Shown: positions 1-64,000 of the stretch, piece by piece
Position numbering within the stretch: position 1 is the first letter of the stretch
How the letters are laid out: each line of letters starts with the position of its first letter
Assembly: GCF_001522585.2 (NCBI RefSeq)
Contig: NZ_CP013374.1
Span: 496,001-560,000 of the forward strand
DNA from: Burkholderia sp. NRF60-BP8
GTDB lineage: Bacteria; Pseudomonadota; Gammaproteobacteria; Burkholderiales; Burkholderiaceae
DNA length: 64,000 bases
Direction: 5' to 3'
The notes under the pieces: generated by a model
What the model saw: only the letters and a program-made list of their open reading frames with translations
What the model was told of the DNA's origin: nothing
The model's database searches: none
Made by a program: the position numbers and the translations under genes

Positions 1-77
1 GTTCTTGCTCCGTCGCGCTGGCGGTTCGCACCCCATGCCGGGCGCCCGCTCTTCACGCGAACCGAAAGGAGACGAGC

Positions 78-146
78 ATGATCGCCGCCCATGAGCGCGG
101 GTCGCCGCGCACCGACGTCGCCGCCGGCCGGCGGTCGTCGACATGA
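78..146 (+). CDS. possible 22-residue leader peptide before topoisomerase IB
   Basis: A short reading frame starts at ATG 78, six bases after a strong Shine-Dalgarno sequence AAAGGAG (65-71). It runs 22 codons, and its TGA (144-146) overlaps the ATG (143) of the topoisomerase gene as ATGA. The topoisomerase itself has no comparable ribosome site just upstream of its start. This arrangement is typical of translational coupling, so the small frame may serve to load ribosomes for the next gene. The peptide (starting MIAAHERG) has no recognisable domain. It could also be a chance frame that uses an old start site. Confidence 0.35.
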   Translation: MIAAHERGSPRTDVAAGRRSST

Positions 147-1171
147 AGCAGCCCGCTTCGAGCGCCGTCGCGGCGCTGCGCCATGTCGACGACCGCCGCC
201 CGGGCTACACGCGCCGGCGGCTTCGCAACGGCTTCGCGTATTACGGGCCGGACGGCGTGCGGGTTCGCGATGCCGACGAAATCGCCCGCATCGACGCGCT
301 CGCGATTCCGCCCGCGTACACCGACGTCTGGATTTGCATGGACCCCCTCGGCCATCTGCAGGCAACGGGCCGCGACGCGCGCGGCCGCAAGCAGTATCGC
401 TATCACCCGCAGTGGCGCGCGACCCGCGACGCGAACAAGTACGCGCGGATGGCCGCGTTCGCGCGGGCGCTGCCGCGCATCCGCGCGCGCGTCGCGCGCG
501 ATCTGGCATTGCCGGGCATGCCGCGCGACAAGGTCGTGGCGACGATCGTCCGCTTGCTCGATACGACGCTCGCGCGGATCGGCAACGCGGAATATGCGCG
601 CGAAAACGGCTCGTACGGGCTGACGACGCTGCGCAAGCGCCATTTGAAGATCCAGCCCGGCCAGGTGCGGCTGCGCTTCGCCGGCAAGAGCGGGATCGAG
701 CACGACGTGACGGTCGACGACGCGCGGGTCGCGCGCATCGTGCGGCGCTGCGCGGAGCTGCCCGGCCACGAGCTGTTCCAGTATGTGGACGACGACGGCG
801 TCCGCCATCCGGTCGGGTCGTCCGACGTGAACGACTATCTGCGCGAGGCCGGCGGCGCCGATTTCACCGCGAAGGATTACCGGACCTGGGCCGGCAGCGT
901 GCACGCGCTCGCATTGCTGCGCCGCGTGGAGCACCGCGGCGTCACGCATGCCCGCAAGCAGATCGTCGAGACCGTGCGCGCGGTGGCCGACCTGCTGCGC
1001 AACACGCCGGCCGTGTGCCGGCGCTGCTACATCCACCCGGCCGTGCTCGATGCGTTCGAGGCGGGCACGCTCGCCGCGCTCGCGGTCCGGCGAACGCCGC
1101 GCGGCCTGCGGGCGGACGAAGCGGCGTTCGTCGCATTGCTGGTATCCGCGCGCCGGCGAATGGCGAAATGA
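143..1171 (+). CDS. DNA topoisomerase IB (poxvirus/eukaryote-type)
   Basis: This 342-residue protein matches the compact bacterial type IB topoisomerases, which relax supercoils of either sign by nicking one strand through a 3'-phosphotyrosyl link. The N-terminal part carries the family's YHPQWR-type segment (residues about 93-98) and the C-terminal catalytic domain ends in the RRCYIHP motif, placing the nucleophilic tyrosine at about residue 296. The length is normal for the family. The start at 143 is supported by the protein alignment pattern and by ATGA overlap with a small upstream frame that has a strong ribosome site. It is a stand-alone gene with no obvious partner. Confidence 0.93.
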   Translation: MKQPASSAVAALRHVDDRRPGYTRRRLRNGFAYYGPDGVRVRDADEIARIDALAIPPAYTDVWICMDPLGHLQATGRDARGRKQYRYHPQWRATRDANKYARMAAFARALPRIRARVARDLALPGMPRDKVVATIVRLLDTTLARIGNAEYARENGSYGLTTLRKRHLKIQPGQVRLRFAGKSGIEHDVTVDDARVARIVRRCAELPGHELFQYVDDDGVRHPVGSSDVNDYLREAGGADFTAKDYRTWAGSVHALALLRRVEHRGVTHARKQIVETVRAVADLLRNTPAVCRRCYIHPAVLDAFEAGTLAALAVRRTPRGLRADEAAFVALLVSARRRMAK

Positions 1172-1457
1172 CTGGCGAGACGACCGCCCCCGGCGCGCGT
1201 GCGACCGATGGGGCGCCCTCGACGCCGCGCCTCCGGCGTGTCGTTTACCACCGGTTTCCGGGCGCATGACCGATAGCCGCTCGCACCCGTTTCTCTAAAC
1301 TGGTTCGCACAACACACCTGCCCGGTGTCGTCCGCTGCGCGCGTCACGCCACCGGCATCGAGGCATCCCCGAGACATCCGCCTTCGCTGTCCGTCGGTCC
1401 GCACGACCCCGCCGCATTCCCGCCGGCCGGTTGCCAAGGCAATTCCAGGAGAGTTCA

Positions 1458-2927
1458 TTGAGCCCGTCGCAAGCGCACTCCGCGAAAGCCCGGTCTTCGC
1501 GCCAGTCCGTCAAGCTGGACGACATCACGATCGTCGACCCTGCCGTCCTCAAGCGCGCGGTCGGCGCCATGGCGTTCGGCAATGCGATGGAATGGTTCGA
1601 CTTCGGCGTCTACAGCTATATCGCCGTCACGCTCGGCAAGGTGTTCTTCCCGTCCAGCAGCCCGTCCGCGCAGTTGCTCGCCACCTTCGGCACGTTCGCG
1701 GCCGCGTTCCTCGTGCGTCCGCTCGGCGGCATGGTGTTCGGCCCGCTCGGCGACCGCATCGGCCGCCAGCGCGTGCTCGCCGCCACGATGATCATGATGG
1801 CCGTCGGCACCTTCGCGATCGGCCTGATCCCCAGCTACGCGTCCATCGGCATCATGGCGCCCGTGCTGCTGCTCGTCGCCCGCCTCGTGCAGGGCTTCTC
1901 CACCGGCGGCGAGTACGGCGGCGCCGCCACCTTCATCGCCGAGTTCTCGACCGACAAGCGCCGCGGCTTCATGGGCAGCTTCCTCGAATTCGGCACGTTG
2001 ATCGGCTATACGCTCGGCGCGGCCACGGTCGCGCTGTTGACGGCCACGCTGTCGGAGGACGCGCTGCTGTCGTGGGGCTGGCGCGTGCCGTTCTTCATCG
2101 CCGGCCCGCTCGGCCTCGTGGGCCTCTACGTGCGGCTCAAGCTCGAGGAAACCCCGGCATTCAGGAAGGAGGCCGAAGCACGCGAGGCGGACGAACGCGC
2201 GCGGCCGAAGCAGCGCTTCGCGACGCTGCTCGTCGAACAGTGGAGGCCGCTGCTGCAATGCGTCGGCCTCGTGCTGATCTTCAACGTGACCGACTACATG
2301 GCGCTGTCGTACCTGCCGAGCTACCTGTCGGCGACGCTGCACGTTCGCGAATCGCACGGGCTCTTCATGGTGCTGCTCGTGATGGTGCTGATGATGCCGA
2401 TGACGCTGTACGCCGGGCACCTGTCGGACAAGGTCGGCCGCAAGCCGGTGATGATGGCCGGCTGCGTGGGCCTGCTTGCGCTGTCGGTGCCGGCGCTGAT
2501 GCTGATCCGCACCGGCGGCATGCTGCCGATCTTCGGCGGGATGCTGATCTACGGCGTCCTGCTGTCGACGTTCACGGGCGTGATGCCGTCGGCGCTGCCT
2601 GCCCTCTTTCCGACGCGCATTCGCTACGGCGCGCTCGCGATCGGCTTCAACGTGTCGGTGTCGCTGTTCGGCGGCACGACGCCGCTCGTCGCCGCATGGC
2701 TGGTCGATCGCACCGGCGACCTGATGATGCCCGCGTACTACCTGATGGGCGCGTCGTTCATCGGCATCGTGTCGGTGCTCGCGCTGCGCGAGACTGCGCG
2801 CCAGCCGCTGCCCGGCTCCGGGCCGTGCGTGGCGAGCCGCGCGGAAGCGCTGAGCCTCGTGCGCAGCGGTGCCGACGAAGCGCGGGTGCGCGACCGGAAG
2901 TTCACGCCGGTCGGCGAGCGCGCATGA
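1458..2927 (+). CDS. MFS transporter of the metabolite:H+ symporter (ProP-like) family
   Basis: A 489-residue inner-membrane protein with about twelve hydrophobic segments. It shows the family signatures: AFGNAMEWFDFGVY near the N-terminus, the loop motif GPLGDRIGRQRVL between helices 2 and 3, and the GGEYGGAATFIAEFS segment of proline/betaine and dicarboxylate symporters. Substrate cannot be read from the sequence; relatives move osmolytes, citrate, alpha-ketoglutarate or shikimate. The start chosen is TTG 1458, because AGGAGAG (1447-1453) sits directly upstream at correct spacing; an in-frame ATG at 1431 lies before that ribosome site and is less likely. It appears monocistronic. Confidence 0.9.
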   Translation: MSPSQAHSAKARSSRQSVKLDDITIVDPAVLKRAVGAMAFGNAMEWFDFGVYSYIAVTLGKVFFPSSSPSAQLLATFGTFAAAFLVRPLGGMVFGPLGDRIGRQRVLAATMIMMAVGTFAIGLIPSYASIGIMAPVLLLVARLVQGFSTGGEYGGAATFIAEFSTDKRRGFMGSFLEFGTLIGYTLGAATVALLTATLSEDALLSWGWRVPFFIAGPLGLVGLYVRLKLEETPAFRKEAEAREADERARPKQRFATLLVEQWRPLLQCVGLVLIFNVTDYMALSYLPSYLSATLHVRESHGLFMVLLVMVLMMPMTLYAGHLSDKVGRKPVMMAGCVGLLALSVPALMLIRTGGMLPIFGGMLIYGVLLSTFTGVMPSALPALFPTRIRYGALAIGFNVSVSLFGGTTPLVAAWLVDRTGDLMMPAYYLMGASFIGIVSVLALRETARQPLPGSGPCVASRAEALSLVRSGADEARVRDRKFTPVGERA

Positions 2928-2980
2928 CGCGAGTCGATGCGACGCCGCGCGGCCTGCGCGCGTCGCCGTTCGCGTGACCG

Positions 2981-3805
2981 TCAGTTCGACGGCAGTTGCT
3001 GCGCGTCGAACCAGTCGAGCAGCGTGCGCGTGACGAACGCGGGATTCTCCAGGTTCGAGATATGGCCGGCGTCGGGCACCAGCGCATGCGCGCAGCCGAT
3101 CACGCTCGCCATCTTCACGGTTTCCGACGGCGGGCGCGCCATGTCGCCCGCGCCGCACATCAGCAGCGTGTGTGCGGCATCGAGTTCGGCGAGCGCCGGC
3201 AGCGTGTCGGGCCGGCCGAAGATCAGCCGGCCGAGCGGCGCGATCGATTGCCGCAGCCGGTCGGCGGGCAGGTTCGCGAGCGCATGGCGAAACGCCGTCG
3301 GCACCGGGCCGTCGAGATCGACGTCCGGGCGGAAGAACAGCGGCACGATCGCGTCGAGCAGCGGCGGCGCGATGCGGCCCGCGGCCTCGATCGCATCGAG
3401 CATCCCGAAATAGCGCGTACGCGTCGCATCGGGCTCGGCCTCGAGCGACGCGTCCATGATCACGAGCGAGCGCACGCGCTGCGGCTCGCGCAACGCGAGC
3501 CGTGCGCCCCACATGCCGCCGACGCTGAGCCCGACGATCGCGCACTGTTCGATGTCCAGCGCGTCGAGCAGCGCGCTCGCGTGCGCGGCGAGATCGTCGA
3601 GCGTGTGCGTGCCGTCCGGCAGCGCGCCCGATTCGCCGTGCCCCCACAGGTCCGGCACGATCACGCGATACTTGCGCGACAGCGCGTCGATCTGCGGCGC
3701 CCACATCGTCGCGTCCCACAGATAGCTGTGCCCGAGCAGCACCGGAAAACCGGCGCCGTGATCGTGGTAATGCAGGGTACTGCGCTGGATGCTGTGTGCG
3801 GGCAT
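2981..3805 (-). CDS. alpha/beta hydrolase
   Basis: A 274-residue single-domain alpha/beta hydrolase. The nucleophile elbow GLSVGGM gives Ser94, and GAGD and DAGH supply Asp221 and His248, completing the triad. The oxyanion-hole segment is LLGHSYLWD near residue 24-32. The layout is like 3-oxoadipate enol-lactonase, haloalkane-type and esterase members; the substrate is not predictable. It is transcribed leftward, 150 bases downstream of a LysR gene on the same strand, so it may be part of that regulator's unit or an independent gene. Confidence 0.85.
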   Translation of the reverse strand: MPAHSIQRSTLHYHDHGAGFPVLLGHSYLWDATMWAPQIDALSRKYRVIVPDLWGHGESGALPDGTHTLDDLAAHASALLDALDIEQCAIVGLSVGGMWGARLALREPQRVRSLVIMDASLEAEPDATRTRYFGMLDAIEAAGRIAPPLLDAIVPLFFRPDVDLDGPVPTAFRHALANLPADRLRQSIAPLGRLIFGRPDTLPALAELDAAHTLLMCGAGDMARPPSETVKMASVIGCAHALVPDAGHISNLENPAFVTRTLLDWFDAQQLPSN

Positions 3806-3955
3806 GCTGTCTCCGGAATGTCAGGACTCGGCGGTGGCCCGGAAACGGGCGCCGCGGTCGGCGGCGTTCTGCGACGAACGCGAAGCGGCGCATCATCGCA
3901 CAGGTGCAGGTACCGCGCATGACGGCGCGCACGGCGCTGTCGCGCGCCGCGTTCG

Positions 3956-4948
3956 TCATCCGACGCGATACATCGGCACCACGTTGCTGCCGGCGGTGTC
4001 CTGCTCCGTCGCGAGCGGGTGACACGCTTGTTCGAGCAACCAGTTGGTCAGCACCGCGATGTCGAATTCGTTGCACGCATCGGGGTTCTGCACGAGCACG
4101 TAGCTGCCCGATGCAACGGTGCAGTGCGGGAACAGCTCGACGAGCCGCCCCTGCTTCAACAGCCCGTCGACCAGCGGCCGCCTTCCGATCGCGATGCCGT
4201 GCCCGTCGACCGCGGCCTGGACCAGTTGGTCGTACTGGCTGAAGTGCAGCGCGCCGGCCGGCCGCAGCCGCGGCACGCCGAGCTCCTTCAGCAAATGGCT
4301 CCATCCGTGCCACGGCCATTCGCCGCGCGGGTCGTCGAGATGCAGCAGCACGTGCTTGTCGAGGTCGGCCGGCTTCATCGACGCGGCGTCGCCCGCCGCC
4401 GTCATCAGGCTCGGGCTGCACACCGCCACGACACGCTCGCGAAACAGCACCTCCGTATCGTCGGTCGACGTATACGGGCTCGCATAGCGCACGGCCAGGT
4501 GCAAACGTTTGCGTTTAAGATCTTCAATTTCGCTCGTTGCCGACACGCGCACGTCGATGTCCGGATAGCTGGCGCGGAATGAACCGAGGCGCGGAATCAG
4601 CCACAGCGCGGCGAACGAGACGGTGGTCGACAACGAGATGGCGCGCTGGCCGACACTCGACGACAGCTTGCCGACCACCGATTCCAGGTCGGACAACGCG
4701 AACGAGATCGCGTCGTACAGCTCGCGCCCCTTGTCGGTCAGCGTCAGCGAACGAATGTGCCGATGGAAAAGCTCGATCCGAAGCTGCTCTTCGAGCGCCT
4801 TGACCTGCCGACTCACGGCCGATTGCGTGACGTTCAATTCCTGCCCCGCACGCGTGAAGCTCAAATGACGCGCCGCGCATTCGAAGCCTCTCAGGAAATC
4901 CAGCGAAGGCAGACTTCTCAATCGCTTTGCCAATCTCACATTAGCCAT
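3956..4948 (-). CDS. LysR-family transcriptional regulator (GcvA-like)
   Basis: A 330-residue LysR protein. The N-terminal winged helix-turn-helix spans about residues 13-72 (LPSLDFLRGFECAARHLSFT followed by the TQSAVSRQVKALE recognition helix). The rest is a periplasmic-binding-protein-like effector domain. The LPSLxxLRxFEAAARHxSFT start is that of the GcvA subgroup. Upstream (4949-5565) is an unusually AT-rich region with several dyads. The targets are unknown: candidates are the hydrolase downstream or the large biosynthetic cluster on the other side of the AT-rich region. Confidence 0.9.
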   Translation of the reverse strand: MANVRLAKRLRSLPSLDFLRGFECAARHLSFTRAGQELNVTQSAVSRQVKALEEQLRIELFHRHIRSLTLTDKGRELYDAISFALSDLESVVGKLSSSVGQRAISLSTTVSFAALWLIPRLGSFRASYPDIDVRVSATSEIEDLKRKRLHLAVRYASPYTSTDDTEVLFRERVVAVCSPSLMTAAGDAASMKPADLDKHVLLHLDDPRGEWPWHGWSHLLKELGVPRLRPAGALHFSQYDQLVQAAVDGHGIAIGRRPLVDGLLKQGRLVELFPHCTVASGSYVLVQNPDACNEFDIAVLTNWLLEQACHPLATEQDTAGSNVVPMYRVG

Positions 4949-5383
4949 ACCGCCGCCTCAAAGTTGCACCCATCGACAGGCAAGTTGCCGTTCGTCTCCC
5001 TGACTCGTCTCTCCTATTTGGATTCGGAAACGATTTTATATTGAAGCATGGATGCATATCATTCTTATTTTCAATCGTGACACTTGTATTTATCTATCGA
5101 TTTTCATCGCATCAGTACGCTTACACGAACATTATCCGGTTGTGATTTTGTAAATTAATATGCGAACGAATCGAGGGCTCGACAGGTTCGATAAATTCCC
5201 GTAGAAACAACCGGTTTCCAGCCAAATTCGCCGCTATCGCAGCGCTTTATCCGCATAGACGGAGGCGAAACACAATGCCTACAATTCAATTTCAATTTGC
5301 CGACTTTTCCATTTTATTTTCCGGATTGCGAAAAACAAACTGTCTGCAACAGACACGGAAAATCCCATTAAATCCGGAATTAG

Positions 5384-5408
5384 GCGTTTATTAAAAAATA
5401 CTAAACGC
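5384..5408. repeat. inverted repeat in AT-rich region
   Basis: Arms GCGTTTA (5384-5390) and TAAACGC (5402-5408) are perfect complements, and a TA/TA match extends the symmetry inward around an A-rich centre. It could be a regulator binding site for the LysR promoter or a weak hairpin terminator for leftward transcripts from the ferritin-like gene. Confidence 0.45.
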
Positions 5409-5515
5409 ATGAAATTCAAGCTTTCCATACGGTTTCATAAACCGATGAAGCGATTATTTCCGGAAATGAATAATTCGCCGGCCGGCAGCGCCGGTCGGCG
5501 TCGGCGCGTTCGCCG

Positions 5516-5536
5516 GTCGGCCGGCATCCGGCCGGC
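5516..5536 (-). terminator. GC-rich hairpin downstream of the ferritin-like gene
   Basis: The sequence GTCGGCCGG-CAT-CCGGCCGGC can form a nine-base-pair stem (one G:T wobble) with a three-base loop. It starts about 30 bases past the stop codon of the leftward ferritin-like gene. No clear run of U follows directly, so it is only a candidate terminator or mRNA-protecting hairpin. Confidence 0.4.
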
Positions 5537-5565
5537 ACCGCGCGACAGCCGGATGTATCGATCCG

Positions 5566-6426
5566 CTACGGGCTGTCCACCGCGCCACTTACCCGCGCCG
5601 TCACTTCGCGGCGGTAGCGGTTCAGCTCCTGCGCGGTCGCGAACGTGCGCTCGAACAGGATCGACAGGTTGTGCAGGATCCGCTCGACGACCTTCTTCTC
5701 CCACTCGCCGTCGAAACGGATCTGCTCGTCGAGCCAGCGCTCCAGCCATTCCGGATCCGGCAAGCGCGACTGCACCGTGTCGCGCGGGAACAGCGCCTGG
5801 TTCACGTGCAGGTTGGTCGGGTGCAGCGGCTTCTCGGTGCGGCGCGCCGACGCCATCAGCACGCCGATCTTCGCGAATGCGGCACGCGCGACGTCGCCGC
5901 AGTTGTTCAGCGCCTTCTTCATGTAGCGCAGGTACGCGCCGCCATGACGCGCTTCGTCGCGCGAAATCGTTTCGTAGATCTGCTTGATGACGGGCTCGGT
6001 GTGCCAGTCGGCCGCGCACCGGTACCAGTGGTTCAGGCGGATCTCGCCGCAGAAGTGCAGCATCAGCGTCTCGAGCGGCGGCGCCGGATCGAACTGGAAG
6101 CGCACCGCGTGCAGTTCCTCTTCGGTCGGCACCATCTCCGGCTTGAAGCGGCGCAGGTATTCCATCAGCACCAGCGAATGCTTCTGCTCCTCGAAGAACC
6201 ACACGCTCATGAACGCGGAAAAGTCGCTGTCGTGCTGGTTGTCGCGCAGGAACATTTCCGTCGCGGGCAGCGCCGACCATTCGGTGATCGCGTTCATCTT
6301 GATCGTCTTCGCCTGCTCGTCGGTGAGCAGCGAAGCGTCGAACCTGTCCCACGGAATGTCCTTCTCCATGTCCCAGCGGACGGCCTCGAGCGACCTGAAA
6401 AGTTCCGGATAGAGCATCGTCGTCAT
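5566..6426 (-). CDS. ferritin-like diiron protein (acyl-ACP desaturase/oxygenase-like)
   Basis: A predicted four-helix-bundle diiron carboxylate protein of 286 residues. The ligand set is complete: Glu57, Glu80-x-x-His83 (in FFEEQKH), Glu128 and Glu158-x-x-His161 (in SRDEARH). The EExxH/DExRH pair is that of the ribonucleotide reductase R2/stearoyl-ACP desaturase superfamily, which activates O2. Its substrate is probably an acyl chain given the neighbours. The start is uncertain: ATG 6426 is used here; ATG 6417 is nearby, and a GTG at 6459 overlaps the TGA of the upstream desaturase gene, which would couple translation of the two. It is co-transcribed with the desaturase, divergent from the main operon. 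Confidence 0.8.
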   Translation of the reverse strand: MTTMLYPELFRSLEAVRWDMEKDIPWDRFDASLLTDEQAKTIKMNAITEWSALPATEMFLRDNQHDSDFSAFMSVWFFEEQKHSLVLMEYLRRFKPEMVPTEEELHAVRFQFDPAPPLETLMLHFCGEIRLNHWYRCAADWHTEPVIKQIYETISRDEARHGGAYLRYMKKALNNCGDVARAAFAKIGVLMASARRTEKPLHPTNLHVNQALFPRDTVQSRLPDPEWLERWLDEQIRFDGEWEKKVVERILHNLSILFERTFATAQELNRYRREVTARVSGAVDSP

Positions 6427-6455
6427 CGTCGTCGCAACGCATTCGGCGCCGGTAA

Positions 6456-7451
6456 TCACGCCGATTGCGTGGATGCGGGCGCGACCGCTTCGGCATCGGG
6501 CTCGCGGTCGTCCCGATCGTCGTCCACCGAGCGCGGCGACAGCCGGCCGCGCAGCAATGCGTAGTAGAACTGCCGATAGGTGCGGTGGTAATAGCGGATG
6601 CGCGGCGCGATCGCGCCATGCAGGTCGTGCAGCCGCTCGATCGGCAGGCTCGGCATCATGTGATGCTCGACGTGATAGTTGTTGCCGTTCGTGAACCACG
6701 TCATGAACGCGTTGCTCTCGATCGTCCGCGTGTTGCGAAACGGGTCGGTGCTCGTCAGGTCGCAGCGGTAGTGCTCGGGCATCTCGACCAGTGCATGCAC
6801 GGGCGCCGCGACGCATACGAGCGGCACGACCCACACCCAGACGGCGAACCACGTGTGCAGCGCGAACGACAGCGCGGCGAGCAGCGCGATCGCCGTGGCC
6901 ATCAGCAGGTAGTCGCGGCGGATCGCACGCGACACGAGCGCGTTGTCGCCGAAGCGCGCGCCCGGCACGACGAGCTTCGCGACGTTCTTCGCGAACTGGA
7001 TATAGTGCGCGGCCATCGACAGTCGCCACGCCCACAGCCCGACATTGACGACGGGGCTCGCGCCGTACTGGTCGCCGTAGTCGAAGAACTCCTTGTTCTC
7101 CGGCGTGCCGAGCAGCCGGTGATGGCGCAGATGGCTGTCCTGATACGCGTGGAACGACACGAGCATCGGCATGCCGAGCAGCACGCCGAACACCATGTTC
7201 AGGCGCTTGCTGCGAAACCCCTGGTAATGCAGCGCCTGGTGCTGCAGTTCGACGCCGTGCGCATACATCGCGCCGATCAGCAGGATGCCGACGATCTTCA
7301 CGATCACGAGCGCCGACAGCGCGAACATCATCCCGTGCGCGACGAGCGCGACGTACACCGCCAGTTTCAGCGAGAAGACCACGCCGCTCGGGCGGCTCTT
7401 CATGTCGGCAACCGGTTTCGAGCGGGCAACAGGCGATGAGGTGACGGACAA
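6456..7451 (-). CDS. membrane fatty-acid desaturase
   Basis: A 331-residue integral membrane desaturase with the three histidine boxes that bind two irons: HQALH (in ELQHQALHYQ), HLRHH and HVEHH (in NYHVEHHM). About four hydrophobic segments flank them. Enzymes of this class insert double bonds, or in specialised clusters further oxidise lipid-bound acyl chains. The start chosen is TTG 7451, because AAGGAGAG (7463-7456 on the minus strand) lies directly before it; ATG 7403 is an alternative without a ribosome site. It heads a two-gene leftward unit with the ferritin-like gene and shares a divergent promoter region with the acyl-AMP ligase operon. Confidence 0.88.
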   Translation of the reverse strand: MSVTSSPVARSKPVADMKSRPSGVVFSLKLAVYVALVAHGMMFALSALVIVKIVGILLIGAMYAHGVELQHQALHYQGFRSKRLNMVFGVLLGMPMLVSFHAYQDSHLRHHRLLGTPENKEFFDYGDQYGASPVVNVGLWAWRLSMAAHYIQFAKNVAKLVVPGARFGDNALVSRAIRRDYLLMATAIALLAALSFALHTWFAVWVWVVPLVCVAAPVHALVEMPEHYRCDLTSTDPFRNTRTIESNAFMTWFTNGNNYHVEHHMMPSLPIERLHDLHGAIAPRIRYYHRTYRQFYYALLRGRLSPRSVDDDRDDREPDAEAVAPASTQSA

Positions 7452-7611
7452 GACGCTCTCCTTGAGCCGGACCCTGCCCGGCACGATGACGCGGCGACGC
7501 TGGCGCGCTGCCGGGATGCAATTCTTCTGTGAGTCGATGCTTCGGACAAACGAATTTTCCGAACGCATTGCATGACGCCTGCGCATGAGCGAACCACATC
7601 GTGAACTAGAC

Positions 7612-7637
7612 GACCGGTCGAATGAGACCGACCAGTC
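7612..7637. promoter_or_regulatory. repeated operator-like half-sites in the divergent promoter
   Basis: GACCGGTC (7612-7619, itself a palindrome) and GACCAGTC (7630-7637) recur at an 18-base interval within the 372-base region between the divergent desaturase and acyl-AMP ligase genes (7452-7823). GACCnGTC cores are common in TetR-family operators. No TetR gene lies inside the cluster, so the regulator would be encoded elsewhere. The rest of the region shows no gene. Confidence 0.4.
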
Positions 7638-7823
7638 ACCTCGCGTCCGGGCACGCTGATAAGGAACCTGCGCCGGCCCTCGTGGATGCGCTGCGCTCAT
7701 GCATAGCCTGCATAGATTCCGTTTGTCGCAGCGGATCGATCCGGCAAGAATCCTCCTCACTCGACGAACGGCGCCGCCGGCACCGTGGCGCGAGCGGCCG
7801 TGTTCCTCAAGGGGAGAACCCTC

Positions 7824-9587
7824 GTGACGAAGTACGCATCCACCATTCATCGCCTGATCGAATCGCTCGAGGACGTCGCGGGCGCCATGCATCGCATGAC
7901 GTTCGTCGACGACGCAGGCCGCGAAGCGAGCATCACGTACCGGCGCTTCGCGGAAGAGGTGTTTCGCCAGGCCGGCGCGCTGCGCGAGCTCGGTGTGCGC
8001 GAGAACGATCTGGTGATGCTCGCGCTGCCCGCATCGGTCGAGCATGCGGTCGCGATGATGGCCTGCGTGATGACGGGCGCGCTGCCCTGCACCGTGCCCG
8101 TTCCCGCGCGGCGTGCAACGGCCGGACGGCAGGTGGCGGACGTCGCGTGCGAGTTGTACCGGCCGCGTATCGTCGTTGCCGCGGATGCGCAGGCCGCGGC
8201 CTGGCACGATGCGGCGTTTCCCGTGGCGTCCACGCGCGTCGTCGATCTCGCGATGCTGTCGAGCGCCGCGGAGGCCGGCACGCGAGCGCTGATCAGCGCG
8301 AAGAGCGGCCGCGATCCGCATCATGTCCAGCTCACGTCGGGTTCGACGTCGCATCCGAAGGCCGCGGTGCTCAGCCACGAGAACGTGATCGCGAACGTGC
8401 TCGGCATCGGCGGGTCGGTGCGCTTCGACGTCGCAGCCGGCGACGGCACCGCGTCGTGGCTGCCGCTCTATCACGACATGGGGCTGCTCACGCTGCTGTC
8501 GAATCTCCACTACCGCGCCCCGCTGCTGATGATGCAGCCGAACAGCTTCATCCGGAATCCGCTCGGCTGGCTCAAGCGCATCGCATCGACGCGCGCGACG
8601 ACGACGTCGGTGCCGACCTTCGCGTTGCGCTACTGCGTGCGCCGCTTCAATGCCGCCGCGATGGACGGCGTCGATCTGTCCGCGTGCCGCAACATCTTCA
8701 TCGGCGGCGAACGCGTCGACGATGCGACGCTGCGCGATTTCGCCGCGACGTTCGCGCCGTACGGCCTGGCGGCGTCGGCGCTGCAACCGTGCTACGGGAT
8801 GGCCGAATCGACGCTCGCGGTATCGATGCACCGTGCATGGCACGAAGGCGCGGTCGACGGCGCACCGTACGTGATCGCCGACACGCTCGACCGGCGCGCG
8901 CTGATCGAGCGCCGCGACGCGCAGCCGGCCGCCGCGAACGACGGCCACGAGACGGAAACCGAAACAGTGCTCGCGATGGGCGCGCCGATCGAAGGGATGG
9001 CGTTCCGCATCCTCGACGACGGCGACCACGCGCTGCCGAATCGCGCAGTCGGCGAAGTCGCGATCCGCGGCACGTCGGTGATGCTCGGCTACCTGAACCC
9101 CGACGACGGCACGATCGCCGCGCCGCTGACGGCCGACGGCTGGTTCCGCACCGGCGACATCGGCTACGTCGCGGACGGCCAGCTGCATATCCTCGGCCGC
9201 AAGAAGGAAGTGATCATCATTCGCGGCAGCAACTATTTCCCGCACGAGATCGAGGAAGCGCTGGCGTCGCACGGCGCGCTGCGCAAGAGCACGTGCATCG
9301 CGTTCGGTCTGCCCGATCCGGAAACCGGCACCGAGCGGCTGGTCGTCGCGATCGAGGCACGGCCCGTCGACGCCACGGCGCAAACGCGGTCCGAGTGCCA
9401 GCAGCTGCTCGCGTCGCGCATCGGGTTCGCCGCGCAGGATCTGTGTTTCGTCGAGCCCGGCTCGCTGCCGCGCACGACGAGCGGCAAGCTGCAGCGCCTG
9501 AAGTGTCGCGATCTCTATGCGAACGGCGCGTTGCCCGTGATTCCCGCATCGGCCGCCGTCGAAGCGGGCCAGGGAGCGTTCGCATGA
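7824..9587 (+). CDS. fatty acyl-AMP ligase (FAAL-type adenylate-forming enzyme)
   Basis: A 587-residue adenylate-forming enzyme. The AMP-binding P-loop is LTSGSTSHPKAAVLSH, and the segment WLPLYHDMGLL with CYGMAEST is the hallmark of fatty acyl-AMP ligases, which activate free fatty acids and pass them to a carrier protein instead of CoA. The C-terminal TTSGKLQRLK holds the catalytic lysine region. The start is GTG 7824, preceded by AAGGGGAG (7809-7816); an upstream in-frame ATG at 7785 lacks such a site. It is the first gene of the long rightward operon and probably supplies the dedicated acyl carrier protein at 14717. The next gene overlaps by ATGA. Confidence 0.9.
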   Translation: MTKYASTIHRLIESLEDVAGAMHRMTFVDDAGREASITYRRFAEEVFRQAGALRELGVRENDLVMLALPASVEHAVAMMACVMTGALPCTVPVPARRATAGRQVADVACELYRPRIVVAADAQAAAWHDAAFPVASTRVVDLAMLSSAAEAGTRALISAKSGRDPHHVQLTSGSTSHPKAAVLSHENVIANVLGIGGSVRFDVAAGDGTASWLPLYHDMGLLTLLSNLHYRAPLLMMQPNSFIRNPLGWLKRIASTRATTTSVPTFALRYCVRRFNAAAMDGVDLSACRNIFIGGERVDDATLRDFAATFAPYGLAASALQPCYGMAESTLAVSMHRAWHEGAVDGAPYVIADTLDRRALIERRDAQPAAANDGHETETETVLAMGAPIEGMAFRILDDGDHALPNRAVGEVAIRGTSVMLGYLNPDDGTIAAPLTADGWFRTGDIGYVADGQLHILGRKKEVIIIRGSNYFPHEIEEALASHGALRKSTCIAFGLPDPETGTERLVVAIEARPVDATAQTRSECQQLLASRIGFAAQDLCFVEPGSLPRTTSGKLQRLKCRDLYANGALPVIPASAAVEAGQGAFA

Positions 9588-10294
9588 CGGCCGCGTCGCT
9601 GGGCCCCGTGCTCGAACTGCGCGACGTCACCCGCGTGTACGAGGGCGCGGGACGCGTCGTCGCCGTACGCGGCGCGACGATCTCCATCGGCCGGCGCGAC
9701 GTCGTCGCGCTCGTCGGCCCGTCGGGCAGCGGCAAAAGCACGCTGCTCAACCTCGCCGGCTTTCTCGACATGCCGAGCAGCGGCGAACGCTGGCTCGAAG
9801 GCCACCGGATCGACGACGCGCCGGACACGCTCGAACGGATTCGCCGCGAGCGCATCGGCTTCGTGTTCCAGCAATTCAACCTGATTCCGGTGATGTCGGC
9901 GCTCGAGAACGTCGAACTCGGCTGCTTCGCGTGGGGCACGCCGCGCACGCGGCGCGAACGCGCTCGCGCGATGCTCGACGCGGTGGGGCTCGCCGCGCGC
10001 GAACGACACCGCCCCGGCGAGCTGTCGGGCGGCGAACAGCAGCGTGTCGCGCTGGCCCGCGCGCTCGCCAAGGAGCCGGCGATCGTGATCGCGGACGAGC
10101 CGACCGCGAGCCTCGACAGCGCCAACGCGCGGGCGGTCGCCGAGCTGATCCTCGACACCAACCGCACGCTGGGCACCGCCTTTCTGATTGCGTCGCACGA
10201 CGATCGTTTGTGCGCGCACCTGCCGCGCCGCATCGAGATGCGCGACGGCGTACCGGGAGTGAATCGTGAACTGGTCGACGTTTGCGTGGCGTAA
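9584..10294 (+). CDS. ABC transporter ATP-binding protein (MacB/LolD type)
   Basis: A 236-residue ATPase with Walker A GPSGSGKST, Q-loop FQQFNLIP, signature LSGGEQQR, Walker B IVIADEP and the H-loop ASHDD. The length and the FQQFNLIPVMSALENVEL segment are those of MacB/LolD-family ATPases, which power FtsX-fold permeases in lipoprotein sorting and metabolite efflux by mechanotransmission. ATG 9584 overlaps the ligase stop codon, and the end overlaps the permease gene by 29 bases, so the three are tightly coupled. It likely drives export of the cluster's product or an intermediate lipid. Confidence 0.92.
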   Translation: MTAASLGPVLELRDVTRVYEGAGRVVAVRGATISIGRRDVVALVGPSGSGKSTLLNLAGFLDMPSSGERWLEGHRIDDAPDTLERIRRERIGFVFQQFNLIPVMSALENVELGCFAWGTPRTRRERARAMLDAVGLAARERHRPGELSGGEQQRVALARALAKEPAIVIADEPTASLDSANARAVAELILDTNRTLGTAFLIASHDDRLCAHLPRRIEMRDGVPGVNRELVDVCVA

Positions 10295-11483
10295 CCTCTG
10301 GCGCAACCGGCGCCGCACCGTGCTGACGATGGCGATGATCGGCGTCGCCGCGTTCGCGTCGAGCCTCGCGCTCGGCTACGTGATCGCGACGTTCGACGCG
10401 GTGCGCGAAGGGTCGATCGACAGCGGCGTCGGCCATGTGCAGGTGTTGCATCGCGGCTATCTCGACCTGATCGGCGAACGGCCGCTGCAGTACGGGCTGA
10501 CCGCCGACGAGCAGGCTGCCGCGACGCGCGCGATCGCCGCGCTGCCCGGCGTCGCGACGACCGCGCGCGGCATCGACTTCGACGGGCTCGTGTCGAACGG
10601 CGATCTGAGCTACGGCTTCGTCGGCGAAGGGATCGAGCCGAACCGCGAGCCGGCCGGCTTCTTCGACTATCACACGGTGCTGTCGGGCCGCTATCTGTCG
10701 CCGACGCATGCGGGCACCGAAGTCGTCGTCGGCGCCGAACTCGCGCGCAAGCTCGGCGTGCACGTCGGCTCGGTCGTGCAACTGATGGCGTCGACCGCGC
10801 ACGGCGGCATCAACGCGACCGACGCGCAGATCGTCGGGGTGATGAGCACCGGCAACAAGGACGTCGACGAACGGATCGTCGACGTGACGTTCACGGCCGC
10901 GCAGGCGCTGCTGCGCACCGACCGCGCGTCGCGCATCGCGGTGTTCCTGTCGAATACCGCGCATACGCCGGCCGCCGCCGCGACGCTGCGCGCCGCGCTG
11001 CCGACGCTCGACGTGCGGACCTGGGACCAGCTCGTGTCGCTCTATCATCAGGTCGTCGCGCTGTACAAGAACCAGTTCTCGGTATTCGGCGCCATCCTTT
11101 GCGTGACGATCCTGCTGTCGATGAGCAACTGGATCCTGATGAGCATCGTCGAGCGGCGCCGCGAGATCTCGACGCTGCGCGCGCTCGGCGTGCCGGCCGC
11201 CACCGTGCGCGGCGTGCTGATCCAGGAAACCGCGCTGCTCGGCCTGCTCGGCGCGGCCGCCGGCATCGCGCTCGCGCTGCTGACGATGGTCGCGCTCAAT
11301 CACGCGCAGATCCACCTGCCCGCGCCGCCCGGTCGCGTGAAACCGATCCTGCTCGAATTCACCGTGTCGCCCGTGGCCGTGGCCGCCGTCGAAGCCGCGT
11401 TCGTCGTGCTCGGCGTGGCCGCGGCGCTGCTCGCGACGCTCGGGCTCGCGAAACGCAACATCCTCGAAGGACTCGCCCCATGA
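10266..11483 (+). CDS. FtsX-type ABC permease (LolC/E, MacB-like)
   Basis: A 405-residue inner-membrane protein with one N-terminal helix (about residues 17-38), a large periplasmic domain (about 40-270) and three C-terminal helices containing the FtsX core (SIVERRREISTLRALGVPAATV). This topology is that of the MacB/LolCDE superfamily. It starts at GTG 10266 within the ATPase gene, and its stop overlaps the next gene as ATGA. With that ATPase it should form a transporter that extracts a lipid-like substrate from the outer leaflet of the inner membrane or the periplasm; substrate is inferred from context only. Confidence 0.9.
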   Translation: MNWSTFAWRNLWRNRRRTVLTMAMIGVAAFASSLALGYVIATFDAVREGSIDSGVGHVQVLHRGYLDLIGERPLQYGLTADEQAAATRAIAALPGVATTARGIDFDGLVSNGDLSYGFVGEGIEPNREPAGFFDYHTVLSGRYLSPTHAGTEVVVGAELARKLGVHVGSVVQLMASTAHGGINATDAQIVGVMSTGNKDVDERIVDVTFTAAQALLRTDRASRIAVFLSNTAHTPAAAATLRAALPTLDVRTWDQLVSLYHQVVALYKNQFSVFGAILCVTILLSMSNWILMSIVERRREISTLRALGVPAATVRGVLIQETALLGLLGAAAGIALALLTMVALNHAQIHLPAPPGRVKPILLEFTVSPVAVAAVEAAFVVLGVAAALLATLGLAKRNILEGLAP

Positions 11484-12223
11484 ATCGCATTCGCGTTACG
11501 TTCGCCGCGCTCGTCGCGTGCGCGCCGCTCGCCGCCCTCGCAGCCGACGTGCCGACGGCCCAGACCATGCTCGCCCGCGCCGACGCTTACCGCAGCACGG
11601 CCGCCGATACGCAGACGAACATCCGGATCACCAACGAGGTCGGCGGACAATCCGGCGACGCGACCCGCTATCTCGTCTACACGCGCGGCAACGGCGACAC
11701 GCTCGCGCTCACGCGCAGCGGCGAGAACGACGGCCAGAAATACCTCGCGACCACGCGCGGGCACTGGTTCTACGTGCCGAACACGCGCAGCGCGGTGCGC
11801 ATCAACGGGATGCAGCGACTGCAAGGCGAAGTCGTGATCAGCGACATCACGCGCACGCACTGGGCGGACAGCTATCGCGCGACGGCAGCCCCAGGCACGA
11901 CGCCGATCGACGGCAAGCCGGCCACCGAGCTCGACCTGACCGCGACCGACCCCGACAACGTGTACCCGACGATCAAGCTGTGGGTCACGCCCGATACCGA
12001 CGTGCCGGTGCGCGCGCAGTTCTTCCTCGCGAGCGGCCTGCTGTTTCGCAGCGCGGATTTTTCCGCGCCGGTCGACGCGAACGGCCGCAAGGTGATCCGC
12101 AAGATCACGTATCGCAACGAGGTCGAGAAGCAGCGCGCGAGCGTCGTCGACATCCTCGACGGCCAGCCGCGCAAGATTCCGTCGGGCTGGTTCAACCCCG
12201 ACACGCTCGCCGATGGCCAGTGA
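11480..12223 (+). CDS. periplasmic LolA-like outer-membrane lipoprotein-sorting family protein
   Basis: A 247-residue secreted protein with a clear signal peptide (MNRIRVTFAALVACAPLAALA, cut near residue 21). The body, with repeated short beta strands and the motif TLALTRSGENDGQKYL...GHWFYVPNTRSAVRI, resembles the LolA/LppX-fold family often annotated as outer membrane lipoprotein-sorting protein; these bind acyl chains in a half-barrel. It directly follows the FtsX permease (ATGA overlap) and precedes an outer-membrane barrel gene, which fits a chaperone carrying a lipid across the periplasm. I recognise the fold family by pattern only, not the exact ligand. Confidence 0.7.
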   Translation: MNRIRVTFAALVACAPLAALAADVPTAQTMLARADAYRSTAADTQTNIRITNEVGGQSGDATRYLVYTRGNGDTLALTRSGENDGQKYLATTRGHWFYVPNTRSAVRINGMQRLQGEVVISDITRTHWADSYRATAAPGTTPIDGKPATELDLTATDPDNVYPTIKLWVTPDTDVPVRAQFFLASGLLFRSADFSAPVDANGRKVIRKITYRNEVEKQRASVVDILDGQPRKIPSGWFNPDTLADGQ

Positions 12224-13541
12224 GTACGACGCCGATGCCGACGCTCATCGTGATTGCCTCCGTTCGTCGTCCGGCCGGGCCAGCCGCAACTGGCCGGGTA
12301 TCGCGCTCGCCATTCCGCTCGCGCTCGGCTGCACGCTCGCGCACGGAGAATCGCTGATGGACCAGCTCGGCACGCTCAACGGCATCGGCTACGCGCGCTC
12401 CGTCGACAGCATGGACGGCCGCGCGCTGCTCGGCCGCCTGATCGGCGACTCGCCGCGCAATCTGCAGGAAGCCGGCCTGCTCGCACGCATCGACGGCGAG
12501 AACCTGTTCGCGAATGCGCGCGTCGTCGCCGGCAATCATTCGCTCGGCGCGCAAGCGAGCCGCTTCAACGAAGCCGGCGTGCGCTACGCGTTCGACAACG
12601 GCATCACGCTCACGGCCGGCAAGCGGATCGACGCGCTCGACACGTCGCAGGCGTTCTTCCCGCTCGGCTTCTTCCAGAAACGGGCCGCGACGGCCGACAT
12701 CTACGACCGCTACGGCGACGTCGAAGGCACGCCGCTCGTCGAAGCGAAATGGGCCGGCGAGCAGACCACGCTGCAGTTCATCGCCGGCGAGAACCGCACG
12801 CTGCGCAACGACGTCGACAACCGCGACGTCGAAGGCGCGACGCAGCTCGTGCGCGGCGCATACAACTGGTCGGGTGGCTCGGCCGCCCTGCTCGCCGGCC
12901 GTCACGCGGGCCGCGGCGGCGCCGGCGCGACGCTGTCGTTCGACGTCGCGCGCTCGAACACCGTCTATGCGGGCGCCTGGCTCGAACGCGGCACGACGCG
13001 GCCGCTGCCCGCGTTCATCGCGAACGGCACGCCGCTCGATTCGGCGGCTGCGTACGACGCCGTCGATCGCCGCAACGATCGCCAGATCATGTGGCGCAGC
13101 GCGGTCGGCATGCAGAGCGCGCTGCCCGGCAACCTGTCGCTGATCGTCGAGTGGTCGCACGACGAAGCGCGTTACGACGCGAGCCAGTGGCGCAGGATGG
13201 TCGGCGCGGCGCAGGCGAACAACGCGCTGCTGCCCGTCGCGCCCGGCGCCGCGCTGGCCGGCCTCGGCGGCACGGCCAACTTCGTGAGCGTCGACGGCAG
13301 CCTGCGCGACTACCTGTTCGCGCGGCTCGGCAAGAAAATCGGCCGCGTCGAGTATTCGCTGCGCGGCGTCTATTCGCCGCAGGACAAGGGCCTGCTCGCG
13401 ACCGCGCAGGTCGTCGCCGACGTGAACAAGCGCGTGAGCGTCGACGTCGCCGTCACGCGCGCATTCTCCGACAGCCAGTCCGAGTACCGGATGGTCGGTC
13501 TCGGCACCCGTATCGACGCCGCCGTGCGCGTGCGTTTCTGA
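12213..13541 (+). CDS. predicted outer-membrane beta-barrel protein
   Basis: A 442-residue protein that overlaps the LolA-like gene by 11 bases. A hydrophobic signal segment (about residues 27-46, PGIALAIPLALGCTLAHG) follows a polar N-terminal extension, so the true start may be internal. The mature part is rich in alternating polar/apolar strands and ends in VRF, the aromatic terminal residue used by the BAM assembly machine for outer-membrane barrels. It resembles the uncharacterised outer-membrane proteins found with LolA-like proteins and exporters. Role by context: outer-membrane outlet or receptor for the exported lipid. Confidence 0.65.
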   Translation: MASEYDADADAHRDCLRSSSGRASRNWPGIALAIPLALGCTLAHGESLMDQLGTLNGIGYARSVDSMDGRALLGRLIGDSPRNLQEAGLLARIDGENLFANARVVAGNHSLGAQASRFNEAGVRYAFDNGITLTAGKRIDALDTSQAFFPLGFFQKRAATADIYDRYGDVEGTPLVEAKWAGEQTTLQFIAGENRTLRNDVDNRDVEGATQLVRGAYNWSGGSAALLAGRHAGRGGAGATLSFDVARSNTVYAGAWLERGTTRPLPAFIANGTPLDSAAAYDAVDRRNDRQIMWRSAVGMQSALPGNLSLIVEWSHDEARYDASQWRRMVGAAQANNALLPVAPGAALAGLGGTANFVSVDGSLRDYLFARLGKKIGRVEYSLRGVYSPQDKGLLATAQVVADVNKRVSVDVAVTRAFSDSQSEYRMVGLGTRIDAAVRVRF

Positions 13542-13554
13542 CAGGAACCCTGCC

Positions 13555-14658
13555 ATGTCCACGCTTTCCGTTCCCGCTTCGACCGCCACGCCGCCCTCGC
13601 CGCTGCTGCTGCGCGTGGCCGACCAGGCCGCGTATCCGGTGCTGCGCCACCTCGACAACCTCGACACGCTCGGCACCCCGCCGCGCGCGGCGGCCCGGCT
13701 GGTTGAAGCCGCCGCCGTGCGGCTGCTCGACAGCGAGATGGTGATCGCGCTGCGCGCGTCCACGCCGGACGTGCTGCCCGATGCGTCCGCGTCGACGCCG
13801 CTTCGGCACGACGAGGCGCCGCTCACCGAAGCGCTGCTCGAACAGATCGGCCGCGAAGGGTTTCATCACCTGTTCAAGCCGTTCATGCGCGCGTTCATCC
13901 GCATCATGTTCGGGTTGTTCTTCTCGGACGATCAGAACCGCCGCGCATGCGAGTGCATCGACGCCGGCCACAACTTCGCGTTCCTGATGAGCGACGGCGG
14001 CGGCCCGACGCTGGCCGCCTGGCGCACCGTCGCACGCAGCGACGACAACGGGCTCGCGCTCACGGTCGACAAGGTGTGGGGCATCGAGGCGCACCGCGAC
14101 TGCATGGCCGTCGTCGCGGCACGCCTGCCGGGTGTGATGTTCCCGGCCGCCTATCTCGTGTGGCCCGACGAGTACCGCAAGCTGACGCGCGCGACCTGCG
14201 GCGCGCCGTTCCTCGCGGGCAACCTGCAGCTCGCGAACGTCGGCGGCCAGGTGCGCATCGCCGCCGAGGATCGCCTGCGGATCGGCGGCCCGACCGTGTT
14301 CAACAAATACCTGACCGTCGTGCGGCCGTACTTCGTGCGCGCGCTGATGGCGCACGTCGGCTGGCTCGAACGGACCGGCCGCGTCGAGCTCGACGCCGAC
14401 GCCCGCGCGGTGCACCGCTTCATCGCGGACGCCGCGCGCAACCAGACCGACGACGCGCACTACAGCTTCGGCAAGGTGCAGCGCGTGCTCGCGATCAAGC
14501 TGCTGTCGAACGAGTTTCTGAGCGCGCTCGTCCGCGACGGCAAGGTGCCGCTGTTCGACGACCAGCGCGACCTGCTGGCGTTTTCGAAGATGGAAGGCAG
14601 TTCGTACCGTTGTTATCACGAGCTTCGCAAGAGCCTGCGCTGCGAAGCCGGCAGTTGA
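13555..14658 (+). CDS. degenerate acyl-CoA dehydrogenase-like protein
   Basis: A 367-residue protein I cannot assign firmly. The order of elements suggests the acyl-CoA dehydrogenase fold: helical N-terminus, a middle segment (SDGGGPTLAAWRTVARSDDNGLALTVDKVWG) reminiscent of the family's beta domain, and a helical C-terminus. The usual TEP..GSD motif and the catalytic glutamate region are not evident, and it is shorter than its neighbour at 22318. It may be a non-catalytic or carrier-protein-specific relative. It lies 13 bases after the barrel gene and 58 bases before the acyl carrier protein. Confidence 0.5.
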   Translation: MSTLSVPASTATPPSPLLLRVADQAAYPVLRHLDNLDTLGTPPRAAARLVEAAAVRLLDSEMVIALRASTPDVLPDASASTPLRHDEAPLTEALLEQIGREGFHHLFKPFMRAFIRIMFGLFFSDDQNRRACECIDAGHNFAFLMSDGGGPTLAAWRTVARSDDNGLALTVDKVWGIEAHRDCMAVVAARLPGVMFPAAYLVWPDEYRKLTRATCGAPFLAGNLQLANVGGQVRIAAEDRLRIGGPTVFNKYLTVVRPYFVRALMAHVGWLERTGRVELDADARAVHRFIADAARNQTDDAHYSFGKVQRVLAIKLLSNEFLSALVRDGKVPLFDDQRDLLAFSKMEGSSYRCYHELRKSLRCEAGS

Positions 14659-14716
14659 CCCACGCGACAGGCCGATCGATCCCGATCAATCCAACTCAAC
14701 TTCAGGAGCTCCCCTC

Positions 14717-14971
14717 ATGACGACCCAGAACGTTCCGGCCGACGCGCTCGACATCCTGTCCCGCGAAGTCGCGAAGATCCTCAACGTCGAAACCGTCGAC
14801 ACGGACGCCGGCATCGGCGAACTCGGCATCGATTCGCTGAACATCGTCGAGCTGATCGTGTTCTGCGAACAGCTTTACGGTTCGATCGATCCGGAAGCGC
14901 TGAACATCACGCAATACACGACGCTGCAGCAGCTCGACGCGCAGCTGCGCCGCCAGCAGCACGCGGCCTGA
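14717..14971 (+). CDS. acyl carrier protein
   Basis: An 84-residue acidic carrier protein with the phosphopantetheine attachment motif LGIDSLNIVEL (Ser40). It has the normal single-domain length, and AGGAG (14704-14708) precedes the start. Being inside the operon and separate from fatty-acid synthesis genes, it is probably dedicated to this pathway, accepting an acyl group from the acyl-AMP ligase at 7824 and presenting it to the desaturase, diiron proteins and condensing enzymes nearby. Confidence 0.95.
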   Translation: MTTQNVPADALDILSREVAKILNVETVDTDAGIGELGIDSLNIVELIVFCEQLYGSIDPEALNITQYTTLQQLDAQLRRQQHAA

Positions 14972-14978
14972 TACGACG

Positions 14979-15854
14979 ATGCTCGCGCCCCTTGCCCCCG
15001 TGGCGGCAGCCGCCGTCCAGCCGGCTCCGGCGACCGCGCTGACCGTGCAGGCGCTCGCGTACCGGCGCGTCGCGCCGTCGCGCGACGGCGCGGCCGTGCC
15101 GCTCGACGACGCGGCCCGCTCGATCGGCGCGCTGGCGTGTGCCGAACGCGAGCGGCTGTGCGGCGCGATCGGCGCGGACGACTACGTGGTCAGCTCGACG
15201 ATCCTGTCGATGCTGCTGATGAACGACTCGCCGCAGCATCGCGTGTTCGCGCAGGCGCTCGCCGGTACGAACGACTACACGCCCGACTGGATGACATGCT
15301 CGTACGAGTGCGCGGGCTGGGGCTACGTGCTGCGCCGCACGCTCGCGACCGCCGCCGAGACCGGGCCGCGCACGCTGCTGCTGCAGATCGTCGACATCGA
15401 CGTGCACGGCTATACGTACTGGCACGGCAATCCCGCCTGGGGGCGCTCGGGCTTCGGCGTCTGCACGCTGCTCGTCGACGTCGGCCGCGAACCGGCGCAG
15501 TCGGTCGTCGCGGACGCCGCGCCGCCGGCCAGCGCGGTCGTGCGGCTCGGTCGCGCCATCCGCACGTTCTGCGCGGCGCGCCCCGGGCTGCACGCGGCGC
15601 TGCCGTTCTTTCCGGCCACGTCGCGCCGCGCGCTGCTCGCGTCGGTCGGCAAGACGCCGCTGCTGCCGGACGGCCACGGCCTGTTCGGCCATGCGTTCGG
15701 CAGCGACCCGTGGCTGTCGGTGCTGCTCGCGCACCGCGACGGCGACACGCCGCGCCGCGCGGCCGTCTGCTCGCTCGCGCTGAACGGCTATTACGCGATC
15801 GCCGACGTCGCGTTCGCGCCGGACGCGACGTTCTCTCTCGACGGCGAGGCGTGA
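14979..15854 (+). CDS. thiolase-fold (KAS III-like) protein
   Basis: A 291-residue protein with a thiolase-superfamily pattern. Cys111 in SYECAGWGYVLRRTL sits where ketoacyl-ACP synthase III enzymes have their nucleophile, followed by a strand like the family's LVVG segment. The C-terminal half has LFGHAFGSDPWLSVLLA in place of the usual GN-S motif, so histidine may replace asparagine, and no HQAN motif is seen. It is slightly short for a full enzyme. It may prime or transfer acyl groups, or be a partner subunit. It starts seven bases after the carrier protein. Confidence 0.6.
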   Translation: MLAPLAPVAAAAVQPAPATALTVQALAYRRVAPSRDGAAVPLDDAARSIGALACAERERLCGAIGADDYVVSSTILSMLLMNDSPQHRVFAQALAGTNDYTPDWMTCSYECAGWGYVLRRTLATAAETGPRTLLLQIVDIDVHGYTYWHGNPAWGRSGFGVCTLLVDVGREPAQSVVADAAPPASAVVRLGRAIRTFCAARPGLHAALPFFPATSRRALLASVGKTPLLPDGHGLFGHAFGSDPWLSVLLAHRDGDTPRRAAVCSLALNGYYAIADVAFAPDATFSLDGEA

Positions 15855-15855
15855 C

Positions 15856-16485
15856 ATGGTGCGACCCGTTCACTTCACGTACCGGATCGCGCGCGACGTG
15901 CGCCAGCCGGTTGCGGTCGCGGCCAGCGCATACCGGATGCCGCTCGACACGCCGGCCGACTATGCGCGCGCCGCGCTCGCGGAGGCGGCCGGCGACGCGT
16001 ACGACGCGGGCAATACGTACGACGTGGCCGGCGGCGAACGACGCGTGCTGCTCGACCACGTCCAGTATTTCGCATTCCTCGCGGAAATCGCGGCGCGGAT
16101 TCGCGGCGCCGTGCATCCGGACGCGCGCCTGTTCATCGAAGTTTGTGCGCCGTATTTCGGCGCGCTGCCGGCCGAACTGCTCGCGCCGCACGTGCTGCTC
16201 GGCGTGCACCTGTACGACGAAGCGTTGCGTGACGCCGCGCGCGGCGCGCCGGTCGTCTGGATCGGCGACCGCATCCTGCGCGATGCGGAATTCGCCGGCG
16301 ACAACCGCGTGTGCTGCGCGATCTGGCCCGCGCGGCTCGCCGATGCGTTCGACGCGCAACTGCGCGGCGCGTGGCCGGCCTATGCGATCCGGCTCGACCC
16401 GCACCCGGGCGCGTCGCGCGCCGCCGCTCCGTTCATCGATTCCGCCCATCATTCCGGCGCCGCCGCGCGGCCGGGGAGACCCTGA
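15856..16485 (+). CDS. hypothetical protein of the biosynthetic operon
   Basis: A 209-residue soluble protein with no domain I recognise. It starts one base after the stop of the thiolase-fold gene and ends one base before the start of the diiron protein gene, so it is translationally linked to both. The sequence is Ala/Asp/Arg-rich with no membrane segment or signal peptide. The N-terminal region contains a VTFTYR-like strand (PVHFTYRIARDV), and the C-terminus is low-complexity. It may be an accessory or partner of the neighbouring thiolase-fold protein. Confidence 0.6.
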   Translation: MVRPVHFTYRIARDVRQPVAVAASAYRMPLDTPADYARAALAEAAGDAYDAGNTYDVAGGERRVLLDHVQYFAFLAEIAARIRGAVHPDARLFIEVCAPYFGALPAELLAPHVLLGVHLYDEALRDAARGAPVVWIGDRILRDAEFAGDNRVCCAIWPARLADAFDAQLRGAWPAYAIRLDPHPGASRAAAPFIDSAHHSGAAARPGRP

Positions 16486-16486
16486 C

Positions 16487-17470
16487 ATGAATGACACGCT
16501 TACCGTGATGCAGGACACGGCCGATATCCGCTGGTCGATGCCCGTCGATGCGCTGATGTCGAACGACTACGCGCTGCGCGAAGAGGCGCTGAACCGGCTG
16601 TACGAGAAGGCGAAGGCCGCGCAGTGGGATGTCGCGACCGACGTCGACTGGCGCCACGACCTCGACCCGGCGAATCCGCTCGGCATGCCCGACCCGACGC
16701 TCCTGATCTACGGTACCGAGCTGTGGGGCAAGCTCGCGGACGCCGACAAGCGCGAGGTGCGCCATCACGCGCAGGGCTGGCTGCTGTCGCAGATCCTGCA
16801 CGGCGAGCAGGCCGCGCTGATCTGCGCGTCGAAGCTCGCGTCGGCCGAGAGCGGCCTGAGCGCGCGCCTGTGCGCGGCCGCGCAGATGATGGACGAAGCG
16901 CGCCACGTCGAGGCGTACGCGAAGCTCGTCAACGAGAAGCTCGACGTCAGCTACCCGATGAGCCGCTCGCTGAAGGGACTGCTGCACGACACGATCACGA
17001 GCAGCGCGCTCGACATGACGAACCTCGGGATGCAGGTGCTCGTCGAGGGCATCGCGCTGTCGATCTTCCAGAGCGTCGTCGCGTACAGCACCGATCCGTT
17101 CGTCAAGGACCTGTTCTTGCGGATCCAGCGCGACGAGGCGCGTCACTTCGCGGTCGGCCGGATCACGCTGTGCCGCGTGTACGCGGAAATGAGCGCGCAC
17201 GAGCTGCGCGAGCGCGAGGAATTCGTCTGCGAAGGCGCGGCCGTGCTGTACGAACACCTGTGCGCGGACGACATCTGGGAACCGATGGGGCTGTCGAAGC
17301 GCGAATGCAGCGCGATGGTGCGCGAATCGCCGGTGTCGAGCTCGATCCGCCGCTCGATCTTCCGGCGCCTCGTGCCGACGATCCGCGAGATGGGCCTGCT
17401 CACGCCGACCGTGCAGGCGACCTTCGAAAAGCTCGACGTCCTCGACTACGCGGCGATGCCGCTCAACTGA
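16487..17470 (+). CDS. second ferritin-like diiron oxygenase
   Basis: A 327-residue helical protein with a full set of predicted diiron ligands: Glu107, Glu137-x-x-His140 (in MMDEARH), Glu187 and Glu217-x-x-His220 (in QRDEARH). The twin DEARH motifs define the ferritin-like oxygenase/R2-like class, whose members hydroxylate, desaturate or N-oxygenate substrates. It is distinct from the protein at 5566. ATG 16487 follows GGGGAGA (about 16473-16479). Given its operon position between thiolase-fold genes, the likely substrate is a carrier-bound or CoA-bound acyl intermediate. Confidence 0.82.
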   Translation: MNDTLTVMQDTADIRWSMPVDALMSNDYALREEALNRLYEKAKAAQWDVATDVDWRHDLDPANPLGMPDPTLLIYGTELWGKLADADKREVRHHAQGWLLSQILHGEQAALICASKLASAESGLSARLCAAAQMMDEARHVEAYAKLVNEKLDVSYPMSRSLKGLLHDTITSSALDMTNLGMQVLVEGIALSIFQSVVAYSTDPFVKDLFLRIQRDEARHFAVGRITLCRVYAEMSAHELREREEFVCEGAAVLYEHLCADDIWEPMGLSKRECSAMVRESPVSSSIRRSIFRRLVPTIREMGLLTPTVQATFEKLDVLDYAAMPLN

Positions 17471-17471
17471 C

Positions 17472-18461
17472 ATGACGATGCCCTCCTCCCACGCATCCCG
17501 CGACGCCGGCTTCTGGATCGGCATCGACGCAGTGGCCTACGAGCTGCCGGGCCCGCCCGTCGATATCGAGGCCTGGGCCGCCGAACGCGACTATCCGGCG
17601 CAGCGGGCGGCCGCGATCGCGCAGTCGGGTAGCCGCTATTTCCATATGGCGCTCGACACGAGCGAGACCGATCTCGCGATCGCGGCCGTCGGCCGGCTGC
17701 TCGACACCGCGCGCGTGCATCCGTCCGACGTCGGCGCGATCGTGCACGTGCACACGCAGCAGTTCAGCGTGCCGCCGGCGCCGCGCAGCCTGCCGCATGA
17801 AGTGGCCGCGCAGTTCGGCATCGAGCCGCTGTGGCTCGGCTCCGTCGCGCAACTGAACTGCGTGTCGGTCGCGGCCGGCATCGAGACCGTGCGCGCGCTG
17901 ATGCGCCGCCATCCGCAGCTCGATGCGGCGCTCGTCGTGTCGTCCGACCGCGTGTACGGCGAGGATTACCGGATGCGGCAGATGACGGGCGTGCAGTGCG
18001 ACGGCGCGGCCGCGATGCTGATCGCGCGCAACAGCACGAAGAACCGGCTCGGCGGCATCGCGATCGAGACGCACGCGAAATGGCATCGCGGTTCGGACAC
18101 CGTCGCCGCGAACGAGGCCGACCTGATCATGATGGAGTGGCCGTACACGCGCCGCGCGATCGACGCGGCCGTCGCGCTCGAGCCGCATGCGCTCGACGCA
18201 TACGATCTCGTGCTGCCGCACAACGCCGACCTGCCCGGCTGGAACGCGCTGTGCCGCGCGATGCGCGTGCCGGCCGAGCGGCTGTATGCGGAAAACATCC
18301 ATGCGCGCGGTCACGCGTGCTGTTCGGACTTTCCGATCAACCTGGCCGACGTGGGGCTCGATGCGGTCGCGCGCGGCCGGCGCGTGCTCGGCGTGATGCA
18401 GTCGAACTGCGGCGCGTATGCAGCCGCCACGCTTCATCCGGTGGGTCGCCATGACGCCTGA
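17472..18461 (+). CDS. 3-oxoacyl-ACP synthase III-like condensing enzyme
   Basis: A 329-residue KAS III-type enzyme. Cys130 in SVAQLNCVSVAAG is the expected nucleophile and His250 in LPHNAD matches the HQAN histidine. The third residue, normally asparagine in GN-x-S, is histidine here (GHACCSD, His281), a Cys-His-His arrangement also used by other ketosynthases and by atypical KAS III relatives. Such enzymes perform decarboxylative condensation or acyl transfer. It follows the diiron gene by one base and overlaps the PLP decarboxylase by 11 bases. Confidence 0.82.
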   Translation: MTMPSSHASRDAGFWIGIDAVAYELPGPPVDIEAWAAERDYPAQRAAAIAQSGSRYFHMALDTSETDLAIAAVGRLLDTARVHPSDVGAIVHVHTQQFSVPPAPRSLPHEVAAQFGIEPLWLGSVAQLNCVSVAAGIETVRALMRRHPQLDAALVVSSDRVYGEDYRMRQMTGVQCDGAAAMLIARNSTKNRLGGIAIETHAKWHRGSDTVAANEADLIMMEWPYTRRAIDAAVALEPHALDAYDLVLPHNADLPGWNALCRAMRVPAERLYAENIHARGHACCSDFPINLADVGLDAVARGRRVLGVMQSNCGAYAAATLHPVGRHDA

Positions 18462-19626
18462 ACGCCCGCTTCCGCCCGCCGGCGATCACGCCTGGATCGC
18501 CGACCTGCGTACGCCGTGCTACGTGTACGAGCCGGACGTCGCGATCGCCCGCTACCGGTCGCTGAAGGCGCGGCTCGGCACGCGGCTGATCGTGTCGCTG
18601 AAGGCGAACCCGAACCAGGACATGCTCGCGCGCTGCGCGCATGCGTACGAGGACGGCGTCGAACTCGCGAGCCGCGGCGAGCTCGACGCTGTGATCGGCC
18701 GGATCAAGACGCCGCGTTACCTGAACAATCCGGCGATGGACGAGATGTTCATGCGCGCGGGGCTCGCGTCGCGCTGCCATTTCGTGCTCGACAACCCGGA
18801 CGCGGTCGCGCGTTTCGTGCCGCTCGCGCACGAAGCGGCGGCGGGCGGCAGCACGCCCGGCGCGGTGCTGCTGCGCGTGAATGCCGGCGCACTGGCGGGC
18901 GTCCACGCGCGCTCGCTGTGGCACGACCACTTCGGGATGACGCCGAACGAGGCGCACGACGCGGTGCGCACGCTCGCGGCCGCCGGCCTGCCCGTGGCCG
19001 GGCTGCACGTGTTCTCCGGCCCGCATTCGTTCATCCGCCAGGACGCGACGCAGCCCGACACGCTCGTGCTGCCCGAATTGCTCGCGGCGCTGGCCCGCGA
19101 TCTCGCGCCGGCCAACGGTGCGCCGCTCGGCGCGCTGAGCCTCGGCGGCGGCTTTGCCGACGATCATCCGGGCGATGCCGCGTTCGAACGCTATGCCGCC
19201 GCGCTCGCGCCGCTGGCCGGCCGGTATTCGCCCGCGCACGAATCCGGCCGCGCGATCTTCGCCGATGCGGGCGTGTTCGCGACGCGCGTCGTCGCGGTGA
19301 AGGCGTGGCAGGACCGCACGATCGCCGTCTGCGACGGCGGCCTGTCGCATGCGTTCCTGCTCGCGCAGACCGAATCGGTGATGCGCCGCCTGGCCACGCC
19401 GTCGCTCGTGCGCCTCGCACCCGCGCCGGTCCCTCGCGGCGTGCCGACGCTCTACGTCGGCAGCACCTGCAGCCGCGCGGACGTGATCGGCCGCGCCGAC
19501 ACGGGCGCGCCGCCCCAGGTCGGCGACATCGCCGTGTTCGCACGCTGCGGCGCGTATCACCGCACGTACTCGATGGCGCATTTCCTGTCCCACGAAGCCG
19601 CGCACGTGTACGTGCGGCCGGCCTAG
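18451..19626 (+). CDS. PLP-dependent decarboxylase (Orn/DAP/Arg decarboxylase family 2)
   Basis: A 391-residue fold-type III PLP enzyme. Lys51 in IVSLKANPN is the cofactor lysine, SLGGGFADD supplies the glycine loop for phosphate, and CDGG lies near the C-terminal active site; the usual EPGR is HESGR. Relatives decarboxylate diaminopimelate, ornithine or carboxynorspermidine. The pairing with an acyl-CoA ligase and a carrier protein recalls the decarboxylase/ligase pair linked to exosortase A loci. ATG 18451 overlaps the KAS gene end; an in-frame ATG at 18418 is possible. It may deliver an amine or release CO2 from a condensed amino-acid intermediate. Confidence 0.82.
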   Translation: MTPERPLPPAGDHAWIADLRTPCYVYEPDVAIARYRSLKARLGTRLIVSLKANPNQDMLARCAHAYEDGVELASRGELDAVIGRIKTPRYLNNPAMDEMFMRAGLASRCHFVLDNPDAVARFVPLAHEAAAGGSTPGAVLLRVNAGALAGVHARSLWHDHFGMTPNEAHDAVRTLAAAGLPVAGLHVFSGPHSFIRQDATQPDTLVLPELLAALARDLAPANGAPLGALSLGGGFADDHPGDAAFERYAAALAPLAGRYSPAHESGRAIFADAGVFATRVVAVKAWQDRTIAVCDGGLSHAFLLAQTESVMRRLATPSLVRLAPAPVPRGVPTLYVGSTCSRADVIGRADTGAPPQVGDIAVFARCGAYHRTYSMAHFLSHEAAHVYVRPA

Positions 19627-19646
19627 ACCTTCCAGAGGAGCCGATC

Positions 19647-21230
19647 ATGAATGCATTGATCAGCGTCGCCGACCTGCTCGAACACGGCGCGCAGCGCTGG
19701 CCGCAGCATCCGGCGTATGCCGACGGCGGCGGCACACTGACTTACGACCAGCTCGCCCGCGCGGTCCGGCGCGCCGCCGCCGTGCTTGCGGCGCGCGGCG
19801 TGCAGCCCGGCGAACGCATCGCGATCTACGCGCCGAAGCGCATCGAAACCGTGGTCGCGATGCTCGCGGCCAACGCACTCGGCGCGATCTTCGTACCGGT
19901 CAATCCGCAGTTGAAGGAAGCGCAGATCGAACACATCGTCGCCGATAGCGGCGCCGCGCTGTTCGTGACCGGCGCGCAGCGGCTCAAGCGCCTGCCGGCG
20001 CTCGCCGCGCTCGTCGGCGAACGCGTGATGCTGATGGAGGCACTGGCCGATGCGATCGACTCGCCCGGCACCGACACGCCGGCGTCGGCAGCGGCCGCCG
20101 CCGGCCGCCCGGTCGACGACGATCCGGCCGCGCTGCTCTACACGTCCGGCTCGACCGGCAAGCCGAAAGGCGTCGTCGTGTCGCACCGCAACCTGGTGTC
20201 GGGCGCGTTCAGCGTCGCCGCGTACCAGGGGCTCGCCGAAGACGACGTCGTGCTCGGCGTCCTGCCGCTCAGCTTCGATGCGGGCCTGAGCCAGCTCACG
20301 ACCGCGCTGGCGTCCGGCGCATGCTATACGCCGCTCGACTTCCTGCAGCCGGCCGAAGTGCCGCGCCATTGCGACGCGTTCGGCGTCACGTCGATCACCG
20401 GCGTGCCGCCGCTGTGGATGCAGCTCGCGTCCGCCGGCTGGAGCGATGCCGCGCGCACGCGGATCCGCCGCTTCGCGAATACCGGCGGGCATCTCGCGAC
20501 ACCGCTGCTGCACCGCCTGCAGGCGCTGTTCACGCAAGCGTCGCCCTACCTGATGTACGGGCTCACCGAGGCCTTCCGCTCGACGTACCTCGCACCGGCC
20601 GACGCGGCACTGCGCCCGACGTCGATCGGCAAGGCCGTGCCGAACGCGGAAATCCTCGTGCTGCGCGCGGACGGCAGCGAATGCGCGGCCGACGAACCCG
20701 GCGAACTCGTGCATCGCGGCGCGTTCGTCACGCTCGGCTACTGGAACCGGCCCGAGCTGACCGCGCAGCGCTTTCGCCCGCTGCCGCGCCGGCACGGCGA
20801 GATCCCGCGCCCGGACGTCGCCGTGTGGTCCGGCGACATCGTGCGGCGCGACGCGGACGGCTATCTGTATTTCGTCGCGCGCGGCGACGACATGATCAAG
20901 ACGTCCGGCTATCGCGTGAGCCCGACCGAGGTCGAGGACGTGCTGTTCGCGTTGCCGCACATCCGCGAGGCCGCCGTGTTCGGCGTGCCGCACCCGGCGC
21001 TCGGCGAAGCGATCGCCGCGTGCGTCGTGTCGACGCTCGACGCCGACGCGTGCCGCGCCGACATCGCGCGGGCGTGCCGCGACGCGTTGCCCACCTACAT
21101 GAACCCGCTCGTCGTCGAGCCGCTGCCGGCGTTGCCGCGCAACCCGAACGGCAAGATCGACCGACCGGCGCTGAAAGCGCAGTATCGCGACGCATTCGCG
21201 CGCCCGAACCTCGAGGAGACCGCCGCATGA
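19647..21230 (+). CDS. AMP-dependent acyl-CoA/acyl-ACP ligase
   Basis: A 527-residue adenylate-forming ligase with the P-loop LLYTSGSTGKPKGVVVSH, YGLTEAFR, and the C-terminal catalytic lysine in NPNGKIDR. It lacks the fatty acyl-AMP ligase hallmark seen in the enzyme at 7824, so the cluster has two ligases of different type. The closest style is the exosortase-A-associated acyl-CoA ligase, which also sits next to a PLP decarboxylase. AGAGGAG (19634-19640) precedes ATG 19647. The stop overlaps the next gene as ATGA. Likely role: activation of a second acyl or amino-acid building block. Confidence 0.87.
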   Translation: MNALISVADLLEHGAQRWPQHPAYADGGGTLTYDQLARAVRRAAAVLAARGVQPGERIAIYAPKRIETVVAMLAANALGAIFVPVNPQLKEAQIEHIVADSGAALFVTGAQRLKRLPALAALVGERVMLMEALADAIDSPGTDTPASAAAAAGRPVDDDPAALLYTSGSTGKPKGVVVSHRNLVSGAFSVAAYQGLAEDDVVLGVLPLSFDAGLSQLTTALASGACYTPLDFLQPAEVPRHCDAFGVTSITGVPPLWMQLASAGWSDAARTRIRRFANTGGHLATPLLHRLQALFTQASPYLMYGLTEAFRSTYLAPADAALRPTSIGKAVPNAEILVLRADGSECAADEPGELVHRGAFVTLGYWNRPELTAQRFRPLPRRHGEIPRPDVAVWSGDIVRRDADGYLYFVARGDDMIKTSGYRVSPTEVEDVLFALPHIREAAVFGVPHPALGEAIAACVVSTLDADACRADIARACRDALPTYMNPLVVEPLPALPRNPNGKIDRPALKAQYRDAFARPNLEETAA

Positions 21231-22318
21231 CCTTGTCGACGCTCGATGAAACCTGTATCGGCGCGCCCCGCGTCGCCGCGCCCGGCACGCTCGCGTTGTC
21301 CGGCGGCGTCGTGGTGTTGCCGCCCGCCGTCGTGTTCAGCGCGATCCAGGCGCAGGAGCGCCATCCCGGCTACCGGCACCTGCTGCTGCCGCAGGCGCGC
21401 TTTGCGCGGCCGCGCGGCACGGGCGCGCTGACGCCCGACGAAGGCACGCGCCTCGCGCCGGGCGGCCGGCCCGTGCTGCGCGTCGCGCCGCCCGGGCGCA
21501 GCCTCGCCGATCTGGCCGCCGATGCCGCGCTCGACCTGCGCGATCAGCTCGGCTCCGGCGCGCTTGCGCGCACGACGCACGTGATCGTCGCAAGTTGCGC
21601 ACTCAACGAAGGCATCGGCGATTCGGTCGTCGGCCGCATGCAATACGAACTCGGGCTGCAGCGCGTGACGCCGTTCGCGCTCGGCCAGAACGGCACGCTC
21701 GGCTGGTATTCCGCGCTGATGCTGCTCGACGGGCTGCTCGACGAAGGCGACCAGGCGCTCGTGATCCTCAGCGACAAGTGGCTCTACCCGTTCTTCCGTC
21801 AGTTCGGCGACCTGGTCGGCTACGGCGACGCGGCCGCCGCACTGCTCGTGTCGCGCGCGGGGCGGGCGCCGGAGCCGGTCGCATGGGGCGGCGTGCGGGC
21901 GGTCGCGCTCGAATTCGGGCCGTCGATCGCCGATCCGTGGGCCGATGCGCCGGTCGCGCTGCGCGACACGCTCGCGCCGGTCGCCGCCCGCGCGATCCGC
22001 CGCGCGCTCGAGCAAGCCAACCTGCGCGCGAGCCAGATCGACTGGTGCGTGCCGCCCGGCTTCGATCCCGGCTTCGCGGCGCGCGTGGCCGACGCCGCGT
22101 CGATTCCGGTCGCCGCGCGCATCCAGCACGACGGATCGGGCCATCTGTCGTCCGCCGAATCGGCCGCCGCGCTGATCCGGCTCGCGGGCGCGCTGGACGA
22201 AGGCGAACGCCGCACGGTGCTCGTGTGGGATGCGGCGCTGCACGGCGCGGCGGCGGCGGCCGTCGTCGATCTGGCCGGCGGCCTCGACGCCGCGCTCGAT
22301 ATCGAAGGAGACGCATGA
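21227..22318 (+). CDS. KAS III-like protein lacking the catalytic cysteine
   Basis: A 363-residue thiolase-fold protein aligned by pattern to KAS III enzymes: VIVASCALNEGIGDSVVGRMQYELG corresponds to the segment before the active site, and FALGQNGTLGWYSALMLL to the nucleophile helix. The cysteine is replaced (Gly156, next to Asn155), and no cysteine occurs between residues 130 and 180. GHLSSAES replaces the GN-x-S motif. It could be a chain-length-factor-like partner of another KAS protein in the cluster, or an acyltransferase using other residues. It starts by ATGA overlap with the ligase. Confidence 0.7.
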   Translation: MTLSTLDETCIGAPRVAAPGTLALSGGVVVLPPAVVFSAIQAQERHPGYRHLLLPQARFARPRGTGALTPDEGTRLAPGGRPVLRVAPPGRSLADLAADAALDLRDQLGSGALARTTHVIVASCALNEGIGDSVVGRMQYELGLQRVTPFALGQNGTLGWYSALMLLDGLLDEGDQALVILSDKWLYPFFRQFGDLVGYGDAAAALLVSRAGRAPEPVAWGGVRAVALEFGPSIADPWADAPVALRDTLAPVAARAIRRALEQANLRASQIDWCVPPGFDPGFAARVADAASIPVAARIQHDGSGHLSSAESAAALIRLAGALDEGERRTVLVWDAALHGAAAAAVVDLAGGLDAALDIEGDA

Positions 22319-24165
22319 TGAGCGCATACAAGGTCAGCCTGCGCGAACTGCGCTTCTTTCTGTGGGAACTGTTCGAGGCCGACCGGCACTTTCTCGAACA
22401 TGGGCCGTACAGCGCGCACGATCGCGCGTCGGTCGATGCGCTGCTCGAACGCGCACGCGATTTCGCGCTCGACCTCGGCCGCAGCTACCAGCAGGCCGAC
22501 GTCGAGGGCTGCACGCTGCTCGACGACGGACAGGTACGGATTCCTTCGCATTTCCACGCGCTGTGGGCGCGCTTTCGCGACGAGTGGTCGAACACGCTGT
22601 TCGGCACCGCGCACGGGCTGCCGCCGATCGTCACGCAGATGATCTACGAGATGTTCATGGGCGCGAATCCGTCGTTCATGACCTACGGCGGCTTCACGCG
22701 CCCCGCGATCAAGCTGCTGCAGATGCACGGCACGCCGCACCAGAAAGCGCTCGTCGCGCCGCTCGAAGCGTACCGCTGGGACGCGTGCTTCTGCGCGACC
22801 GAGCCGCAGGCCGGCACCGACCTCACCGCGGTCGCGCTGCGCGCGACGCCGCTCGAACGCGACGTCTACGCGATCGACGGCGAGAAGGTCTATATCTCGG
22901 CCGGCATGCACGAACTGACGGAAAACACGCTGTACTTCGTGCTCGGCCGCATCGACACGGCGTCGCCGGATTCGTTCTCGCTGTCGTGCCTCGTCGTGCC
23001 GCGCTTCTGGCCCGACGAGGCAACCGGCGAGCTGCAACCGAACCACGTCGACTGCATCGGCCTGCCGCGCAAGATGGGGCTGAAGGGTTGCGCGAACACG
23101 CACCTCGTGTTCGGCGCGAACGGCACAACCAAGGGCTGGCTGCTCGGCGGCCGGCGCAACGTCGGGTTGCTGCAGCTGATGCCGCTGATGAACCAGGCGC
23201 GGATGAGCACCGGAATGTTCGGCGTCGGCGTCGCGTCGAGCGCGTACCTGCACGCGGTCGAGTATGCGGGCCGCCGGTTGCAGGGCCGGCCGATCGAGCG
23301 CGCGTCGAACACGAACGCCGCGCGTGTCGCGATCGTCGAGCACGCGGACGTGCAGCGCATGCTGGTCGACATGAAAAGCCGCGTGGACGGCTGCCGCGGG
23401 CTGCTCGGCAAGCTCGCGGCGACCGCGACGCGCGCGGCGATGCTCGAAGCGACGCCCGACGCCGACCCGGCCGAGATCGAACGCCATCGCAAGCTGCAAC
23501 TGCTGCTGACGCCGATCTGCAAGGCGTTCATCTCCGACCAGGCGTGGCGCATCTGCGAGACGGCGATCCAGGTGCACGGCGGGCTCGGCTACACCGACGC
23601 GAGCCCCGTCGAGCAGAACGCGCGCGACGTGAAGATCCTGTCGATCTGGGAAGGCACGAACTACATCCAGGCGCAGGATCTCGTGCGCGACAAGCTGGGC
23701 TTCGGCCGTCACTCGCGGCTGATCCAGTACTACCGCGACGAACTCGACGCGTTCCTCGCCCATCAGCATCAACCCGGCACGCATGCGGAGCTGCGGCCGC
23801 TGTTCGACGCGCTGCGCGCGGGCGCCGACCGCATCGCCGTCGCGCTCGACGACATCGCGCGCGACGTGCAGGACGGCCACACGCATCGCAGCAGCCAGTT
23901 CTACACGCGCTTCCTGGAGATGTTCGGCGTGGTCACGTCGGCGTGGGTGCTGCTCGAATCGGCGACGATCGCCGCGCGCCGGCTCGACGCGCCCGAAACG
24001 GCCGACGCGCCGGCCGAGCTCGCGTTCTATCGCGGCAAGCTGAAAAGCGCGCGCTATTACTTCGCGAACGTGCTGCCCGTCGTCGACCAGCACGCGGCCG
24101 TGATCGCCGCGATGGCGCACGCGGCGATCAGCGTCAGCAGCGACGAACTTGCCGCGGCGGAATGA
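22318..24165 (+). CDS. acyl-CoA (acyl-ACP) dehydrogenase
   Basis: A 615-residue flavoenzyme of the long acyl-CoA dehydrogenase group. It shows CFCATEPQAGTDLTAV (FAD/substrate motif), the AIQVHGGLGYTDASPVEQNARD segment, and the catalytic glutamate in ILSIWEGTNYIQAQDL. The extra C-terminal helical domain is as in the 600-residue members. It introduces an alpha,beta double bond in CoA- or carrier-bound acyl chains. ATG 22318 has AAGGAG (22305-22310) at good spacing; ATG 22315 overlaps the previous stop. Either start couples it to the KAS III-like gene. Confidence 0.9.
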   Translation: MSAYKVSLRELRFFLWELFEADRHFLEHGPYSAHDRASVDALLERARDFALDLGRSYQQADVEGCTLLDDGQVRIPSHFHALWARFRDEWSNTLFGTAHGLPPIVTQMIYEMFMGANPSFMTYGGFTRPAIKLLQMHGTPHQKALVAPLEAYRWDACFCATEPQAGTDLTAVALRATPLERDVYAIDGEKVYISAGMHELTENTLYFVLGRIDTASPDSFSLSCLVVPRFWPDEATGELQPNHVDCIGLPRKMGLKGCANTHLVFGANGTTKGWLLGGRRNVGLLQLMPLMNQARMSTGMFGVGVASSAYLHAVEYAGRRLQGRPIERASNTNAARVAIVEHADVQRMLVDMKSRVDGCRGLLGKLAATATRAAMLEATPDADPAEIERHRKLQLLLTPICKAFISDQAWRICETAIQVHGGLGYTDASPVEQNARDVKILSIWEGTNYIQAQDLVRDKLGFGRHSRLIQYYRDELDAFLAHQHQPGTHAELRPLFDALRAGADRIAVALDDIARDVQDGHTHRSSQFYTRFLEMFGVVTSAWVLLESATIAARRLDAPETADAPAELAFYRGKLKSARYYFANVLPVVDQHAAVIAAMAHAAISVSSDELAAAE

Positions 24166-24166
24166 C

Positions 24167-25405
24167 ATGGACACGACACTCGATTCCCGCACCTCCATCC
24201 CCGCGGCCGGCGATGCGCCGCGCAACCTGCTGGGCCGCGCGGCGACGCGCCATCGCGGCACCGACATCGACGGCGCGACGCTCGACCCCGAAGCGCTGCG
24301 CGTGCGCGACCTCGACCTGAACGCGCTGATCGGTGCGACGACGTTCGAAGGCGCGCTCGCGCATCTGTGGTTCGACGTCGCGCCCGGCAGCGCCGCGCAT
24401 CGCGCGCACGAGGCGACGCTCGGTGCGCGGCTCGCGGCGTTCGCCGACGCGCTGGCGCCGGGCTCGGTCGGCCAGTCGGTCGCCGCCGATCTCGGCGCGG
24501 CAGGCGTCGCGCCGGTGTTCGCGGCCGCGTCCGGCCTGCTGCGCGGCCTCGACGACGTGACCGGGCGCGTGCGCGGCCCGGCGCCGGACGATGCCGATCT
24601 CGACACGATGCTGCTGTGCGCGGCCGCCGCGCCGTTCCTGCTGCACGCGGCGATCGAGGGCCGGCCGTTCGCCGCCGGCACGGCCGGCCGCGTGTCGCTC
24701 GACGCGGCCGCGACGCAAGCGCAACGCATGCTCGTGCTGACCGGCGCGACGCGCGGCGATGCGCCGGCGCAAGCGGCCATGGACATGCTGCTCGTCGCCT
24801 GGCACGCCGGCTTCGGCTACATCACGCCGACCGTGCTCGCGCCGCGCGTCGCGATCGGCACCGGCGTCACGCTGGCGCAGGCGATCGCGTCCGGCTTCCT
24901 CGCCAGCGGGCCGTCGCACGTCGGCGCGGCGCTCGAAGCGATGCAGTGGCTCGCGGCGCTCGCCCGCTCGGTGCCGGGCGGCGCCGGCGCGCCGCCGGCC
25001 GCGCTCGACGCGGCCGGGCGCGGGGCGATCGATGCGGCGCTCGACGCGAAGCGCACGCTGTACGGCTTCGGCCATCCGCTGTTCGTCGCCGATCCGCGTC
25101 CGCCGCACCTGCGCGGCCGGTTCGCGGCATGCGGCTTCGACGGCGGCTACGTGACGCTGTTCGACGCGTGCTGCGCGCAGGCCGACGCGCGCCGCGCGCT
25201 GCGGCCGAACATCGATTTCCTGACCGCCGCGACGCTGCTCGAACTCGGCGTCGCCGCGCCGTCGTGGGGCGTCGGCGTCGGGCTCGGCGCGCGCATCGCG
25301 GCGATGGCCGCGCATGCGGTCGAACGGCGCCGCCGCCCCGCGTTCGGCGTCAACAGCGCGACCGCGCGACGGCTCCTGGCCGCCGTGCCGGTCGGCTGGC
25401 TGTGA
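24167..25405 (+). CDS. citrate synthase-like condensing enzyme
   Basis: A 412-residue protein of the citrate synthase family. Conserved catalytic positions are visible: histidine in ASGPSHVGAA, histidine in YGFGHPLF (normally GFGHRVY) and aspartate in PNIDFLTAATLLELG. The family joins an acyl-CoA alpha-carbon to a 2-oxo acid; alkylcitrate-type members are used in secondary metabolism. The arginine after the second histidine is proline here, so the oxo-acid partner may differ from oxaloacetate. ATG 24167 lies one base after the dehydrogenase stop. Confidence 0.8.
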   Translation: MDTTLDSRTSIPAAGDAPRNLLGRAATRHRGTDIDGATLDPEALRVRDLDLNALIGATTFEGALAHLWFDVAPGSAAHRAHEATLGARLAAFADALAPGSVGQSVAADLGAAGVAPVFAAASGLLRGLDDVTGRVRGPAPDDADLDTMLLCAAAAPFLLHAAIEGRPFAAGTAGRVSLDAAATQAQRMLVLTGATRGDAPAQAAMDMLLVAWHAGFGYITPTVLAPRVAIGTGVTLAQAIASGFLASGPSHVGAALEAMQWLAALARSVPGGAGAPPAALDAAGRGAIDAALDAKRTLYGFGHPLFVADPRPPHLRGRFAACGFDGGYVTLFDACCAQADARRALRPNIDFLTAATLLELGVAAPSWGVGVGLGARIAAMAAHAVERRRRPAFGVNSATARRLLAAVPVGWL

Positions 25406-25433
25406 ACCCTCACCCTTTCGCACAAGGAACGTC

Positions 25434-26096
25434 ATGCTGCTCAAGAACCTGCGCCCGGCGAACGACTACGATCGCTTCGCCACCGAAACGCTCGAACCCT
25501 GGGACCTGCTGTTCATCAGTCGCATCCGCCAGCTGGCGCGCGGGATGACGCCCGGCACGATCGCCGACATCGGCACGGCCACCGGCGTCGTGCCGGTGCG
25601 CCTGGCGACCGATCCGGCGATGCGCGGCTGGCGTTACGTCGGCATCGACCTCGATCCGGCGATGCTCGACGAAGGCCGCCCGCGCATCCGCGAACTCGGG
25701 CTCGACGACACGATCGAGATGCGCGTCGGCGACGCGCTCGCGCTGCCGTTCGACGACGGCACGCTGACGATGGCGGTCGGCCGCGCGACGCTGCATCACC
25801 TGCCCGACAAGGCGCTCAGCCTGACCGAGATGTATCGCGTGCTGGAGCCGGGCGGCATCGCGCTCGTGCACGACATGCGCCGCGACGCGCCGCAGCACCT
25901 GCTCGACCGCTTCACCGAGATGCGCGCGGCCGCCGACTATCCGCCGACCCACGTCGAGGAAAAAATCACGCTCGACGAAGCGCATGCGCTCGTCGCCGCG
26001 GCCGGCCTCGCGGCGGTGGCGTCGATCTACAGCCCGAGCGCGGGGCTCGGCGCGCTCGGCTTCGAAATCCTGCTGAAGAAACCGGCGCTGGCCTGA
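25434..26096 (+). CDS. SAM-dependent methyltransferase (class I)
   Basis: A 220-residue class I methyltransferase. Motif I is IADIGTATGVVPVRLA, the acidic residue after strand 2 is in VGIDLDPAML, and post-motif segments RVGDALALPFDDGTL and RVLEPGGIALVHDM follow in order. It looks like a UbiE-type small-molecule methyltransferase. AAGGAA precedes ATG 25434. It likely methylates an oxygen, carbon or carboxylate of the pathway intermediate; three bases separate it from the dioxygenase gene. Confidence 0.88.
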   Translation: MLLKNLRPANDYDRFATETLEPWDLLFISRIRQLARGMTPGTIADIGTATGVVPVRLATDPAMRGWRYVGIDLDPAMLDEGRPRIRELGLDDTIEMRVGDALALPFDDGTLTMAVGRATLHHLPDKALSLTEMYRVLEPGGIALVHDMRRDAPQHLLDRFTEMRAAADYPPTHVEEKITLDEAHALVAAAGLAAVASIYSPSAGLGALGFEILLKKPALA

Positions 26097-26099
26097 GCG

Positions 26100-27173
26100 A
26101 TGACCGATCTCGCCTTCCTCGCCGCCCATGCCGCCGCGCGGCTCGGCGCCGACGACGTGCATTGCGCGGCGGTCGCGCCTGGCGCGACGCTGCCGCTGTG
26201 CGTGACGCCGCGCAGTGCCGAACTCGCGACGTCGCCGGAGATGTTCGTCGCGTGGTACCGCTCGCGGCTCGACACGATCGACACGCTCCTCGACGCATGC
26301 GGCGCGCTGCTGTGGCGCGGCTTCGCGGTGCCCGACACCGCCGCGTTCGGCCGCCTCGGCGCGCTCTATCCGGCGCACGCGAACGGCTATACGGCCGGCG
26401 CCGCCCCGCGCCGGCAGATCGACGGCCAGGTCTACGAGTCGACCCGCATGCCGCCGCCGTTCAGGATCGGGCTGCATCAGGAGATGGCTTACATGCCCGC
26501 GTTCCCGCGCCTCGTCGCGTTCTACTGCCGGCAGCCGGCCGACGCGGGCGGCGAGACGCCGATCTGCGACATGCGCCGCGTGACCGCGCGCGTGCCGGCC
26601 GCGCTGCGCGCGCGGTTCGCCGAACGCGGCGTGATGTATCTGCGCAATTTCGCGGCGCCGGGCGACCGCGCTGACGACCTCGCCGCGAACCCGAACCTGC
26701 CGTTCGCCGCCTACCACCGGCCGTGGGACGACGCATTCGGCACGACGGATCGCGACGAGGTCCAGCGACTGTGCGCGCAACGCGGTGTCGGCTGCCGCTG
26801 GCTCGACGACGGCAGCGTGACCGTGTCGCACGTCGGCAGCGCGCTGCGCACGCATCCGCGCACCGGCGAGACGGTGTGGTTCAACCAGGCGAGCGCGCAG
26901 CACCCGAATCCGCGTTCGATGGGCGAGCTCAGCTATCGCTACCTGCAGCGCATGTACGGCACACGCGCCGCGTTCCCGTACGAGATCCGCTACGGCGACG
27001 GCACGCCGATGCCGTTCGACGATCTGGTAGCGATCTACGACGCGCTCGACGTCGAGGAGCGGGCGTTCCCGTGGCAGGCCGGCGACGTGCTCGTCGTCGA
27101 CAACATGCTGGTCGCGCACGGCCGCAACCCGTACCGCGGTGCGCGCGACACGCAGGTCATGCTGTTCGACTGA
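26100..27173 (+). CDS. TauD/TfdA-type Fe(II)/2-oxoglutarate dioxygenase
   Basis: A 357-residue member of the clavaminate synthase/TauD family. Iron ligands are His126-x-Glu128 in GLHQEMAY and the distal His340 in VAHGRNPYRG, with Arg346 positioned to bind 2-oxoglutarate. The HxE rather than HxD ligand pair is typical of clavaminate synthase and SyrP-like hydroxylases of secondary metabolism. It probably hydroxylates, desaturates or rearranges a pathway intermediate. It is the fourth iron-dependent oxidative enzyme of the cluster. Confidence 0.88.
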   Translation: MTDLAFLAAHAAARLGADDVHCAAVAPGATLPLCVTPRSAELATSPEMFVAWYRSRLDTIDTLLDACGALLWRGFAVPDTAAFGRLGALYPAHANGYTAGAAPRRQIDGQVYESTRMPPPFRIGLHQEMAYMPAFPRLVAFYCRQPADAGGETPICDMRRVTARVPAALRARFAERGVMYLRNFAAPGDRADDLAANPNLPFAAYHRPWDDAFGTTDRDEVQRLCAQRGVGCRWLDDGSVTVSHVGSALRTHPRTGETVWFNQASAQHPNPRSMGELSYRYLQRMYGTRAAFPYEIRYGDGTPMPFDDLVAIYDALDVEERAFPWQAGDVLVVDNMLVAHGRNPYRGARDTQVMLFD

Positions 27174-27184
27174 GGATGCCCACG

Positions 27185-28198
27185 ATGAGCGTTTCGTTTC
27201 TTGCGTCGGTGCGCGCGATGTTCGGCGCGCCCGCCGCGTTCGACCGGCCGCAGCGCGCAGGCCTGCCGCCGCTGCCCGATGCGCATGCGCCGGGCGCGGC
27301 GCTCGGCGCGCGCGCGATCGACGTCACGGCCGGCGATTTCCGCTTCCGCGCGCGCCACGTGCGGTTCCGGCTCGGCGCGATCACCGCGATCGTCGGGCCG
27401 AACGGCTCGGGCAAGACCACGCTGCTCGAAACGCTGCTCGGCTTCCGGCGCGGCGGCAGCGACGTGCGCGTGCTCGACGTGCCGGCCGAGCGCTTCATGC
27501 GCGATTCGCGGTCGCTGCAGCGGATCGGCGCGCAATTGCAGAAGGTCGAGTATCCCGATCATCTGCGCGTCTCGGAGATCGTCGCGCTGCACCGCGCGAT
27601 GTACGCGCACACCGATGCGGTGATCGTCGATGCGCTCGGCATCGCCGAACTGCTCGACAAGCCGTGCCGCGCGCTGTCGAAGGGGCAGCGCCAGCGCGTG
27701 GACCTGTACGTCGCGCTCGCGCACCGGCCCGAGCTGGCCGTGCTCGACGAGCCGTTCACGGGCCTCGACCGCCGCTATGCGGGCGTCGTGATCGACCTGC
27801 TGCGCGATCGCGCGCGGGGCGCGAGCGTCGCGATGATCTGCCATTCCGAGGAAGAGCTGAGCGTGGTAGACGATCTCGTCTGGGTGCGCGACGGCGGCGT
27901 GCGCTACCAGGGCGACCGGGACACGCTGCGCGCCGAGCTCGTCGGCGACGCGCGCGCGGTCCTGCATTGCCGCGACGAAGCCGACGCGCGCGCGCTGCAC
28001 AAGCGGCTCGCGGCGCTGCCCGGCGTGACCGGCGTGCGCGTGTCGGCCGCGCACGTGGTCGAGGCGTTCGGCGATGCGACGCTGCATCCGAACGTGCACC
28101 GGATCGTCGGCGAACGCGGCATCCAGCATCTCGCGCTCGCGCCGAGCACGCTGGGCGACCTGCTGCGCCTGTGCACCGAGGGCCCGACCCATGACTAA
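27185..28198 (+). CDS. ABC transporter ATP-binding protein (ABC-2 exporter type)
   Basis: A 337-residue ATPase with Walker A GPNGSGKTT, signature LSKGQRQRVDLY, Walker B LAVLDEP and the H-loop CHSEEE. An unusual N-terminal extension of about 40 residues precedes the domain, and the C-terminal 90 residues form a regulatory tail as in drug/polysaccharide exporters. ATG 27185 is used; an in-frame ATG at 27176 is three codons upstream. It overlaps the permease by eight bases, forming the second exporter of the cluster. Confidence 0.9.
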   Translation: MSVSFLASVRAMFGAPAAFDRPQRAGLPPLPDAHAPGAALGARAIDVTAGDFRFRARHVRFRLGAITAIVGPNGSGKTTLLETLLGFRRGGSDVRVLDVPAERFMRDSRSLQRIGAQLQKVEYPDHLRVSEIVALHRAMYAHTDAVIVDALGIAELLDKPCRALSKGQRQRVDLYVALAHRPELAVLDEPFTGLDRRYAGVVIDLLRDRARGASVAMICHSEEELSVVDDLVWVRDGGVRYQGDRDTLRAELVGDARAVLHCRDEADARALHKRLAALPGVTGVRVSAAHVVEAFGDATLHPNVHRIVGERGIQHLALAPSTLGDLLRLCTEGPTHD

Positions 28199-29270
28199 GG
28201 TGTTCCTGATCCTCGTGCGCAACGAGTTGCTCGGCTATCTGCGCAGCCGCTCGTCGTTGTTCTGGACGCTCGTGTTCCCGGTATTCCTGCTGAGCGTGAT
28301 GCTGTTCGCGTTCGGCGGCTCGGGCTCGCTCGGCACGGCCGACATCGCGTTCGACGCGCCCGGCGGCGCGACGCCGTACAGCCGCGCATGCGAAGCGCAG
28401 ATCGTCGACAGCCTGTCGCACAGCGACACGGTGAAGGCGACCTTCGGCGGCCGCGGCGCGCCGGCCGATCGCGTGACCGTCGTGCTCGGCGCCGACGAAC
28501 GCACGCCGGCGACGATCCGCTACGACTTCAACGGCCCGCTCGCGGTCAAGGCCGCGTCGCGCGTCGTCGAGATCGCGCTCGCGCGCTGCGCCGCGCAGCG
28601 GCTCGGGCTGCCGGCCGCGCAGGCACGCTTCGAGAATGCCGCGCCGGCGCGCCGGCCGTTCGACTACGGCGCGTTCTTCGCGACCGGCATCCTGGTCATG
28701 GCGTTCATGGCGATCGGCCTGAACTCGACGACCACCGCGATCGCCGCGCTGCGCGAGCGCAATACGTTCAAGCTGTACGTGTGCTTCCCGGTCTCCCGCG
28801 GCGTGTTCCTCGCCGCGCTGATCGTCGCGCGCATGGCGATGATGGCGCTGTCGGCGCTCGTGCTGCTGACGGTCGCACGCGTCGCGTTCGGCATCGCGCT
28901 GCCGATCGCGACGCCGGACGGGCTGCGCGCGTTGCCGATCGTGCTGCTCGGCGCGGCGATGGTGCTGAGCATCGGCGTGCTGCTGGCCAGCCGCACCCGG
29001 TCGCTCGCGGCGGCCGAACTCGCGTGCAACGTCACCTACTACCCGCTGCTGTTCTTCAGCGACCTGACGATCCCGATGCACGACGCACCCGCGTGGCTGA
29101 AAGCCGGGCTCGCGTTCCTGCCGACCAACCAGTTCGCCGTCGCGCTGCGCGGCGCGCTGGTCGACGGCGCGCCGTACGCGCAGCTCGCGCCGCAACTGCT
29201 CGGCATGACCGCGTGCACCGCGCTGTTCCTGTTCGCCGCCGCGCGACTGTTCCGCTGGCACGACGCCTGA
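28191..29270 (+). CDS. ABC-2 type permease
   Basis: A 359-residue membrane protein with a first helix at about residues 20-42, a roughly 110-residue extracytoplasmic domain and five to six further helices, ending in RLFRWHDA. The FPVFLLSVMLFAFGG start and the YYPLLFFSDLTIPMHDAPAWL segment are characteristic of ABC-2 export permeases. With the ATPase just upstream it should move the product or a precursor out of the cytoplasm. Confidence 0.88.
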   Translation: MTKVFLILVRNELLGYLRSRSSLFWTLVFPVFLLSVMLFAFGGSGSLGTADIAFDAPGGATPYSRACEAQIVDSLSHSDTVKATFGGRGAPADRVTVVLGADERTPATIRYDFNGPLAVKAASRVVEIALARCAAQRLGLPAAQARFENAAPARRPFDYGAFFATGILVMAFMAIGLNSTTTAIAALRERNTFKLYVCFPVSRGVFLAALIVARMAMMALSALVLLTVARVAFGIALPIATPDGLRALPIVLLGAAMVLSIGVLLASRTRSLAAAELACNVTYYPLLFFSDLTIPMHDAPAWLKAGLAFLPTNQFAVALRGALVDGAPYAQLAPQLLGMTACTALFLFAAARLFRWHDA

Positions 29271-29307
29271 CGCGTCGCCACGCCGTTTCGACGAAGGAGA
29301 GACACCG

Positions 29308-29850
29308 ATGAAATCGAACCATCCCATAACCGACTACCTGCTGCATGCGAGCAACTTCCTGCCGGCGATCGTGTTCCTGTTCTACGGCCGGCTCGGCCCG
29401 GAGCAGCCGGGCCTGCGCTGGACCCACGCGTTCCTGATCGGCGGCGTGCTCGCGCTCGTGCACGGCGCGTGGCTGATCCGCCGCGCGGAGCGCAACAGCA
29501 TCGCGATCGGCGTCGACCTGTTCCTCGTGATCGGCGCGGTGCTCGCGCTCGTCTCGCCGACAGGTAGCCGTCTGTGGGGCGAGGAACTCGGGCCGGCCGC
29601 GATGCTCGTCTGCGTGCTGGTAGTCGGCATCGTCCATACCGCCTGGTCGGACGGCGGCTTCGTCGACGGCGCGTTCGTCGACCACGCGCGGGCGCGTTCG
29701 CTATCGCTCGTGCTGCTCGCCGTCACCGTCGTCGCGCTCGCGGTGTCGATCGCGATGCGCCACAGCCCGCTGTGGGGCGGCGTCGTGCCGCTGATCGCGC
29801 TGGTCGTCGTGCGCGGCCGGCTGCGCAAGCAGCTCGCGCGGGCAAGCTGA
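29308..29850 (+). CDS. small membrane protein of the biosynthetic operon
   Basis: A 180-residue protein with about five or six hydrophobic helices and short loops, preceded by GAAGGAGAG (29293-29301). No family recognised. It resembles small intracellular septation-like or exporter accessory membrane proteins in its overall hydropathy. Position between the ABC-2 permease and the FAD oxidase suggests a role in export or membrane anchoring. Confidence 0.7.
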   Translation: MKSNHPITDYLLHASNFLPAIVFLFYGRLGPEQPGLRWTHAFLIGGVLALVHGAWLIRRAERNSIAIGVDLFLVIGAVLALVSPTGSRLWGEELGPAAMLVCVLVVGIVHTAWSDGGFVDGAFVDHARARSLSLVLLAVTVVALAVSIAMRHSPLWGGVVPLIALVVVRGRLRKQLARAS

Positions 29851-29852
29851 CG

Positions 29853-31271
29853 ATGAACGCGCTGCCCGCCCATGCGGCGCACGCCGCGCAGCGGCACGCG
29901 CTCGCCGCGGCGCTCGGCGACGGCTGGCTCGACGGCGCGGCGTGTGAGCCGTATGCGACCGACGTCGCGCGCTACGGCGGCGTGCCGCTCGGCGTCGCGC
30001 GGCCGGCCTCGACCGCCGACACGCGCGCGCTCGTGCGCGTCGCCGTCGCGCACCGGATCGCGCTCGTCGCCCAGGGCGCGCGCACCGGGCTCGTCGGCGC
30101 CGCCGTACCCGATCGCAGCGGCACGCAATGCGTGGTGTCGTTCGAGCGGATGCGCGCCGTGCGCGCGTTCGATCCGGCCAATCGCAGCATCACGGTCGAG
30201 GCCGGCGTGCGGCTGTCCGATCTCAATCGGGTGGCGGGCGAAGCCGGGCTCTGCTTGCCGATCGATCTCGGCAGCGATCCGGCGGCCGGCGGCCTCGTCG
30301 GCGCGAACGCGGGCGGCAGCCGCCTGATCAAGTACGGCGACGTGCGCCGTCACGTGCTCGGCGTCGAAGTCGTGCTCCCGGACGAAGCCGGCACCGTGAT
30401 CGACGCGCTCGCGCCGCTGCGCAAGCGCAACGCCGGCTTCGACGTCGCGCAGTGCTTCATCGGCGCGAATGGCGCGAACGGGCTCGTGACGGCCGTGTCG
30501 TTCGCGCTCGCGCCGCTCGAACGGTCGTCGTGCGCGGCGTTCGTCGCGTTCGCGTCGTACGACGCGGCGCTCGCCGGCCTGCTCGCGTTCGAGCGCGCAT
30601 TCGGCGAGATGCTGTCGGCGTTCGAATTCATGTCGGCGGCGGCGATCGGTCGCGTCGCCGCCGTGTTTCCGGCGTTGCGGGTGCCGTTCGAGGCCGACGC
30701 CGCCGCATGCTACGCACTCGTCGAGATCGCGACCGGCATGCCCGGGCTCGATGCATTGCTCGAGGAACGCGCGGTCGCGACGCTCGACGCGCTCGCGCAA
30801 GAACGCGCGGTGCTCGACGCGGCGTGCGCGCCGGCCGAACGGTTCTGGCGGATTCGCGACGCGCTGCCGGCCGCGGTCGCGCAGGACGGCATGCCGCTGT
30901 CGTTCGACGTGTCGTTTCCGCGCGGCGCGCTGGCCGGATTCGTCGCCGATGCCGAGCAATGGCTCGCGGCCGCGCATCCGTCGCTGCGCTGCCACGCGTT
31001 CGGCCATTTCGGCGACGGCGGCTGCCATCTCGTCGTGTCGATTCCGCATGCCGACGCGCAACGCTACGGGCCGCTGCAGCAGATGGCGCTGCGCGGCGCG
31101 CTGTACGACCGCGTCGCGCGCGCGGGCGGCTGTTTCAGCGCCGAGCACGGCGTCGGGCCCGTCAATATCGCGTACTACCGCAAGCACGTGCCGGCCGCGC
31201 AACGGCAGGTCGCCGCCGCGGTCCAGCACGCCGTCGACCCGCTGGGCCTGATCGGGCGGGTTCGCTACTGA
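29853..31271 (+). CDS. FAD-linked oxidase (GlcD/D-lactate dehydrogenase-like)
   Basis: A 472-residue flavoprotein of the vanillyl-alcohol-oxidase fold. The FAD-binding half contains ALVAQGARTGLVGAAVP and PIDLGSDPAAGGLVGANAGG, and the C-terminal half ends with HAFGHFGDGGCHLVVS and CFSAEHGVGPVN, the motifs of 2-hydroxyacid dehydrogenases such as GlcD and D2-hydroxyglutarate dehydrogenase. In this operon it may oxidise a 2-hydroxy acid, for example to make or consume the 2-oxo acid used by the citrate synthase-like enzyme. It starts two bases after the membrane protein gene. Confidence 0.87.
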   Translation: MNALPAHAAHAAQRHALAAALGDGWLDGAACEPYATDVARYGGVPLGVARPASTADTRALVRVAVAHRIALVAQGARTGLVGAAVPDRSGTQCVVSFERMRAVRAFDPANRSITVEAGVRLSDLNRVAGEAGLCLPIDLGSDPAAGGLVGANAGGSRLIKYGDVRRHVLGVEVVLPDEAGTVIDALAPLRKRNAGFDVAQCFIGANGANGLVTAVSFALAPLERSSCAAFVAFASYDAALAGLLAFERAFGEMLSAFEFMSAAAIGRVAAVFPALRVPFEADAAACYALVEIATGMPGLDALLEERAVATLDALAQERAVLDAACAPAERFWRIRDALPAAVAQDGMPLSFDVSFPRGALAGFVADAEQWLAAAHPSLRCHAFGHFGDGGCHLVVSIPHADAQRYGPLQQMALRGALYDRVARAGGCFSAEHGVGPVNIAYYRKHVPAAQRQVAAAVQHAVDPLGLIGRVRY

Positions 31272-31303
31272 CGCGTCGCTGCGCGGCGCCACGGAGATTT
31301 CGC

Positions 31304-31549
31304 ATGATGTTTCGACACTCGCCCGGCCCGCACGCCGCGGCCGAACCGGACACCGACGAGCGCTCGTCCTCCGGCATCCCTGGAACGTTGCCCGACTCGG
31401 GCGTCGTGGTAAACGTGCGCGGCGTCGCTCACGTGATCCGGTTGCCGCCGCGCGACCATGCGCGCCCGGCGCTGTGGCGCGCGCTGGCGGACTGGCGCGA
31501 CGAACGGTCGGCCGACGGCGACGTCGAGCCGGCGCCGCGCCGGGACTGA
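31304..31549 (+). CDS. small hypothetical protein
   Basis: An 81-residue polar protein with GGAG (31293-31296) before ATG 31304. A short hydrophobic strand (SGVVVNVRGVAHVIRLP) sits between charged ends. No family recognised. It is the last rightward gene of the cluster and ends 22 bases before the convergent lactonase gene. Confidence 0.5.
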   Translation: MMFRHSPGPHAAAEPDTDERSSSGIPGTLPDSGVVVNVRGVAHVIRLPPRDHARPALWRALADWRDERSADGDVEPAPRRD

Positions 31550-31571
31550 CCGCCTGCGGGGCGGCCGGCCG

Positions 31572-32663
31572 TCAGTTCGTCCCGTCGTACGTGACGATCT
31601 CGACCCAGTTCGCGCCCTTGCCGACCGGATACTTGCCGATCGCGTCCAGGCGCCCGGTGCGGCCGTCGATCCGGTACACGGCCAGCGTCGGCGACAATTG
31701 CCCGGCCGCGAGCAGATACCGGCCCGACGGATCGATCGCGAAGCCGCGCGGCTGCTGCTCGGTCGCGAACGTGCCGATTCGCGCGAGCGTGCCCGACTTC
31801 GCGTCGACGCGATACGCGGCGAGCGTGCTCGACGTGCGCTCCGATGCGTACAGGAAGCGACCGTCGGGCGTCAGATGCAGGTCGGCGCCCCACGGCTTGT
31901 CGCCGTGAAAATCGGGCGGCAGGATCGATACGGTCTGGATCGGCCGTGCATCGGCACCGCCGTGCGACAGCGCGATCGCGTGCAGCTTGCCGTCGAGCTC
32001 ATCGATCAGGTACGCGAACCGCCCGTTCGGCGAAAACACGAAATGGCGCGGACCCGACTTCTCCGGCAGCCGATACGCGGGCTCGCCCGTGTCGGTCAGC
32101 CTGCCGGTCGACGCATCGAACGGCAGGCGCAGCCACGCATCGGCGCCGAGCACCGACGCGAACGCATGGCGGCCGTCGGGCGACTGACGGATCGCATGCG
32201 CCATCGGGCCGGTCTTCACCGTCTGCAGCACGTCGCCCGCGACGCCGTCCGCGCCGATCCGGTTCACCGCGAGCAGATTGCCGCCGTACGACGCCGAGAA
32301 CAGGTAGCGGCCCGACGCATCGGTCGACACGTACGCCATGCTGTCCGCGAGCGGTGCACGGCCCAGCTCGAACAGCCGCCCGTCGAGCGGATTGATCGCG
32401 AAGCTGACGACGCGATACGGCGTCGAGCGCAACGCCGCGTAGAGGCGACGATGATCGGGCGACAGCGCCATCGGCATCACCGCGCCGCCGACCGGCACGG
32501 TTTCGATCGCGGTCAGCGCACCGTTCGACGTGTCGACGCCGAACACCGAGATGTCGCGGCTGTCGCTGTTCGATACGTACGCATACGTCGCCGCGTGCGC
32601 GAGCGAGGCCGCCATCGTCAACGCGGCCGCCGCAACGGCGCGCCGCACGAGAGTCGTTTTCAT
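31572..32663 (-). CDS. secreted lactonase-family seven-bladed beta-propeller protein
   Basis: A 363-residue protein with a signal peptide (MKTTLVRRAVAAAALTMAASLAHA, cut near residue 24) and repeated propeller blades (YAYVSNSDSRDISVFGVD, then TDASGRYLFSASYGGN, RHFVFSPNGRFAYLIDEL, HLTPDGRFLYASER, FAIDPSGRYLLAAGQ). The pattern is that of the 6-phosphogluconolactonase/3-carboxymuconate cyclase family, although periplasmic members act on sugar-acid lactones or have unknown roles. It is 94 bases downstream of the TRAP transporter genes on the same strand, so is probably in their operon and related to sugar-acid use. Confidence 0.85.
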   Translation of the reverse strand: MKTTLVRRAVAAAALTMAASLAHAATYAYVSNSDSRDISVFGVDTSNGALTAIETVPVGGAVMPMALSPDHRRLYAALRSTPYRVVSFAINPLDGRLFELGRAPLADSMAYVSTDASGRYLFSASYGGNLLAVNRIGADGVAGDVLQTVKTGPMAHAIRQSPDGRHAFASVLGADAWLRLPFDASTGRLTDTGEPAYRLPEKSGPRHFVFSPNGRFAYLIDELDGKLHAIALSHGGADARPIQTVSILPPDFHGDKPWGADLHLTPDGRFLYASERTSSTLAAYRVDAKSGTLARIGTFATEQQPRGFAIDPSGRYLLAAGQLSPTLAVYRIDGRTGRLDAIGKYPVGKGANWVEIVTYDGTN

Positions 32664-32757
32664 GGAAGTGACGGGAAGTGCAGAAAGGGAGCCGCGCATG
32701 CGAGCGCGGCGCCGGACCACCTCGGTCGTCCGGCGCCGCGACGCGCGAAGCACGCCG

Positions 32758-34110
32758 TCAGAACACCGCGTGCCCGCTGATCAGGCTCGGCAGCCACGTC
32801 GAGAAGAACGGCAGGTACGTGACGATGTTGATCGCGCTGAAGATCGCCAGATAGTAGGGCCACGCCATCTTCGTGGTCTCGCCGATCGACACGTTGCCGA
32901 TCGCGCAACCGACGAACTGCACCGACCCGATCGGCGGGTGCACGAGACCGAGCGAGCAGTTCAGCAGCAGCATGATCCCGAACTGCACCGGCCCGACGCC
33001 GCACGCCATCGCGATCGGCAGGAACAGCGGCGTTGTGATCAGGATATGCGCGGCCATGTCGACGAACGTGCCGAGAAACACCTGGATGATGTTGATGTAC
33101 AGCAGCATCAGCCACGGCGCCGCGGTCGACTGCTTCAGCAACCCTTCGATCGCATCCGGAATCTCCAGGTACGACATCTGGAAGCGCAGCATGTTGGACA
33201 CCGCGATCAGCAGCAGCACGACGCCCGTCGTGCGCGCCGCATGCGACAGCGCGCGGCGCAGCTTCTCGGCGGTGAGCGTCCGGTAGACCACCGCGGTCAG
33301 CACGAGCGAGTAGACGACGGCGATCGCGGCCGCTTCGGTCGCGGTGGCGATGCCCTTCGCGACGCACACGAGGATGATGGCGATCACCATCAGCCCGGGC
33401 ACCGCGCCGACGAAGCTGCGCAGCACCGCATACCAGCCGGGAAACCGCGGCAGCGCGGACGAGCCGTCATCGCGGCGCGGATAGCCGTGACGCACGGCCT
33501 GCCAGTATGCTGCGGCGAGCACGAAGCCCATCACCCACAACACCGGCAGGAGCCCCGAGAACAGCAAGTCGCCGATCGACACGCCGCTCACCGGCTGGCC
33601 GTGCAGCATCCCGGTGATGCCCTGCGCGGCGAACGCGTAGATGATCATGTTGGTCGACGTCGGCATCAGCGCGCCGGCGAGCGACGCATGCGTGGTCACG
33701 TTGACCGCGTACGCGGCGCTGTAGCCTTCGCGCTTCATCAGCGGAATCACCACGCCGCCCATCGCCGACGTATCGGCGGTCGGTGAGCCCGACACGCCGC
33801 CGAACAGCGTGCACGCGACGACGTTCGCCATCCCGAGGCCGCCGCGGAAGTGGCCGACGCTCGCCTGCGCGAAGCGCAGGATCCGGTCCGCGATGCCGCC
33901 ATGCAGCATCAGTTCGCCGGAGAAAATGAAGAACGGCACCGCGAGAAACGAGAACGCGTTCATCCCCGAGATCATCGCCTGCATCGCGGTCGCGATCGGC
34001 AGGCCTTCGACCATGTAGGTCAGCACGCACGCAATGCCGAGCGCGAACGACACGGGCACGCCGAGGACGAGAAATATCAGAAAACTGACGGACAGGATCG
34101 CGAGTTCCAT
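32758..34110 (-). CDS. dctM: TRAP transporter large permease (DctM)
   Basis: A 450-residue integral membrane protein with about twelve helices and the DctM features (FLVLGVPVSFALG, MANVVACTLFGGVSGSPTADTSAMG, and the C-terminal NCSLGLVHPPIGSVQFVGCAIG). It is the ion-coupled channel subunit of a tripartite ATP-independent periplasmic transporter. It lies four bases downstream of the small permease gene. Start ATG 34110 fits the family N-terminus; a longer upstream frame is not supported. Confidence 0.93.
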   Translation of the reverse strand: MELAILSVSFLIFLVLGVPVSFALGIACVLTYMVEGLPIATAMQAMISGMNAFSFLAVPFFIFSGELMLHGGIADRILRFAQASVGHFRGGLGMANVVACTLFGGVSGSPTADTSAMGGVVIPLMKREGYSAAYAVNVTTHASLAGALMPTSTNMIIYAFAAQGITGMLHGQPVSGVSIGDLLFSGLLPVLWVMGFVLAAAYWQAVRHGYPRRDDGSSALPRFPGWYAVLRSFVGAVPGLMVIAIILVCVAKGIATATEAAAIAVVYSLVLTAVVYRTLTAEKLRRALSHAARTTGVVLLLIAVSNMLRFQMSYLEIPDAIEGLLKQSTAAPWLMLLYINIIQVFLGTFVDMAAHILITTPLFLPIAMACGVGPVQFGIMLLLNCSLGLVHPPIGSVQFVGCAIGNVSIGETTKMAWPYYLAIFSAINIVTYLPFFSTWLPSLISGHAVF

Positions 34111-34114
34111 GGCG

Positions 34115-35778
<1,664 letters not shown>

Positions 35779-35795
35779 TCAGCGAATGTACGTCG

Positions 35796-35809
35796 GTTAA
35801 CCGTTTAAC
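35796..35809. promoter_or_regulatory. LacI-type operator candidate
   Basis: GTTAACCGTTTAAC is a near-perfect dyad (12 of 14 positions symmetric) with a central CG, the form of LacI/GalR-family operators. It lies 22 bases right of the previous palindrome in the divergent TRAP/GH28 promoter region. No LacI gene is present in the window. Confidence 0.45.
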
Positions 35810-36269
35810 TCACTTGGTGCATACCCCTATAACCGCTGCCATCAAAGGATTTTGGCAGGAAACGGGGAATCGCATTCTCTGGCTTCGCGCTTTTTCGCGA
35901 AACGTTTTCCGGAAACCGGCCGACAGGCGAATCGGACGCCGATGACGCGCTTTCCCGACATCCGACGGTCTTCTTTCGCTTCGCTTGCCATCGTTATAGG
36001 ATGACTGATCACAACACAGTCACGCCGTCGCGATGCCACGAGCATGCGCCGGCCGCATTGCACGCGACGCATTCCGCACGACGCGATTCGCGCCCGTGGC
36101 GCCCGTGGCACCCGACCGACGACCCGCGCCGGCGGCCGCGACCGCCCGTTTCGATCTTGCCGGCAACGCGTCTATCGCCCGCCCGCTGGCGCCGCGGGAC
36201 ACGCGCCGCCGAACGCCCCGATACCAACCCGACATCGCGCAACCGATGCCTCTTCAGGAGATCTCCGTC

Positions 36270-38435
36270 ATGACCTTTCCCGTTTCTCGGCCGCATGCCC
36301 GGCCGAACCGCCGCCCGCGCGCGCTCGGCCTGCTCGCCGCGCTGCTCGCCACCGCTGCGGCACTCACTGCCTGCGGCGGCGACGACACGCGTGCCGGCGG
36401 CGGCGCCGCGCCCACCGCGCCGCCCGCGACCAGCGTGTTCCAGGTCGGCACGACGACCGTCGACCCGAACCTGCCGCCCGAGCCGGCGCTGCCCGCCGAT
36501 ACGCAGGTATGCAGCACGCTCGAAGCCGCCAATACGCTCGTGAGCCGCCCCGACGGCTCGCTGCCGCCGGAGGCCGACCCGTCGACGGCCGGCGTCGGCA
36601 AGGCCGTGTCGACCGCGACGGCCAACCCCGACCAGGCGCGCATCCAGGCCGCGCTCGACGCCTGCGGCGCGGCCGTCGACGCCGAAGTCGGCGCGACGAT
36701 CGCGGCGGCGGACGCCGCGGCCACCGCCGCGCAGAAGACGGCTGCCGCGCCGAACGCGAACGTCGCCGGCGCGTCCGGTGAGGCGCTCGCGAAGCCGAAG
36801 TACCGCGCGAGCAAGTTCGCAGTGCGGCTCGTCGTCAATCGCGCGGGACCCGGCAACGGCTTCATCAGCGGGCCGCTGACGCTGCCGTCCGGCGTCACGC
36901 TGTGGATCGACAAGGGCGTCACGCTGTATGCGTCGCGCGACGTGAAGGCGTATTCGCCGAACGCCGCCGGCCCGTACTGCGGCAACACGGCCGTCAGCGC
37001 GACGAAAGCCGGCAGCTCGTCGAACTGCGCCGCGCTGATCACGGGCACCAACCTCGTCAACGCGGCGGTGGTCGGCGACGGCCGGATCGACGGCCGCGGC
37101 TACGCGGAGCTCGTGACGTCCGACGCGAAATACCCGCTGATGAAGGTCGACCTGACCTGCTCGAACACCTACGCGGCCTACAAGAGCGGCACCGTGGCGC
37201 CCGACGGCACCGCGTGCGACGACGGCGGCACCGTCGTCGATTCGAAATCGACGGTGCGCAACATGACGTGGTGGGATCTCGCGTATCTCGGCAACATGGT
37301 GCAGAACGGCACGACCGGCTTCGGCTCGCAGTCGAATTTCCGGCTGATGGTGTTCAACTACGCGAAGAACCTCACGCTGTACCGCATCACGCTGAACAAC
37401 AGCCCGAACTTCCACGTGGTGCCGAGCGGCGTCGACGGGCTGACGATCTGGAACGTGAAGGTGCAGACGCCCACGCTCGCCGCGTTCGCGAACCCGGCCG
37501 GCAACGGCAACCCGCTGTACAACGGGCAGACGTTCAATGCGGACAACGTGAAGAACACCGACGCGTTCGACCCTGGCTCCGCGGCGAAGCCGACGTCGGT
37601 GGCGCTGTCGACCGGCAGCACGACGACGTCCGCCGCCGCGATCTCGTTCGACGGCTACCTGAAGAACTTCGTGTTCGCATACAACTACGTGAGCACCGGC
37701 GACGACGACATCGCGCTCAAGGGCAGCAACAACCCGGCGCCGGCCGGCTCGGGGCTGTTCGGCATCGACGGCAATCGCGACGTGCGCGCCGACCGCAAAT
37801 GGGGCGTCGCGATCGCGCACAACCATATCTACTGGGGGCACGGCATCTCGATCGGCAGCGAAACCAACGGCGGCGTGACCAACGTTCAGGTGTACGACAA
37901 TTCGTTTCGCGATTCGGAGGAAGGGCTGCGCATCAAGTCCGACTATGCGCGCGGCGGCGAAGTGAGCAACATCCACTACGCGAACATCTGCATCCGCGAC
38001 GCGAAGAATGCGCTGCTTTTCACGCCGTACTACAGCACGAAGGCCGTGCCCGCGAGCGGCCCGCTGTATCCGAACTTCCACGACATCTCGCTTGCGAACG
38101 TCGTGATCGAGGGCGCGGCCGGCGTGAAGCTGCAGGGGTTCGAGGCGAACACCGGGGGCTATGGCGAACCGGCGTTTCCGCTCGCGATGTCGCTGACCGA
38201 CGTGGTGGCCGATACGCCCGACGGCATCGCGACGATCGCGTCCGACGCGAACCTCACGCTGCGTAACGTGAATCTGCCGGTGTTCCCGTCGGCTGCGAAC
38301 CGGGTGGTCGTCGACGGCGCCGCGGTCCATGCGATCGATCCGGCCAGCGTGCTCGACTGCAGCAAGGCGTTCATCGACTTCCCGGGCATCGACCAGTCGA
38401 ACCCGTTCGGGTCGACGTGGGCGCCGGCGCTGTAA
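36270..38435 (+). CDS. family 28 glycoside hydrolase (polygalacturonase-like) lipoprotein
   Basis: A 721-residue exported protein. The signal peptide ends in a lipobox (ALTACGG, Cys about residue 34), so it is probably lipid-anchored. The parallel beta-helix hydrolase domain carries the family 28 catalytic motifs in order: NTDAFDP (about residue 428), GDDDIALK (about 476), GHGISIGSE (about 523) and RIKSD (about 553). The first coil (IQAALDACG) is separated from the next (GPLTLPSGVTLWIDKGVTLYAS) by an Ala-rich insertion of about 60 residues. It should cleave pectin-like polymers outside the cell, feeding the TRAP importer encoded divergently. AGGAG precedes ATG 36270. Confidence 0.88.
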   Translation: MTFPVSRPHARPNRRPRALGLLAALLATAAALTACGGDDTRAGGGAAPTAPPATSVFQVGTTTVDPNLPPEPALPADTQVCSTLEAANTLVSRPDGSLPPEADPSTAGVGKAVSTATANPDQARIQAALDACGAAVDAEVGATIAAADAAATAAQKTAAAPNANVAGASGEALAKPKYRASKFAVRLVVNRAGPGNGFISGPLTLPSGVTLWIDKGVTLYASRDVKAYSPNAAGPYCGNTAVSATKAGSSSNCAALITGTNLVNAAVVGDGRIDGRGYAELVTSDAKYPLMKVDLTCSNTYAAYKSGTVAPDGTACDDGGTVVDSKSTVRNMTWWDLAYLGNMVQNGTTGFGSQSNFRLMVFNYAKNLTLYRITLNNSPNFHVVPSGVDGLTIWNVKVQTPTLAAFANPAGNGNPLYNGQTFNADNVKNTDAFDPGSAAKPTSVALSTGSTTTSAAAISFDGYLKNFVFAYNYVSTGDDDIALKGSNNPAPAGSGLFGIDGNRDVRADRKWGVAIAHNHIYWGHGISIGSETNGGVTNVQVYDNSFRDSEEGLRIKSDYARGGEVSNIHYANICIRDAKNALLFTPYYSTKAVPASGPLYPNFHDISLANVVIEGAAGVKLQGFEANTGGYGEPAFPLAMSLTDVVADTPDGIATIASDANLTLRNVNLPVFPSAANRVVVDGAAVHAIDPASVLDCSKAFIDFPGIDQSNPFGSTWAPAL

Positions 38436-38525
38436 CGCGTGGTCGTTCCGTCGCCGTCGCGCGTGCCGCCCGGCGGGCACGCGCGATGCTCGCCGCGACA
38501 TCGTGCAATGAAAAAGGAGCCTGCG

Positions 38526-38720
38526 ATGTCGACCACGAAGCCATCGGCGCCCCACGATCCGCCTACCTCGCCGAATGCCGGCGACGAAGGCCCGGCCGAC
38601 GCGCCGGGCATCGGCGAGGACACCTGCCGCGTCTGCCGCGGCACCGGCCGCGTGGAGGGCCAGCCATGCACCGTCTGCGGCGGGACCGGCAAGATACTGC
38701 AGGGAATCGGCGGCGGCTAG
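38526..38720 (+). CDS. small zinc-finger protein with one DnaJ-type CxxCxGxG pair
   Basis: A 64-residue protein whose C-terminal half has CRVCRGTGRVEG followed by CTVCGGTG, a single zinc-binding unit of the DnaJ cysteine-rich type with four cysteines. The N-terminal 38 residues are polar and disordered. ATG 38526 has AAAAAGGAG (38511-38519) upstream; ATG 38508 is in frame but lacks a site. Such mini-zinc-finger proteins occur singly in Burkholderia. Function unknown; zinc binding is the safe inference. Confidence 0.7.
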   Translation: MSTTKPSAPHDPPTSPNAGDEGPADAPGIGEDTCRVCRGTGRVEGQPCTVCGGTGKILQGIGGG

Positions 38721-38755
38721 GTAAAAACGCAGTCCCGGCGGCGCGCGTTGGCCGC

Positions 38756-39847
38756 TCAGGTCTGCATGACCAGCGACGTGAGCTGGGCTGCGCGCGCCAC
38801 GTCCGTTTTCGTGTAGATCGACTTGATCTGCGCGCGCACCGTGCCGATCGATACGCCGCGCAGCGCCGCACATTCCTGCGGCGAGCGCCCGTCGCAGCAC
38901 AGCAGCACCGCGAGCTCGGCTTCCGCCGACGACAGCCCGTAGAACACGCGCAGGCGCTGCGCACGCGCCGACGGCGAACGCAGGTCGGCGCCCGTCATCA
39001 GCACCGCGACGCCGGGCCGTTCGCGCGCGAGGCGCGACTGTTCGGGAACGGGAATCAGCGCAAGCGGCAGCGGCTCGCCGGTCGCACGACGCAGCAACAG
39101 CCCGCCGCGTGCGAATGCATGCCGCCATTGCGCGTCGTCGACGCAGCCTTCCGGCACGAAACGGCCGCTCACGATCCGCAGCGCCGGTTCGGCGGCGATC
39201 AGTCGATCGGCCGCGCGGTTCGTATAGCGCAGTTCGCGCTGCGCGCCGAGCAGGAACACCGGCACCGGCACCACGTCGAGCGCCGATTCCGCGGCGGCCA
39301 CGCGCGCTTCGAGCTCGCCGATGCGCGCGTGGATGCGCAGCGCGCGGCTGATGTGCGCGCCCATGATTTCGATGGCACGACGCTGCTCATCGGCCAGCCC
39401 GTGCGATTCGGGGCCGCTCTGCACGCTGAGGAAAGCGCCCGCACCGTCGCCGCGATGGATGTACAGGCCCGAGATGCCGCCAAGCCCGAACGGCTGCATG
39501 AATTCCCGATAGAACACGCCATGTGTGCGCTGCCGCACCGACAGATGCTTGACGTCCTCGAACCAGCGCCCTGCCGGCCAGTCGGCAGCCACCGGCACGA
39601 CCGGGTCGTACAGGTAGAACTCGGTGTTGTAGCGGTGGTGGCACGCGGCGACCCATGACGGATCGTCGCCGGCCGCCTGCTCGATCGCCGGCAGCCTTGC
39701 CGCATCGTCGAACGACAGCAGTGTGGCCATGCGTACGCCGACCGACCGACGCAGCCCGTCCAGCACCGTTTCCCATCGTTGGTCGCCCAGTGCCGCAGCG
39801 TAGACGTCATCGATCCATGCCGACGAAACCAATCCGTTCATCTGCAT
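38756..39847 (-). CDS. LuxR-family transcriptional regulator with PAS-like sensor region
   Basis: A 363-residue regulator. The C-terminal 65 residues are a LuxR/FixJ helix-turn-helix (YGLSSAEAELAVLLCCDGRS, then GVSIGTVRAQIKSIYTKTDV). The N-terminal part has no autoinducer-binding signature but a GAF/PAS-like layout (LDVVPVPVFLLGAQRELRYTNRAADRLI at about residues 190-217 reads as a PAS domain start). The activating signal and targets are unknown. It is convergent with the zinc-finger gene and stands alone. Confidence 0.85.
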   Translation of the reverse strand: MQMNGLVSSAWIDDVYAAALGDQRWETVLDGLRRSVGVRMATLLSFDDAARLPAIEQAAGDDPSWVAACHHRYNTEFYLYDPVVPVAADWPAGRWFEDVKHLSVRQRTHGVFYREFMQPFGLGGISGLYIHRGDGAGAFLSVQSGPESHGLADEQRRAIEIMGAHISRALRIHARIGELEARVAAAESALDVVPVPVFLLGAQRELRYTNRAADRLIAAEPALRIVSGRFVPEGCVDDAQWRHAFARGGLLLRRATGEPLPLALIPVPEQSRLARERPGVAVLMTGADLRSPSARAQRLRVFYGLSSAEAELAVLLCCDGRSPQECAALRGVSIGTVRAQIKSIYTKTDVARAAQLTSLVMQT

Positions 39848-40121
39848 CTGGCCACCCCGCGCCGTGCGTTTTTGTCGAACGCCGTTTGGGCATCTTAGTC
39901 AATCGGCCTCATTGTTCAAATCGCCGATGCGGGTTTGGTCGAAATACCACATTCGTTACCGTTTCTCGTCAGACGTAATGGCCGTTTCCGATAGCGCAAC
40001 GCAACCCGCGTCGACGCACGCGGCGGCCTGCGCGGCGTCGATCGACGCGAGGGCATCCGGCTCGAAGGACGCAGCCGGCGGCGCGATGAAACGCGTGTCG
40101 CGGCCCGACTCGACGATGCAC

Positions 40122-40373
40122 TTACTTCATCGTCGCGAACCGCACTTCCATCTCGTCGATCTTCGCGAGCACCGCTTCGCTCAGCTTTCTGACGTGACGC
40201 GGCACGTCGGGCGTCGACATCAGTTCCTCGATACGCCCACGCCAGTATCGCGGATGCCTGACGCGCCCCGCCCCCGACATCGACACGTCGTCGATGTCCG
40301 TCTCGCTGTCCAACAGCGCCACCATGCGCTGAATGTGCGAGAGCTCTCGTTCCACATAGTCTCGTGCGAGCAT
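40122..40373 (-). CDS. small hypothetical protein
   Basis: An 83-residue charged, probably helical protein (MLARDYVERELSHIQRMVALLDSETDIDDV at the start, spelled in part). No signal peptide or membrane segment, and no family recognised. Codon pattern is coding-like on this strand. GGGGA lies 12 bases before ATG 40373, a loose ribosome site. The flanking gaps (39848-40121 and 40374-40711) hold no other gene. Confidence 0.5.
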   Translation of the reverse strand: MLARDYVERELSHIQRMVALLDSETDIDDVSMSGAGRVRHPRYWRGRIEELMSTPDVPRHVRKLSEAVLAKIDEMEVRFATMK

Positions 40374-40605
40374 AGTGATTGAGATTCCCCGAAATACGAC
40401 ATCAGGCCTTCCGTCATCGACGCGCCGTCGTTCGCGGTGCCAACGACGCACCGCATACGTTGCGCATCAGCGTATGCGACGACTGTGTCAATCGACTGTG
40501 CGGACGTTCACGGCGACCGACACGGAACGACAGGCCTGCTCGATTGTTCTGGTGATATCCGGTCCCCGGTGCCTCGCTGATCATCGTAGGCGTACCGCCC
40601 GGCGC

Positions 40606-40631
40606 CGGCATCCCCAAAAGTGGGGATGCCG
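40606..40631. repeat. perfect 11-bp stem-loop in the gap after the ankyrin gene
   Basis: Arms CGGCATCCCCA and TGGGGATGCCG flank the loop AAAG. It lies about 80 bases downstream of the leftward ankyrin-repeat gene's stop. No U-run follows on either strand, so it may be a terminator without a tail, an mRNA-stabilising hairpin, or an extragenic palindrome. Confidence 0.6.
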
Positions 40632-40711
40632 ACCGATATGGGTCGGGTGATGACTTCCGGAAACGCCGGGGAGCCGTAACGGCCGGCTCCGCAAGGCGAC
40701 GGTGCCGCGCG

Positions 40712-41764
40712 CTACCGACGATACGACGGCGGCGCGAGTTCGAGCGGATCGGGGTTCAGGCGCACCCACGCCACCGCGAGCCGGCACAGTTGTGCCGGGT
40801 CGCCGGATTGGCGCTTGACGTCCTGCACGACGGCCTCCATGTCCGCCAGATCGGCCGCCGGCAGCGACGTGCCGGTGCGCACGATCGCCGCGAACGCATC
40901 GGCCATCTTCCTGAAATCGGCGTCCCAGTTGCAGCCGCCGTTGTGTTCGAGTTCATGCGCGATGCGGCCCGAGATCCGGATGAGTTCGCCCTGCACCGTC
41001 GCCGCGTGCCCCGTTCCCGGCACCAGTTGCGTCCACAATGCCTGATGCTGTTGCTGCCAGGTTCCGGCCGCGACGACGATCGGCGAGCGGCCGTCGTGCA
41101 GCCGGCGACGCGGCGCCGGGGGCACGTCGAACAGCGTGTAGAGGCGGTCCAGCGCAGCGCTCGCCGCGTCGACCTCCTGCGGGTTGTAGCGCTCGCGCAT
41201 GAACTCGAAACGCTCGCCGATTTCGGCGACGCTGGCCTGCATCTGCGGCGTCCTTGCCGCACCGGCGCCGAGCAGCACGTCGGCGAGCGCCGCCATGTGC
41301 ACGAGATCCGCATTGCCGCAGGTGCGCAAGGCGCGCTCGAGCGGCGTCTGGCCGTCCCGGTTCAATGCATCGACGCGCGCGCCGTGCTCGAGCAGCAGGC
41401 GCGCGGACAACGCATGACGCGAGTCGGCCGCCGCATGCAGCGGCGTGCCGATCGACGCGCCGTCGTCGTGAACGTCCGCGCCGAGTTCGAGCAGCACGTC
41501 GAAGCGGCTGCGCCGGCTGCGCACACGCACGTGCAATGCCGTGTTGCCGTACGCATCGGCTGCGCCGATATCCGCGCCGTGCGCGACGAGCCAGCGTGCG
41601 AGCTCGTCGGGACACCGGTCGAACGACAGCGCGGTCCGCTTGCTCGGGCCGCCGCGCGCATTCACGTCGCAGGTGTCGAACACCGCCTGAAGCTTCGCAA
41701 TGTCGCCTTCGTCGAGCAGCGCGTCGAAGTCCTTCGGCAGCAGCTTCTTTTTTGCTTTCGGCAT
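40712..41764 (-). CDS. ankyrin-repeat protein
   Basis: A 350-residue cytoplasmic protein. Residues about 15-160 contain four to five ankyrin repeats (ELARWLVAHGADIGAADAYGNTALHV, then SRFDVLLELGADVHD, GTPLHAAADSRHALSARLLLEHGARVDALNRDGQTPLERAL). The C-terminal 190 residues are an unknown helical domain. ATG 41764 is preceded by AGGAGA at six bases; a longer start at 41806 is possible. It probably mediates protein-protein contacts. It lies on the same strand and 104 bases downstream of a possible YezG-like immunity-type gene. Confidence 0.85.
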   Translation of the reverse strand: MPKAKKKLLPKDFDALLDEGDIAKLQAVFDTCDVNARGGPSKRTALSFDRCPDELARWLVAHGADIGAADAYGNTALHVRVRSRRSRFDVLLELGADVHDDGASIGTPLHAAADSRHALSARLLLEHGARVDALNRDGQTPLERALRTCGNADLVHMAALADVLLGAGAARTPQMQASVAEIGERFEFMRERYNPQEVDAASAALDRLYTLFDVPPAPRRRLHDGRSPIVVAAGTWQQQHQALWTQLVPGTGHAATVQGELIRISGRIAHELEHNGGCNWDADFRKMADAFAAIVRTGTSLPAADLADMEAVVQDVKRQSGDPAQLCRLAVAWVRLNPDPLELAPPSYRR

Positions 41765-41868
41765 GGCGGCTCTCCTGCCTTCGATCGAGTCCGTATCGTC
41801 GGCCATTCGTCAAAGTGATAACGCGGTTTTGTATCCGTCATCGGTGCGCATGCAACCGACCGCACCCG

Positions 41869-42273
41869 TCAGTCCAGCGGCTCCAGCGCCTCCAGCCCGT
41901 CCGGGAGCCCGGATGCGCCGCCGAGCTTCGTGATCTTCCAGCGTGCGGCGTCGTTCCAGTCGTAATCCATTCGATAGGAAAACCGGGCATTGGCACGAAA
42001 CAGCGCGGCGCGGAACGTCCTGCCGTCGTTCGCGAGCGCGTCGCGCAGTTGCGGCCCAATGCGCATGATCCCGCCGATGAAATCGCGGTGCTCCATGGTC
42101 GAAACCAGCTCGACGCCGGCCGCCGTCGCATATGACGCACGCACGCCGTACTGCCCGTCGCCCGGCGCGCTGAAGCAAACGTAAACTTCGCGCCAGCCGG
42201 GAAAAGCGGATTGCATGTAGCCGATTACGTGCCTGGCGAATTCGATCACCTTTTCTGTCGCGTCGTCGCTCAT
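41869..42273 (-). CDS. hypothetical protein, possibly DUF600/YezG-like
   Basis: A 134-residue soluble protein. The order helix (EKVIEFARHVIGYMQSAFPGW), then WREVYVCFSA strand, a long helix (PQLRDALANDGRTFRAALF) and RFSYRMDYDWNDAARW resembles the YezG/DUF600 immunity-protein family, where a DFDYxDL segment follows the last strand. The match is by pattern only. Toxins of that family are not seen nearby. ATG 42273 was chosen because upstream residues look non-coding. Confidence 0.5.
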   Translation of the reverse strand: MSDDATEKVIEFARHVIGYMQSAFPGWREVYVCFSAPGDGQYGVRASYATAAGVELVSTMEHRDFIGGIMRIGPQLRDALANDGRTFRAALFRANARFSYRMDYDWNDAARWKITKLGGASGLPDGLEALEPLD

Positions 42274-42488
42274 CGATCGGCCCCGAAATGAGATCGGAGA
42301 CGAGCGTAATCGGACCCGACGCGGCGCGTCAATGGCCGTCGGCAAACCGGCGCGCGGCCCGTCCGCCGGATCCGGAACCGTCAGCGATCCCGAACATCGC
42401 CGCGGGCCACCGGTATCGTGCCGCCCGTCGCGCCTTGCATGTCGATCGACGCGCCTGGCGCGTGAAGCGACGCGCAAAAGGCGGCATC

Positions 42489-43580
42489 ATGGCGCATCTC
42501 CCCTGCAACGGAATCCCGCCCATGGACATCGATACCGACCGCCCCGTCATGGTGACGGGCGCAACCGGATACGTCGCCGGCTGGCTCGTGCAGCGTCTGC
42601 TCGAGGCCGGCCTGACGGTCCATGCGGCCGTCCGCGACCCCGACAGCCCGGACAAGCTGAAGCATCTCCAGCGCATCGCGGCCGGCAAGCCCGGCACGAT
42701 CCGCTATTTCCGCGCCGACCTGCTCGAACCCGGGTCGTACGAGGACGCGATGGCGGGTTGCGCGATCGTGTTCCATACCGCGTCGCCATTCACGGTCACC
42801 GTTCGCGATCCGCAGAAGGAACTGGTCGATCCGGCGTTGCTCGGCACGCGCAACGTACTCGAGACGGTCAACCGCACGCCGTCGGTGCGGCGCGTCGTGC
42901 TTACCAGCAGTTGCGCGGCGATCTACGGCGACAACGCCGATCTCGCTGCGACGCCCAACGGTATGTTCACCGAAGCAATCTGGAACACCAGTTCGTCGCT
43001 CGCCCATCAACCCTATTCGTATTCGAAGACGGTCGCCGAGCGCGAAGCGTGGCAGATCGCCCGCCGGCAGCAACGCTGGGATCTCGTCACCATCAATCCG
43101 TCGCTCGTGATCGGGCCCGGCATCAATCCGTACGCGACGTCGGAGAGCTTCGAGATCGTGCGGCAGATGGGCGACGGCACGATGAAGGCCGGCGTGCCGG
43201 ATCTCGGCATGGGCGCGGTGGATGTCCGCGACGTGGCCGACGCGCACCTGCGTGCGGCGTTCCTGCCGAGCGCCAATGGCCGCTACATCGTCTCGGCGCA
43301 CGACACGAACCTGCCGGCGATGGCCGCCACGCTGCTGGAACGGTATGGCGCCGACTATCCGATTCCGCGACGCATCCTGCCGAAGTGGCTGGTGTGGCTG
43401 GTCGGCCCGCTCGTGAACAAGAGCGTGACGCGCCGCGTGATCGCGCGCAACGTCGGGCTGCCCTGGCGCGCGGACAACAGCCGCAGCCGCAACGAACTGG
43501 GCATCCGCTATCGCCCGCTCGCCGAGTCGATGAACGACTTCTTTCAGCAGCTCGTCGAAACCGGGCAATTGCGGCGATGA
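42489..43580 (+). CDS. NAD(P)-dependent epimerase/dehydratase (dihydroflavonol-4-reductase-like)
   Basis: A 363-residue extended short-chain dehydrogenase. The Rossmann motif is VTGATGYVAGWLV, the catalytic tyrosine/lysine pair is in PYSYSKTVAE, and VLTSSCAAIYG holds the serine. It resembles plant-type dihydroflavonol/cinnamoyl reductases and bacterial aldehyde reductases. AAAGG (42477-42481) supports ATG 42489, though ATG 42522 is possible. Substrate not predictable. Its stop overlaps a possible short frame at 43577. Confidence 0.88.
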   Translation: MAHLPCNGIPPMDIDTDRPVMVTGATGYVAGWLVQRLLEAGLTVHAAVRDPDSPDKLKHLQRIAAGKPGTIRYFRADLLEPGSYEDAMAGCAIVFHTASPFTVTVRDPQKELVDPALLGTRNVLETVNRTPSVRRVVLTSSCAAIYGDNADLAATPNGMFTEAIWNTSSSLAHQPYSYSKTVAEREAWQIARRQQRWDLVTINPSLVIGPGINPYATSESFEIVRQMGDGTMKAGVPDLGMGAVDVRDVADAHLRAAFLPSANGRYIVSAHDTNLPAMAATLLERYGADYPIPRRILPKWLVWLVGPLVNKSVTRRVIARNVGLPWRADNSRSRNELGIRYRPLAESMNDFFQQLVETGQLRR

Positions 43581-43846
43581 ACCGCTTCGCGCAGCGTCCG
43601 CTCGGCGACGAGGGCGCGAACTTCAAAATCCTGCCGGCAGTAGTTCGCGCGAAGCTCGCGCGGCATGACCTCGATCGCTCGAACCTGCCCTCCGGTCAGA
43701 TCGCCTTCCTGCCCGACTACCGGGATCCGGATTCGTTCTTCCGTGCATTCGATGAACGGACCGGGACGACGCCCGAAGCCGCCCGCTCGCGCTCGGCGCG
43801 CCGATCGACGCAAGGCGGCCCGTCCGATCGGCGCGGCCATTCCCGG

Positions 43847-44335
43847 TCAACCGGCGGCGCCGCTGCGATTCAGCCCGAAAATGAAATCGGCTTCGACCGA
43901 CGCGCCCTTCGGCAATTGCAGCACGCCGACAGACGAGCGCGTATGGACGCCGGCGTCGCCGAGCACGGCATACAACACGTCCGACGCGCCGTCGGCCACC
44001 TCGCTTTGCATCGTGAAGCCGGGCGCGCTGCGCACGTACACGGTCATGCGCGGCACCGTCGCGATCGCATCGAGCGTGCCGCACTGCTTGCGGATCAGCG
44101 CCAGCGCGCGCAGTGCGGAAATGCCGGCCGCGCGGCGGCCGTCGTCCAGCGAAACGGATTCGCCCACGATGCCGACGAAATGCACGACTTCGCCGATTCG
44201 CGGAATCTGGCCGGCGACGTAGGCCGTCCTTCCGTCGACCAGGACGGGCGTGTACTTTCCGCCGATCCTGATCGTTTCGTCCGGATCGAATCCGAATTCG
44301 GCTGCGACATGTTTCAGTTTGTCATCCCTGTTCAT
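43847..44335 (-). CDS. RidA/YjgF-family protein
   Basis: A 162-residue protein with the RidA fold pattern (ILYLF-like start excluded; GGKYTPVLVDGRTAYVAGQIPRIG, LRALALIRKQCGTLDAI, VPRMTVYVRSAPGFTMQSEVADGASDVLYAVLG, and SVGVLQLPKGASVEADFIFG). The usual RidA active-site arginine appears in the HTRSSVGV segment. Members deaminate reactive imines or act in catabolic pathways. GGGGAA precedes ATG 44335. It diverges from the H-NS-like gene across an AT-rich promoter region (44336-44562). Confidence 0.85.
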   Translation of the reverse strand: MNRDDKLKHVAAEFGFDPDETIRIGGKYTPVLVDGRTAYVAGQIPRIGEVVHFVGIVGESVSLDDGRRAAGISALRALALIRKQCGTLDAIATVPRMTVYVRSAPGFTMQSEVADGASDVLYAVLGDAGVHTRSSVGVLQLPKGASVEADFIFGLNRSGAAG

Positions 44336-44562
44336 CAGTGAATTCCCCAATCCTTCTGAAAAAAGATAAAGAATAATTGAGTCTCCGAAGCTTGTCCCGC
44401 ATGAGAAGATCGGACGCAAACGATCCAATCAAACGACTTCTCAGGTGTTCGAAGCAGTCGTGCATTGCCATATCCGCAATGCAATTCGTAGTCGGCGCAA
44501 TTTTCTTCGTCATTTCCGGTTGAAACCGCTATCATGTATGGACACAACCTGAAGAGTGATAT

Positions 44563-44862
44563 ATGGCAACTTACAAGGAACTGAAAGCTCAAATGGATGC
44601 TTTGGCCGAGAAAGCCGAAGCAGCGCGCGTCGCTGAATTCCAGGCGGTCGTCGACGACATCCGCACCAAAGTCGCGGAATACGGCATCACCGAAAAAGAC
44701 ATTTTCGGTACGCGTCGCGGTCGGCCGGCCAGACAGGCGGGCGCTCCCGTGCAGGCGAAGTATCGCGATCCGAAGACCGGGGCGACCTGGTCGGGCCGCG
44801 GTCGCGCGCCCGCATGGATCAAGGATGCGAAGAATCGCAATCGATTCCTGATCCAGGAATAA
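44563..44862 (+). CDS. H-NS-family nucleoid protein
   Basis: A 99-residue protein of the H-NS histone family as found in Burkholderia and Bordetella. The N-terminal 50 residues are a coiled coil for oligomerisation (ELKAQMDALAEKAEAARVAE), and the C-terminus has the DNA-binding motif YRDPKTGATWSGRGRAPAWI. These proteins silence AT-rich, often acquired, DNA. Burkholderia carries several paralogues. The gene is preceded by AT-rich DNA, a likely autoregulatory target. Confidence 0.93.
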   Translation: MATYKELKAQMDALAEKAEAARVAEFQAVVDDIRTKVAEYGITEKDIFGTRRGRPARQAGAPVQAKYRDPKTGATWSGRGRAPAWIKDAKNRNRFLIQE

Positions 44863-45034
44863 GATTGCCCGCCTGGGCCGGCGCGTGATTCAACACGCTG
44901 TCCGGCAATTTGGGCATGGATTGGCGCATCGATACCGGCGGTATTCCAAAGCCGCTCCGGTAGACGAGGTTTTGCCCGCTCGGCGTGTCGCGCACAAGTC
45001 CATTCATCGATCGTGCCGCACGCCCATCCTTTCT

Positions 45035-45367
45035 TCAGCGTTCGTAATAGATGGCAAGCCAGACGGTTTGCACTTCGTCATGCGTCCATGCGACACAATG
45101 ACGGCAATGCGGCTCGATCAGCACGTAATCTCCCGCGCGCATATCGAGCCGCGTTGCATCCTCTTCGAATTCGAGCACGGCCGCGCCGGACAGCAGCACG
45201 ACCCATTCGGCCCGCGGGTCGTCATACCAGAACCCGTCCGGGCTCGCATGCCCCATCGATACGATCCGCTCGACGTTTACACGCGGGCCCGTGACGAGCC
45301 TGTCGATTCGCTCGTCGCCGCCGCGCCGCCCGTCGACGGCGAATAAATTACCGGTTTGAAGTTGCAT
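45035..45367 (-). CDS. cupin-domain protein
   Basis: A 110-residue single cupin. The two cupin motifs read DPRAEWVVLLSGAAVLEFEED and AGDYVLIEPHCRHCVAWT, though the first-motif histidines are mostly replaced, so metal binding is uncertain. ATG 45367 has GAGGCG upstream. Function unknown; relatives include small sugar- or metal-binding regulators. Confidence 0.8.
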   Translation of the reverse strand: MQLQTGNLFAVDGRRGGDERIDRLVTGPRVNVERIVSMGHASPDGFWYDDPRAEWVVLLSGAAVLEFEEDATRLDMRAGDYVLIEPHCRHCVAWTHDEVQTVWLAIYYER

Positions 45368-45929
45368 GGCTTCGCCTCGTCGTCGATCTTCGGGTAAAGG
45401 ATGCGGATTTAAAGGCAACGGGAAATATTCGCTGCAGCCTGACGCGCCCTGGCTTGCCCCGCGTCGTTAAAAGCCATGTCAAAAAGATGAAGAATGGCGA
45501 CGATTTCATCGGCGCTCATTCGTTGCAACGATAAAGCACGCATCGGCTTTCTTTTAGCGACGCGCGCACCATCACGCGTCATTTCCGGTAAAAGCCGGCC
45601 GACATCCTGCCGGCCCCGGCAGCATCGGGCCCAGGCAATCAGGCGCAAACGTAGGCTCGGCAGTTCGGCAATCCTGCTTGCAGCGCGCTGTCCCGATCGA
45701 TGCATTTTCCGTTCGCTGGCCGGCATGAGCAAGCATCGGGAAGTCCATTCACGCTTTATTTCGATTCGAGGTGGCGTTTGCCCGACGAGCGGCGATATTG
45801 CCGGGAGCGTCGATATCGATGCGAGCGCCGATGAGGTACCGGCCTTCGCGGCGCGCGGGATCGCTTGATGCGTCGCGCATCCGGGCACGCGCTTGGCCGG
45901 TCATTCGAAAGCGCGCCCGACAGCCGTCG
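45368..45929. other. gap without a confident gene
   Basis: About 560 bases between the cupin and LysR genes with no well-supported coding sequence. Frames open on both strands (for example 45494-45868 plus and 45409-45888 minus) but their translations look unstructured and lack ribosome sites. The composition is less GC-rich than the surroundings. It could hold decayed coding sequence. Confidence 0.45.
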
Positions 45930-46853
45930 TCAGACCATCGCCCTCAACCATCCGAGCAACGCCGCGTGCGCGCTCCCGTCCATCGCCGGCGTCGGCGTCA
46001 ACAGGTAGTAATCCGATCCATCCTCGACGAACCCCATCGGCGCAACCAGCACACCGCTTTCGATGTCGTCGCGCACCAGGTGCCACGGTCCGATCGCGAC
46101 TCCCAGCCCCGCGACGGCCGCCTGCAGACTGAAGTAGAAATGATCGAACCGCTGCCCGCGCCCGTTCGCGGCCGGTTGATTCGCCGCCGCCGCCCAGGCA
46201 TGCCATGCGTCCGGCCGGGTGCGTGTATGCAGTCGCACAGCGTCGGGCTTCAACGCGCGGGCACCGCGACGCGACGCAAACCACGCACCGACCTTGTCCG
46301 GCCGGCAAACCGGCCCCACGCGTTCGGCGAACAGATGCTCGGCGTGATACGCCGCCGGCCACGCGAAATCGTTGCGACGAATCGCCATGTCGATACCGCT
46401 GTCGAACGAGAACGGGCCGCCCGCGGCGGCCAGATGGATGTCGACGCCCGCATGCCGCGCCTGGAAATCCGGCCAGCGCGGCATCAGCCAGCGCATCAGG
46501 AGCGTCGGCTCGCACGACAGGACCGAACGCCGCGCACGGGCGGCGTCGGTACGCAAGGCGTGAGCGGCGTGACGCATCAGGCCCAGGCCGTCACGAACGG
46601 CCTGGGCGAGGGTGCGGCCCGCCTCGGTCAGGAACACGCGACGGCTGCGCCGCTCGAACAGCGCGACGCCCAGATCGTCCTCGAGCAGACGCACCGCGCG
46701 ACTGACCGCGCCATGGGTCAGGCACAGCTCGTCGGCCGCGCGGCTGAAATGCTCGTGACGCGCCGCCGCCTCGAAACAACGCAGCGCCATCAGCGACGGC
46801 AGGCCGGCACGGACCGATTGTGATTCAAATTCACCATTCTGGTCAGAAATCAT
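45930..46853 (-). CDS. LysR-family regulator (GcvA-like), divergent from LysE exporter
   Basis: A 307-residue LysR protein with the GcvA-type N-terminus LPSLMALRCFEAAARHEHFS and helix-turn-helix LTHGAVSRAVRLLEDD. The effector domain follows to the C-terminus. It diverges from a LysE-family exporter gene with 67 bases between the starts, the classic arrangement of an amino-acid-responsive activator and its exporter. Confidence 0.9.
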   Translation of the reverse strand: MISDQNGEFESQSVRAGLPSLMALRCFEAAARHEHFSRAADELCLTHGAVSRAVRLLEDDLGVALFERRSRRVFLTEAGRTLAQAVRDGLGLMRHAAHALRTDAARARRSVLSCEPTLLMRWLMPRWPDFQARHAGVDIHLAAAGGPFSFDSGIDMAIRRNDFAWPAAYHAEHLFAERVGPVCRPDKVGAWFASRRGARALKPDAVRLHTRTRPDAWHAWAAAANQPAANGRGQRFDHFYFSLQAAVAGLGVAIGPWHLVRDDIESGVLVAPMGFVEDGSDYYLLTPTPAMDGSAHAALLGWLRAMV

Positions 46854-46920
46854 CGTTTTTCCTGATGAAGCACGATCAATAGGATTGTGCCATCAAGACA
46901 TCCACTGCAGGAGCGACACG

Positions 46921-47538
46921 ATGACCGAATTGATAGTCGTAGTCACCATCACGCTGCTGGCCGTCATCAGCCCGGGGCCGGACTTCGCGATGGTCACGCG
47001 CAACAGCCTGATGCTGTCGCGTCGTTCCGGCGTACTCACCGCATGCGGGATCGGGCTCGGCGTCATCGTTCACGTGAGCTACACGCTGCTGGGCGTCGGG
47101 CTGCTGATTCGTCAGTCGGCGTGGCTCTTCGATACCGTCAAGCTGATCGGCGCGATCTACCTGGTCTACCTCGGCGCAAGGATGCTCATGACGAAAGCCG
47201 GCGGCGTGCAAGCCGACACCGCCGTGGCGCCGCTGTCCGATCTCGCCGCGCTGCGCACGGGCTTTCTGACCAATGCGCTGAATCCCAAAACCACGGTGTT
47301 CATCGTCAGCCTGTTCATGCAGGCAGTCCGGCCCGACACGTCGTTGATCGTGCAGATCGGCTACGGCGCGTTCATCGCGGCCGCCCATGCCGGCTGGTTC
47401 AGCCTCGTGGCCTGCTGTTTCTCGGCCACGGCTGTCCGCGATCGCCTGCTGTCGCTGCGGCACTGGATCGATCGTACGTTCGGATGCCTGCTGGTGGGCT
47501 TCGGCGTCGCACTCGCCATCGCCCGGGGCGGGCGCTGA
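46921..47538 (+). CDS. LysE/RhtB-family amino-acid exporter
   Basis: A 205-residue inner-membrane protein with six predicted helices and the family signature SPGPDFAMVTRNSL near residue 17, plus GAIYLVYLGARML and FLTNALNPKT. These proteins export amino acids or related metabolites. ATG 46921 follows GGAG at suitable spacing; an ATG at 46885 is in frame but less likely. The divergent LysR gene probably regulates it. Confidence 0.92.
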   Translation: MTELIVVVTITLLAVISPGPDFAMVTRNSLMLSRRSGVLTACGIGLGVIVHVSYTLLGVGLLIRQSAWLFDTVKLIGAIYLVYLGARMLMTKAGGVQADTAVAPLSDLAALRTGFLTNALNPKTTVFIVSLFMQAVRPDTSLIVQIGYGAFIAAAHAGWFSLVACCFSATAVRDRLLSLRHWIDRTFGCLLVGFGVALAIARGGR

Positions 47539-47571
47539 CGCCACCCGCGCCGGATGCGCGGCGCCGGCACG

Positions 47572-48204
47572 TCAGAACGTCCGCGCGATCGCCCGTGCGT
47601 CGTCGATCGCCCGGCGCCGATCGACCTTCCCGTCCGCACCGAACAACGTGCGCTCGACGACGATTCCGGTAACGTCCGTCACGCCCACGAACTTGAGCCA
47701 CGTTTCCATGTAAGGGCGCTGCAGATCGAACTCGGCGGCCGGCGTAAACGACCCCGGCGACTGGTAGGCGAGCCCGCGTGCGTAGACCACCGCCGCCTTT
47801 TTGCCGGCCAGCTTGCCGGCAAACCCCGCTGCGTCGAACGTGAACAACACGTCCTTCTGCGAGATCACGTCGATCAGGTGCTTGAGCTTGTACGGAATAC
47901 TGAAATTCCACAGCGGCACGCCGAACAGGAATTTGTCCGCTTCGTGAAACGGCGCCGCAAGCCGTTCGATCTGCTGCCACGCCGCCGCCTGCTCCGGCGT
48001 CAACGCCGTGCCGCCCAGCCCCGCATATTTCGCGGCCAGCGCGGCACCGTCGAATTCGGGCATCGGCAGATCCCAGACATCGAGCGTGCGGATCTCGTGA
48101 TCGGGATGGGCATGCCGGTACGCGTCGAGAAACGCATCGCACACCTCGATGGACGCCGAATGAGCCTTGTTGGGTGAGCCTTCGATATAGAGCACGCGTG
48201 TCAT
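47572..48204 (-). CDS. azoR: FMN-dependent NADH-azoreductase
   Basis: A 210-residue flavodoxin-fold enzyme. It shows the AzoR pattern: VLYIEGSPNKAHSAS for FMN phosphate, FLFGVPLWNFSIPYKLKHLID for the isoalloxazine, and VVYARGLAYQ. It reduces azo compounds and quinones with NAD(P)H, which protects against thiol/quinone stress. It is divergent from a LysR gene, which likely controls it. The paralogue number in Burkholderia is high, so the exact gene identity is family-level. Confidence 0.9.
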   Translation of the reverse strand: MTRVLYIEGSPNKAHSASIEVCDAFLDAYRHAHPDHEIRTLDVWDLPMPEFDGAALAAKYAGLGGTALTPEQAAAWQQIERLAAPFHEADKFLFGVPLWNFSIPYKLKHLIDVISQKDVLFTFDAAGFAGKLAGKKAAVVYARGLAYQSPGSFTPAAEFDLQRPYMETWLKFVGVTDVTGIVVERTLFGADGKVDRRRAIDDARAIARTF

Positions 48205-48303
48205 GGCGCCGGTCCTTGCCAAGGGTGACGACGGCGCGCCCGATGCGCGCTCGCCCACCGCGCTTCACAGCCTATCCGGCCGGCCTATAATCCGGAAACG
48301 ATA

Positions 48304-48320
48304 TTAATTGATCGAATTAA
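48304..48320. promoter_or_regulatory. LysR-type dyad between azoreductase and LysR gene
   Basis: TTAATT-GATCG-AATTAA is a perfect inverted repeat containing a T-N11-A core, the form of LysR regulator boxes. It is 17 bases upstream of the LysR start and 100 bases upstream of the azoreductase start, as expected for an autoregulatory and activating site. Confidence 0.6.
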
Positions 48321-48336
48321 CCCGGATTAGTGATGA

Positions 48337-49260
48337 ATGAACCCTCCTCTCGATACGGCGCTGCTTCATACCTTCGTTGCGGTTGCCGACGTACGCAGCT
48401 TCACCCGCGCCGGGCGGCGGCTGAACCTCAGCCAGTCCGCGGTCAGCGCGCAGATCGTTCGCCTCGAGGACCAGGTCGGGCAGGCGCTGCTCGTGCGCAA
48501 TACGCGCAGCGTGACGCTGACCGCGCATGGCGAGACGCTGCTTGGCTACGCGCGGGCGATGCTCAATCTGAGCGAGGAAGCACGGGCCAGGCTGGGAACG
48601 GGTGACACCGTCGACGTCAAGCTGCGGATCGGCGTGTCGGAGGACTTCGCAGGCGGCTGGCTTGCGGATTTGATGCGCCGCCACGGCGCCGCGCGGCGCG
48701 GCCTGCGGCTGGATCTGGTCGTCGACATCGGCGACAGTCTGTTTCGACGGCACGCCAACGGCGAATTCGATCTCGTGATCGGCAGCCGGTGTTCGCACTC
48801 GGGCCACGGCGCGACGTTGTGGCGAGAGCCGCTCGCCTGGGCGTTCGCGCGCCACGAGCCGCTTCCGGAAGGCGACGTGCCGCTCGCGTGCTTCCCCGAT
48901 CCGTGCCCGTACCGCGGCGCCGCCATCAAGGCGCTCACACTGGCCGGCATGCGCTACCGGATCGCGTGCGAAAGCCCGAGCGTGACCGGCATCCGGACCT
49001 TCGCACGGGCCGGCATCGCGATCGCGCCCGTGCCGCGCAGCGCGATCGACGACACGCTCCGCGAATTGGGCTTGGCCGAAGGTTTGCCGGCGCTGCCGGA
49101 GATGGAATTCGTGATGATGCACGACGCGCGGATGCCCGCGGCGACCGAATTCGCCGCGACGATTCTGGACGAGACGGCTGCCCGTACGGGCGCGGGCAAC
49201 GGCAGCCGCAAGCGTCGCCGCCGGGCGTCCACGACGACGACGCCCGGCTCGAATGGCTGA
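48337..49260 (+). CDS. LysR-family regulator, divergent from azoreductase
   Basis: A 307-residue LysR protein. The helix-turn-helix is at residues about 8-66 (LLHTFVAVADVRSFTRAGRR, LSQSAVSAQIVRLEDQ), followed by the effector domain. The C-terminal 35 residues are a basic, low-complexity tail (GSRKRRRRAST). It is likely to activate the neighbouring azoreductase gene in response to electrophiles or quinones. It ends seven bases from the convergent saccharopine-dehydrogenase-like gene. Confidence 0.9.
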   Translation: MNPPLDTALLHTFVAVADVRSFTRAGRRLNLSQSAVSAQIVRLEDQVGQALLVRNTRSVTLTAHGETLLGYARAMLNLSEEARARLGTGDTVDVKLRIGVSEDFAGGWLADLMRRHGAARRGLRLDLVVDIGDSLFRRHANGEFDLVIGSRCSHSGHGATLWREPLAWAFARHEPLPEGDVPLACFPDPCPYRGAAIKALTLAGMRYRIACESPSVTGIRTFARAGIAIAPVPRSAIDDTLRELGLAEGLPALPEMEFVMMHDARMPAATEFAATILDETAARTGAGNGSRKRRRRASTTTTPGSNG

Positions 49261-49266
49261 CGCGAA

Positions 49267-50529
49267 CTACGGTCGAATCACCTCGAAACGCAACCCGGCA
49301 TGGCGAACCAGACACTCGATATAGCGTTCGTCGAACATCGTCGCCGGCGTCCAGAAACCGCCGCCGCGCCCGGTCTTCACGCCGTCGCTGTGGCAATCGA
49401 GCGCGAGACCGATCGCGGCCTGACCGAGCATCTTGCCGGTGGAGCCGTAGCCGGGATCGCGATCGCCGGTGACTTTCACACGCAAGGTACGCCCGTCTTC
49501 GGCGCGGCCGAAGAAGCGCAAATCGTAGCGGCCGGCCTGTTGGGCGTCGATGCTCGGCCCCTCGCCCGGCTTCGGCAGCAGGAAGCGCGCCATCAGGCCG
49601 CGCACCGGCCCGACGAGGACGCCGACCATGAATGCGCCGAGGCCCGCCACCATTGCCAGCGCGATCATGCGCCCCTTCAGGCCCGTGCCCGTCATCACGG
49701 CTTCGTCGTAGGTGAAGCGGTTGCCGTACGCATCGTCCGCCAGCGCATTGGAGCGGTGAACGACGCGCTCGTTGATCGCCGCCATCACGAACGGCGCGAT
49801 CCACGTATCGCAGTCGCGATCGAATTCGGCGGACCGGACCGCATGCTGCCGCACCGTGAAACCATGCCGTTGCGGACACAACGAATAAGGATCGAGCAGC
49901 TCCCGACGCAATGCCGGATCGGCCGCCGCTTCGCGCACGACGTTGATCACGCTGGCCACGGTGCCGCCCGACGCACCGCCCTTCAACGTCTTGACGCGCA
50001 TCTTCACGTGCGCGGCCGGTTCGCCCCACTGTCGCCGCGCCTGCTGCTGCAGGAAGAAGACGCCCATGTCCGACGGCACCGAATCGAAGCCGCAGCAATG
50101 CACGATCCGCGCGCCCGATTGCCGGGCTGCGGGCTCGTACCTGTCGATCATCCGCCGGATCCACTGCGTCTCGCCGGTGAGGTCGCAGTAGTCGGTGCCG
50201 GTTTGCGCGCAGACCCGAACCAGCGGCTCTCCGTACAGCGCGTAAGGGCCGACGGTGGACACGACCACCCGCGTTTGCGCGCACAGCGCCCGCAGCTGCG
50301 TTTCGTCGGCCGCGTCGGCAACGATGATCGGCACGGATTGCCCGGCCGCGCCGAGCGTATCCCGGACCTGCCTGAGCTTCGCGTCGGACCGGCCCGCGAT
50401 CGCCCAGCGCAGCGTGTCGCCGGCACCGGCGGCCGCGCCGGACAGATAATCGGACAGGTAACGGGTCAGGATCTGCCCGACGAAACTGGTGGCGCCGAAT
50501 ACGACGAGATCGTAGGTCGGTTGGGGCAT
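49267..50529 (-). CDS. saccharopine dehydrogenase-like (trans-acting enoyl reductase family) protein
   Basis: A 420-residue NAD(P)-binding protein. The Rossmann motif VVFGATSFVGQILTRYL begins near residue 7, VVVSTVGPYALYGEPLV and GTDYCDLTGETQWIRRMID follow, then CCGFDSVPSDMG. These are the marks of the saccharopine dehydrogenase/trans-acting enoyl reductase family, members of which act on fatty-acyl or polyketide chains in mycobacteria. A hydrophobic segment (ALAMVAGLGAFMVGVLVGP) suggests membrane contact. AAGGAG supports ATG 50529. A MerR-type promoter lies about 95 bases upstream. Confidence 0.88.
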   Translation of the reverse strand: MPQPTYDLVVFGATSFVGQILTRYLSDYLSGAAAGAGDTLRWAIAGRSDAKLRQVRDTLGAAGQSVPIIVADAADETQLRALCAQTRVVVSTVGPYALYGEPLVRVCAQTGTDYCDLTGETQWIRRMIDRYEPAARQSGARIVHCCGFDSVPSDMGVFFLQQQARRQWGEPAAHVKMRVKTLKGGASGGTVASVINVVREAAADPALRRELLDPYSLCPQRHGFTVRQHAVRSAEFDRDCDTWIAPFVMAAINERVVHRSNALADDAYGNRFTYDEAVMTGTGLKGRMIALAMVAGLGAFMVGVLVGPVRGLMARFLLPKPGEGPSIDAQQAGRYDLRFFGRAEDGRTLRVKVTGDRDPGYGSTGKMLGQAAIGLALDCHSDGVKTGRGGGFWTPATMFDERYIECLVRHAGLRFEVIRP

Positions 50530-50621
50530 GGACGACTCCTTCCGTGCGCGCACGTCGCACGTATCCGTATCGTTAGACCGCGGCACGCGAGATCCGAAGC
50601 CTGCCGCTGCCGCCAGCAAGC

Positions 50622-50652
50622 ACTCTAAGCTTCAAGTCGGCTTCAAGGTCAA
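50622..50652 (-). promoter_or_regulatory. MerR-type promoter for the saccharopine-dehydrogenase-like gene
   Basis: On the minus strand, -35 TTGACC (50652-50647) and -10 TAGAGT (50627-50622) are separated by 19 bases, the long spacer that MerR-family activators need. The spacer carries a dyad CTTGAAG-CCGA-CTTGAAG of imperfect symmetry. The other gene flanking this 313-base gap (50530-50842) has its own ribosome site but no clear promoter seen. Confidence 0.5.
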
Positions 50653-50842
50653 GGTGACGAGTAGAGGAATATGTCGGACGGCGGTGGCGCGGCCCGATGG
50701 CCGCAGCGGTTTCGTCGCCGGATCATCAGGCGGTAGGCGTGGCCAGTCGGGCTCACGAAGGACGACTGACGCACCGCGATCGGCCCACCGTCGACGGCGT
50801 TCGCTTATAGTGTCGACTGCCCATTCGACGAGGAAAACAGTC

Positions 50843-51250
50843 ATGAAACTGCAGGCCAGCGGTCCGTTCGAAGTGAAGCTGAATCCGGAACCCTTGAGTC
50901 GCGTCGCGGAGAACAGCGGACTCGGCCGCCTGTCGCTGGACAAGCATTTTCACGGCGATCTGGAAGCCGTCAGCCACGGAGAAATGCTCGCGTTTCGCAG
51001 CAGCGTTCAGGGGTCGGCCGGCTACGTGGCGATGGAAACCGTCGAAGGCGTGCTCGGCGGACGCAAGGGCAGCTTCGTCCTGCAGCACAGCTCCACCATG
51101 ACGCGCGGGCAGCCGACGCAGTCGATCACGGTCGTGCCCGATTCCGGAACGGACGAACTGCTCGGCCTGTCCGGCGCGATGCGCATCGACATCGACGACG
51201 GCCGGCATGCGTACCGCTTCGACTACGCGTTGCCGGACGCGCCGCAATAA
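50843..51250 (+). CDS. DUF3224-family protein
   Basis: A 135-residue small beta-rich protein (GRLSLDKHFHGDLEAVSHGEMLAFRS, GYVAMETVEGVLGGRKGSFVLQHSSTM, VVPDSGTDELLGLSGAMRIDI), matching the DUF3224 allene-oxide-cyclase-like barrel. Role unknown. GAGGAAAA precedes ATG 50843. It is convergent with the chemotaxis receptor gene. Confidence 0.85.
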   Translation: MKLQASGPFEVKLNPEPLSRVAENSGLGRLSLDKHFHGDLEAVSHGEMLAFRSSVQGSAGYVAMETVEGVLGGRKGSFVLQHSSTMTRGQPTQSITVVPDSGTDELLGLSGAMRIDIDDGRHAYRFDYALPDAPQ

Positions 51251-51259
51251 ACGCGCACG

Positions 51260-52825
51260 TCACGCGAGCGCCGCGTCGCGCAGACGGAACTGCGCAACCG
51301 CCGCGCTCAACCGCGCGCCCTGTTCGTCGAGCGACAGCGCCGCGGCCGCCGCTTCCTCGACCAGCGCGGCATTGCGCTGCATCGTCTGCTCCATCTGGAT
51401 CACCGCGGCGTTCACCTGCTCGATGCCCGACGACTGCTCGTCGAATGCCTGGCTGGTTTCGCCCATGATCGCGTTCACCCGCTCGACCGCCGCGACGAGC
51501 TCGGCCATCGCCGAGCCGGCCCGCGCGACGAGGCCGCTGCCGTCTTCGACGCGTCGCACGGATTGGCCGATCAGGTCGCGAATTTCCTTCGCCGCCGCGG
51601 CACAGCGCTGTGCGAGCTCGCGCACCTCGGTGGCGACCACCGCGAACCCGCGCCCCTGCTCGCCCGCACGCGCAGCTTCGACGGCGGCGTTCAACGCGAG
51701 GATGTTCGTCTGAAACGCAATGCTCTCGATCACGCCGACGATGCCGGAGATGCGCGTGGAGCTGTGCGAAATCTCCGACATCGTCTCGACGACGCGCTGC
51801 ATCGCTTCGCCGCCGCGCGACGCGATGCGGGCCGCGCCCTCGACGTACGTGCGCGCGTCGCGCGCGTTGTCCGCGTTCTGGCGCACGGCCGCCGTCAGTT
51901 GCTCGACGCTCGCGGCCGCCTGCTGCAGCGACACGGCCTGCTGCTCGGTACGCGTGGACAGGTCGACGTTGCCGCTCGCGATCGTGCGCACGTCGCCGAC
52001 GATCGTCTCGGTGCTCGCGCGCACCTGGCTCACCGTATCGACGAGGCCGTCCTGCATCCGCTTCAGCGCATTCAGCAGATACGCCATTTCATTCTCGCCC
52101 GGGACGACGACCGCGCCGGTCAGGTCGCCTTTCGCGATTTTTTCGAACTGCTCGACCGCGACGTTGATCGGCTCGATGATCGCCTTCGCGAGCACGCGCT
52201 GGGCCACGAACCCGACGACGAGCGCCAGCACCGCGACCGCCCCCATCCCCCACACGATCCGGTGGAAATGCATGCCGGCCGCATCGTAGCGAGCCTTCTG
52301 GCGCGTGACCTGGAACGACTCGAGCGCGTCGATCGCCGTCTGGTAGGCCGCGAACAACGCCGGCGGCGCGGTGCGCTGCGTGTCGAGGAAGTTGAATGCG
52401 TCGTCGCCGTCGAGCTGCGACAGCGCCTTCAGGAACACCCGGTCGAGCAGCGTGCGCCGGCGCTCCTGCAACGTGTCGAACAGTGCCTGCTCGCCGGCGT
52501 CGCGCGCATGCAGGCGTGTGTACGCATCCAGTTCGTCGTTGCTCTGCTTGAGCAGCGCGTGAAGTTGCGCGATCTCCTCCTTCGCGGGCTGGCCGGCGCT
52601 GATGATCTGCGCGACGTCGCTCATGCGTTCGCGCAACACCAGCATCCGCTCGGAACTGGTCTTCAGGTGCAGCAGCGACGCGGTGTCGTCGCGGTACATC
52701 GCCTCGAGCGAGCCGTTGCCGATGTAAAGGGCCGCGATGCAGGCGCCGACCACCAGCACGAGCAGCACGGTATAACCGGCGATGGTCGCGACGAGTCCAC
52801 CACGGATAGTGAGTTGTTTTCGCAT
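51260..52825 (-). CDS. methyl-accepting chemotaxis protein
   Basis: A 521-residue receptor. Helix 1 at about residues 11-33, a periplasmic helical-bundle sensor domain (about 34-190, of the Tar/4-helix type), helix 2 at about 191-213, then a HAMP domain and the cytoplasmic signalling hairpin (RTEQQAVSLQQAAASVEQLTAAV, IAFQTNILALNAAVEAARAGEQGRGF, EVRELAQRCAAAAKEI). It passes attractant signals to CheA. Lacks an obvious C-terminal CheR-binding pentapeptide. The ligand is unknown. AAGGGAA precedes ATG 52825. Confidence 0.93.
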   Translation of the reverse strand: MRKQLTIRGGLVATIAGYTVLLVLVVGACIAALYIGNGSLEAMYRDDTASLLHLKTSSERMLVLRERMSDVAQIISAGQPAKEEIAQLHALLKQSNDELDAYTRLHARDAGEQALFDTLQERRRTLLDRVFLKALSQLDGDDAFNFLDTQRTAPPALFAAYQTAIDALESFQVTRQKARYDAAGMHFHRIVWGMGAVAVLALVVGFVAQRVLAKAIIEPINVAVEQFEKIAKGDLTGAVVVPGENEMAYLLNALKRMQDGLVDTVSQVRASTETIVGDVRTIASGNVDLSTRTEQQAVSLQQAAASVEQLTAAVRQNADNARDARTYVEGAARIASRGGEAMQRVVETMSEISHSSTRISGIVGVIESIAFQTNILALNAAVEAARAGEQGRGFAVVATEVRELAQRCAAAAKEIRDLIGQSVRRVEDGSGLVARAGSAMAELVAAVERVNAIMGETSQAFDEQSSGIEQVNAAVIQMEQTMQRNAALVEEAAAAALSLDEQGARLSAAVAQFRLRDAALA

Positions 52826-53015
52826 GACGTTCCCTTGAGCCGGCCGGGCACGGCCAGCGGCGGAGGTGAATTCCGGAACACGAACGACGCGCGCCGTGGC
52901 GCAATACCGGACGCGGGGCTGCGAACGGGTTAACGACGCGGGGAACGGGCGGCTTTTACCCGCATGCGACGCGAATCTTGACGATTGCGACAGAGGGAGA
53001 ACCGAGGTAGCGCGA

Positions 53016-53426
53016 CTAGCCGCCGTCGCCGAGCCTCGCGCGAATCTCGTCGGCCGACAGGTCACGCTGGTGCGTGGCGATCTGCCAGACGTTTCCCCAC
53101 GCGTCCCTCACCATCGCCCGCCGGTCGCCGTACGGCATGTCGGCGGGCGCTTCGAGCGGGATCGCTTGCGCCGCGAGCGCCCGTCGATAGGTGGAGTCCG
53201 TGTTCGGAACATACACGTACAGAAACGCCGGCATCGGATCGCGCAGGCCGCCTCCGTCGCTGACCATCACGACGGAGTCGCCGATCCGGATCTCGGCAGG
53301 CAAGCCGGCACGGCATTCGCCTTCTGCGTCGAACACCGCGCGGATGAAGGCGATCAGGTTGCGCGGATCCGGCACGACGATCCGCGGCGTGACGGTATGC
53401 CATCCATCGGGTTGGAACGAAGCCAT
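53016..53426 (-). CDS. VOC/glyoxalase-like domain protein
   Basis: A 136-residue protein with the vicinal-oxygen-chelate fold pattern of the PhnB-like group (VTPRIVVPDPRNLIAFIRAVFDAEG, GDSVVMVSDGG, VYVPNTDSTYRRALAA, PYGDRRAMVRDAWGNVWQIATH). Enzymatic role unclear. GGAGGT precedes ATG 53426. It may extend the leftward unit beginning at 55243, with a gap of 100 bases. Confidence 0.85.
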   Translation of the reverse strand: MASFQPDGWHTVTPRIVVPDPRNLIAFIRAVFDAEGECRAGLPAEIRIGDSVVMVSDGGGLRDPMPAFLYVYVPNTDSTYRRALAAQAIPLEAPADMPYGDRRAMVRDAWGNVWQIATHQRDLSADEIRARLGDGG

Positions 53427-53529
53427 GATGTGTGACCTCCGGCGAGATTTCAGGCTGGATTGTCCTCCTCGAACGGCAGCCTGCAAAGCGGGCGCGCGGT
53501 ATCGATCTCGAACGTTTCCGTGCCTCGCT

Positions 53530-54378
53530 TCACGCGTCGGTCTCGTAAATGAGGCGGTATTCGCCGTTGGTTCGCCCGATTCGCGCGAACCCGGGTTCCC
53601 CCAGATGCATGCCGGCGATCAGCAGCCCTTCCGAGCTGGCCCGGTCGAGCAGCCGTGCACGCGTCGTCGCCGCCTGCGACGCATCCTGGTCGAACGCAAT
53701 CGAGACGTCCGGCCGCTTGATCTGGATGTGCGGGAAATGCACGATGTCGCCCCACACGAGCAGGCCCCGATCGCCGGATTCGAGCACATAGCCGGTATGC
53801 CCGTCGGTATGCCCCGGTAGCGGGATGGCAGCGATTCCGGGCAGCACCTCGCCTGCGTCGAAGGTCCGAAGCGCGTCGCCGTAAGCGTCGAATGCCTGAC
53901 GCGCGATCCGGAAATTGCCGCGGGCGCGCTCGCTGGCGCGGCTCAGATTGCCGTCGTCGCGCCAGAACGCGACCTCGCGTCGATGCGCGAGCAGCTCCGC
54001 ATTCGGAAACGCAACGTGTCCGGCGGCATTCGTCAGCCCGCCAATGTGGTCGGGATGGGCGTGCGTGAGCAGGACGGTGTCGATCGCGCCGGGATCGATG
54101 CCGGCCAACCGTAAGTTGTCCTGCAGACGGCCGCCCCATTGCCTGATGCCGCCGGCCCCTGCATCGACGAGAATCGTGCGGCCCGCGCCGCGCACGACGT
54201 AGCAGTTGATATGCACGGCGGACGGCGCCTGCTGCCCGGCCGCGTGCTGCATGCCGGCAGCGTCGGCCACGTCGATATTCGACAGGAAATCGAGGCTGGC
54301 CGTGAGATAGCCGTCGCTGATCGCGGTGATCGTGAAATCCCCGACACGCTGGCAGGGAAACGTAACGTTGGACATCAT
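53530..54378 (-). CDS. metallo-beta-lactamase-fold hydrolase
   Basis: A 282-residue MBL-fold hydrolase with the metal-binding HAHPDH motif (about residue 107), PLPGHTDGHTGYVL (third metal histidine) and GDIVHFPH. It resembles N-acyl homoserine lactonase-like and other small-molecule hydrolases. It is preceded by the tautomerase gene by 15 bases, in one operon with the 54713-55243 gene. Confidence 0.9.
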   Translation of the reverse strand: MMSNVTFPCQRVGDFTITAISDGYLTASLDFLSNIDVADAAGMQHAAGQQAPSAVHINCYVVRGAGRTILVDAGAGGIRQWGGRLQDNLRLAGIDPGAIDTVLLTHAHPDHIGGLTNAAGHVAFPNAELLAHRREVAFWRDDGNLSRASERARGNFRIARQAFDAYGDALRTFDAGEVLPGIAAIPLPGHTDGHTGYVLESGDRGLLVWGDIVHFPHIQIKRPDVSIAFDQDASQAATTRARLLDRASSEGLLIAGMHLGEPGFARIGRTNGEYRLIYETDA

Positions 54379-54393
54379 GCTGCTCCGGTGCGG

Positions 54394-54720
54394 CTAGTTT
54401 CGCGCGTGAAGGTTCGGCACGGCATGACCGAAACAGCGGATGCGCGCCGTCAGCCCCGTGCGGCGAACGACGGCGCGATCCAGCGCTTCCATGAACGCGT
54501 CCATGACCGCGGGCGGACGGAACGATTCCACGCGATACCGGATTTCCGCGAAAACGGGATGCCCGCATCCGTGCCGAACCGCCACGTAAATGACGTGGAC
54601 GTTCCTGACTTCTGCCTGAAGGACACGCGTACAGAGTTCGATGCAGTCGCCGGAAAGTTCGGCGAGGCGCGCGTCGGGCGGCATGCGTTCCGCATCGATA
54701 TGGAAAGTCACGTTAGGCAT
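54394..54720 (-). CDS. tautomerase-superfamily protein
   Basis: A 108-residue protein that begins MPNVTF, giving an N-terminal proline after Met removal as in 4-oxalocrotonate tautomerase and cis-CaaD relatives. It has the repeated beta-alpha-beta pattern expected. The start overlaps the upstream gene by eight bases. Likely acts in aromatic or halogenated acid breakdown with the neighbouring hydrolase. Confidence 0.75.
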   Translation of the reverse strand: MPNVTFHIDAERMPPDARLAELSGDCIELCTRVLQAEVRNVHVIYVAVRHGCGHPVFAEIRYRVESFRPPAVMDAFMEALDRAVVRRTGLTARIRCFGHAVPNLHARN

Positions 54721-55243
54721 CGCCCCGCCTCTTCGTCAGTTGCACCGTCATCGGTTCGTACAGGTCGAGGCCGGCCGGCACGTCGTCGTCGAGCGGGGCA
54801 TCGCTCCGGGGGAGGACCGCGAGCCAGCGGCGCGCCGGAAATTGCTCCAGTGCAACGGCCTCCATGGCCAGCGGCTTCAGGCCCAGTTCGATCAGCGGGC
54901 CGGGGCCGCTGGCGCTCAGCGCGAGCAGCTCGTCGGCATCGACCGCCGGCGCGCGACCGATATCGCTGTAGAGATTGCGGTGCCAGTCGGTGATGTGCTG
55001 CTGCCACCGCGCGAAATTGCCGCCGCCTTTGCGTCGATATTCATCGCCGGTCAGCACGTCGAGACCGTCGATCGTGTGAACGGCGAGATAAACGGGGCAA
55101 CCGTCGCTTATCGCCCTGAAGCGCTGCGACGTGTGAAAGCCGGCGACCGAGATGAGGGCCGGCAGCTTGTCGTCGCTGTAGAAATCGTTCCATTCGGCTT
55201 CGCTGGCAGCGTCGGCGAAGCTGCATTCGACGGTATAGATCAT
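54713..55243 (-). CDS. hypothetical protein (ferredoxin-like/EthD-type repeats)
   Basis: A 176-residue protein starting MIYTVECSFADAASEAEWNDFY, a dimeric alpha-beta barrel-like layout (strand, helix with WNDFYSDDKLPALISVAGF, strand). It reads like an EthD/antibiotic-monooxygenase-type small catabolic protein. First gene of the leftward unit divergent from the LysR gene at 55414. Confidence 0.6.
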   Translation of the reverse strand: MIYTVECSFADAASEAEWNDFYSDDKLPALISVAGFHTSQRFRAISDGCPVYLAVHTIDGLDVLTGDEYRRKGGGNFARWQQHITDWHRNLYSDIGRAPAVDADELLALSASGPGPLIELGLKPLAMEAVALEQFPARRWLAVLPRSDAPLDDDVPAGLDLYEPMTVQLTKRRGDA

Positions 55244-55341
55244 CGGTTCGTCCTTCGTGACGAGTGAGCATCCTGCATCTCGAATACCGGATATTCAGTG
55301 CAGTGACGTAATGCTAATCTGCTGTTTTCCCCACAGATATC

Positions 55342-55352
55342 GACTTAAAGTC
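55342..55352. promoter_or_regulatory. GACTTAAAGTC palindrome in a LysR divergent promoter
   Basis: An 11-base perfect palindrome lies between the divergent LysR gene (start 55414) and the 55243 gene, in a locally AT-richer patch. It is a plausible half of a LysR operator. Confidence 0.45.
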
Positions 55353-55413
55353 AGCCTTCAGTGATATTTGATCAAGCTGACCGTCGAACGCACCCCGACC
55401 GGCAAAACCCACG

Positions 55414-56307
55414 ATGCGACGCAAGATCCCCAGCAATTCCGCGCTCCTGGCCTTCGACGCGGCGGCCCGACACGGCAGCTTCGCCCGCGCCGCCGACGAG
55501 CTGGCGCGCACCGAAGGCGCCGTCAGCCGTCAGATCGGCCGGCTGGAGGCGTTCCTCGGCGTGACGCTGTTCGAGCGCATCGGCAACCGCGTGCGGCTGG
55601 CGCCCAACGGCGCGCGATACGCGGTGCAGGTGCGCGAGATTCTTGACCGGCTGGAACGGGACAGCCTGTATCTGATGGGGCAGCCCGTCGAAGGCGCGAG
55701 CATCGACATCGCCGCGATCCCGACCTTCGCGACCCGCTGGCTGATTCCCCGGTTGAAGCGCTTTCAGGCGCGCCATCCGAACGTCACCGTGCACATCGCC
55801 GAACGGATGGAACCCTTCCTGCTGGCCGGCAGCGGATTCGACGCCGCCATTCATTTCGAACATCCCGCGTGGGCCGGCATGCATCTGCATCCGCTGCTGG
55901 AAGAGGTGCTGGTGCCCGTGTGCAGTCCGGCGCTCGTCGAAGGTGTTGGCGCGAGGCCGTCGCTGGATGCGCTGCCTCGCCTGCACCGGCGGCAGAATCC
56001 GGACGCGTGGCAGCGCTATGCGCAGGAAACCGGCATCGAGCTGACCAATCCGGCGGTCGGCCCGCGATACGATCTTCATTCGATGCTGATCGAGGCCGCG
56101 CTGGCCGGCCTCGGCGTCGCGCTGGTGCCGCGGCTTTACATCGGGACGGAGCTCGAACAAGGGCGGCTGGTCGCGCCCTGGCCGGACGGCAAGGCGATTA
56201 CGAAAAACTTTTGCCTCGTGCTGCCCGAGCCGATCGAATTGAGCGCGGCGCCGGTGCGGGCGTTTGCGGAGTGGCTGCTGGACGACGCGCGGGACGCGGC
56301 GCGCTGA
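55414..56307 (+). CDS. LysR-family regulator (GcvA-like)
   Basis: A 297-residue LysR protein: IPSNSALLAFDAAARHGSFA with the helix-turn-helix RTEGAVSRQIGRLEAFL, then the effector domain. It is divergent from the EthD-like/tautomerase/hydrolase unit and likely regulates it. The dyad at 55342 lies in the shared promoter. Confidence 0.9.
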   Translation: MRRKIPSNSALLAFDAAARHGSFARAADELARTEGAVSRQIGRLEAFLGVTLFERIGNRVRLAPNGARYAVQVREILDRLERDSLYLMGQPVEGASIDIAAIPTFATRWLIPRLKRFQARHPNVTVHIAERMEPFLLAGSGFDAAIHFEHPAWAGMHLHPLLEEVLVPVCSPALVEGVGARPSLDALPRLHRRQNPDAWQRYAQETGIELTNPAVGPRYDLHSMLIEAALAGLGVALVPRLYIGTELEQGRLVAPWPDGKAITKNFCLVLPEPIELSAAPVRAFAEWLLDDARDAAR

Positions 56308-56395
56308 TGCCGCGGTCGTGGATTCCGGCAAGTATGCGTCACGCAAAGGGACCGCAACGTAGGAACCGCATGCGCCGACACGTCGAACCGTTCCG

Positions 56396-57301
56396 CTAAT
56401 CCAGATACGGCTTCAATACGCCCCCGATCCAGTCCATGAAAGCCCGCACGCGCGGCGACAGATTGCGCCGATGCGCGACGACGAGCGACGCGGCAAGCGG
56501 CTCGGGACGCAAGTCCGGCAACACCTCCACGAGCGCGCCGCTTTCGAGGTGATGCGCGAGCGCCGAATAGCCGGCCTGGATCAGCCCGATGCCCGCCAGC
56601 CCCGCCGCGTGATAGGTCTGCACGCTGTTCACCTGCATCGCGCTGGGCAACGGCAACCACGCATAGCCGTCGCCATCCGGGTATTCCCATCCTGGATGCC
56701 GCGCGCCGAGCGTCAGCGTGTAGTGGATCATCTTGTGCCCCTGGCTATGCAGATCGGCGAGCGTATGCGGCACGCCATGCCGCGCGAGATAGGCGGGGCT
56801 CGCCGCATTCGTCATGCGCAGCCTGCCGAGTGGCCGGGCAATCAGCGTCTCGTCGGCGATCGGGCCCAGCCGGATCACGCAATCGAACCCTTCCCGAACG
56901 AGATCGACACGCCGGTCGGTGCTGGACAGCTCCAGCTCCAGATCCGGATGCGCGGCCATCAATTGCGGTAGCGCCGGCACTACGACGCTGCGCGCGAGTT
57001 CCGTGGGCATGTCCACGCGCAACCTGCCGCGCAGCGACGCGCCGCGCCCCGAGAACATCGACTGCAATTCCTGCACTTCGGCGAGCAGGTCGGTCGCACG
57101 CGCATAGAACGCGCGGCCGTCCTCGGTGAGCTGCACGCGCCTCGTGGTCCGATGCAGGAGTGCGACACCCATGTCCCGTTCGAGCGCACGGATGACCGTG
57201 GATACCCGCCCTTTCTGAATGCCGAGGCTTTCGGCGGCACGCGTGAAGCTCGCCATTTCGGCGACACGGGCAAAAATCAAAAGCGCGTCAAGGTTCTGCA
57301 T
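56396..57301 (-). CDS. LysR-family regulator, divergent from flavodoxin-family gene
   Basis: A 301-residue LysR protein (LDALLIFARVAEMASFTRAA; helix-turn-helix IQKGRVSTVIRALERD). Divergent from the flavodoxin-like and aldo-keto reductase genes with 117 bases between the starts, so probably their regulator. It is convergent with the preceding LysR gene. Confidence 0.9.
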   Translation of the reverse strand: MQNLDALLIFARVAEMASFTRAAESLGIQKGRVSTVIRALERDMGVALLHRTTRRVQLTEDGRAFYARATDLLAEVQELQSMFSGRGASLRGRLRVDMPTELARSVVVPALPQLMAAHPDLELELSSTDRRVDLVREGFDCVIRLGPIADETLIARPLGRLRMTNAASPAYLARHGVPHTLADLHSQGHKMIHYTLTLGARHPGWEYPDGDGYAWLPLPSAMQVNSVQTYHAAGLAGIGLIQAGYSALAHHLESGALVEVLPDLRPEPLAASLVVAHRRNLSPRVRAFMDWIGGVLKPYLD

Positions 57302-57418
57302 TGTTCATCCGGAAAGTAACGGAGCGTTCAATCTGTCGTCGTTTATAACCCGATTGCGGCTCGGTAGAGTGGCTTCCCACGTCGTCTGAACGACAAACCC
57401 GAACGAAAGGAAACCATC

Positions 57419-58009
57419 ATGGATCAACTCGCCCCGCCGGCAAAAACGGTCGTCGTCTACCACTCCGGCTACGGCCATACGCAACGGATGGCCGCCGCCG
57501 TCGCGGACGGCGCCGGCGCCGCACTCGTCGCGATCGACGCCGACGGCAACCTCGCCGACGACGCGTGGCACACACTGGCCGACGCCGACGCGATCCTGTT
57601 CGGCTCGCCGACCTACATGGGCGGCCCGAGCTGGCAGTTCAAGAAGTTCGCGGATGCGTCGTCGAAGGTCTGGTTCGAAAGCGGATGGCGGAACAAGATC
57701 TTCGGCGGCTTCACCAATAGCGCAAGCCTCAACGGCGACAAGCTCAATACGCTCGAATACTTCTTCCTGCTGGCCGCACAGCACGGCGGCATCTGGGTCA
57801 GCATGGACATCAAGCCGGCCAATCTGAAAGCGTCGACGCGCGACGACCTGAACCGCATGGGCGCCTACATCGCGCCGATGGCGCAGACACCGGCCGATGC
57901 GTCGCCGGACGAGATGTCGCCGGGCGACCTCGAAACGGCGCGCCGCTATGGCGCACGCGTCGCGGCGATTGCCGGGCAGTTGCGGGCCGGCACATCACGC
58001 TCCAACTGA
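57419..58009 (+). CDS. flavodoxin-family (WrbA-like) NAD(P)H:quinone reductase
   Basis: A 196-residue flavodoxin-fold protein. The FMN phosphate loop is YHSGYGHTQRMA and the second motif GSPTYMGGPSWQFKKFADASS binds the flavin ring. This is the WrbA-like reductase type. It is 74 bases upstream of the aldo-keto reductase gene, likely co-transcribed. Confidence 0.88.
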   Translation: MDQLAPPAKTVVVYHSGYGHTQRMAAAVADGAGAALVAIDADGNLADDAWHTLADADAILFGSPTYMGGPSWQFKKFADASSKVWFESGWRNKIFGGFTNSASLNGDKLNTLEYFFLLAAQHGGIWVSMDIKPANLKASTRDDLNRMGAYIAPMAQTPADASPDEMSPGDLETARRYGARVAAIAGQLRAGTSRSN

Positions 58010-58083
58010 CATTCCGACGTTCGTGCGGGGCGCCACCGGCCGACGCCTCGTATTGTGTCCGGCCGATTCCGAAGGGCGCAACA

Positions 58084-59139
58084 ATGAAATACAAGCAATT
58101 GGGCCGCACCGGCCTGTACGTCTCCGAGCTGTGCCTCGGCACGATGACGATGGGCGGCAACGCGGATGCCGGCATGTGGGCAACAATCGGCGCGGTCGGC
58201 CAGGACGACGCGAACCGTCTGATCGCCCGTGCGCTCGACGCCGGCATCAACTTCATCGATACCGCCGATATTTACTCGTTCGGGCAGTCCGAACGCGTGG
58301 TCGGGCAAGCGCTGCGCGAGCTCGGCGTCCCGCGCCACGAGATCGTGCTGGCGACGAAGACGGCCGGCGTGATGGGTGCGGGCCCCAACGACCAGGGCGC
58401 GTCGCGCGGTCACATCATGGATTCGGTGCAGCGAAGCCTGGAACGGCTCCAGGTCGATCATATCGACCTGTACCAGATTCACGCGAGCGACCCCGTCACG
58501 CCGATCGAGGAAACGCTGCGCGCGCTCGACGATCTTACGCGGCAGGGGCTGATCCGCTACGTCGGCGTGTCGAACTGGCGCGCGGGCAAGATCGGCAAGG
58601 CGCTCGGCCTGAGTGCCGCGCTTCACGCCACGCGCTTCGAGACGCTCCAGGCCTACTACTCGATCGCCGGGCGCGACGTGGAGCGCGAGCTGGTTCCGCT
58701 CGCCGTCGACGAGCGAATGGGGCTGCTCGTCTGGTCGCCGCTCGCCGGCGGATTGCTGTCGGGCAAGTTCGGTCCCGGCGCGTCGACCGAAGCCGGTTCA
58801 CGGCGCGGTCATTTCGATTTTCCGCCGGTCGATCCGGATCGGGCCTGGCCGTGCGTGGCGGAGATGCGCGCGATCGCCGGCGCGCACGGCGTCTCGGTCG
58901 CGCGGATCGCGCTCGCGTGGTTGCTCGCCCGGCCGGCCGTCACCAGCGTCATCATCGGCGCCAAGCGGATCGATCAGCTCGACGACAATCTCGGCGCGGT
59001 CGACGTCGTCCTGACCGACGAGGAACTGGCGCGCCTCGATGCCGTGAGCGCGTTGCCGCCCTGCTATCCCGGCTGGATGATCGCGCGTCAGGAAGCGGGC
59101 AGGATTCCCGGGCCGTTCACACGCACGACGGCGCAATAG
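58084..59139 (+). CDS. aldo/keto reductase
   Basis: A 351-residue NADPH-dependent aldo/keto reductase of the YajO/YghZ-like group. Motifs MKYKQLGRTGLYVSELCLG, INFIDTADIYSFGQSE (catalytic Asp/Tyr), VLATKTAG (Lys) and DLYQIHASDP (His) are in order. It reduces aldehydes or quinone-derived carbonyls. It follows the flavodoxin gene under the same LysR gene. Confidence 0.9.
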   Translation: MKYKQLGRTGLYVSELCLGTMTMGGNADAGMWATIGAVGQDDANRLIARALDAGINFIDTADIYSFGQSERVVGQALRELGVPRHEIVLATKTAGVMGAGPNDQGASRGHIMDSVQRSLERLQVDHIDLYQIHASDPVTPIEETLRALDDLTRQGLIRYVGVSNWRAGKIGKALGLSAALHATRFETLQAYYSIAGRDVERELVPLAVDERMGLLVWSPLAGGLLSGKFGPGASTEAGSRRGHFDFPPVDPDRAWPCVAEMRAIAGAHGVSVARIALAWLLARPAVTSVIIGAKRIDQLDDNLGAVDVVLTDEELARLDAVSALPPCYPGWMIARQEAGRIPGPFTRTTAQ

Positions 59140-59345
59140 GACTAGCGGCGCTTCATCGGCGGTTCGGCACGGGCGGTGGCGAAACCGTCCGTGTCAAGCA
59201 GGCCATGCCTGCGATGCGCGCTTGCATCCGGTAGCCCGGTTTCTTGTACGGCGTTGCGGAACGCGCCTCAACGTCCGGACGATAGACTGACATCGATGTT
59301 GTCGGTCATGATGTTCCTCTCTTCAGGTTGCGCGCGCGTCACGCG

Positions 59346-60161
59346 TCACGCCTCGCGCCGCGAAAATACGTCCTTGAACACGGGCATCGCCGAAAAGACG
59401 TTCGGCCATCCCGCGTAGAACGCCAGTTGAGTCAACGTCTCGGATGCCTCGGCCTGCGTGAGCCCGTTGTCCATCGCACGGTTCAGGTGATACGGAATCT
59501 GCGCCACCTGGCCGTTGGCGACGAGCGCACTCACCGTCACCAGGCTGCGGTCGCGCGGCGCGAGCCCCGGGCGAAGCCACAAGTCGCGAAACAGCGCGTC
59601 GGTCGTGTACTCGACCACGCCCGGCGCGACGGCGCCGAAGTTTTCCGCGACCGTCCGTGCGCGCTGCGCTTCGGCCGCCTCGTTCAGCGGAAGCGGCGTG
59701 ACGTCCGCCGGTGCGAGCTGATCGGGGCCGATGCCGCGTTCGTCATAGACGTGCTTGACGACGATCGACGCGGCGCTCGCATTGGCCCATCCCGCGTAAA
59801 AGGCCAGGTGCGCGATCGTTTCCGATATTTCCGCGGGCTTCACGCCGTGATCCAGCGCGAGGCGGACCTGCAGCGGCATCTCGACGGTCTGGCCGCGGGC
59901 GATCAGCGCCGACAGCGTCACGATGCTGCGATCGCGCGGCGACAGGTGCGGCCGCTTCCACAGGCCATCGAACACGGTGTGCGTCGTGTATCGCTCGAAG
60001 GCCGGGGCGACCGCTTTCAAATCGGGGGAAGACAGGGGTTCCTGCATGGTGTCGGTCCTTTGCATGTGAGTGCACGCGGCGGCGAGCAGGGCCAGCGCCA
60101 TGGCGGCGACGGGCCGCAACGGGCGACGCGTGCGATCGTCACCGTGTGCCGTACTGCGCAT
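59346..60161 (-). CDS. double carboxymuconolactone decarboxylase-domain lipoprotein
   Basis: Two tandem carboxymuconolactone-decarboxylase domains (DRSIVTLSALIARGQTVEMP and DRSLVTVSALVANGQVAQIP, each followed by LAFYAGWxN). No CxxC pair, so it is not an AhpD-type peroxidase. Start choice: ATG 60161 gives 271 residues with a lipobox (LLAAACTHM) and basic n-region, so an exported lipoprotein. ATG 60047 has an AAAGGA site but lacks the signal; ATG 60293 overlaps the cupin stop as ATGA. Such pairs sit with cupins in quinone or lactone metabolism. Confidence 0.82.
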   Translation of the reverse strand: MRSTAHGDDRTRRPLRPVAAMALALLAAACTHMQRTDTMQEPLSSPDLKAVAPAFERYTTHTVFDGLWKRPHLSPRDRSIVTLSALIARGQTVEMPLQVRLALDHGVKPAEISETIAHLAFYAGWANASAASIVVKHVYDERGIGPDQLAPADVTPLPLNEAAEAQRARTVAENFGAVAPGVVEYTTDALFRDLWLRPGLAPRDRSLVTVSALVANGQVAQIPYHLNRAMDNGLTQAEASETLTQLAFYAGWPNVFSAMPVFKDVFSRREA

Positions 60162-60289
60162 CGGTGACTCGTTCGAGGATCGCGTGCCGCTGTGCGCAAC
60201 CGCGATGCCCGTGCTGGCCGTGTCGTCGGCCGACGCGGCGAGCGACACGCAGGCCGGCATCGAGGCCAACGCAGCGGCAGCGGGCGCGT

Positions 60290-60700
<411 letters not shown>

Positions 60701-60830
60701 GATGTCTTCCTCTATCGAAAAGGGTGCCGCATGGATCGCTCCAGCGGTCGGCCATCCCACTTTAACGACTCGCGATTCATGCGACTAGATGGCAAAATCG
60801 GCATGAACCTATGCCGTGGCGCATTAATCA

Positions 60831-61739
60831 ATGGAAGACTTCAACGATCTGGTGGCGTTCATGGCCGTCGCGCGCGAGCGCAATTTCACCCGTGCGGCCG
60901 CGCAGCTCGGCGTGTCTCAATCGGCGTTGAGCCGAACGGTGCGCGCGCTGGAAGCGCGCATGGGCATTCCGTTGCTGACGCGCACGACGCGCAGCGTGTC
61001 GCCGACCGAGGCCGGCGAGCGGTTGCTGGCATCGATCGCCCCGCGCTTTCAGGAAATCGAGGCGGAACTGGAATCGCTGCGCGCGATGACGGACCAGCCG
61101 GCCGGCAACGTCCGGATCACCGCGACCGACTATGCGGCGAACGAGTACGTGTGGCCGCGGCTGCAACCGCTGCTGCGTCGATATCCGGCGCTCAAGGTCG
61201 AGCTGGTGAACGACTATGGCCTGACCGACCTCGTCGCCGGCCGCTACGACATCGGCGTGCGACTCGGCGACCAGATTGCCAAGGACATGATCGCGCAGCG
61301 TATCGGGCCGGACATGACGATGTCGATCATCGGTTCTCCCGATTACCTTGCGTCCCGCCCCACGGCGAAGACGCCCCAGGACCTGACCCGGCACAACTGC
61401 ATCAATCTTCGGCTGCCGACCAGAAACGCGCTGCTGTCGTGGGAGTTGAGCAAGGGGCGCCGCGACTTGCAGGTCCGCGTCGAAGGGCAGTTGACGTTCA
61501 ACAACGTCTATCAGATGGTCGACGCGGCGCTTGCCGGCTTCGGGCTCGCCTATGTGCCGAAGGACCTGGTCGCGCATCACGTCGAAGCCGGACGGCTCGG
61601 CTGGGTGCTGGAGGACTGGTTTCCAACGTTCGTCGGGCACCACGTCTTTTATCCGAGCCGGCACAAATCGTCGCGAGCCATGGAACTCGTGGTCGACGCG
61701 CTCAGGGCCGGGTATCGACGCACCACACGATCGGCATGA
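60831..61739 (+). CDS. LysR-family regulator, divergent from cupin gene
   Basis: A 302-residue LysR protein (DFNDLVAFMAVARERNFTRA; helix-turn-helix VSQSALSRTVRALEARM), with an effector domain to the C-terminus. It is divergent from the cupin/carboxymuconolactone decarboxylase pair and likely regulates it. Confidence 0.9.
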   Translation: MEDFNDLVAFMAVARERNFTRAAAQLGVSQSALSRTVRALEARMGIPLLTRTTRSVSPTEAGERLLASIAPRFQEIEAELESLRAMTDQPAGNVRITATDYAANEYVWPRLQPLLRRYPALKVELVNDYGLTDLVAGRYDIGVRLGDQIAKDMIAQRIGPDMTMSIIGSPDYLASRPTAKTPQDLTRHNCINLRLPTRNALLSWELSKGRRDLQVRVEGQLTFNNVYQMVDAALAGFGLAYVPKDLVAHHVEAGRLGWVLEDWFPTFVGHHVFYPSRHKSSRAMELVVDALRAGYRRTTRSA

Positions 61740-61800
61740 GCCGTGACGCCGATGTATCGACAGCGTCCCGCCCGTGACGACATCGCTCCCGCGTCGCGCA

Positions 61801-62484
61801 TCACTTCGGAAACACGCCCCGGCTCATCGCATCGAGTTGCCGAACGATCTCGGCGCGCAATTCGGCCGATACGTCGACGCTGTCGAGCAATTCCGAAATC
61901 CACAACCCGTCGGCCGCGAGCCGGCAAATCATCAGCGTCGCGGCCTGCTCGAGCGGAACCGGGTCGGGCCGCGTCCATTCGCGCATCGGCACCGACCATC
62001 GCGCGCGCGTGTCCGTCTCGGTGATCATCGACGCGACCAGCACGCGCAGCACGTCGGTACTCGCGGCCGGATGGGCCGCATCGAGCACCGCATGCAGATA
62101 CGCGCGCGCCGCCGCGCCGTCGCCGTCGAAATCCGCCGCCATCCGCGCGGCCAGTTGCGCGCCGAACCGCTCGGTCGCCTGCCCGAACAGCGCGTCCAGC
62201 AACCCCTGCTTGTTCGCGAAGTGATATTGCAGTGCGCCTTTGGTCACGCCGGCACGCTCGGCCACCGTATCGAGCGTCAGCGCGGCCACGCCGTGATGCG
62301 TCGCGATCTCCGACGCGGCCGCCAGCAATTGCGCACGCACCTGATCCGGCGCTTTTTTTCGCCGCACGCCGGTCGCGGCTGCCGCCGGCGCCGATGATCC
62401 TTCAAGCGCCGGTGCAGCGGGCGTTTCAGCCGGTTCGACGGGCGCGGACACGTCGCGCGGCGCGGGTTCGAGGCGTTTTTTCAT
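61801..62484 (-). CDS. TetR-family regulator next to squalene-hopene cyclase
   Basis: A 227-residue TetR protein. After an Ala/Pro-rich N-terminal tail (about 40 residues), the helix-turn-helix reads ALTLDTVAERAGVTKGALQYHFANKQGLL, followed by a ligand-binding helical domain. ATG 62484 was chosen over upstream starts because the tail looks coherent from there. It diverges from the squalene-hopene cyclase gene, so it is a candidate hopanoid regulator or self-repressor using the dyad at 62520. Confidence 0.9.
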   Translation of the reverse strand: MKKRLEPAPRDVSAPVEPAETPAAPALEGSSAPAAAATGVRRKKAPDQVRAQLLAAASEIATHHGVAALTLDTVAERAGVTKGALQYHFANKQGLLDALFGQATERFGAQLAARMAADFDGDGAAARAYLHAVLDAAHPAASTDVLRVLVASMITETDTRARWSVPMREWTRPDPVPLEQAATLMICRLAADGLWISELLDSVDVSAELRAEIVRQLDAMSRGVFPK

Positions 62485-62519
62485 GGTGCGGATGGTAACA
62501 CCGCGCGTCTCGATATAAA

Positions 62520-62539
62520 CATTCCGTCTGGATGGTATG
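62520..62539. promoter_or_regulatory. TetR operator candidate between TetR and shc
   Basis: CATnCCnTC-nn-GAnGGnATG is an imperfect 20-base dyad (14 symmetric positions) between the divergent TetR and cyclase starts, with AT-rich flanks. It overlaps a possible upstream start codon (62537) of the cyclase, so binding would block initiation of both genes. Confidence 0.65.
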
Positions 62540-62548
62540 ATCCGCCGC

Positions 62549-64000
62549 ATGAACAAATCGGCCCCCTCCCCCTGGTCCGCGCTCGACACTGCCATCGCCC
62601 GTGGACGCGACGCACTCGTGCGCCTTCAGCAGCCCGACGGCAGCTGGTGTTTCGAACTCGAATCCGACGCGACGATCACCGCGGAATACATCCTGATGAT
62701 GCATTTCATGGACAGGATCGACGACGTGCGCCAGGAGAAGATGGCGCGCTACCTGCGCGCGAACCAGCGGCTCGACACGCACGGCGCATGGGCGCTGTAC
62801 GTCGACGGCGCGCCGGACGTGTCGTGCAGCGTGAAGGCGTATTTCGCGCTGAAGGCGGCCGGCGACAGCGAACACGCGCCGCACATGATCCGCGCGCGCG
62901 ACGCGATCCTGAAGCTCGGCGGCGCGGCACGCTCGAACGTGTTCACACGCATCCTGCTCGCGACGTTCGGGCAAGTGCCGTGGCGCGCGACGCCATTCAT
63001 GCCGGTCGAATTCGTGCTGTTCCCGAAGTGGGTGCCGATCTCGATGTACAAGGTTGCGTACTGGGCGCGCACGACGATGGTGCCGCTGCTCGTGCTGTGC
63101 TCGCTGAAGGCGCGGGCGCGCAATCCGCGCAACGTCTCGATCCGCGAACTGTTCGTCACGCCGCCGGACGAAGAGCGCCGGTACTTCCCGCCCGCGCGCG
63201 GCATGCGCCGGCTGTTCCTCGCGCTCGACCGCACGGTCCGCCATATCGAGCCGCTGATACCGAAGCGCCTGCGGCAGCGCGCGATCCGGCATGCGCAAGC
63301 GTGGTGTGCGGAACGGATGAACGGCGAGGATGGGCTCGGCGGCATTTTCCCGCCGATCGTGTACAGCTATCAGATGATGCAGGTGCTCGGCTACCCGGAC
63401 GACCATCCGCTGCGGCGCGACTGCGAAAACGCGCTGGAGAAGCTGCTGGTCACGCGGCCGGACGGCAGTGTGTATTGCCAGCCGTGCCTGTCGCCGGTGT
63501 GGGACACCGCGTGGAGCACGATGGCGCTCGAGCAGGCGCGCGGTGTCGCGGCGCCGGAAACCGGCGAGTCGGCCGGCGCGCTGCGCGAACTCGATGCACG
63601 CATCGCCCGCGCGTACGACTGGCTGGCCGAGCGGCAGGTGAACGACCTGCGCGGCGACTGGGTCGAGAACGTCCCGGCCGACGTCGAGCCGGGCGGATGG
63701 GCGTTCCAGTACGCAAATCCGTATTACCCGGACATCGACGACAGCGCGGTCGTCACCGCGATGCTCGATCGGCGCGGCCGTACGCACCGCCATGCGGACG
63801 GTACGCACCCGTATGCGTCGCGCGTCGCACGCGCGCTCGACTGGATGCGCGGGCTGCAATCGCGCAACGGCGGCTTCGCGGCGTTCGATGCGGACTGCGA
63901 CCGCATGTACCTGAACGCGATCCCGTTCGCCGATCATGGCGCGCTGCTCGATCCGCCGACCGAGGACGTATCGGGCCGCGTGCTGCTGTGCTTCGGCGTG
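62549..64000 (+). CDS. shc: squalene-hopene cyclase, partial at the window edge
   Basis: 484 codons of a squalene-hopene cyclase, open at the right edge; the full enzyme is usually 630-680 residues. The catalytic DxDD motif is DIDD (residues about 395-398, 63731-63742), and QW-type repeats such as LVRLQQPDGSWCFELE, GLQSRNGGFAAFDAD and the IPFADHGALLDPPTEDVSGR segment are seen. It makes the pentacyclic hopene for hopanoids, which toughen the outer membrane. ATG 62549 is preferred; an in-frame ATG at 62537 overlaps the operator. Confidence 0.93.
   Translation, partial: MNKSAPSPWSALDTAIARGRDALVRLQQPDGSWCFELESDATITAEYILMMHFMDRIDDVRQEKMARYLRANQRLDTHGAWALYVDGAPDVSCSVKAYFALKAAGDSEHAPHMIRARDAILKLGGAARSNVFTRILLATFGQVPWRATPFMPVEFVLFPKWVPISMYKVAYWARTTMVPLLVLCSLKARARNPRNVSIRELFVTPPDEERRYFPPARGMRRLFLALDRTVRHIEPLIPKRLRQRAIRHAQAWCAERMNGEDGLGGIFPPIVYSYQMMQVLGYPDDHPLRRDCENALEKLLVTRPDGSVYCQPCLSPVWDTAWSTMALEQARGVAAPETGESAGALRELDARIARAYDWLAERQVNDLRGDWVENVPADVEPGGWAFQYANPYYPDIDDSAVVTAMLDRRGRTHRHADGTHPYASRVARALDWMRGLQSRNGGFAAFDADCDRMYLNAIPFADHGALLDPPTEDVSGRVLLCFGV

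Follow-up and report, generated by a model that had tools for sequence, protein, structure and literature searches.

Does a block of about 25 contiguous genes in Burkholderia sp. NRF60-BP8, which a sequence-only reading had presented as an unrecognised cluster with no described pathway, encode new chemistry? The window analysed is a stretch of 64,000 nucleotides (NZ_CP013374.1, positions 496,001 to 560,000). We found that the whole set corresponds to a characterised system: afc, a cluster counted at 25 genes including that of its regulator ShvR (PMC12186527, PMC6301696). The block is almost certainly the published shvR-afc gene cluster, with the antifungal N-acyl tetrapeptide AFC-BC11 as its predicted product in NRF60-BP8. 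AFC-BC11 is a lipopeptide composed of a malate-type fatty acid, three dehydro-beta-alanines and a dehydro-lysine, and a 2025 paper reported its structure together with much of its assembly (PMC12186527). What is new is solely the wider family beyond Burkholderia, the cluster itself being known already; pursuing the block as a new pathway would only rediscover AFC-BC11.

Gene architecture

In a codon-model gene call, the stretch from 5566 to 31271 contains 24 genes: the minus strand carries two (5566-6426 and 6456-7403) and the plus strand 22 (7785-31271), the latter run having gaps of at most 58 bases and overlaps in seven neighbouring pairs (Table 1). GC periodicity alone was discarded as a gene picker, as it placed several genes in wrong frames. 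The last gene of the block ends at 31271 rather than 31549. No sigma-70-like site was found in the 381-base spacer (7404..7784), and no condensation-domain gene was found within the cluster by a Pfam scan of all 24 genes.

The enzymes that had been listed are all present: a fatty acyl-AMP ligase, a carrier, a membrane desaturase, two AurF/ferritin-type diiron proteins, three KAS III-like proteins, a PLP decarboxylase, a second ligase, an acyl-CoA dehydrogenase, a citrate synthase-like protein, a methyltransferase, a TauD-type dioxygenase, a GlcD-type FAD oxidase and two ABC export systems. This list was nearly right, leaving out a second dehydrogenase-type gene, afcJ (13555-14658; label of PMC12186527). 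No regulator lies inside the block, as had been observed, but a LysR gene lies just outside it (3956-4948). The expectation of a single fatty-acid-containing biosynthetic cluster was confirmed, its predicted product being a lipopeptide and not a fatty-acid derivative alone. The two divergent operons are not unrelated, since ShvR controls both in the literature (PMC12186527, PMC6301696).

Table 1. Features of the shvR-afc region in window coordinates. BCAS locus numbers and the flank comparison follow the published sources.
Feature	Coordinates	Strand	Evidence
shvR, LysR-type regulator	3956..4948	-	LysR HTH and substrate domains; adjoins afcD; flanks as BCAS0225
afcD, AurF/ferritin-type diiron protein	5566..6426	-	PF03405 match; PF11583 just below cut-off; order
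afcC, membrane desaturase (lysine desaturase by published mutant, PMC12186527)	6456..7403	-	PF00487 6e-39
Divergent spacer between two operons, 381 bases, likely promoter region	7404..7784	.	gene coordinates
afcA, fatty acyl-AMP ligase	7785..9587	+	PF00501 2.9e-52; FAAL NCBIfam models; start 7785 or 7824
LolD-like ABC ATPase, afcB/G/H group by elimination	9584..10294	+	PF00005
MacB/FtsX permease, afcB/G/H group by elimination	10266..11483	+	PF12704, PF02687
LolA-like protein, afcB/G/H group by elimination	11480..12223	+	PF17131 1.6e-24
afcI, outer-membrane channel per PMC12186527	12213..13541	+	order; no Pfam match
afcJ, dehydrogenase-type per PMC12186527	13555..14658	+	order, orthologues in relatives; no Pfam match
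afcK, sole acyl/peptidyl carrier protein, Ser40	14717..14971	+	PF00550; S40
afcL, KAS III-like acyltransferase per PMC12186527, Cys111	14979..15854	+	C111 position
afcM, family without assigned fold	15856..16485	+	no Pfam match
afcN, AurF-type diiron protein	16487..17470	+	PF11583 2.2e-15
afcO, KAS III-like protein, Cys130	17472..18461	+	PF08545
afcP, PLP-dependent decarboxylase, carrier-bound Asp per PMC12186527	18418..19626	+	PF02784/PF00278; TIGR03099 below cut-off
afcQ, Asp-activating adenylating enzyme, Arg311, Lys503	19647..21230	+	TIGR03098 above cut-off; residues
afcR, KAS III-like, Thr157 at nucleophile position	21227..22318	+	hhalign to AfcO profile
afcE, acyl-CoA dehydrogenase type, proposed beta-alanyl desaturase	22315..24165	+	PF00441, PF12806; BCAS0208 by count
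afcS, citrate synthase-like	24167..25405	+	PF00285 3e-19
afcT, SAM O-methyltransferase	25434..26096	+	PF08241; NCBIfam matches
afcU, TauD-type 2-oxoglutarate dioxygenase	26100..27173	+	PF02668 4.7e-33; H126, E128
afcV, ABC ATPase	27185..28198	+	PF00005; BCAS0204 by count
afcW, ABC-2 permease	28200..29270	+	PF12698
afcX, small protein, likely membrane	29308..29850	+	order; no family match
afcF, GlcD-type FAD oxidoreductase	29853..31271	+	PF02913, PF01565

Identity of the cluster

The 24 genes and the LysR gene add up to 25, the published count. Gene order and flanks agree with the B. cenocepacia locus numbers: counting downward from BCAS0225 in window order makes BCAS0208 afcE, 0207 the citrate synthase and 0204 an ABC transporter, all as published, and the published flanks recur (a TRAP operon on one side, a hydrolase and an MFS gene on the other, and a matching lactonase). 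All four published functional residues occupy identical positions (AfcK S40, AfcL C111, AfcQ R311 and AfcQ K503). In B. puraquae, a named producer species of AFC-BC11 (PMC12186527), we found 24 of the 24 afc genes at 88-100% protein identity, on a contig that ends within afcD and does not reach shvR. The scan gave 11 Burkholderia loci, and every one is collinear across the part compared (afcC to afcV), a recurrence which indicates that the order is not due to chance; shvR is 89-98% identical in loci L028 and L038-L041. The window sits on the third contig (851,421 bases) of a 7.08 Mb genome, and the published location of the cluster is the third replicon, pC3.

These agreements in order, gene number, flanks, locus-number count and functional residues make it extremely improbable that the block is a new fatty-acid pathway merely resembling afc, although several proteins belong to no Pfam or NCBIfam family, which may explain its unfamiliar look. 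A bolagladin-type cluster is just as implausible. Such clusters have citrate synthase-like, methyltransferase, FAD oxidase, Asp ligase, decarboxylase, carrier and KAS III-like genes in common with the block (PMC12186527, PMC7756342), but no modular NRPS gene was found in 5566-31271 when all 24 genes were compared with Pfam, and citrate synthase-like homologues in the differently laid-out clusters of G015, G018, G027 and G061 are just 34-37% identical. It is also unlikely, if less so, that the afc cluster of NRF60-BP8 is silent or yields a variant of AFC-BC11. AFC-BC11 is here a predicted product, and AfcS (88.8%) and AfcM (88.6%) are the least conserved proteins relative to B. puraquae; however, none of the 24 frames is interrupted, and the four published residues are preserved.

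Evidence on single proteins

AfcI, AfcJ, AfcL and AfcM have no Pfam match. The KAS III-like assignment of AfcL rests on PMC12186527; its C111, H238 and D243 are conserved in 16 of the 16 loci tested. Six likely metal-ligand positions of AfcN are also conserved in 16 of 16 loci. In AfcS, H251, H303 and D350 are conserved in all 15 loci with afcS and, by motif reading, probably form the catalytic triad. AfcM is labelled UDP-glycosyltransferase-type in PMC12186527, where a mutant shows it to be essential; it gave no Pfam match, no PDB sequence match and no Foldseek match at E 0.001, which neither supports nor contradicts that label. A deletion mutant of afcD still makes the wild-type product (PMC12186527). 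The letters afcB, afcG and afcH were assigned by elimination, to three genes as a group.

AfcO has a Pfam match (PF08545), and AfcR alone reaches only E 0.06. Within the AfcR family, PF08541 is matched by 7 of 10 members when E values up to 1 are allowed (best 3.5e-06), and hhalign against the AfcO profile gives a probability of 97.5 with Thr157 opposite AfcO Cys130. Position 155, which is Asn, Cys, Ser or Ala across genera, was rejected as the KAS III nucleophile, as the profile alignment puts Thr157 there. PMC12186527 also gives a Thr for AfcR, in agreement with Thr157.

Proposed assembly of AFC-BC11

The following steps were shown or proposed for orthologues (PMC12186527), and we infer them for NRF60-BP8 by orthology. 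AfcQ would activate the side-chain carboxylate of L-Asp and load it onto the single carrier AfcK, where AfcP would decarboxylate it to beta-alanine; AfcQ would then couple the next Asp to the free amine, the cycle repeating to three (orthologues in vitro, PMC12186527). Peptide bond formation by a stand-alone adenylating enzyme has few named cases (PMC12186527). AfcA would place the fatty acyl chain onto tri-beta-alanyl-AfcK, as its orthologue does in vitro with myristic acid, and AfcL would accept the chain, very likely on Cys111, and transfer it to lysyl-CoA (in vitro, acyl-free model; PMC12186527). AfcE is the proposed desaturase of the beta-alanines, and mutant phenotypes point to lysine desaturation by AfcC, a part for AfcS and AfcF in adding the citrate-type head of the acyl chain, and O-methylation of this head by AfcT (PMC12186527). 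Export across the envelope would fall to the two ABC systems, and activation of both operons to ShvR.

The acyl chain might derive from a citryl-CoA starter extended by the cell's fatty acid synthase, as proposed for bolagladin; alternatively, a myristoyl intermediate might receive a citrate unit at its methyl end, as discussed in PMC12186527. The acyl acids calculated from published formulas are C21H36O7 in the wild type, C18H32O5 in the afcS mutant and C18H32O4 in the afcF mutant (PMC12186527). Each leaves the same 14 carbons once a C6 or C4 head is subtracted, and the mutant products resemble other C4 starters extended seven times, in keeping with citryl-CoA priming. However, a head joined to a C14 chain gives an equal carbon count, and carbon counting was discarded as proof of priming because both models fit. 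In addition, AfcA accepts myristic acid but none of the dicarboxylic acids that were tried, and AfcO has the Cys/His/Asp set of the AfcL acyltransferase (PMC12186527), which does not point to a condensing enzyme. We consider a citryl-CoA origin to have an even chance of being correct.

Relatives in other genera

Beyond Burkholderia, Pseudomonas has a collinear core of 18 genes in the same order, Chromobacterium has this core minus two transporter genes, and a further genus of the family (G125) carries 23 of the 24. Within the flanks read, the versions of Pseudomonas (e.g., the food-associated P. fragi) and Chromobacterium lack afcC, afcD and the LolA-type exporter. In three Pseudomonas, one Chromobacterium and Trinickia, the last gene of the block is likewise an afcF orthologue. 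The named-genome scan used two short peptide patterns, and relatives will have been missed. A search with AfcL at E 1e-12 found carriers in 1 of 399 genomes of the order and 2 of 398 of the phylum, the window's own genome included; evenly drawn samples of this kind miss afc carriers known from other searches. In both large protein searches, only the 7998 candidates sharing most words were scored, so that counts are lower bounds. AfcN-like proteins occur in genus g3 of the family (10 of 398 genomes), but these loci were rejected as afc clusters: the two examined of the ten had no other cluster-specific afc gene.

A 31.3-kb Pseudorhodoferax contig presents a hybrid. It contains afcE, K, L (twice), N, O, P, Q, R, V and W; J, M, S, T, U, X, F, C, D and I had no match at E 1e-3, and there is no separate afcA, the sole match (23%) falling on the afcQ gene. 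The contig instead has an ACP, a ketosynthase, a FabA-like dehydratase and two SDRs. The gene content of this one hybrid (one draft genome) suggests that AfcN, AfcO and AfcR may belong to the peptide half, with AfcJ, AfcM and AfcU belonging to the acyl half. G917, a second partial relative from the same class, has K, E, L, P, Q and J, and N, O and R gave no match within the 33.7 kb read; a strict rule with N, O and R on the peptide side and J on the acyl side does not fit it. At the level of paper listings, we found no report of afc in Pseudomonas or Chromobacterium, nor of the G125-type set or the Pseudorhodoferax hybrid.

It is possible that afc is simply the best characterised representative of a broader family of assembly lines that make beta-alanyl peptides without a condensation domain, ranging over Burkholderia, Trinickia, at least one further genus of the family, Pseudomonas, Chromobacterium and beyond. 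The peptide half (E, K, L, P and Q with N, O and R) would be joinable to different acyl halves, and Pseudomonas and Chromobacterium would make AFC-BC11 congeners with a plain C-terminal lysine, since the lysine desaturase gene afcC is missing. We judge this reading to be evenly balanced between true and false, and not higher because G917 has J without N, O and R. If true, a family with exchangeable acyl halves would aid the search for more antifungal peptides like AFC-BC11. Pseudomonas species and Chromobacterium have natural versions lacking defined parts and are open to direct culture and profiling, and the Pseudorhodoferax hybrid offers a route to sorting unassigned essential enzymes into peptide-acting and acyl-acting ones.

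Comparison with known systems

Polyyne clusters combine an acyl-AMP ligase, a carrier, several tandem membrane desaturases and a thioesterase; fragin clusters combine an NRPS with diazeniumdiolate genes. Among the 24 genes scanned, we found one membrane desaturase, no thioesterase match and no NRPS gene, and the earlier view that sets the block apart from polyyne, fragin and modular polyketide clusters was upheld. Relative to the exosortase A-associated ligase/decarboxylase pair (TIGR03098/TIGR03099), AfcQ scores above the TIGR03098 cut-off and AfcP is nearest to TIGR03099, but far under its cut-off (89.6 vs 478.45 bits). To our knowledge, the rest of the afc set is absent from exosortase A-associated loci.

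As in afc, a PLP enzyme of butirosin-type systems decarboxylates a carrier-bound acidic amino acid, a comparison made in PMC7756342; afc differs in converting Asp to beta-alanine in three rounds on one carrier. Bolagladin of B. gladioli likewise combines a citrate-derived O-methylated fatty acid with dehydro-beta-alanine made from Asp on a free carrier (PMC7756342). Its homologues of AfcS, AfcT, AfcF and AfcE are named in PMC12186527, and its ligase, decarboxylase and carrier appear, from PMC7756342, to be the counterparts of AfcQ, AfcP and AfcK. In contrast to the afc block, which is without such an NRPS, bolagladin relies on a modular NRPS and carries a single dehydro-beta-alanine. The closest system is shvR-afc itself, described in B. 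orbicola Mc0-3, B. puraquae, B. pyrrocinia and B. cenocepacia: its published description (PMC12186527, PMC6301696) agrees with the block in gene content and order, the pair of divergent operons, the regulator, the flanks and the functional residues, and the only difference that we found is ordinary species-level divergence (88-100% protein identity with B. puraquae).

The block is the shvR-afc cluster

The sequence-only reading had presented this block as an unrecognised fatty-acid-derived cluster. The cluster is already known: it is the 25-gene afc cluster for AFC-BC11 described in J Am Chem Soc 2025 (PMC12186527), and the window carries 24 afc genes and a LysR gene, a total equal to the published count of 25. 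AFC-BC11, with an ion at m/z 734.39, is an N-acyl tetrapeptide that joins three dehydro-beta-alanines and one dehydro-lysine to an O-methylated fatty acid of the malic-acid type; it is light-sensitive, strongly active against plant-pathogenic fungi and without activity against the human-pathogenic fungi and bacteria tested in that study (PMC12186527).

According to PMC6301696, two divergent operons with a total of 24 genes make up the cluster of B. cenocepacia, next to shvR (BCAS0225). This cluster has afcE as BCAS0208, the citrate synthase as BCAS0207 and an ABC transporter as BCAS0204, and is flanked by hydrolase and MFS genes (BCAS0226 and 0227) and by a C4-dicarboxylate transporter operon (BCAS0197-0199). 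When numbers are assigned downwards from 225 along the window, those of the acyl-CoA dehydrogenase, the citrate synthase-like gene and the ABC ATPase agree exactly with the published ones, and the same flanks are found in the window. AfcK Ser40, AfcL Cys111, and AfcQ Arg311 and Lys503 have identical numbering in the window proteins and in PMC12186527. In B. puraquae, an AFC-BC11 producer species (PMC12186527), 24/24 genes were found in window order with 88-100% identity, afcD being truncated where the contig ends. Database entries for B. cenocepacia and B. arboris share 95.1% and 93.2% identity with the window, respectively, in an 8 kb part of the cluster.

For gene calling, a codon model with three-base periodicity was fitted to the window itself (G000:C3:496001-560000, in a genome of 7.08 Mb and 3 contigs). 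The model placed 2 minus-strand and 22 plus-strand genes, 24 in total, between 5566 and 31271, with a divergent spacer of 381 bases between the two groups and a largest gap of 58 bases in the plus-strand run. Family assignment of these genes upheld the enzyme list of the earlier reading, which had nevertheless missed the adjoining LysR regulator and a gene that PMC12186527 counts as a second dehydrogenase-type gene. The lactonase gene downstream was also matched in L037, L041 and G031 (two fetched loci and a genome) and was unmatched between afcF and DctM in two other loci, L040 and L029.

Coordinates of individual features within the window
Feature	Position	Strand	Remark
LysR regulator gene (shvR position)	3956-4948		adjoins cluster
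Second dehydrogenase-type gene by the count in PMC12186527	13555-14658		
afcM	15856-16485		
Lactonase, 7-bladed propeller	31572-32615	minus	between afcF and TRAP operon
GH28 (pectinase family) protein	36270-38435		downstream of TRAP operon

Biosynthesis and origin of the acyl chain

All biosynthetic steps are assigned to the window strain by orthology with PMC12186527. AfcQ would iteratively load Asp on AfcK and AfcP would decarboxylate it, after which AfcA is expected to transfer the fatty acyl group with the tri-beta-alanyl form as the only acceptor. AfcL would then store the chain and transfer it to lysyl-CoA, and AfcC would desaturate the lysine. AfcS and AfcF are probably involved in the formation of the acyl head and AfcT in methylation, while dehydrogenation by AfcE is itself a proposal in PMC12186527. 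Deletion of afcJ, afcL, afcM, afcN, afcO, afcP or shvR abolishes the product (PMC12186527). Published results on afcD conflict: PMC12186527 finds both afcD and afcI dispensable, whereas in older work cited by PMC6301696 antifungal activity was affected by afcD but not by the citrate synthase gene.

By arithmetic, the acyl acids are C21H36O7 in the wild type, C18H32O5 in the afcS mutant and C18H32O4 in the afcF mutant, i.e., a C6 or C4 head and a constant 14 carbons. This agrees with priming of the chain from a citryl-CoA starter, as proposed for bolagladins in PMC7756342. The same arithmetic fits equally well a head that is joined to a C14 chain and so does not decide between the two routes. 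AfcS homologues (34-37% identity) were also observed at G015:C3:2229658, G018:C1:216851, G027:C10:15836 and G061:C46:9215 (L030-L036), adjoined by an AfcT-like methyltransferase in a layout unlike afc; these clusters are possibly of the bolagladin type.

Conserved residues and single proteins

Residues were compared between the window and 15 loci selected from those fetched, 16 in all. The checked positions of AfcK, AfcL, AfcN and AfcQ were kept in 16/16 loci, and those of AfcS in all 15 loci that have this protein. Cys130, His281 and Asp286 of AfcO were likewise kept in 16/16, and His250 was variable. AfcM has at least 48 related protein clusters, hypothetical or uncharacterised where named. 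Its predicted structure (mean pLDDT 72.7, 39 sequences) yielded no convincing match in a structure search, and the published glycosyltransferase-type label was not confirmed.

AfcQ-like ligases with 46-50% identity were observed at NZ_CP091013.1:3080437-3082011 and on Sinorhizobium plasmids (25 of the 33 records are Sinorhizobium), named exosortase A-associated ligase where annotated; those on large rhizobial plasmids are a paralogous family. AfcN-like diiron proteins at 40% identity occur at G329:C1:2150842 and G246:C2:839463 (L094-L097) in genus g3, in 10/398 genomes of the Burkholderiaceae. No other cluster-specific afc genes were found near these two genes, and the g3 proteins are a separate subfamily.

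Distribution of the cluster

AfcM was found in 20/65 Burkholderia genomes, and an AfcN search of 398 genomes of the family recovered the same 20 carriers within the genus. A citrate synthase-like gene at 59% identity or more marks these 20 genomes and G014, a Burkholderia genome with a split cluster. There, afcD and O to U share one site of G014:C4, and some 0.7 Mb separates them from afcC and a shvR-like gene (near 2.01 and 2.73 Mb; L022-L023, L084-L085); the afcO match is in two pieces, and the stretches examined gave no match for afcA, J to N or V to F. Two-piece matches were also seen for afcQ in L040 (B. cenocepacia CMCC(B)23006) and L045 (Burkholderia sp. MS389), for afcR in L040 and for the ABC ATPase in L044 (B. 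cenocepacia NCTC13227); in these three loci they are probably frame breaks or sequencing errors.

An AfcN profile scan of one genome per species yielded 23 loci: 11 in Burkholderia, 6 in Pseudomonas, 4 in Chromobacterium and one each in Trinickia and Pseudorhodoferax. All 11 Burkholderia loci were collinear with the window across the stretch compared. The genes A, J, K, L, M, N, O, P, Q, R and E occur in that order in 10/10 Pseudomonas and Chromobacterium loci, followed by S, T and U in nine, the tenth ending at a contig end. Three Pseudomonas genomes were followed beyond this point, and in them the block continues with V, W, X and F to 18 genes in all; the afcV match of P. arsenicoxydans is in two pieces, and V and W were undetected in the Chromobacterium sinusclupearum block. 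Neither afcC, afcD nor the ABC/FtsX/LolA/AfcI group was found in these 10 loci within the flank covered before afcA (about 5 kb in eight, less than 1 kb in L054 and L055).

A search for AfcC in six genomes (E 1e-5) detected none in P. fragi, C. sinusclupearum, Trinickia or Pseudorhodoferax, only 25-30% matches in G036 and one 70% match in G014. If their acyl part is unchanged, P. fragi, P. saxonica and C. sinusclupearum may make an AFC-BC11-like compound that is 2 Da heavier at its lysine end (m/z about 736.41, the mass published for the afcC deletion). In Trinickia, the ABC/FtsX/LolA/I group is present and afcD is cut, with no afcC between afcD and afcA. G125, from another genus of the family, carries 23 of the 24 afc genes (52-91% identity), including afcC, and a shvR-like gene (65%); afcD was unmatched in the 40 kb examined, which extends about 9 kb beyond afcC. 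At the level of protein sequence, AfcL relatives form at least 64 database clusters and include, among the matches listed, Robbsia, Paraburkholderia xenovorans, Pseudomonas chlororaphis, B. gladioli and the myxobacterium Pendulispora brunnea.

Hybrid and partial relatives

The 31.3 kb contig of Pseudorhodoferax sp. Leaf274 presents homologues of E, Q, V, W, K, P, L (two), R, O and N, the ABC/FtsX/LolA set and genes for an ACP, a ketosynthase, a FabA-like dehydratase, a Rieske oxygenase, two SDRs and a beta-lactamase-fold protein. At E 1e-3, J, M, S, T, U, X, F, C, D and I had no match on this contig, and the only match to afcA (23%) was located on the afcQ gene. AfcR has a weak counterpart there, 29% identical across about 57% of its length, with Asn replacing Thr157. 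The presence of N, O and R without the unmatched genes suggests that these three may belong with the peptide half of the pathway rather than the acyl half. On this view, AfcM and AfcU would serve the acyl half. A strict partition is weakened by G917, a more distant relative: J occurs there together with peptide genes (K, E, L, P and Q) and the ABC/FtsX/LolA set, and N, O and R were unmatched in the 33.7 kb examined.

The spread beyond Burkholderia and the Pseudorhodoferax hybrid were not found in the literature searched, although the supplement of PMC12186527 may list some of these loci. For the B. pseudomallei group, the presence of some of the afc genes was already described in PMC6301696.
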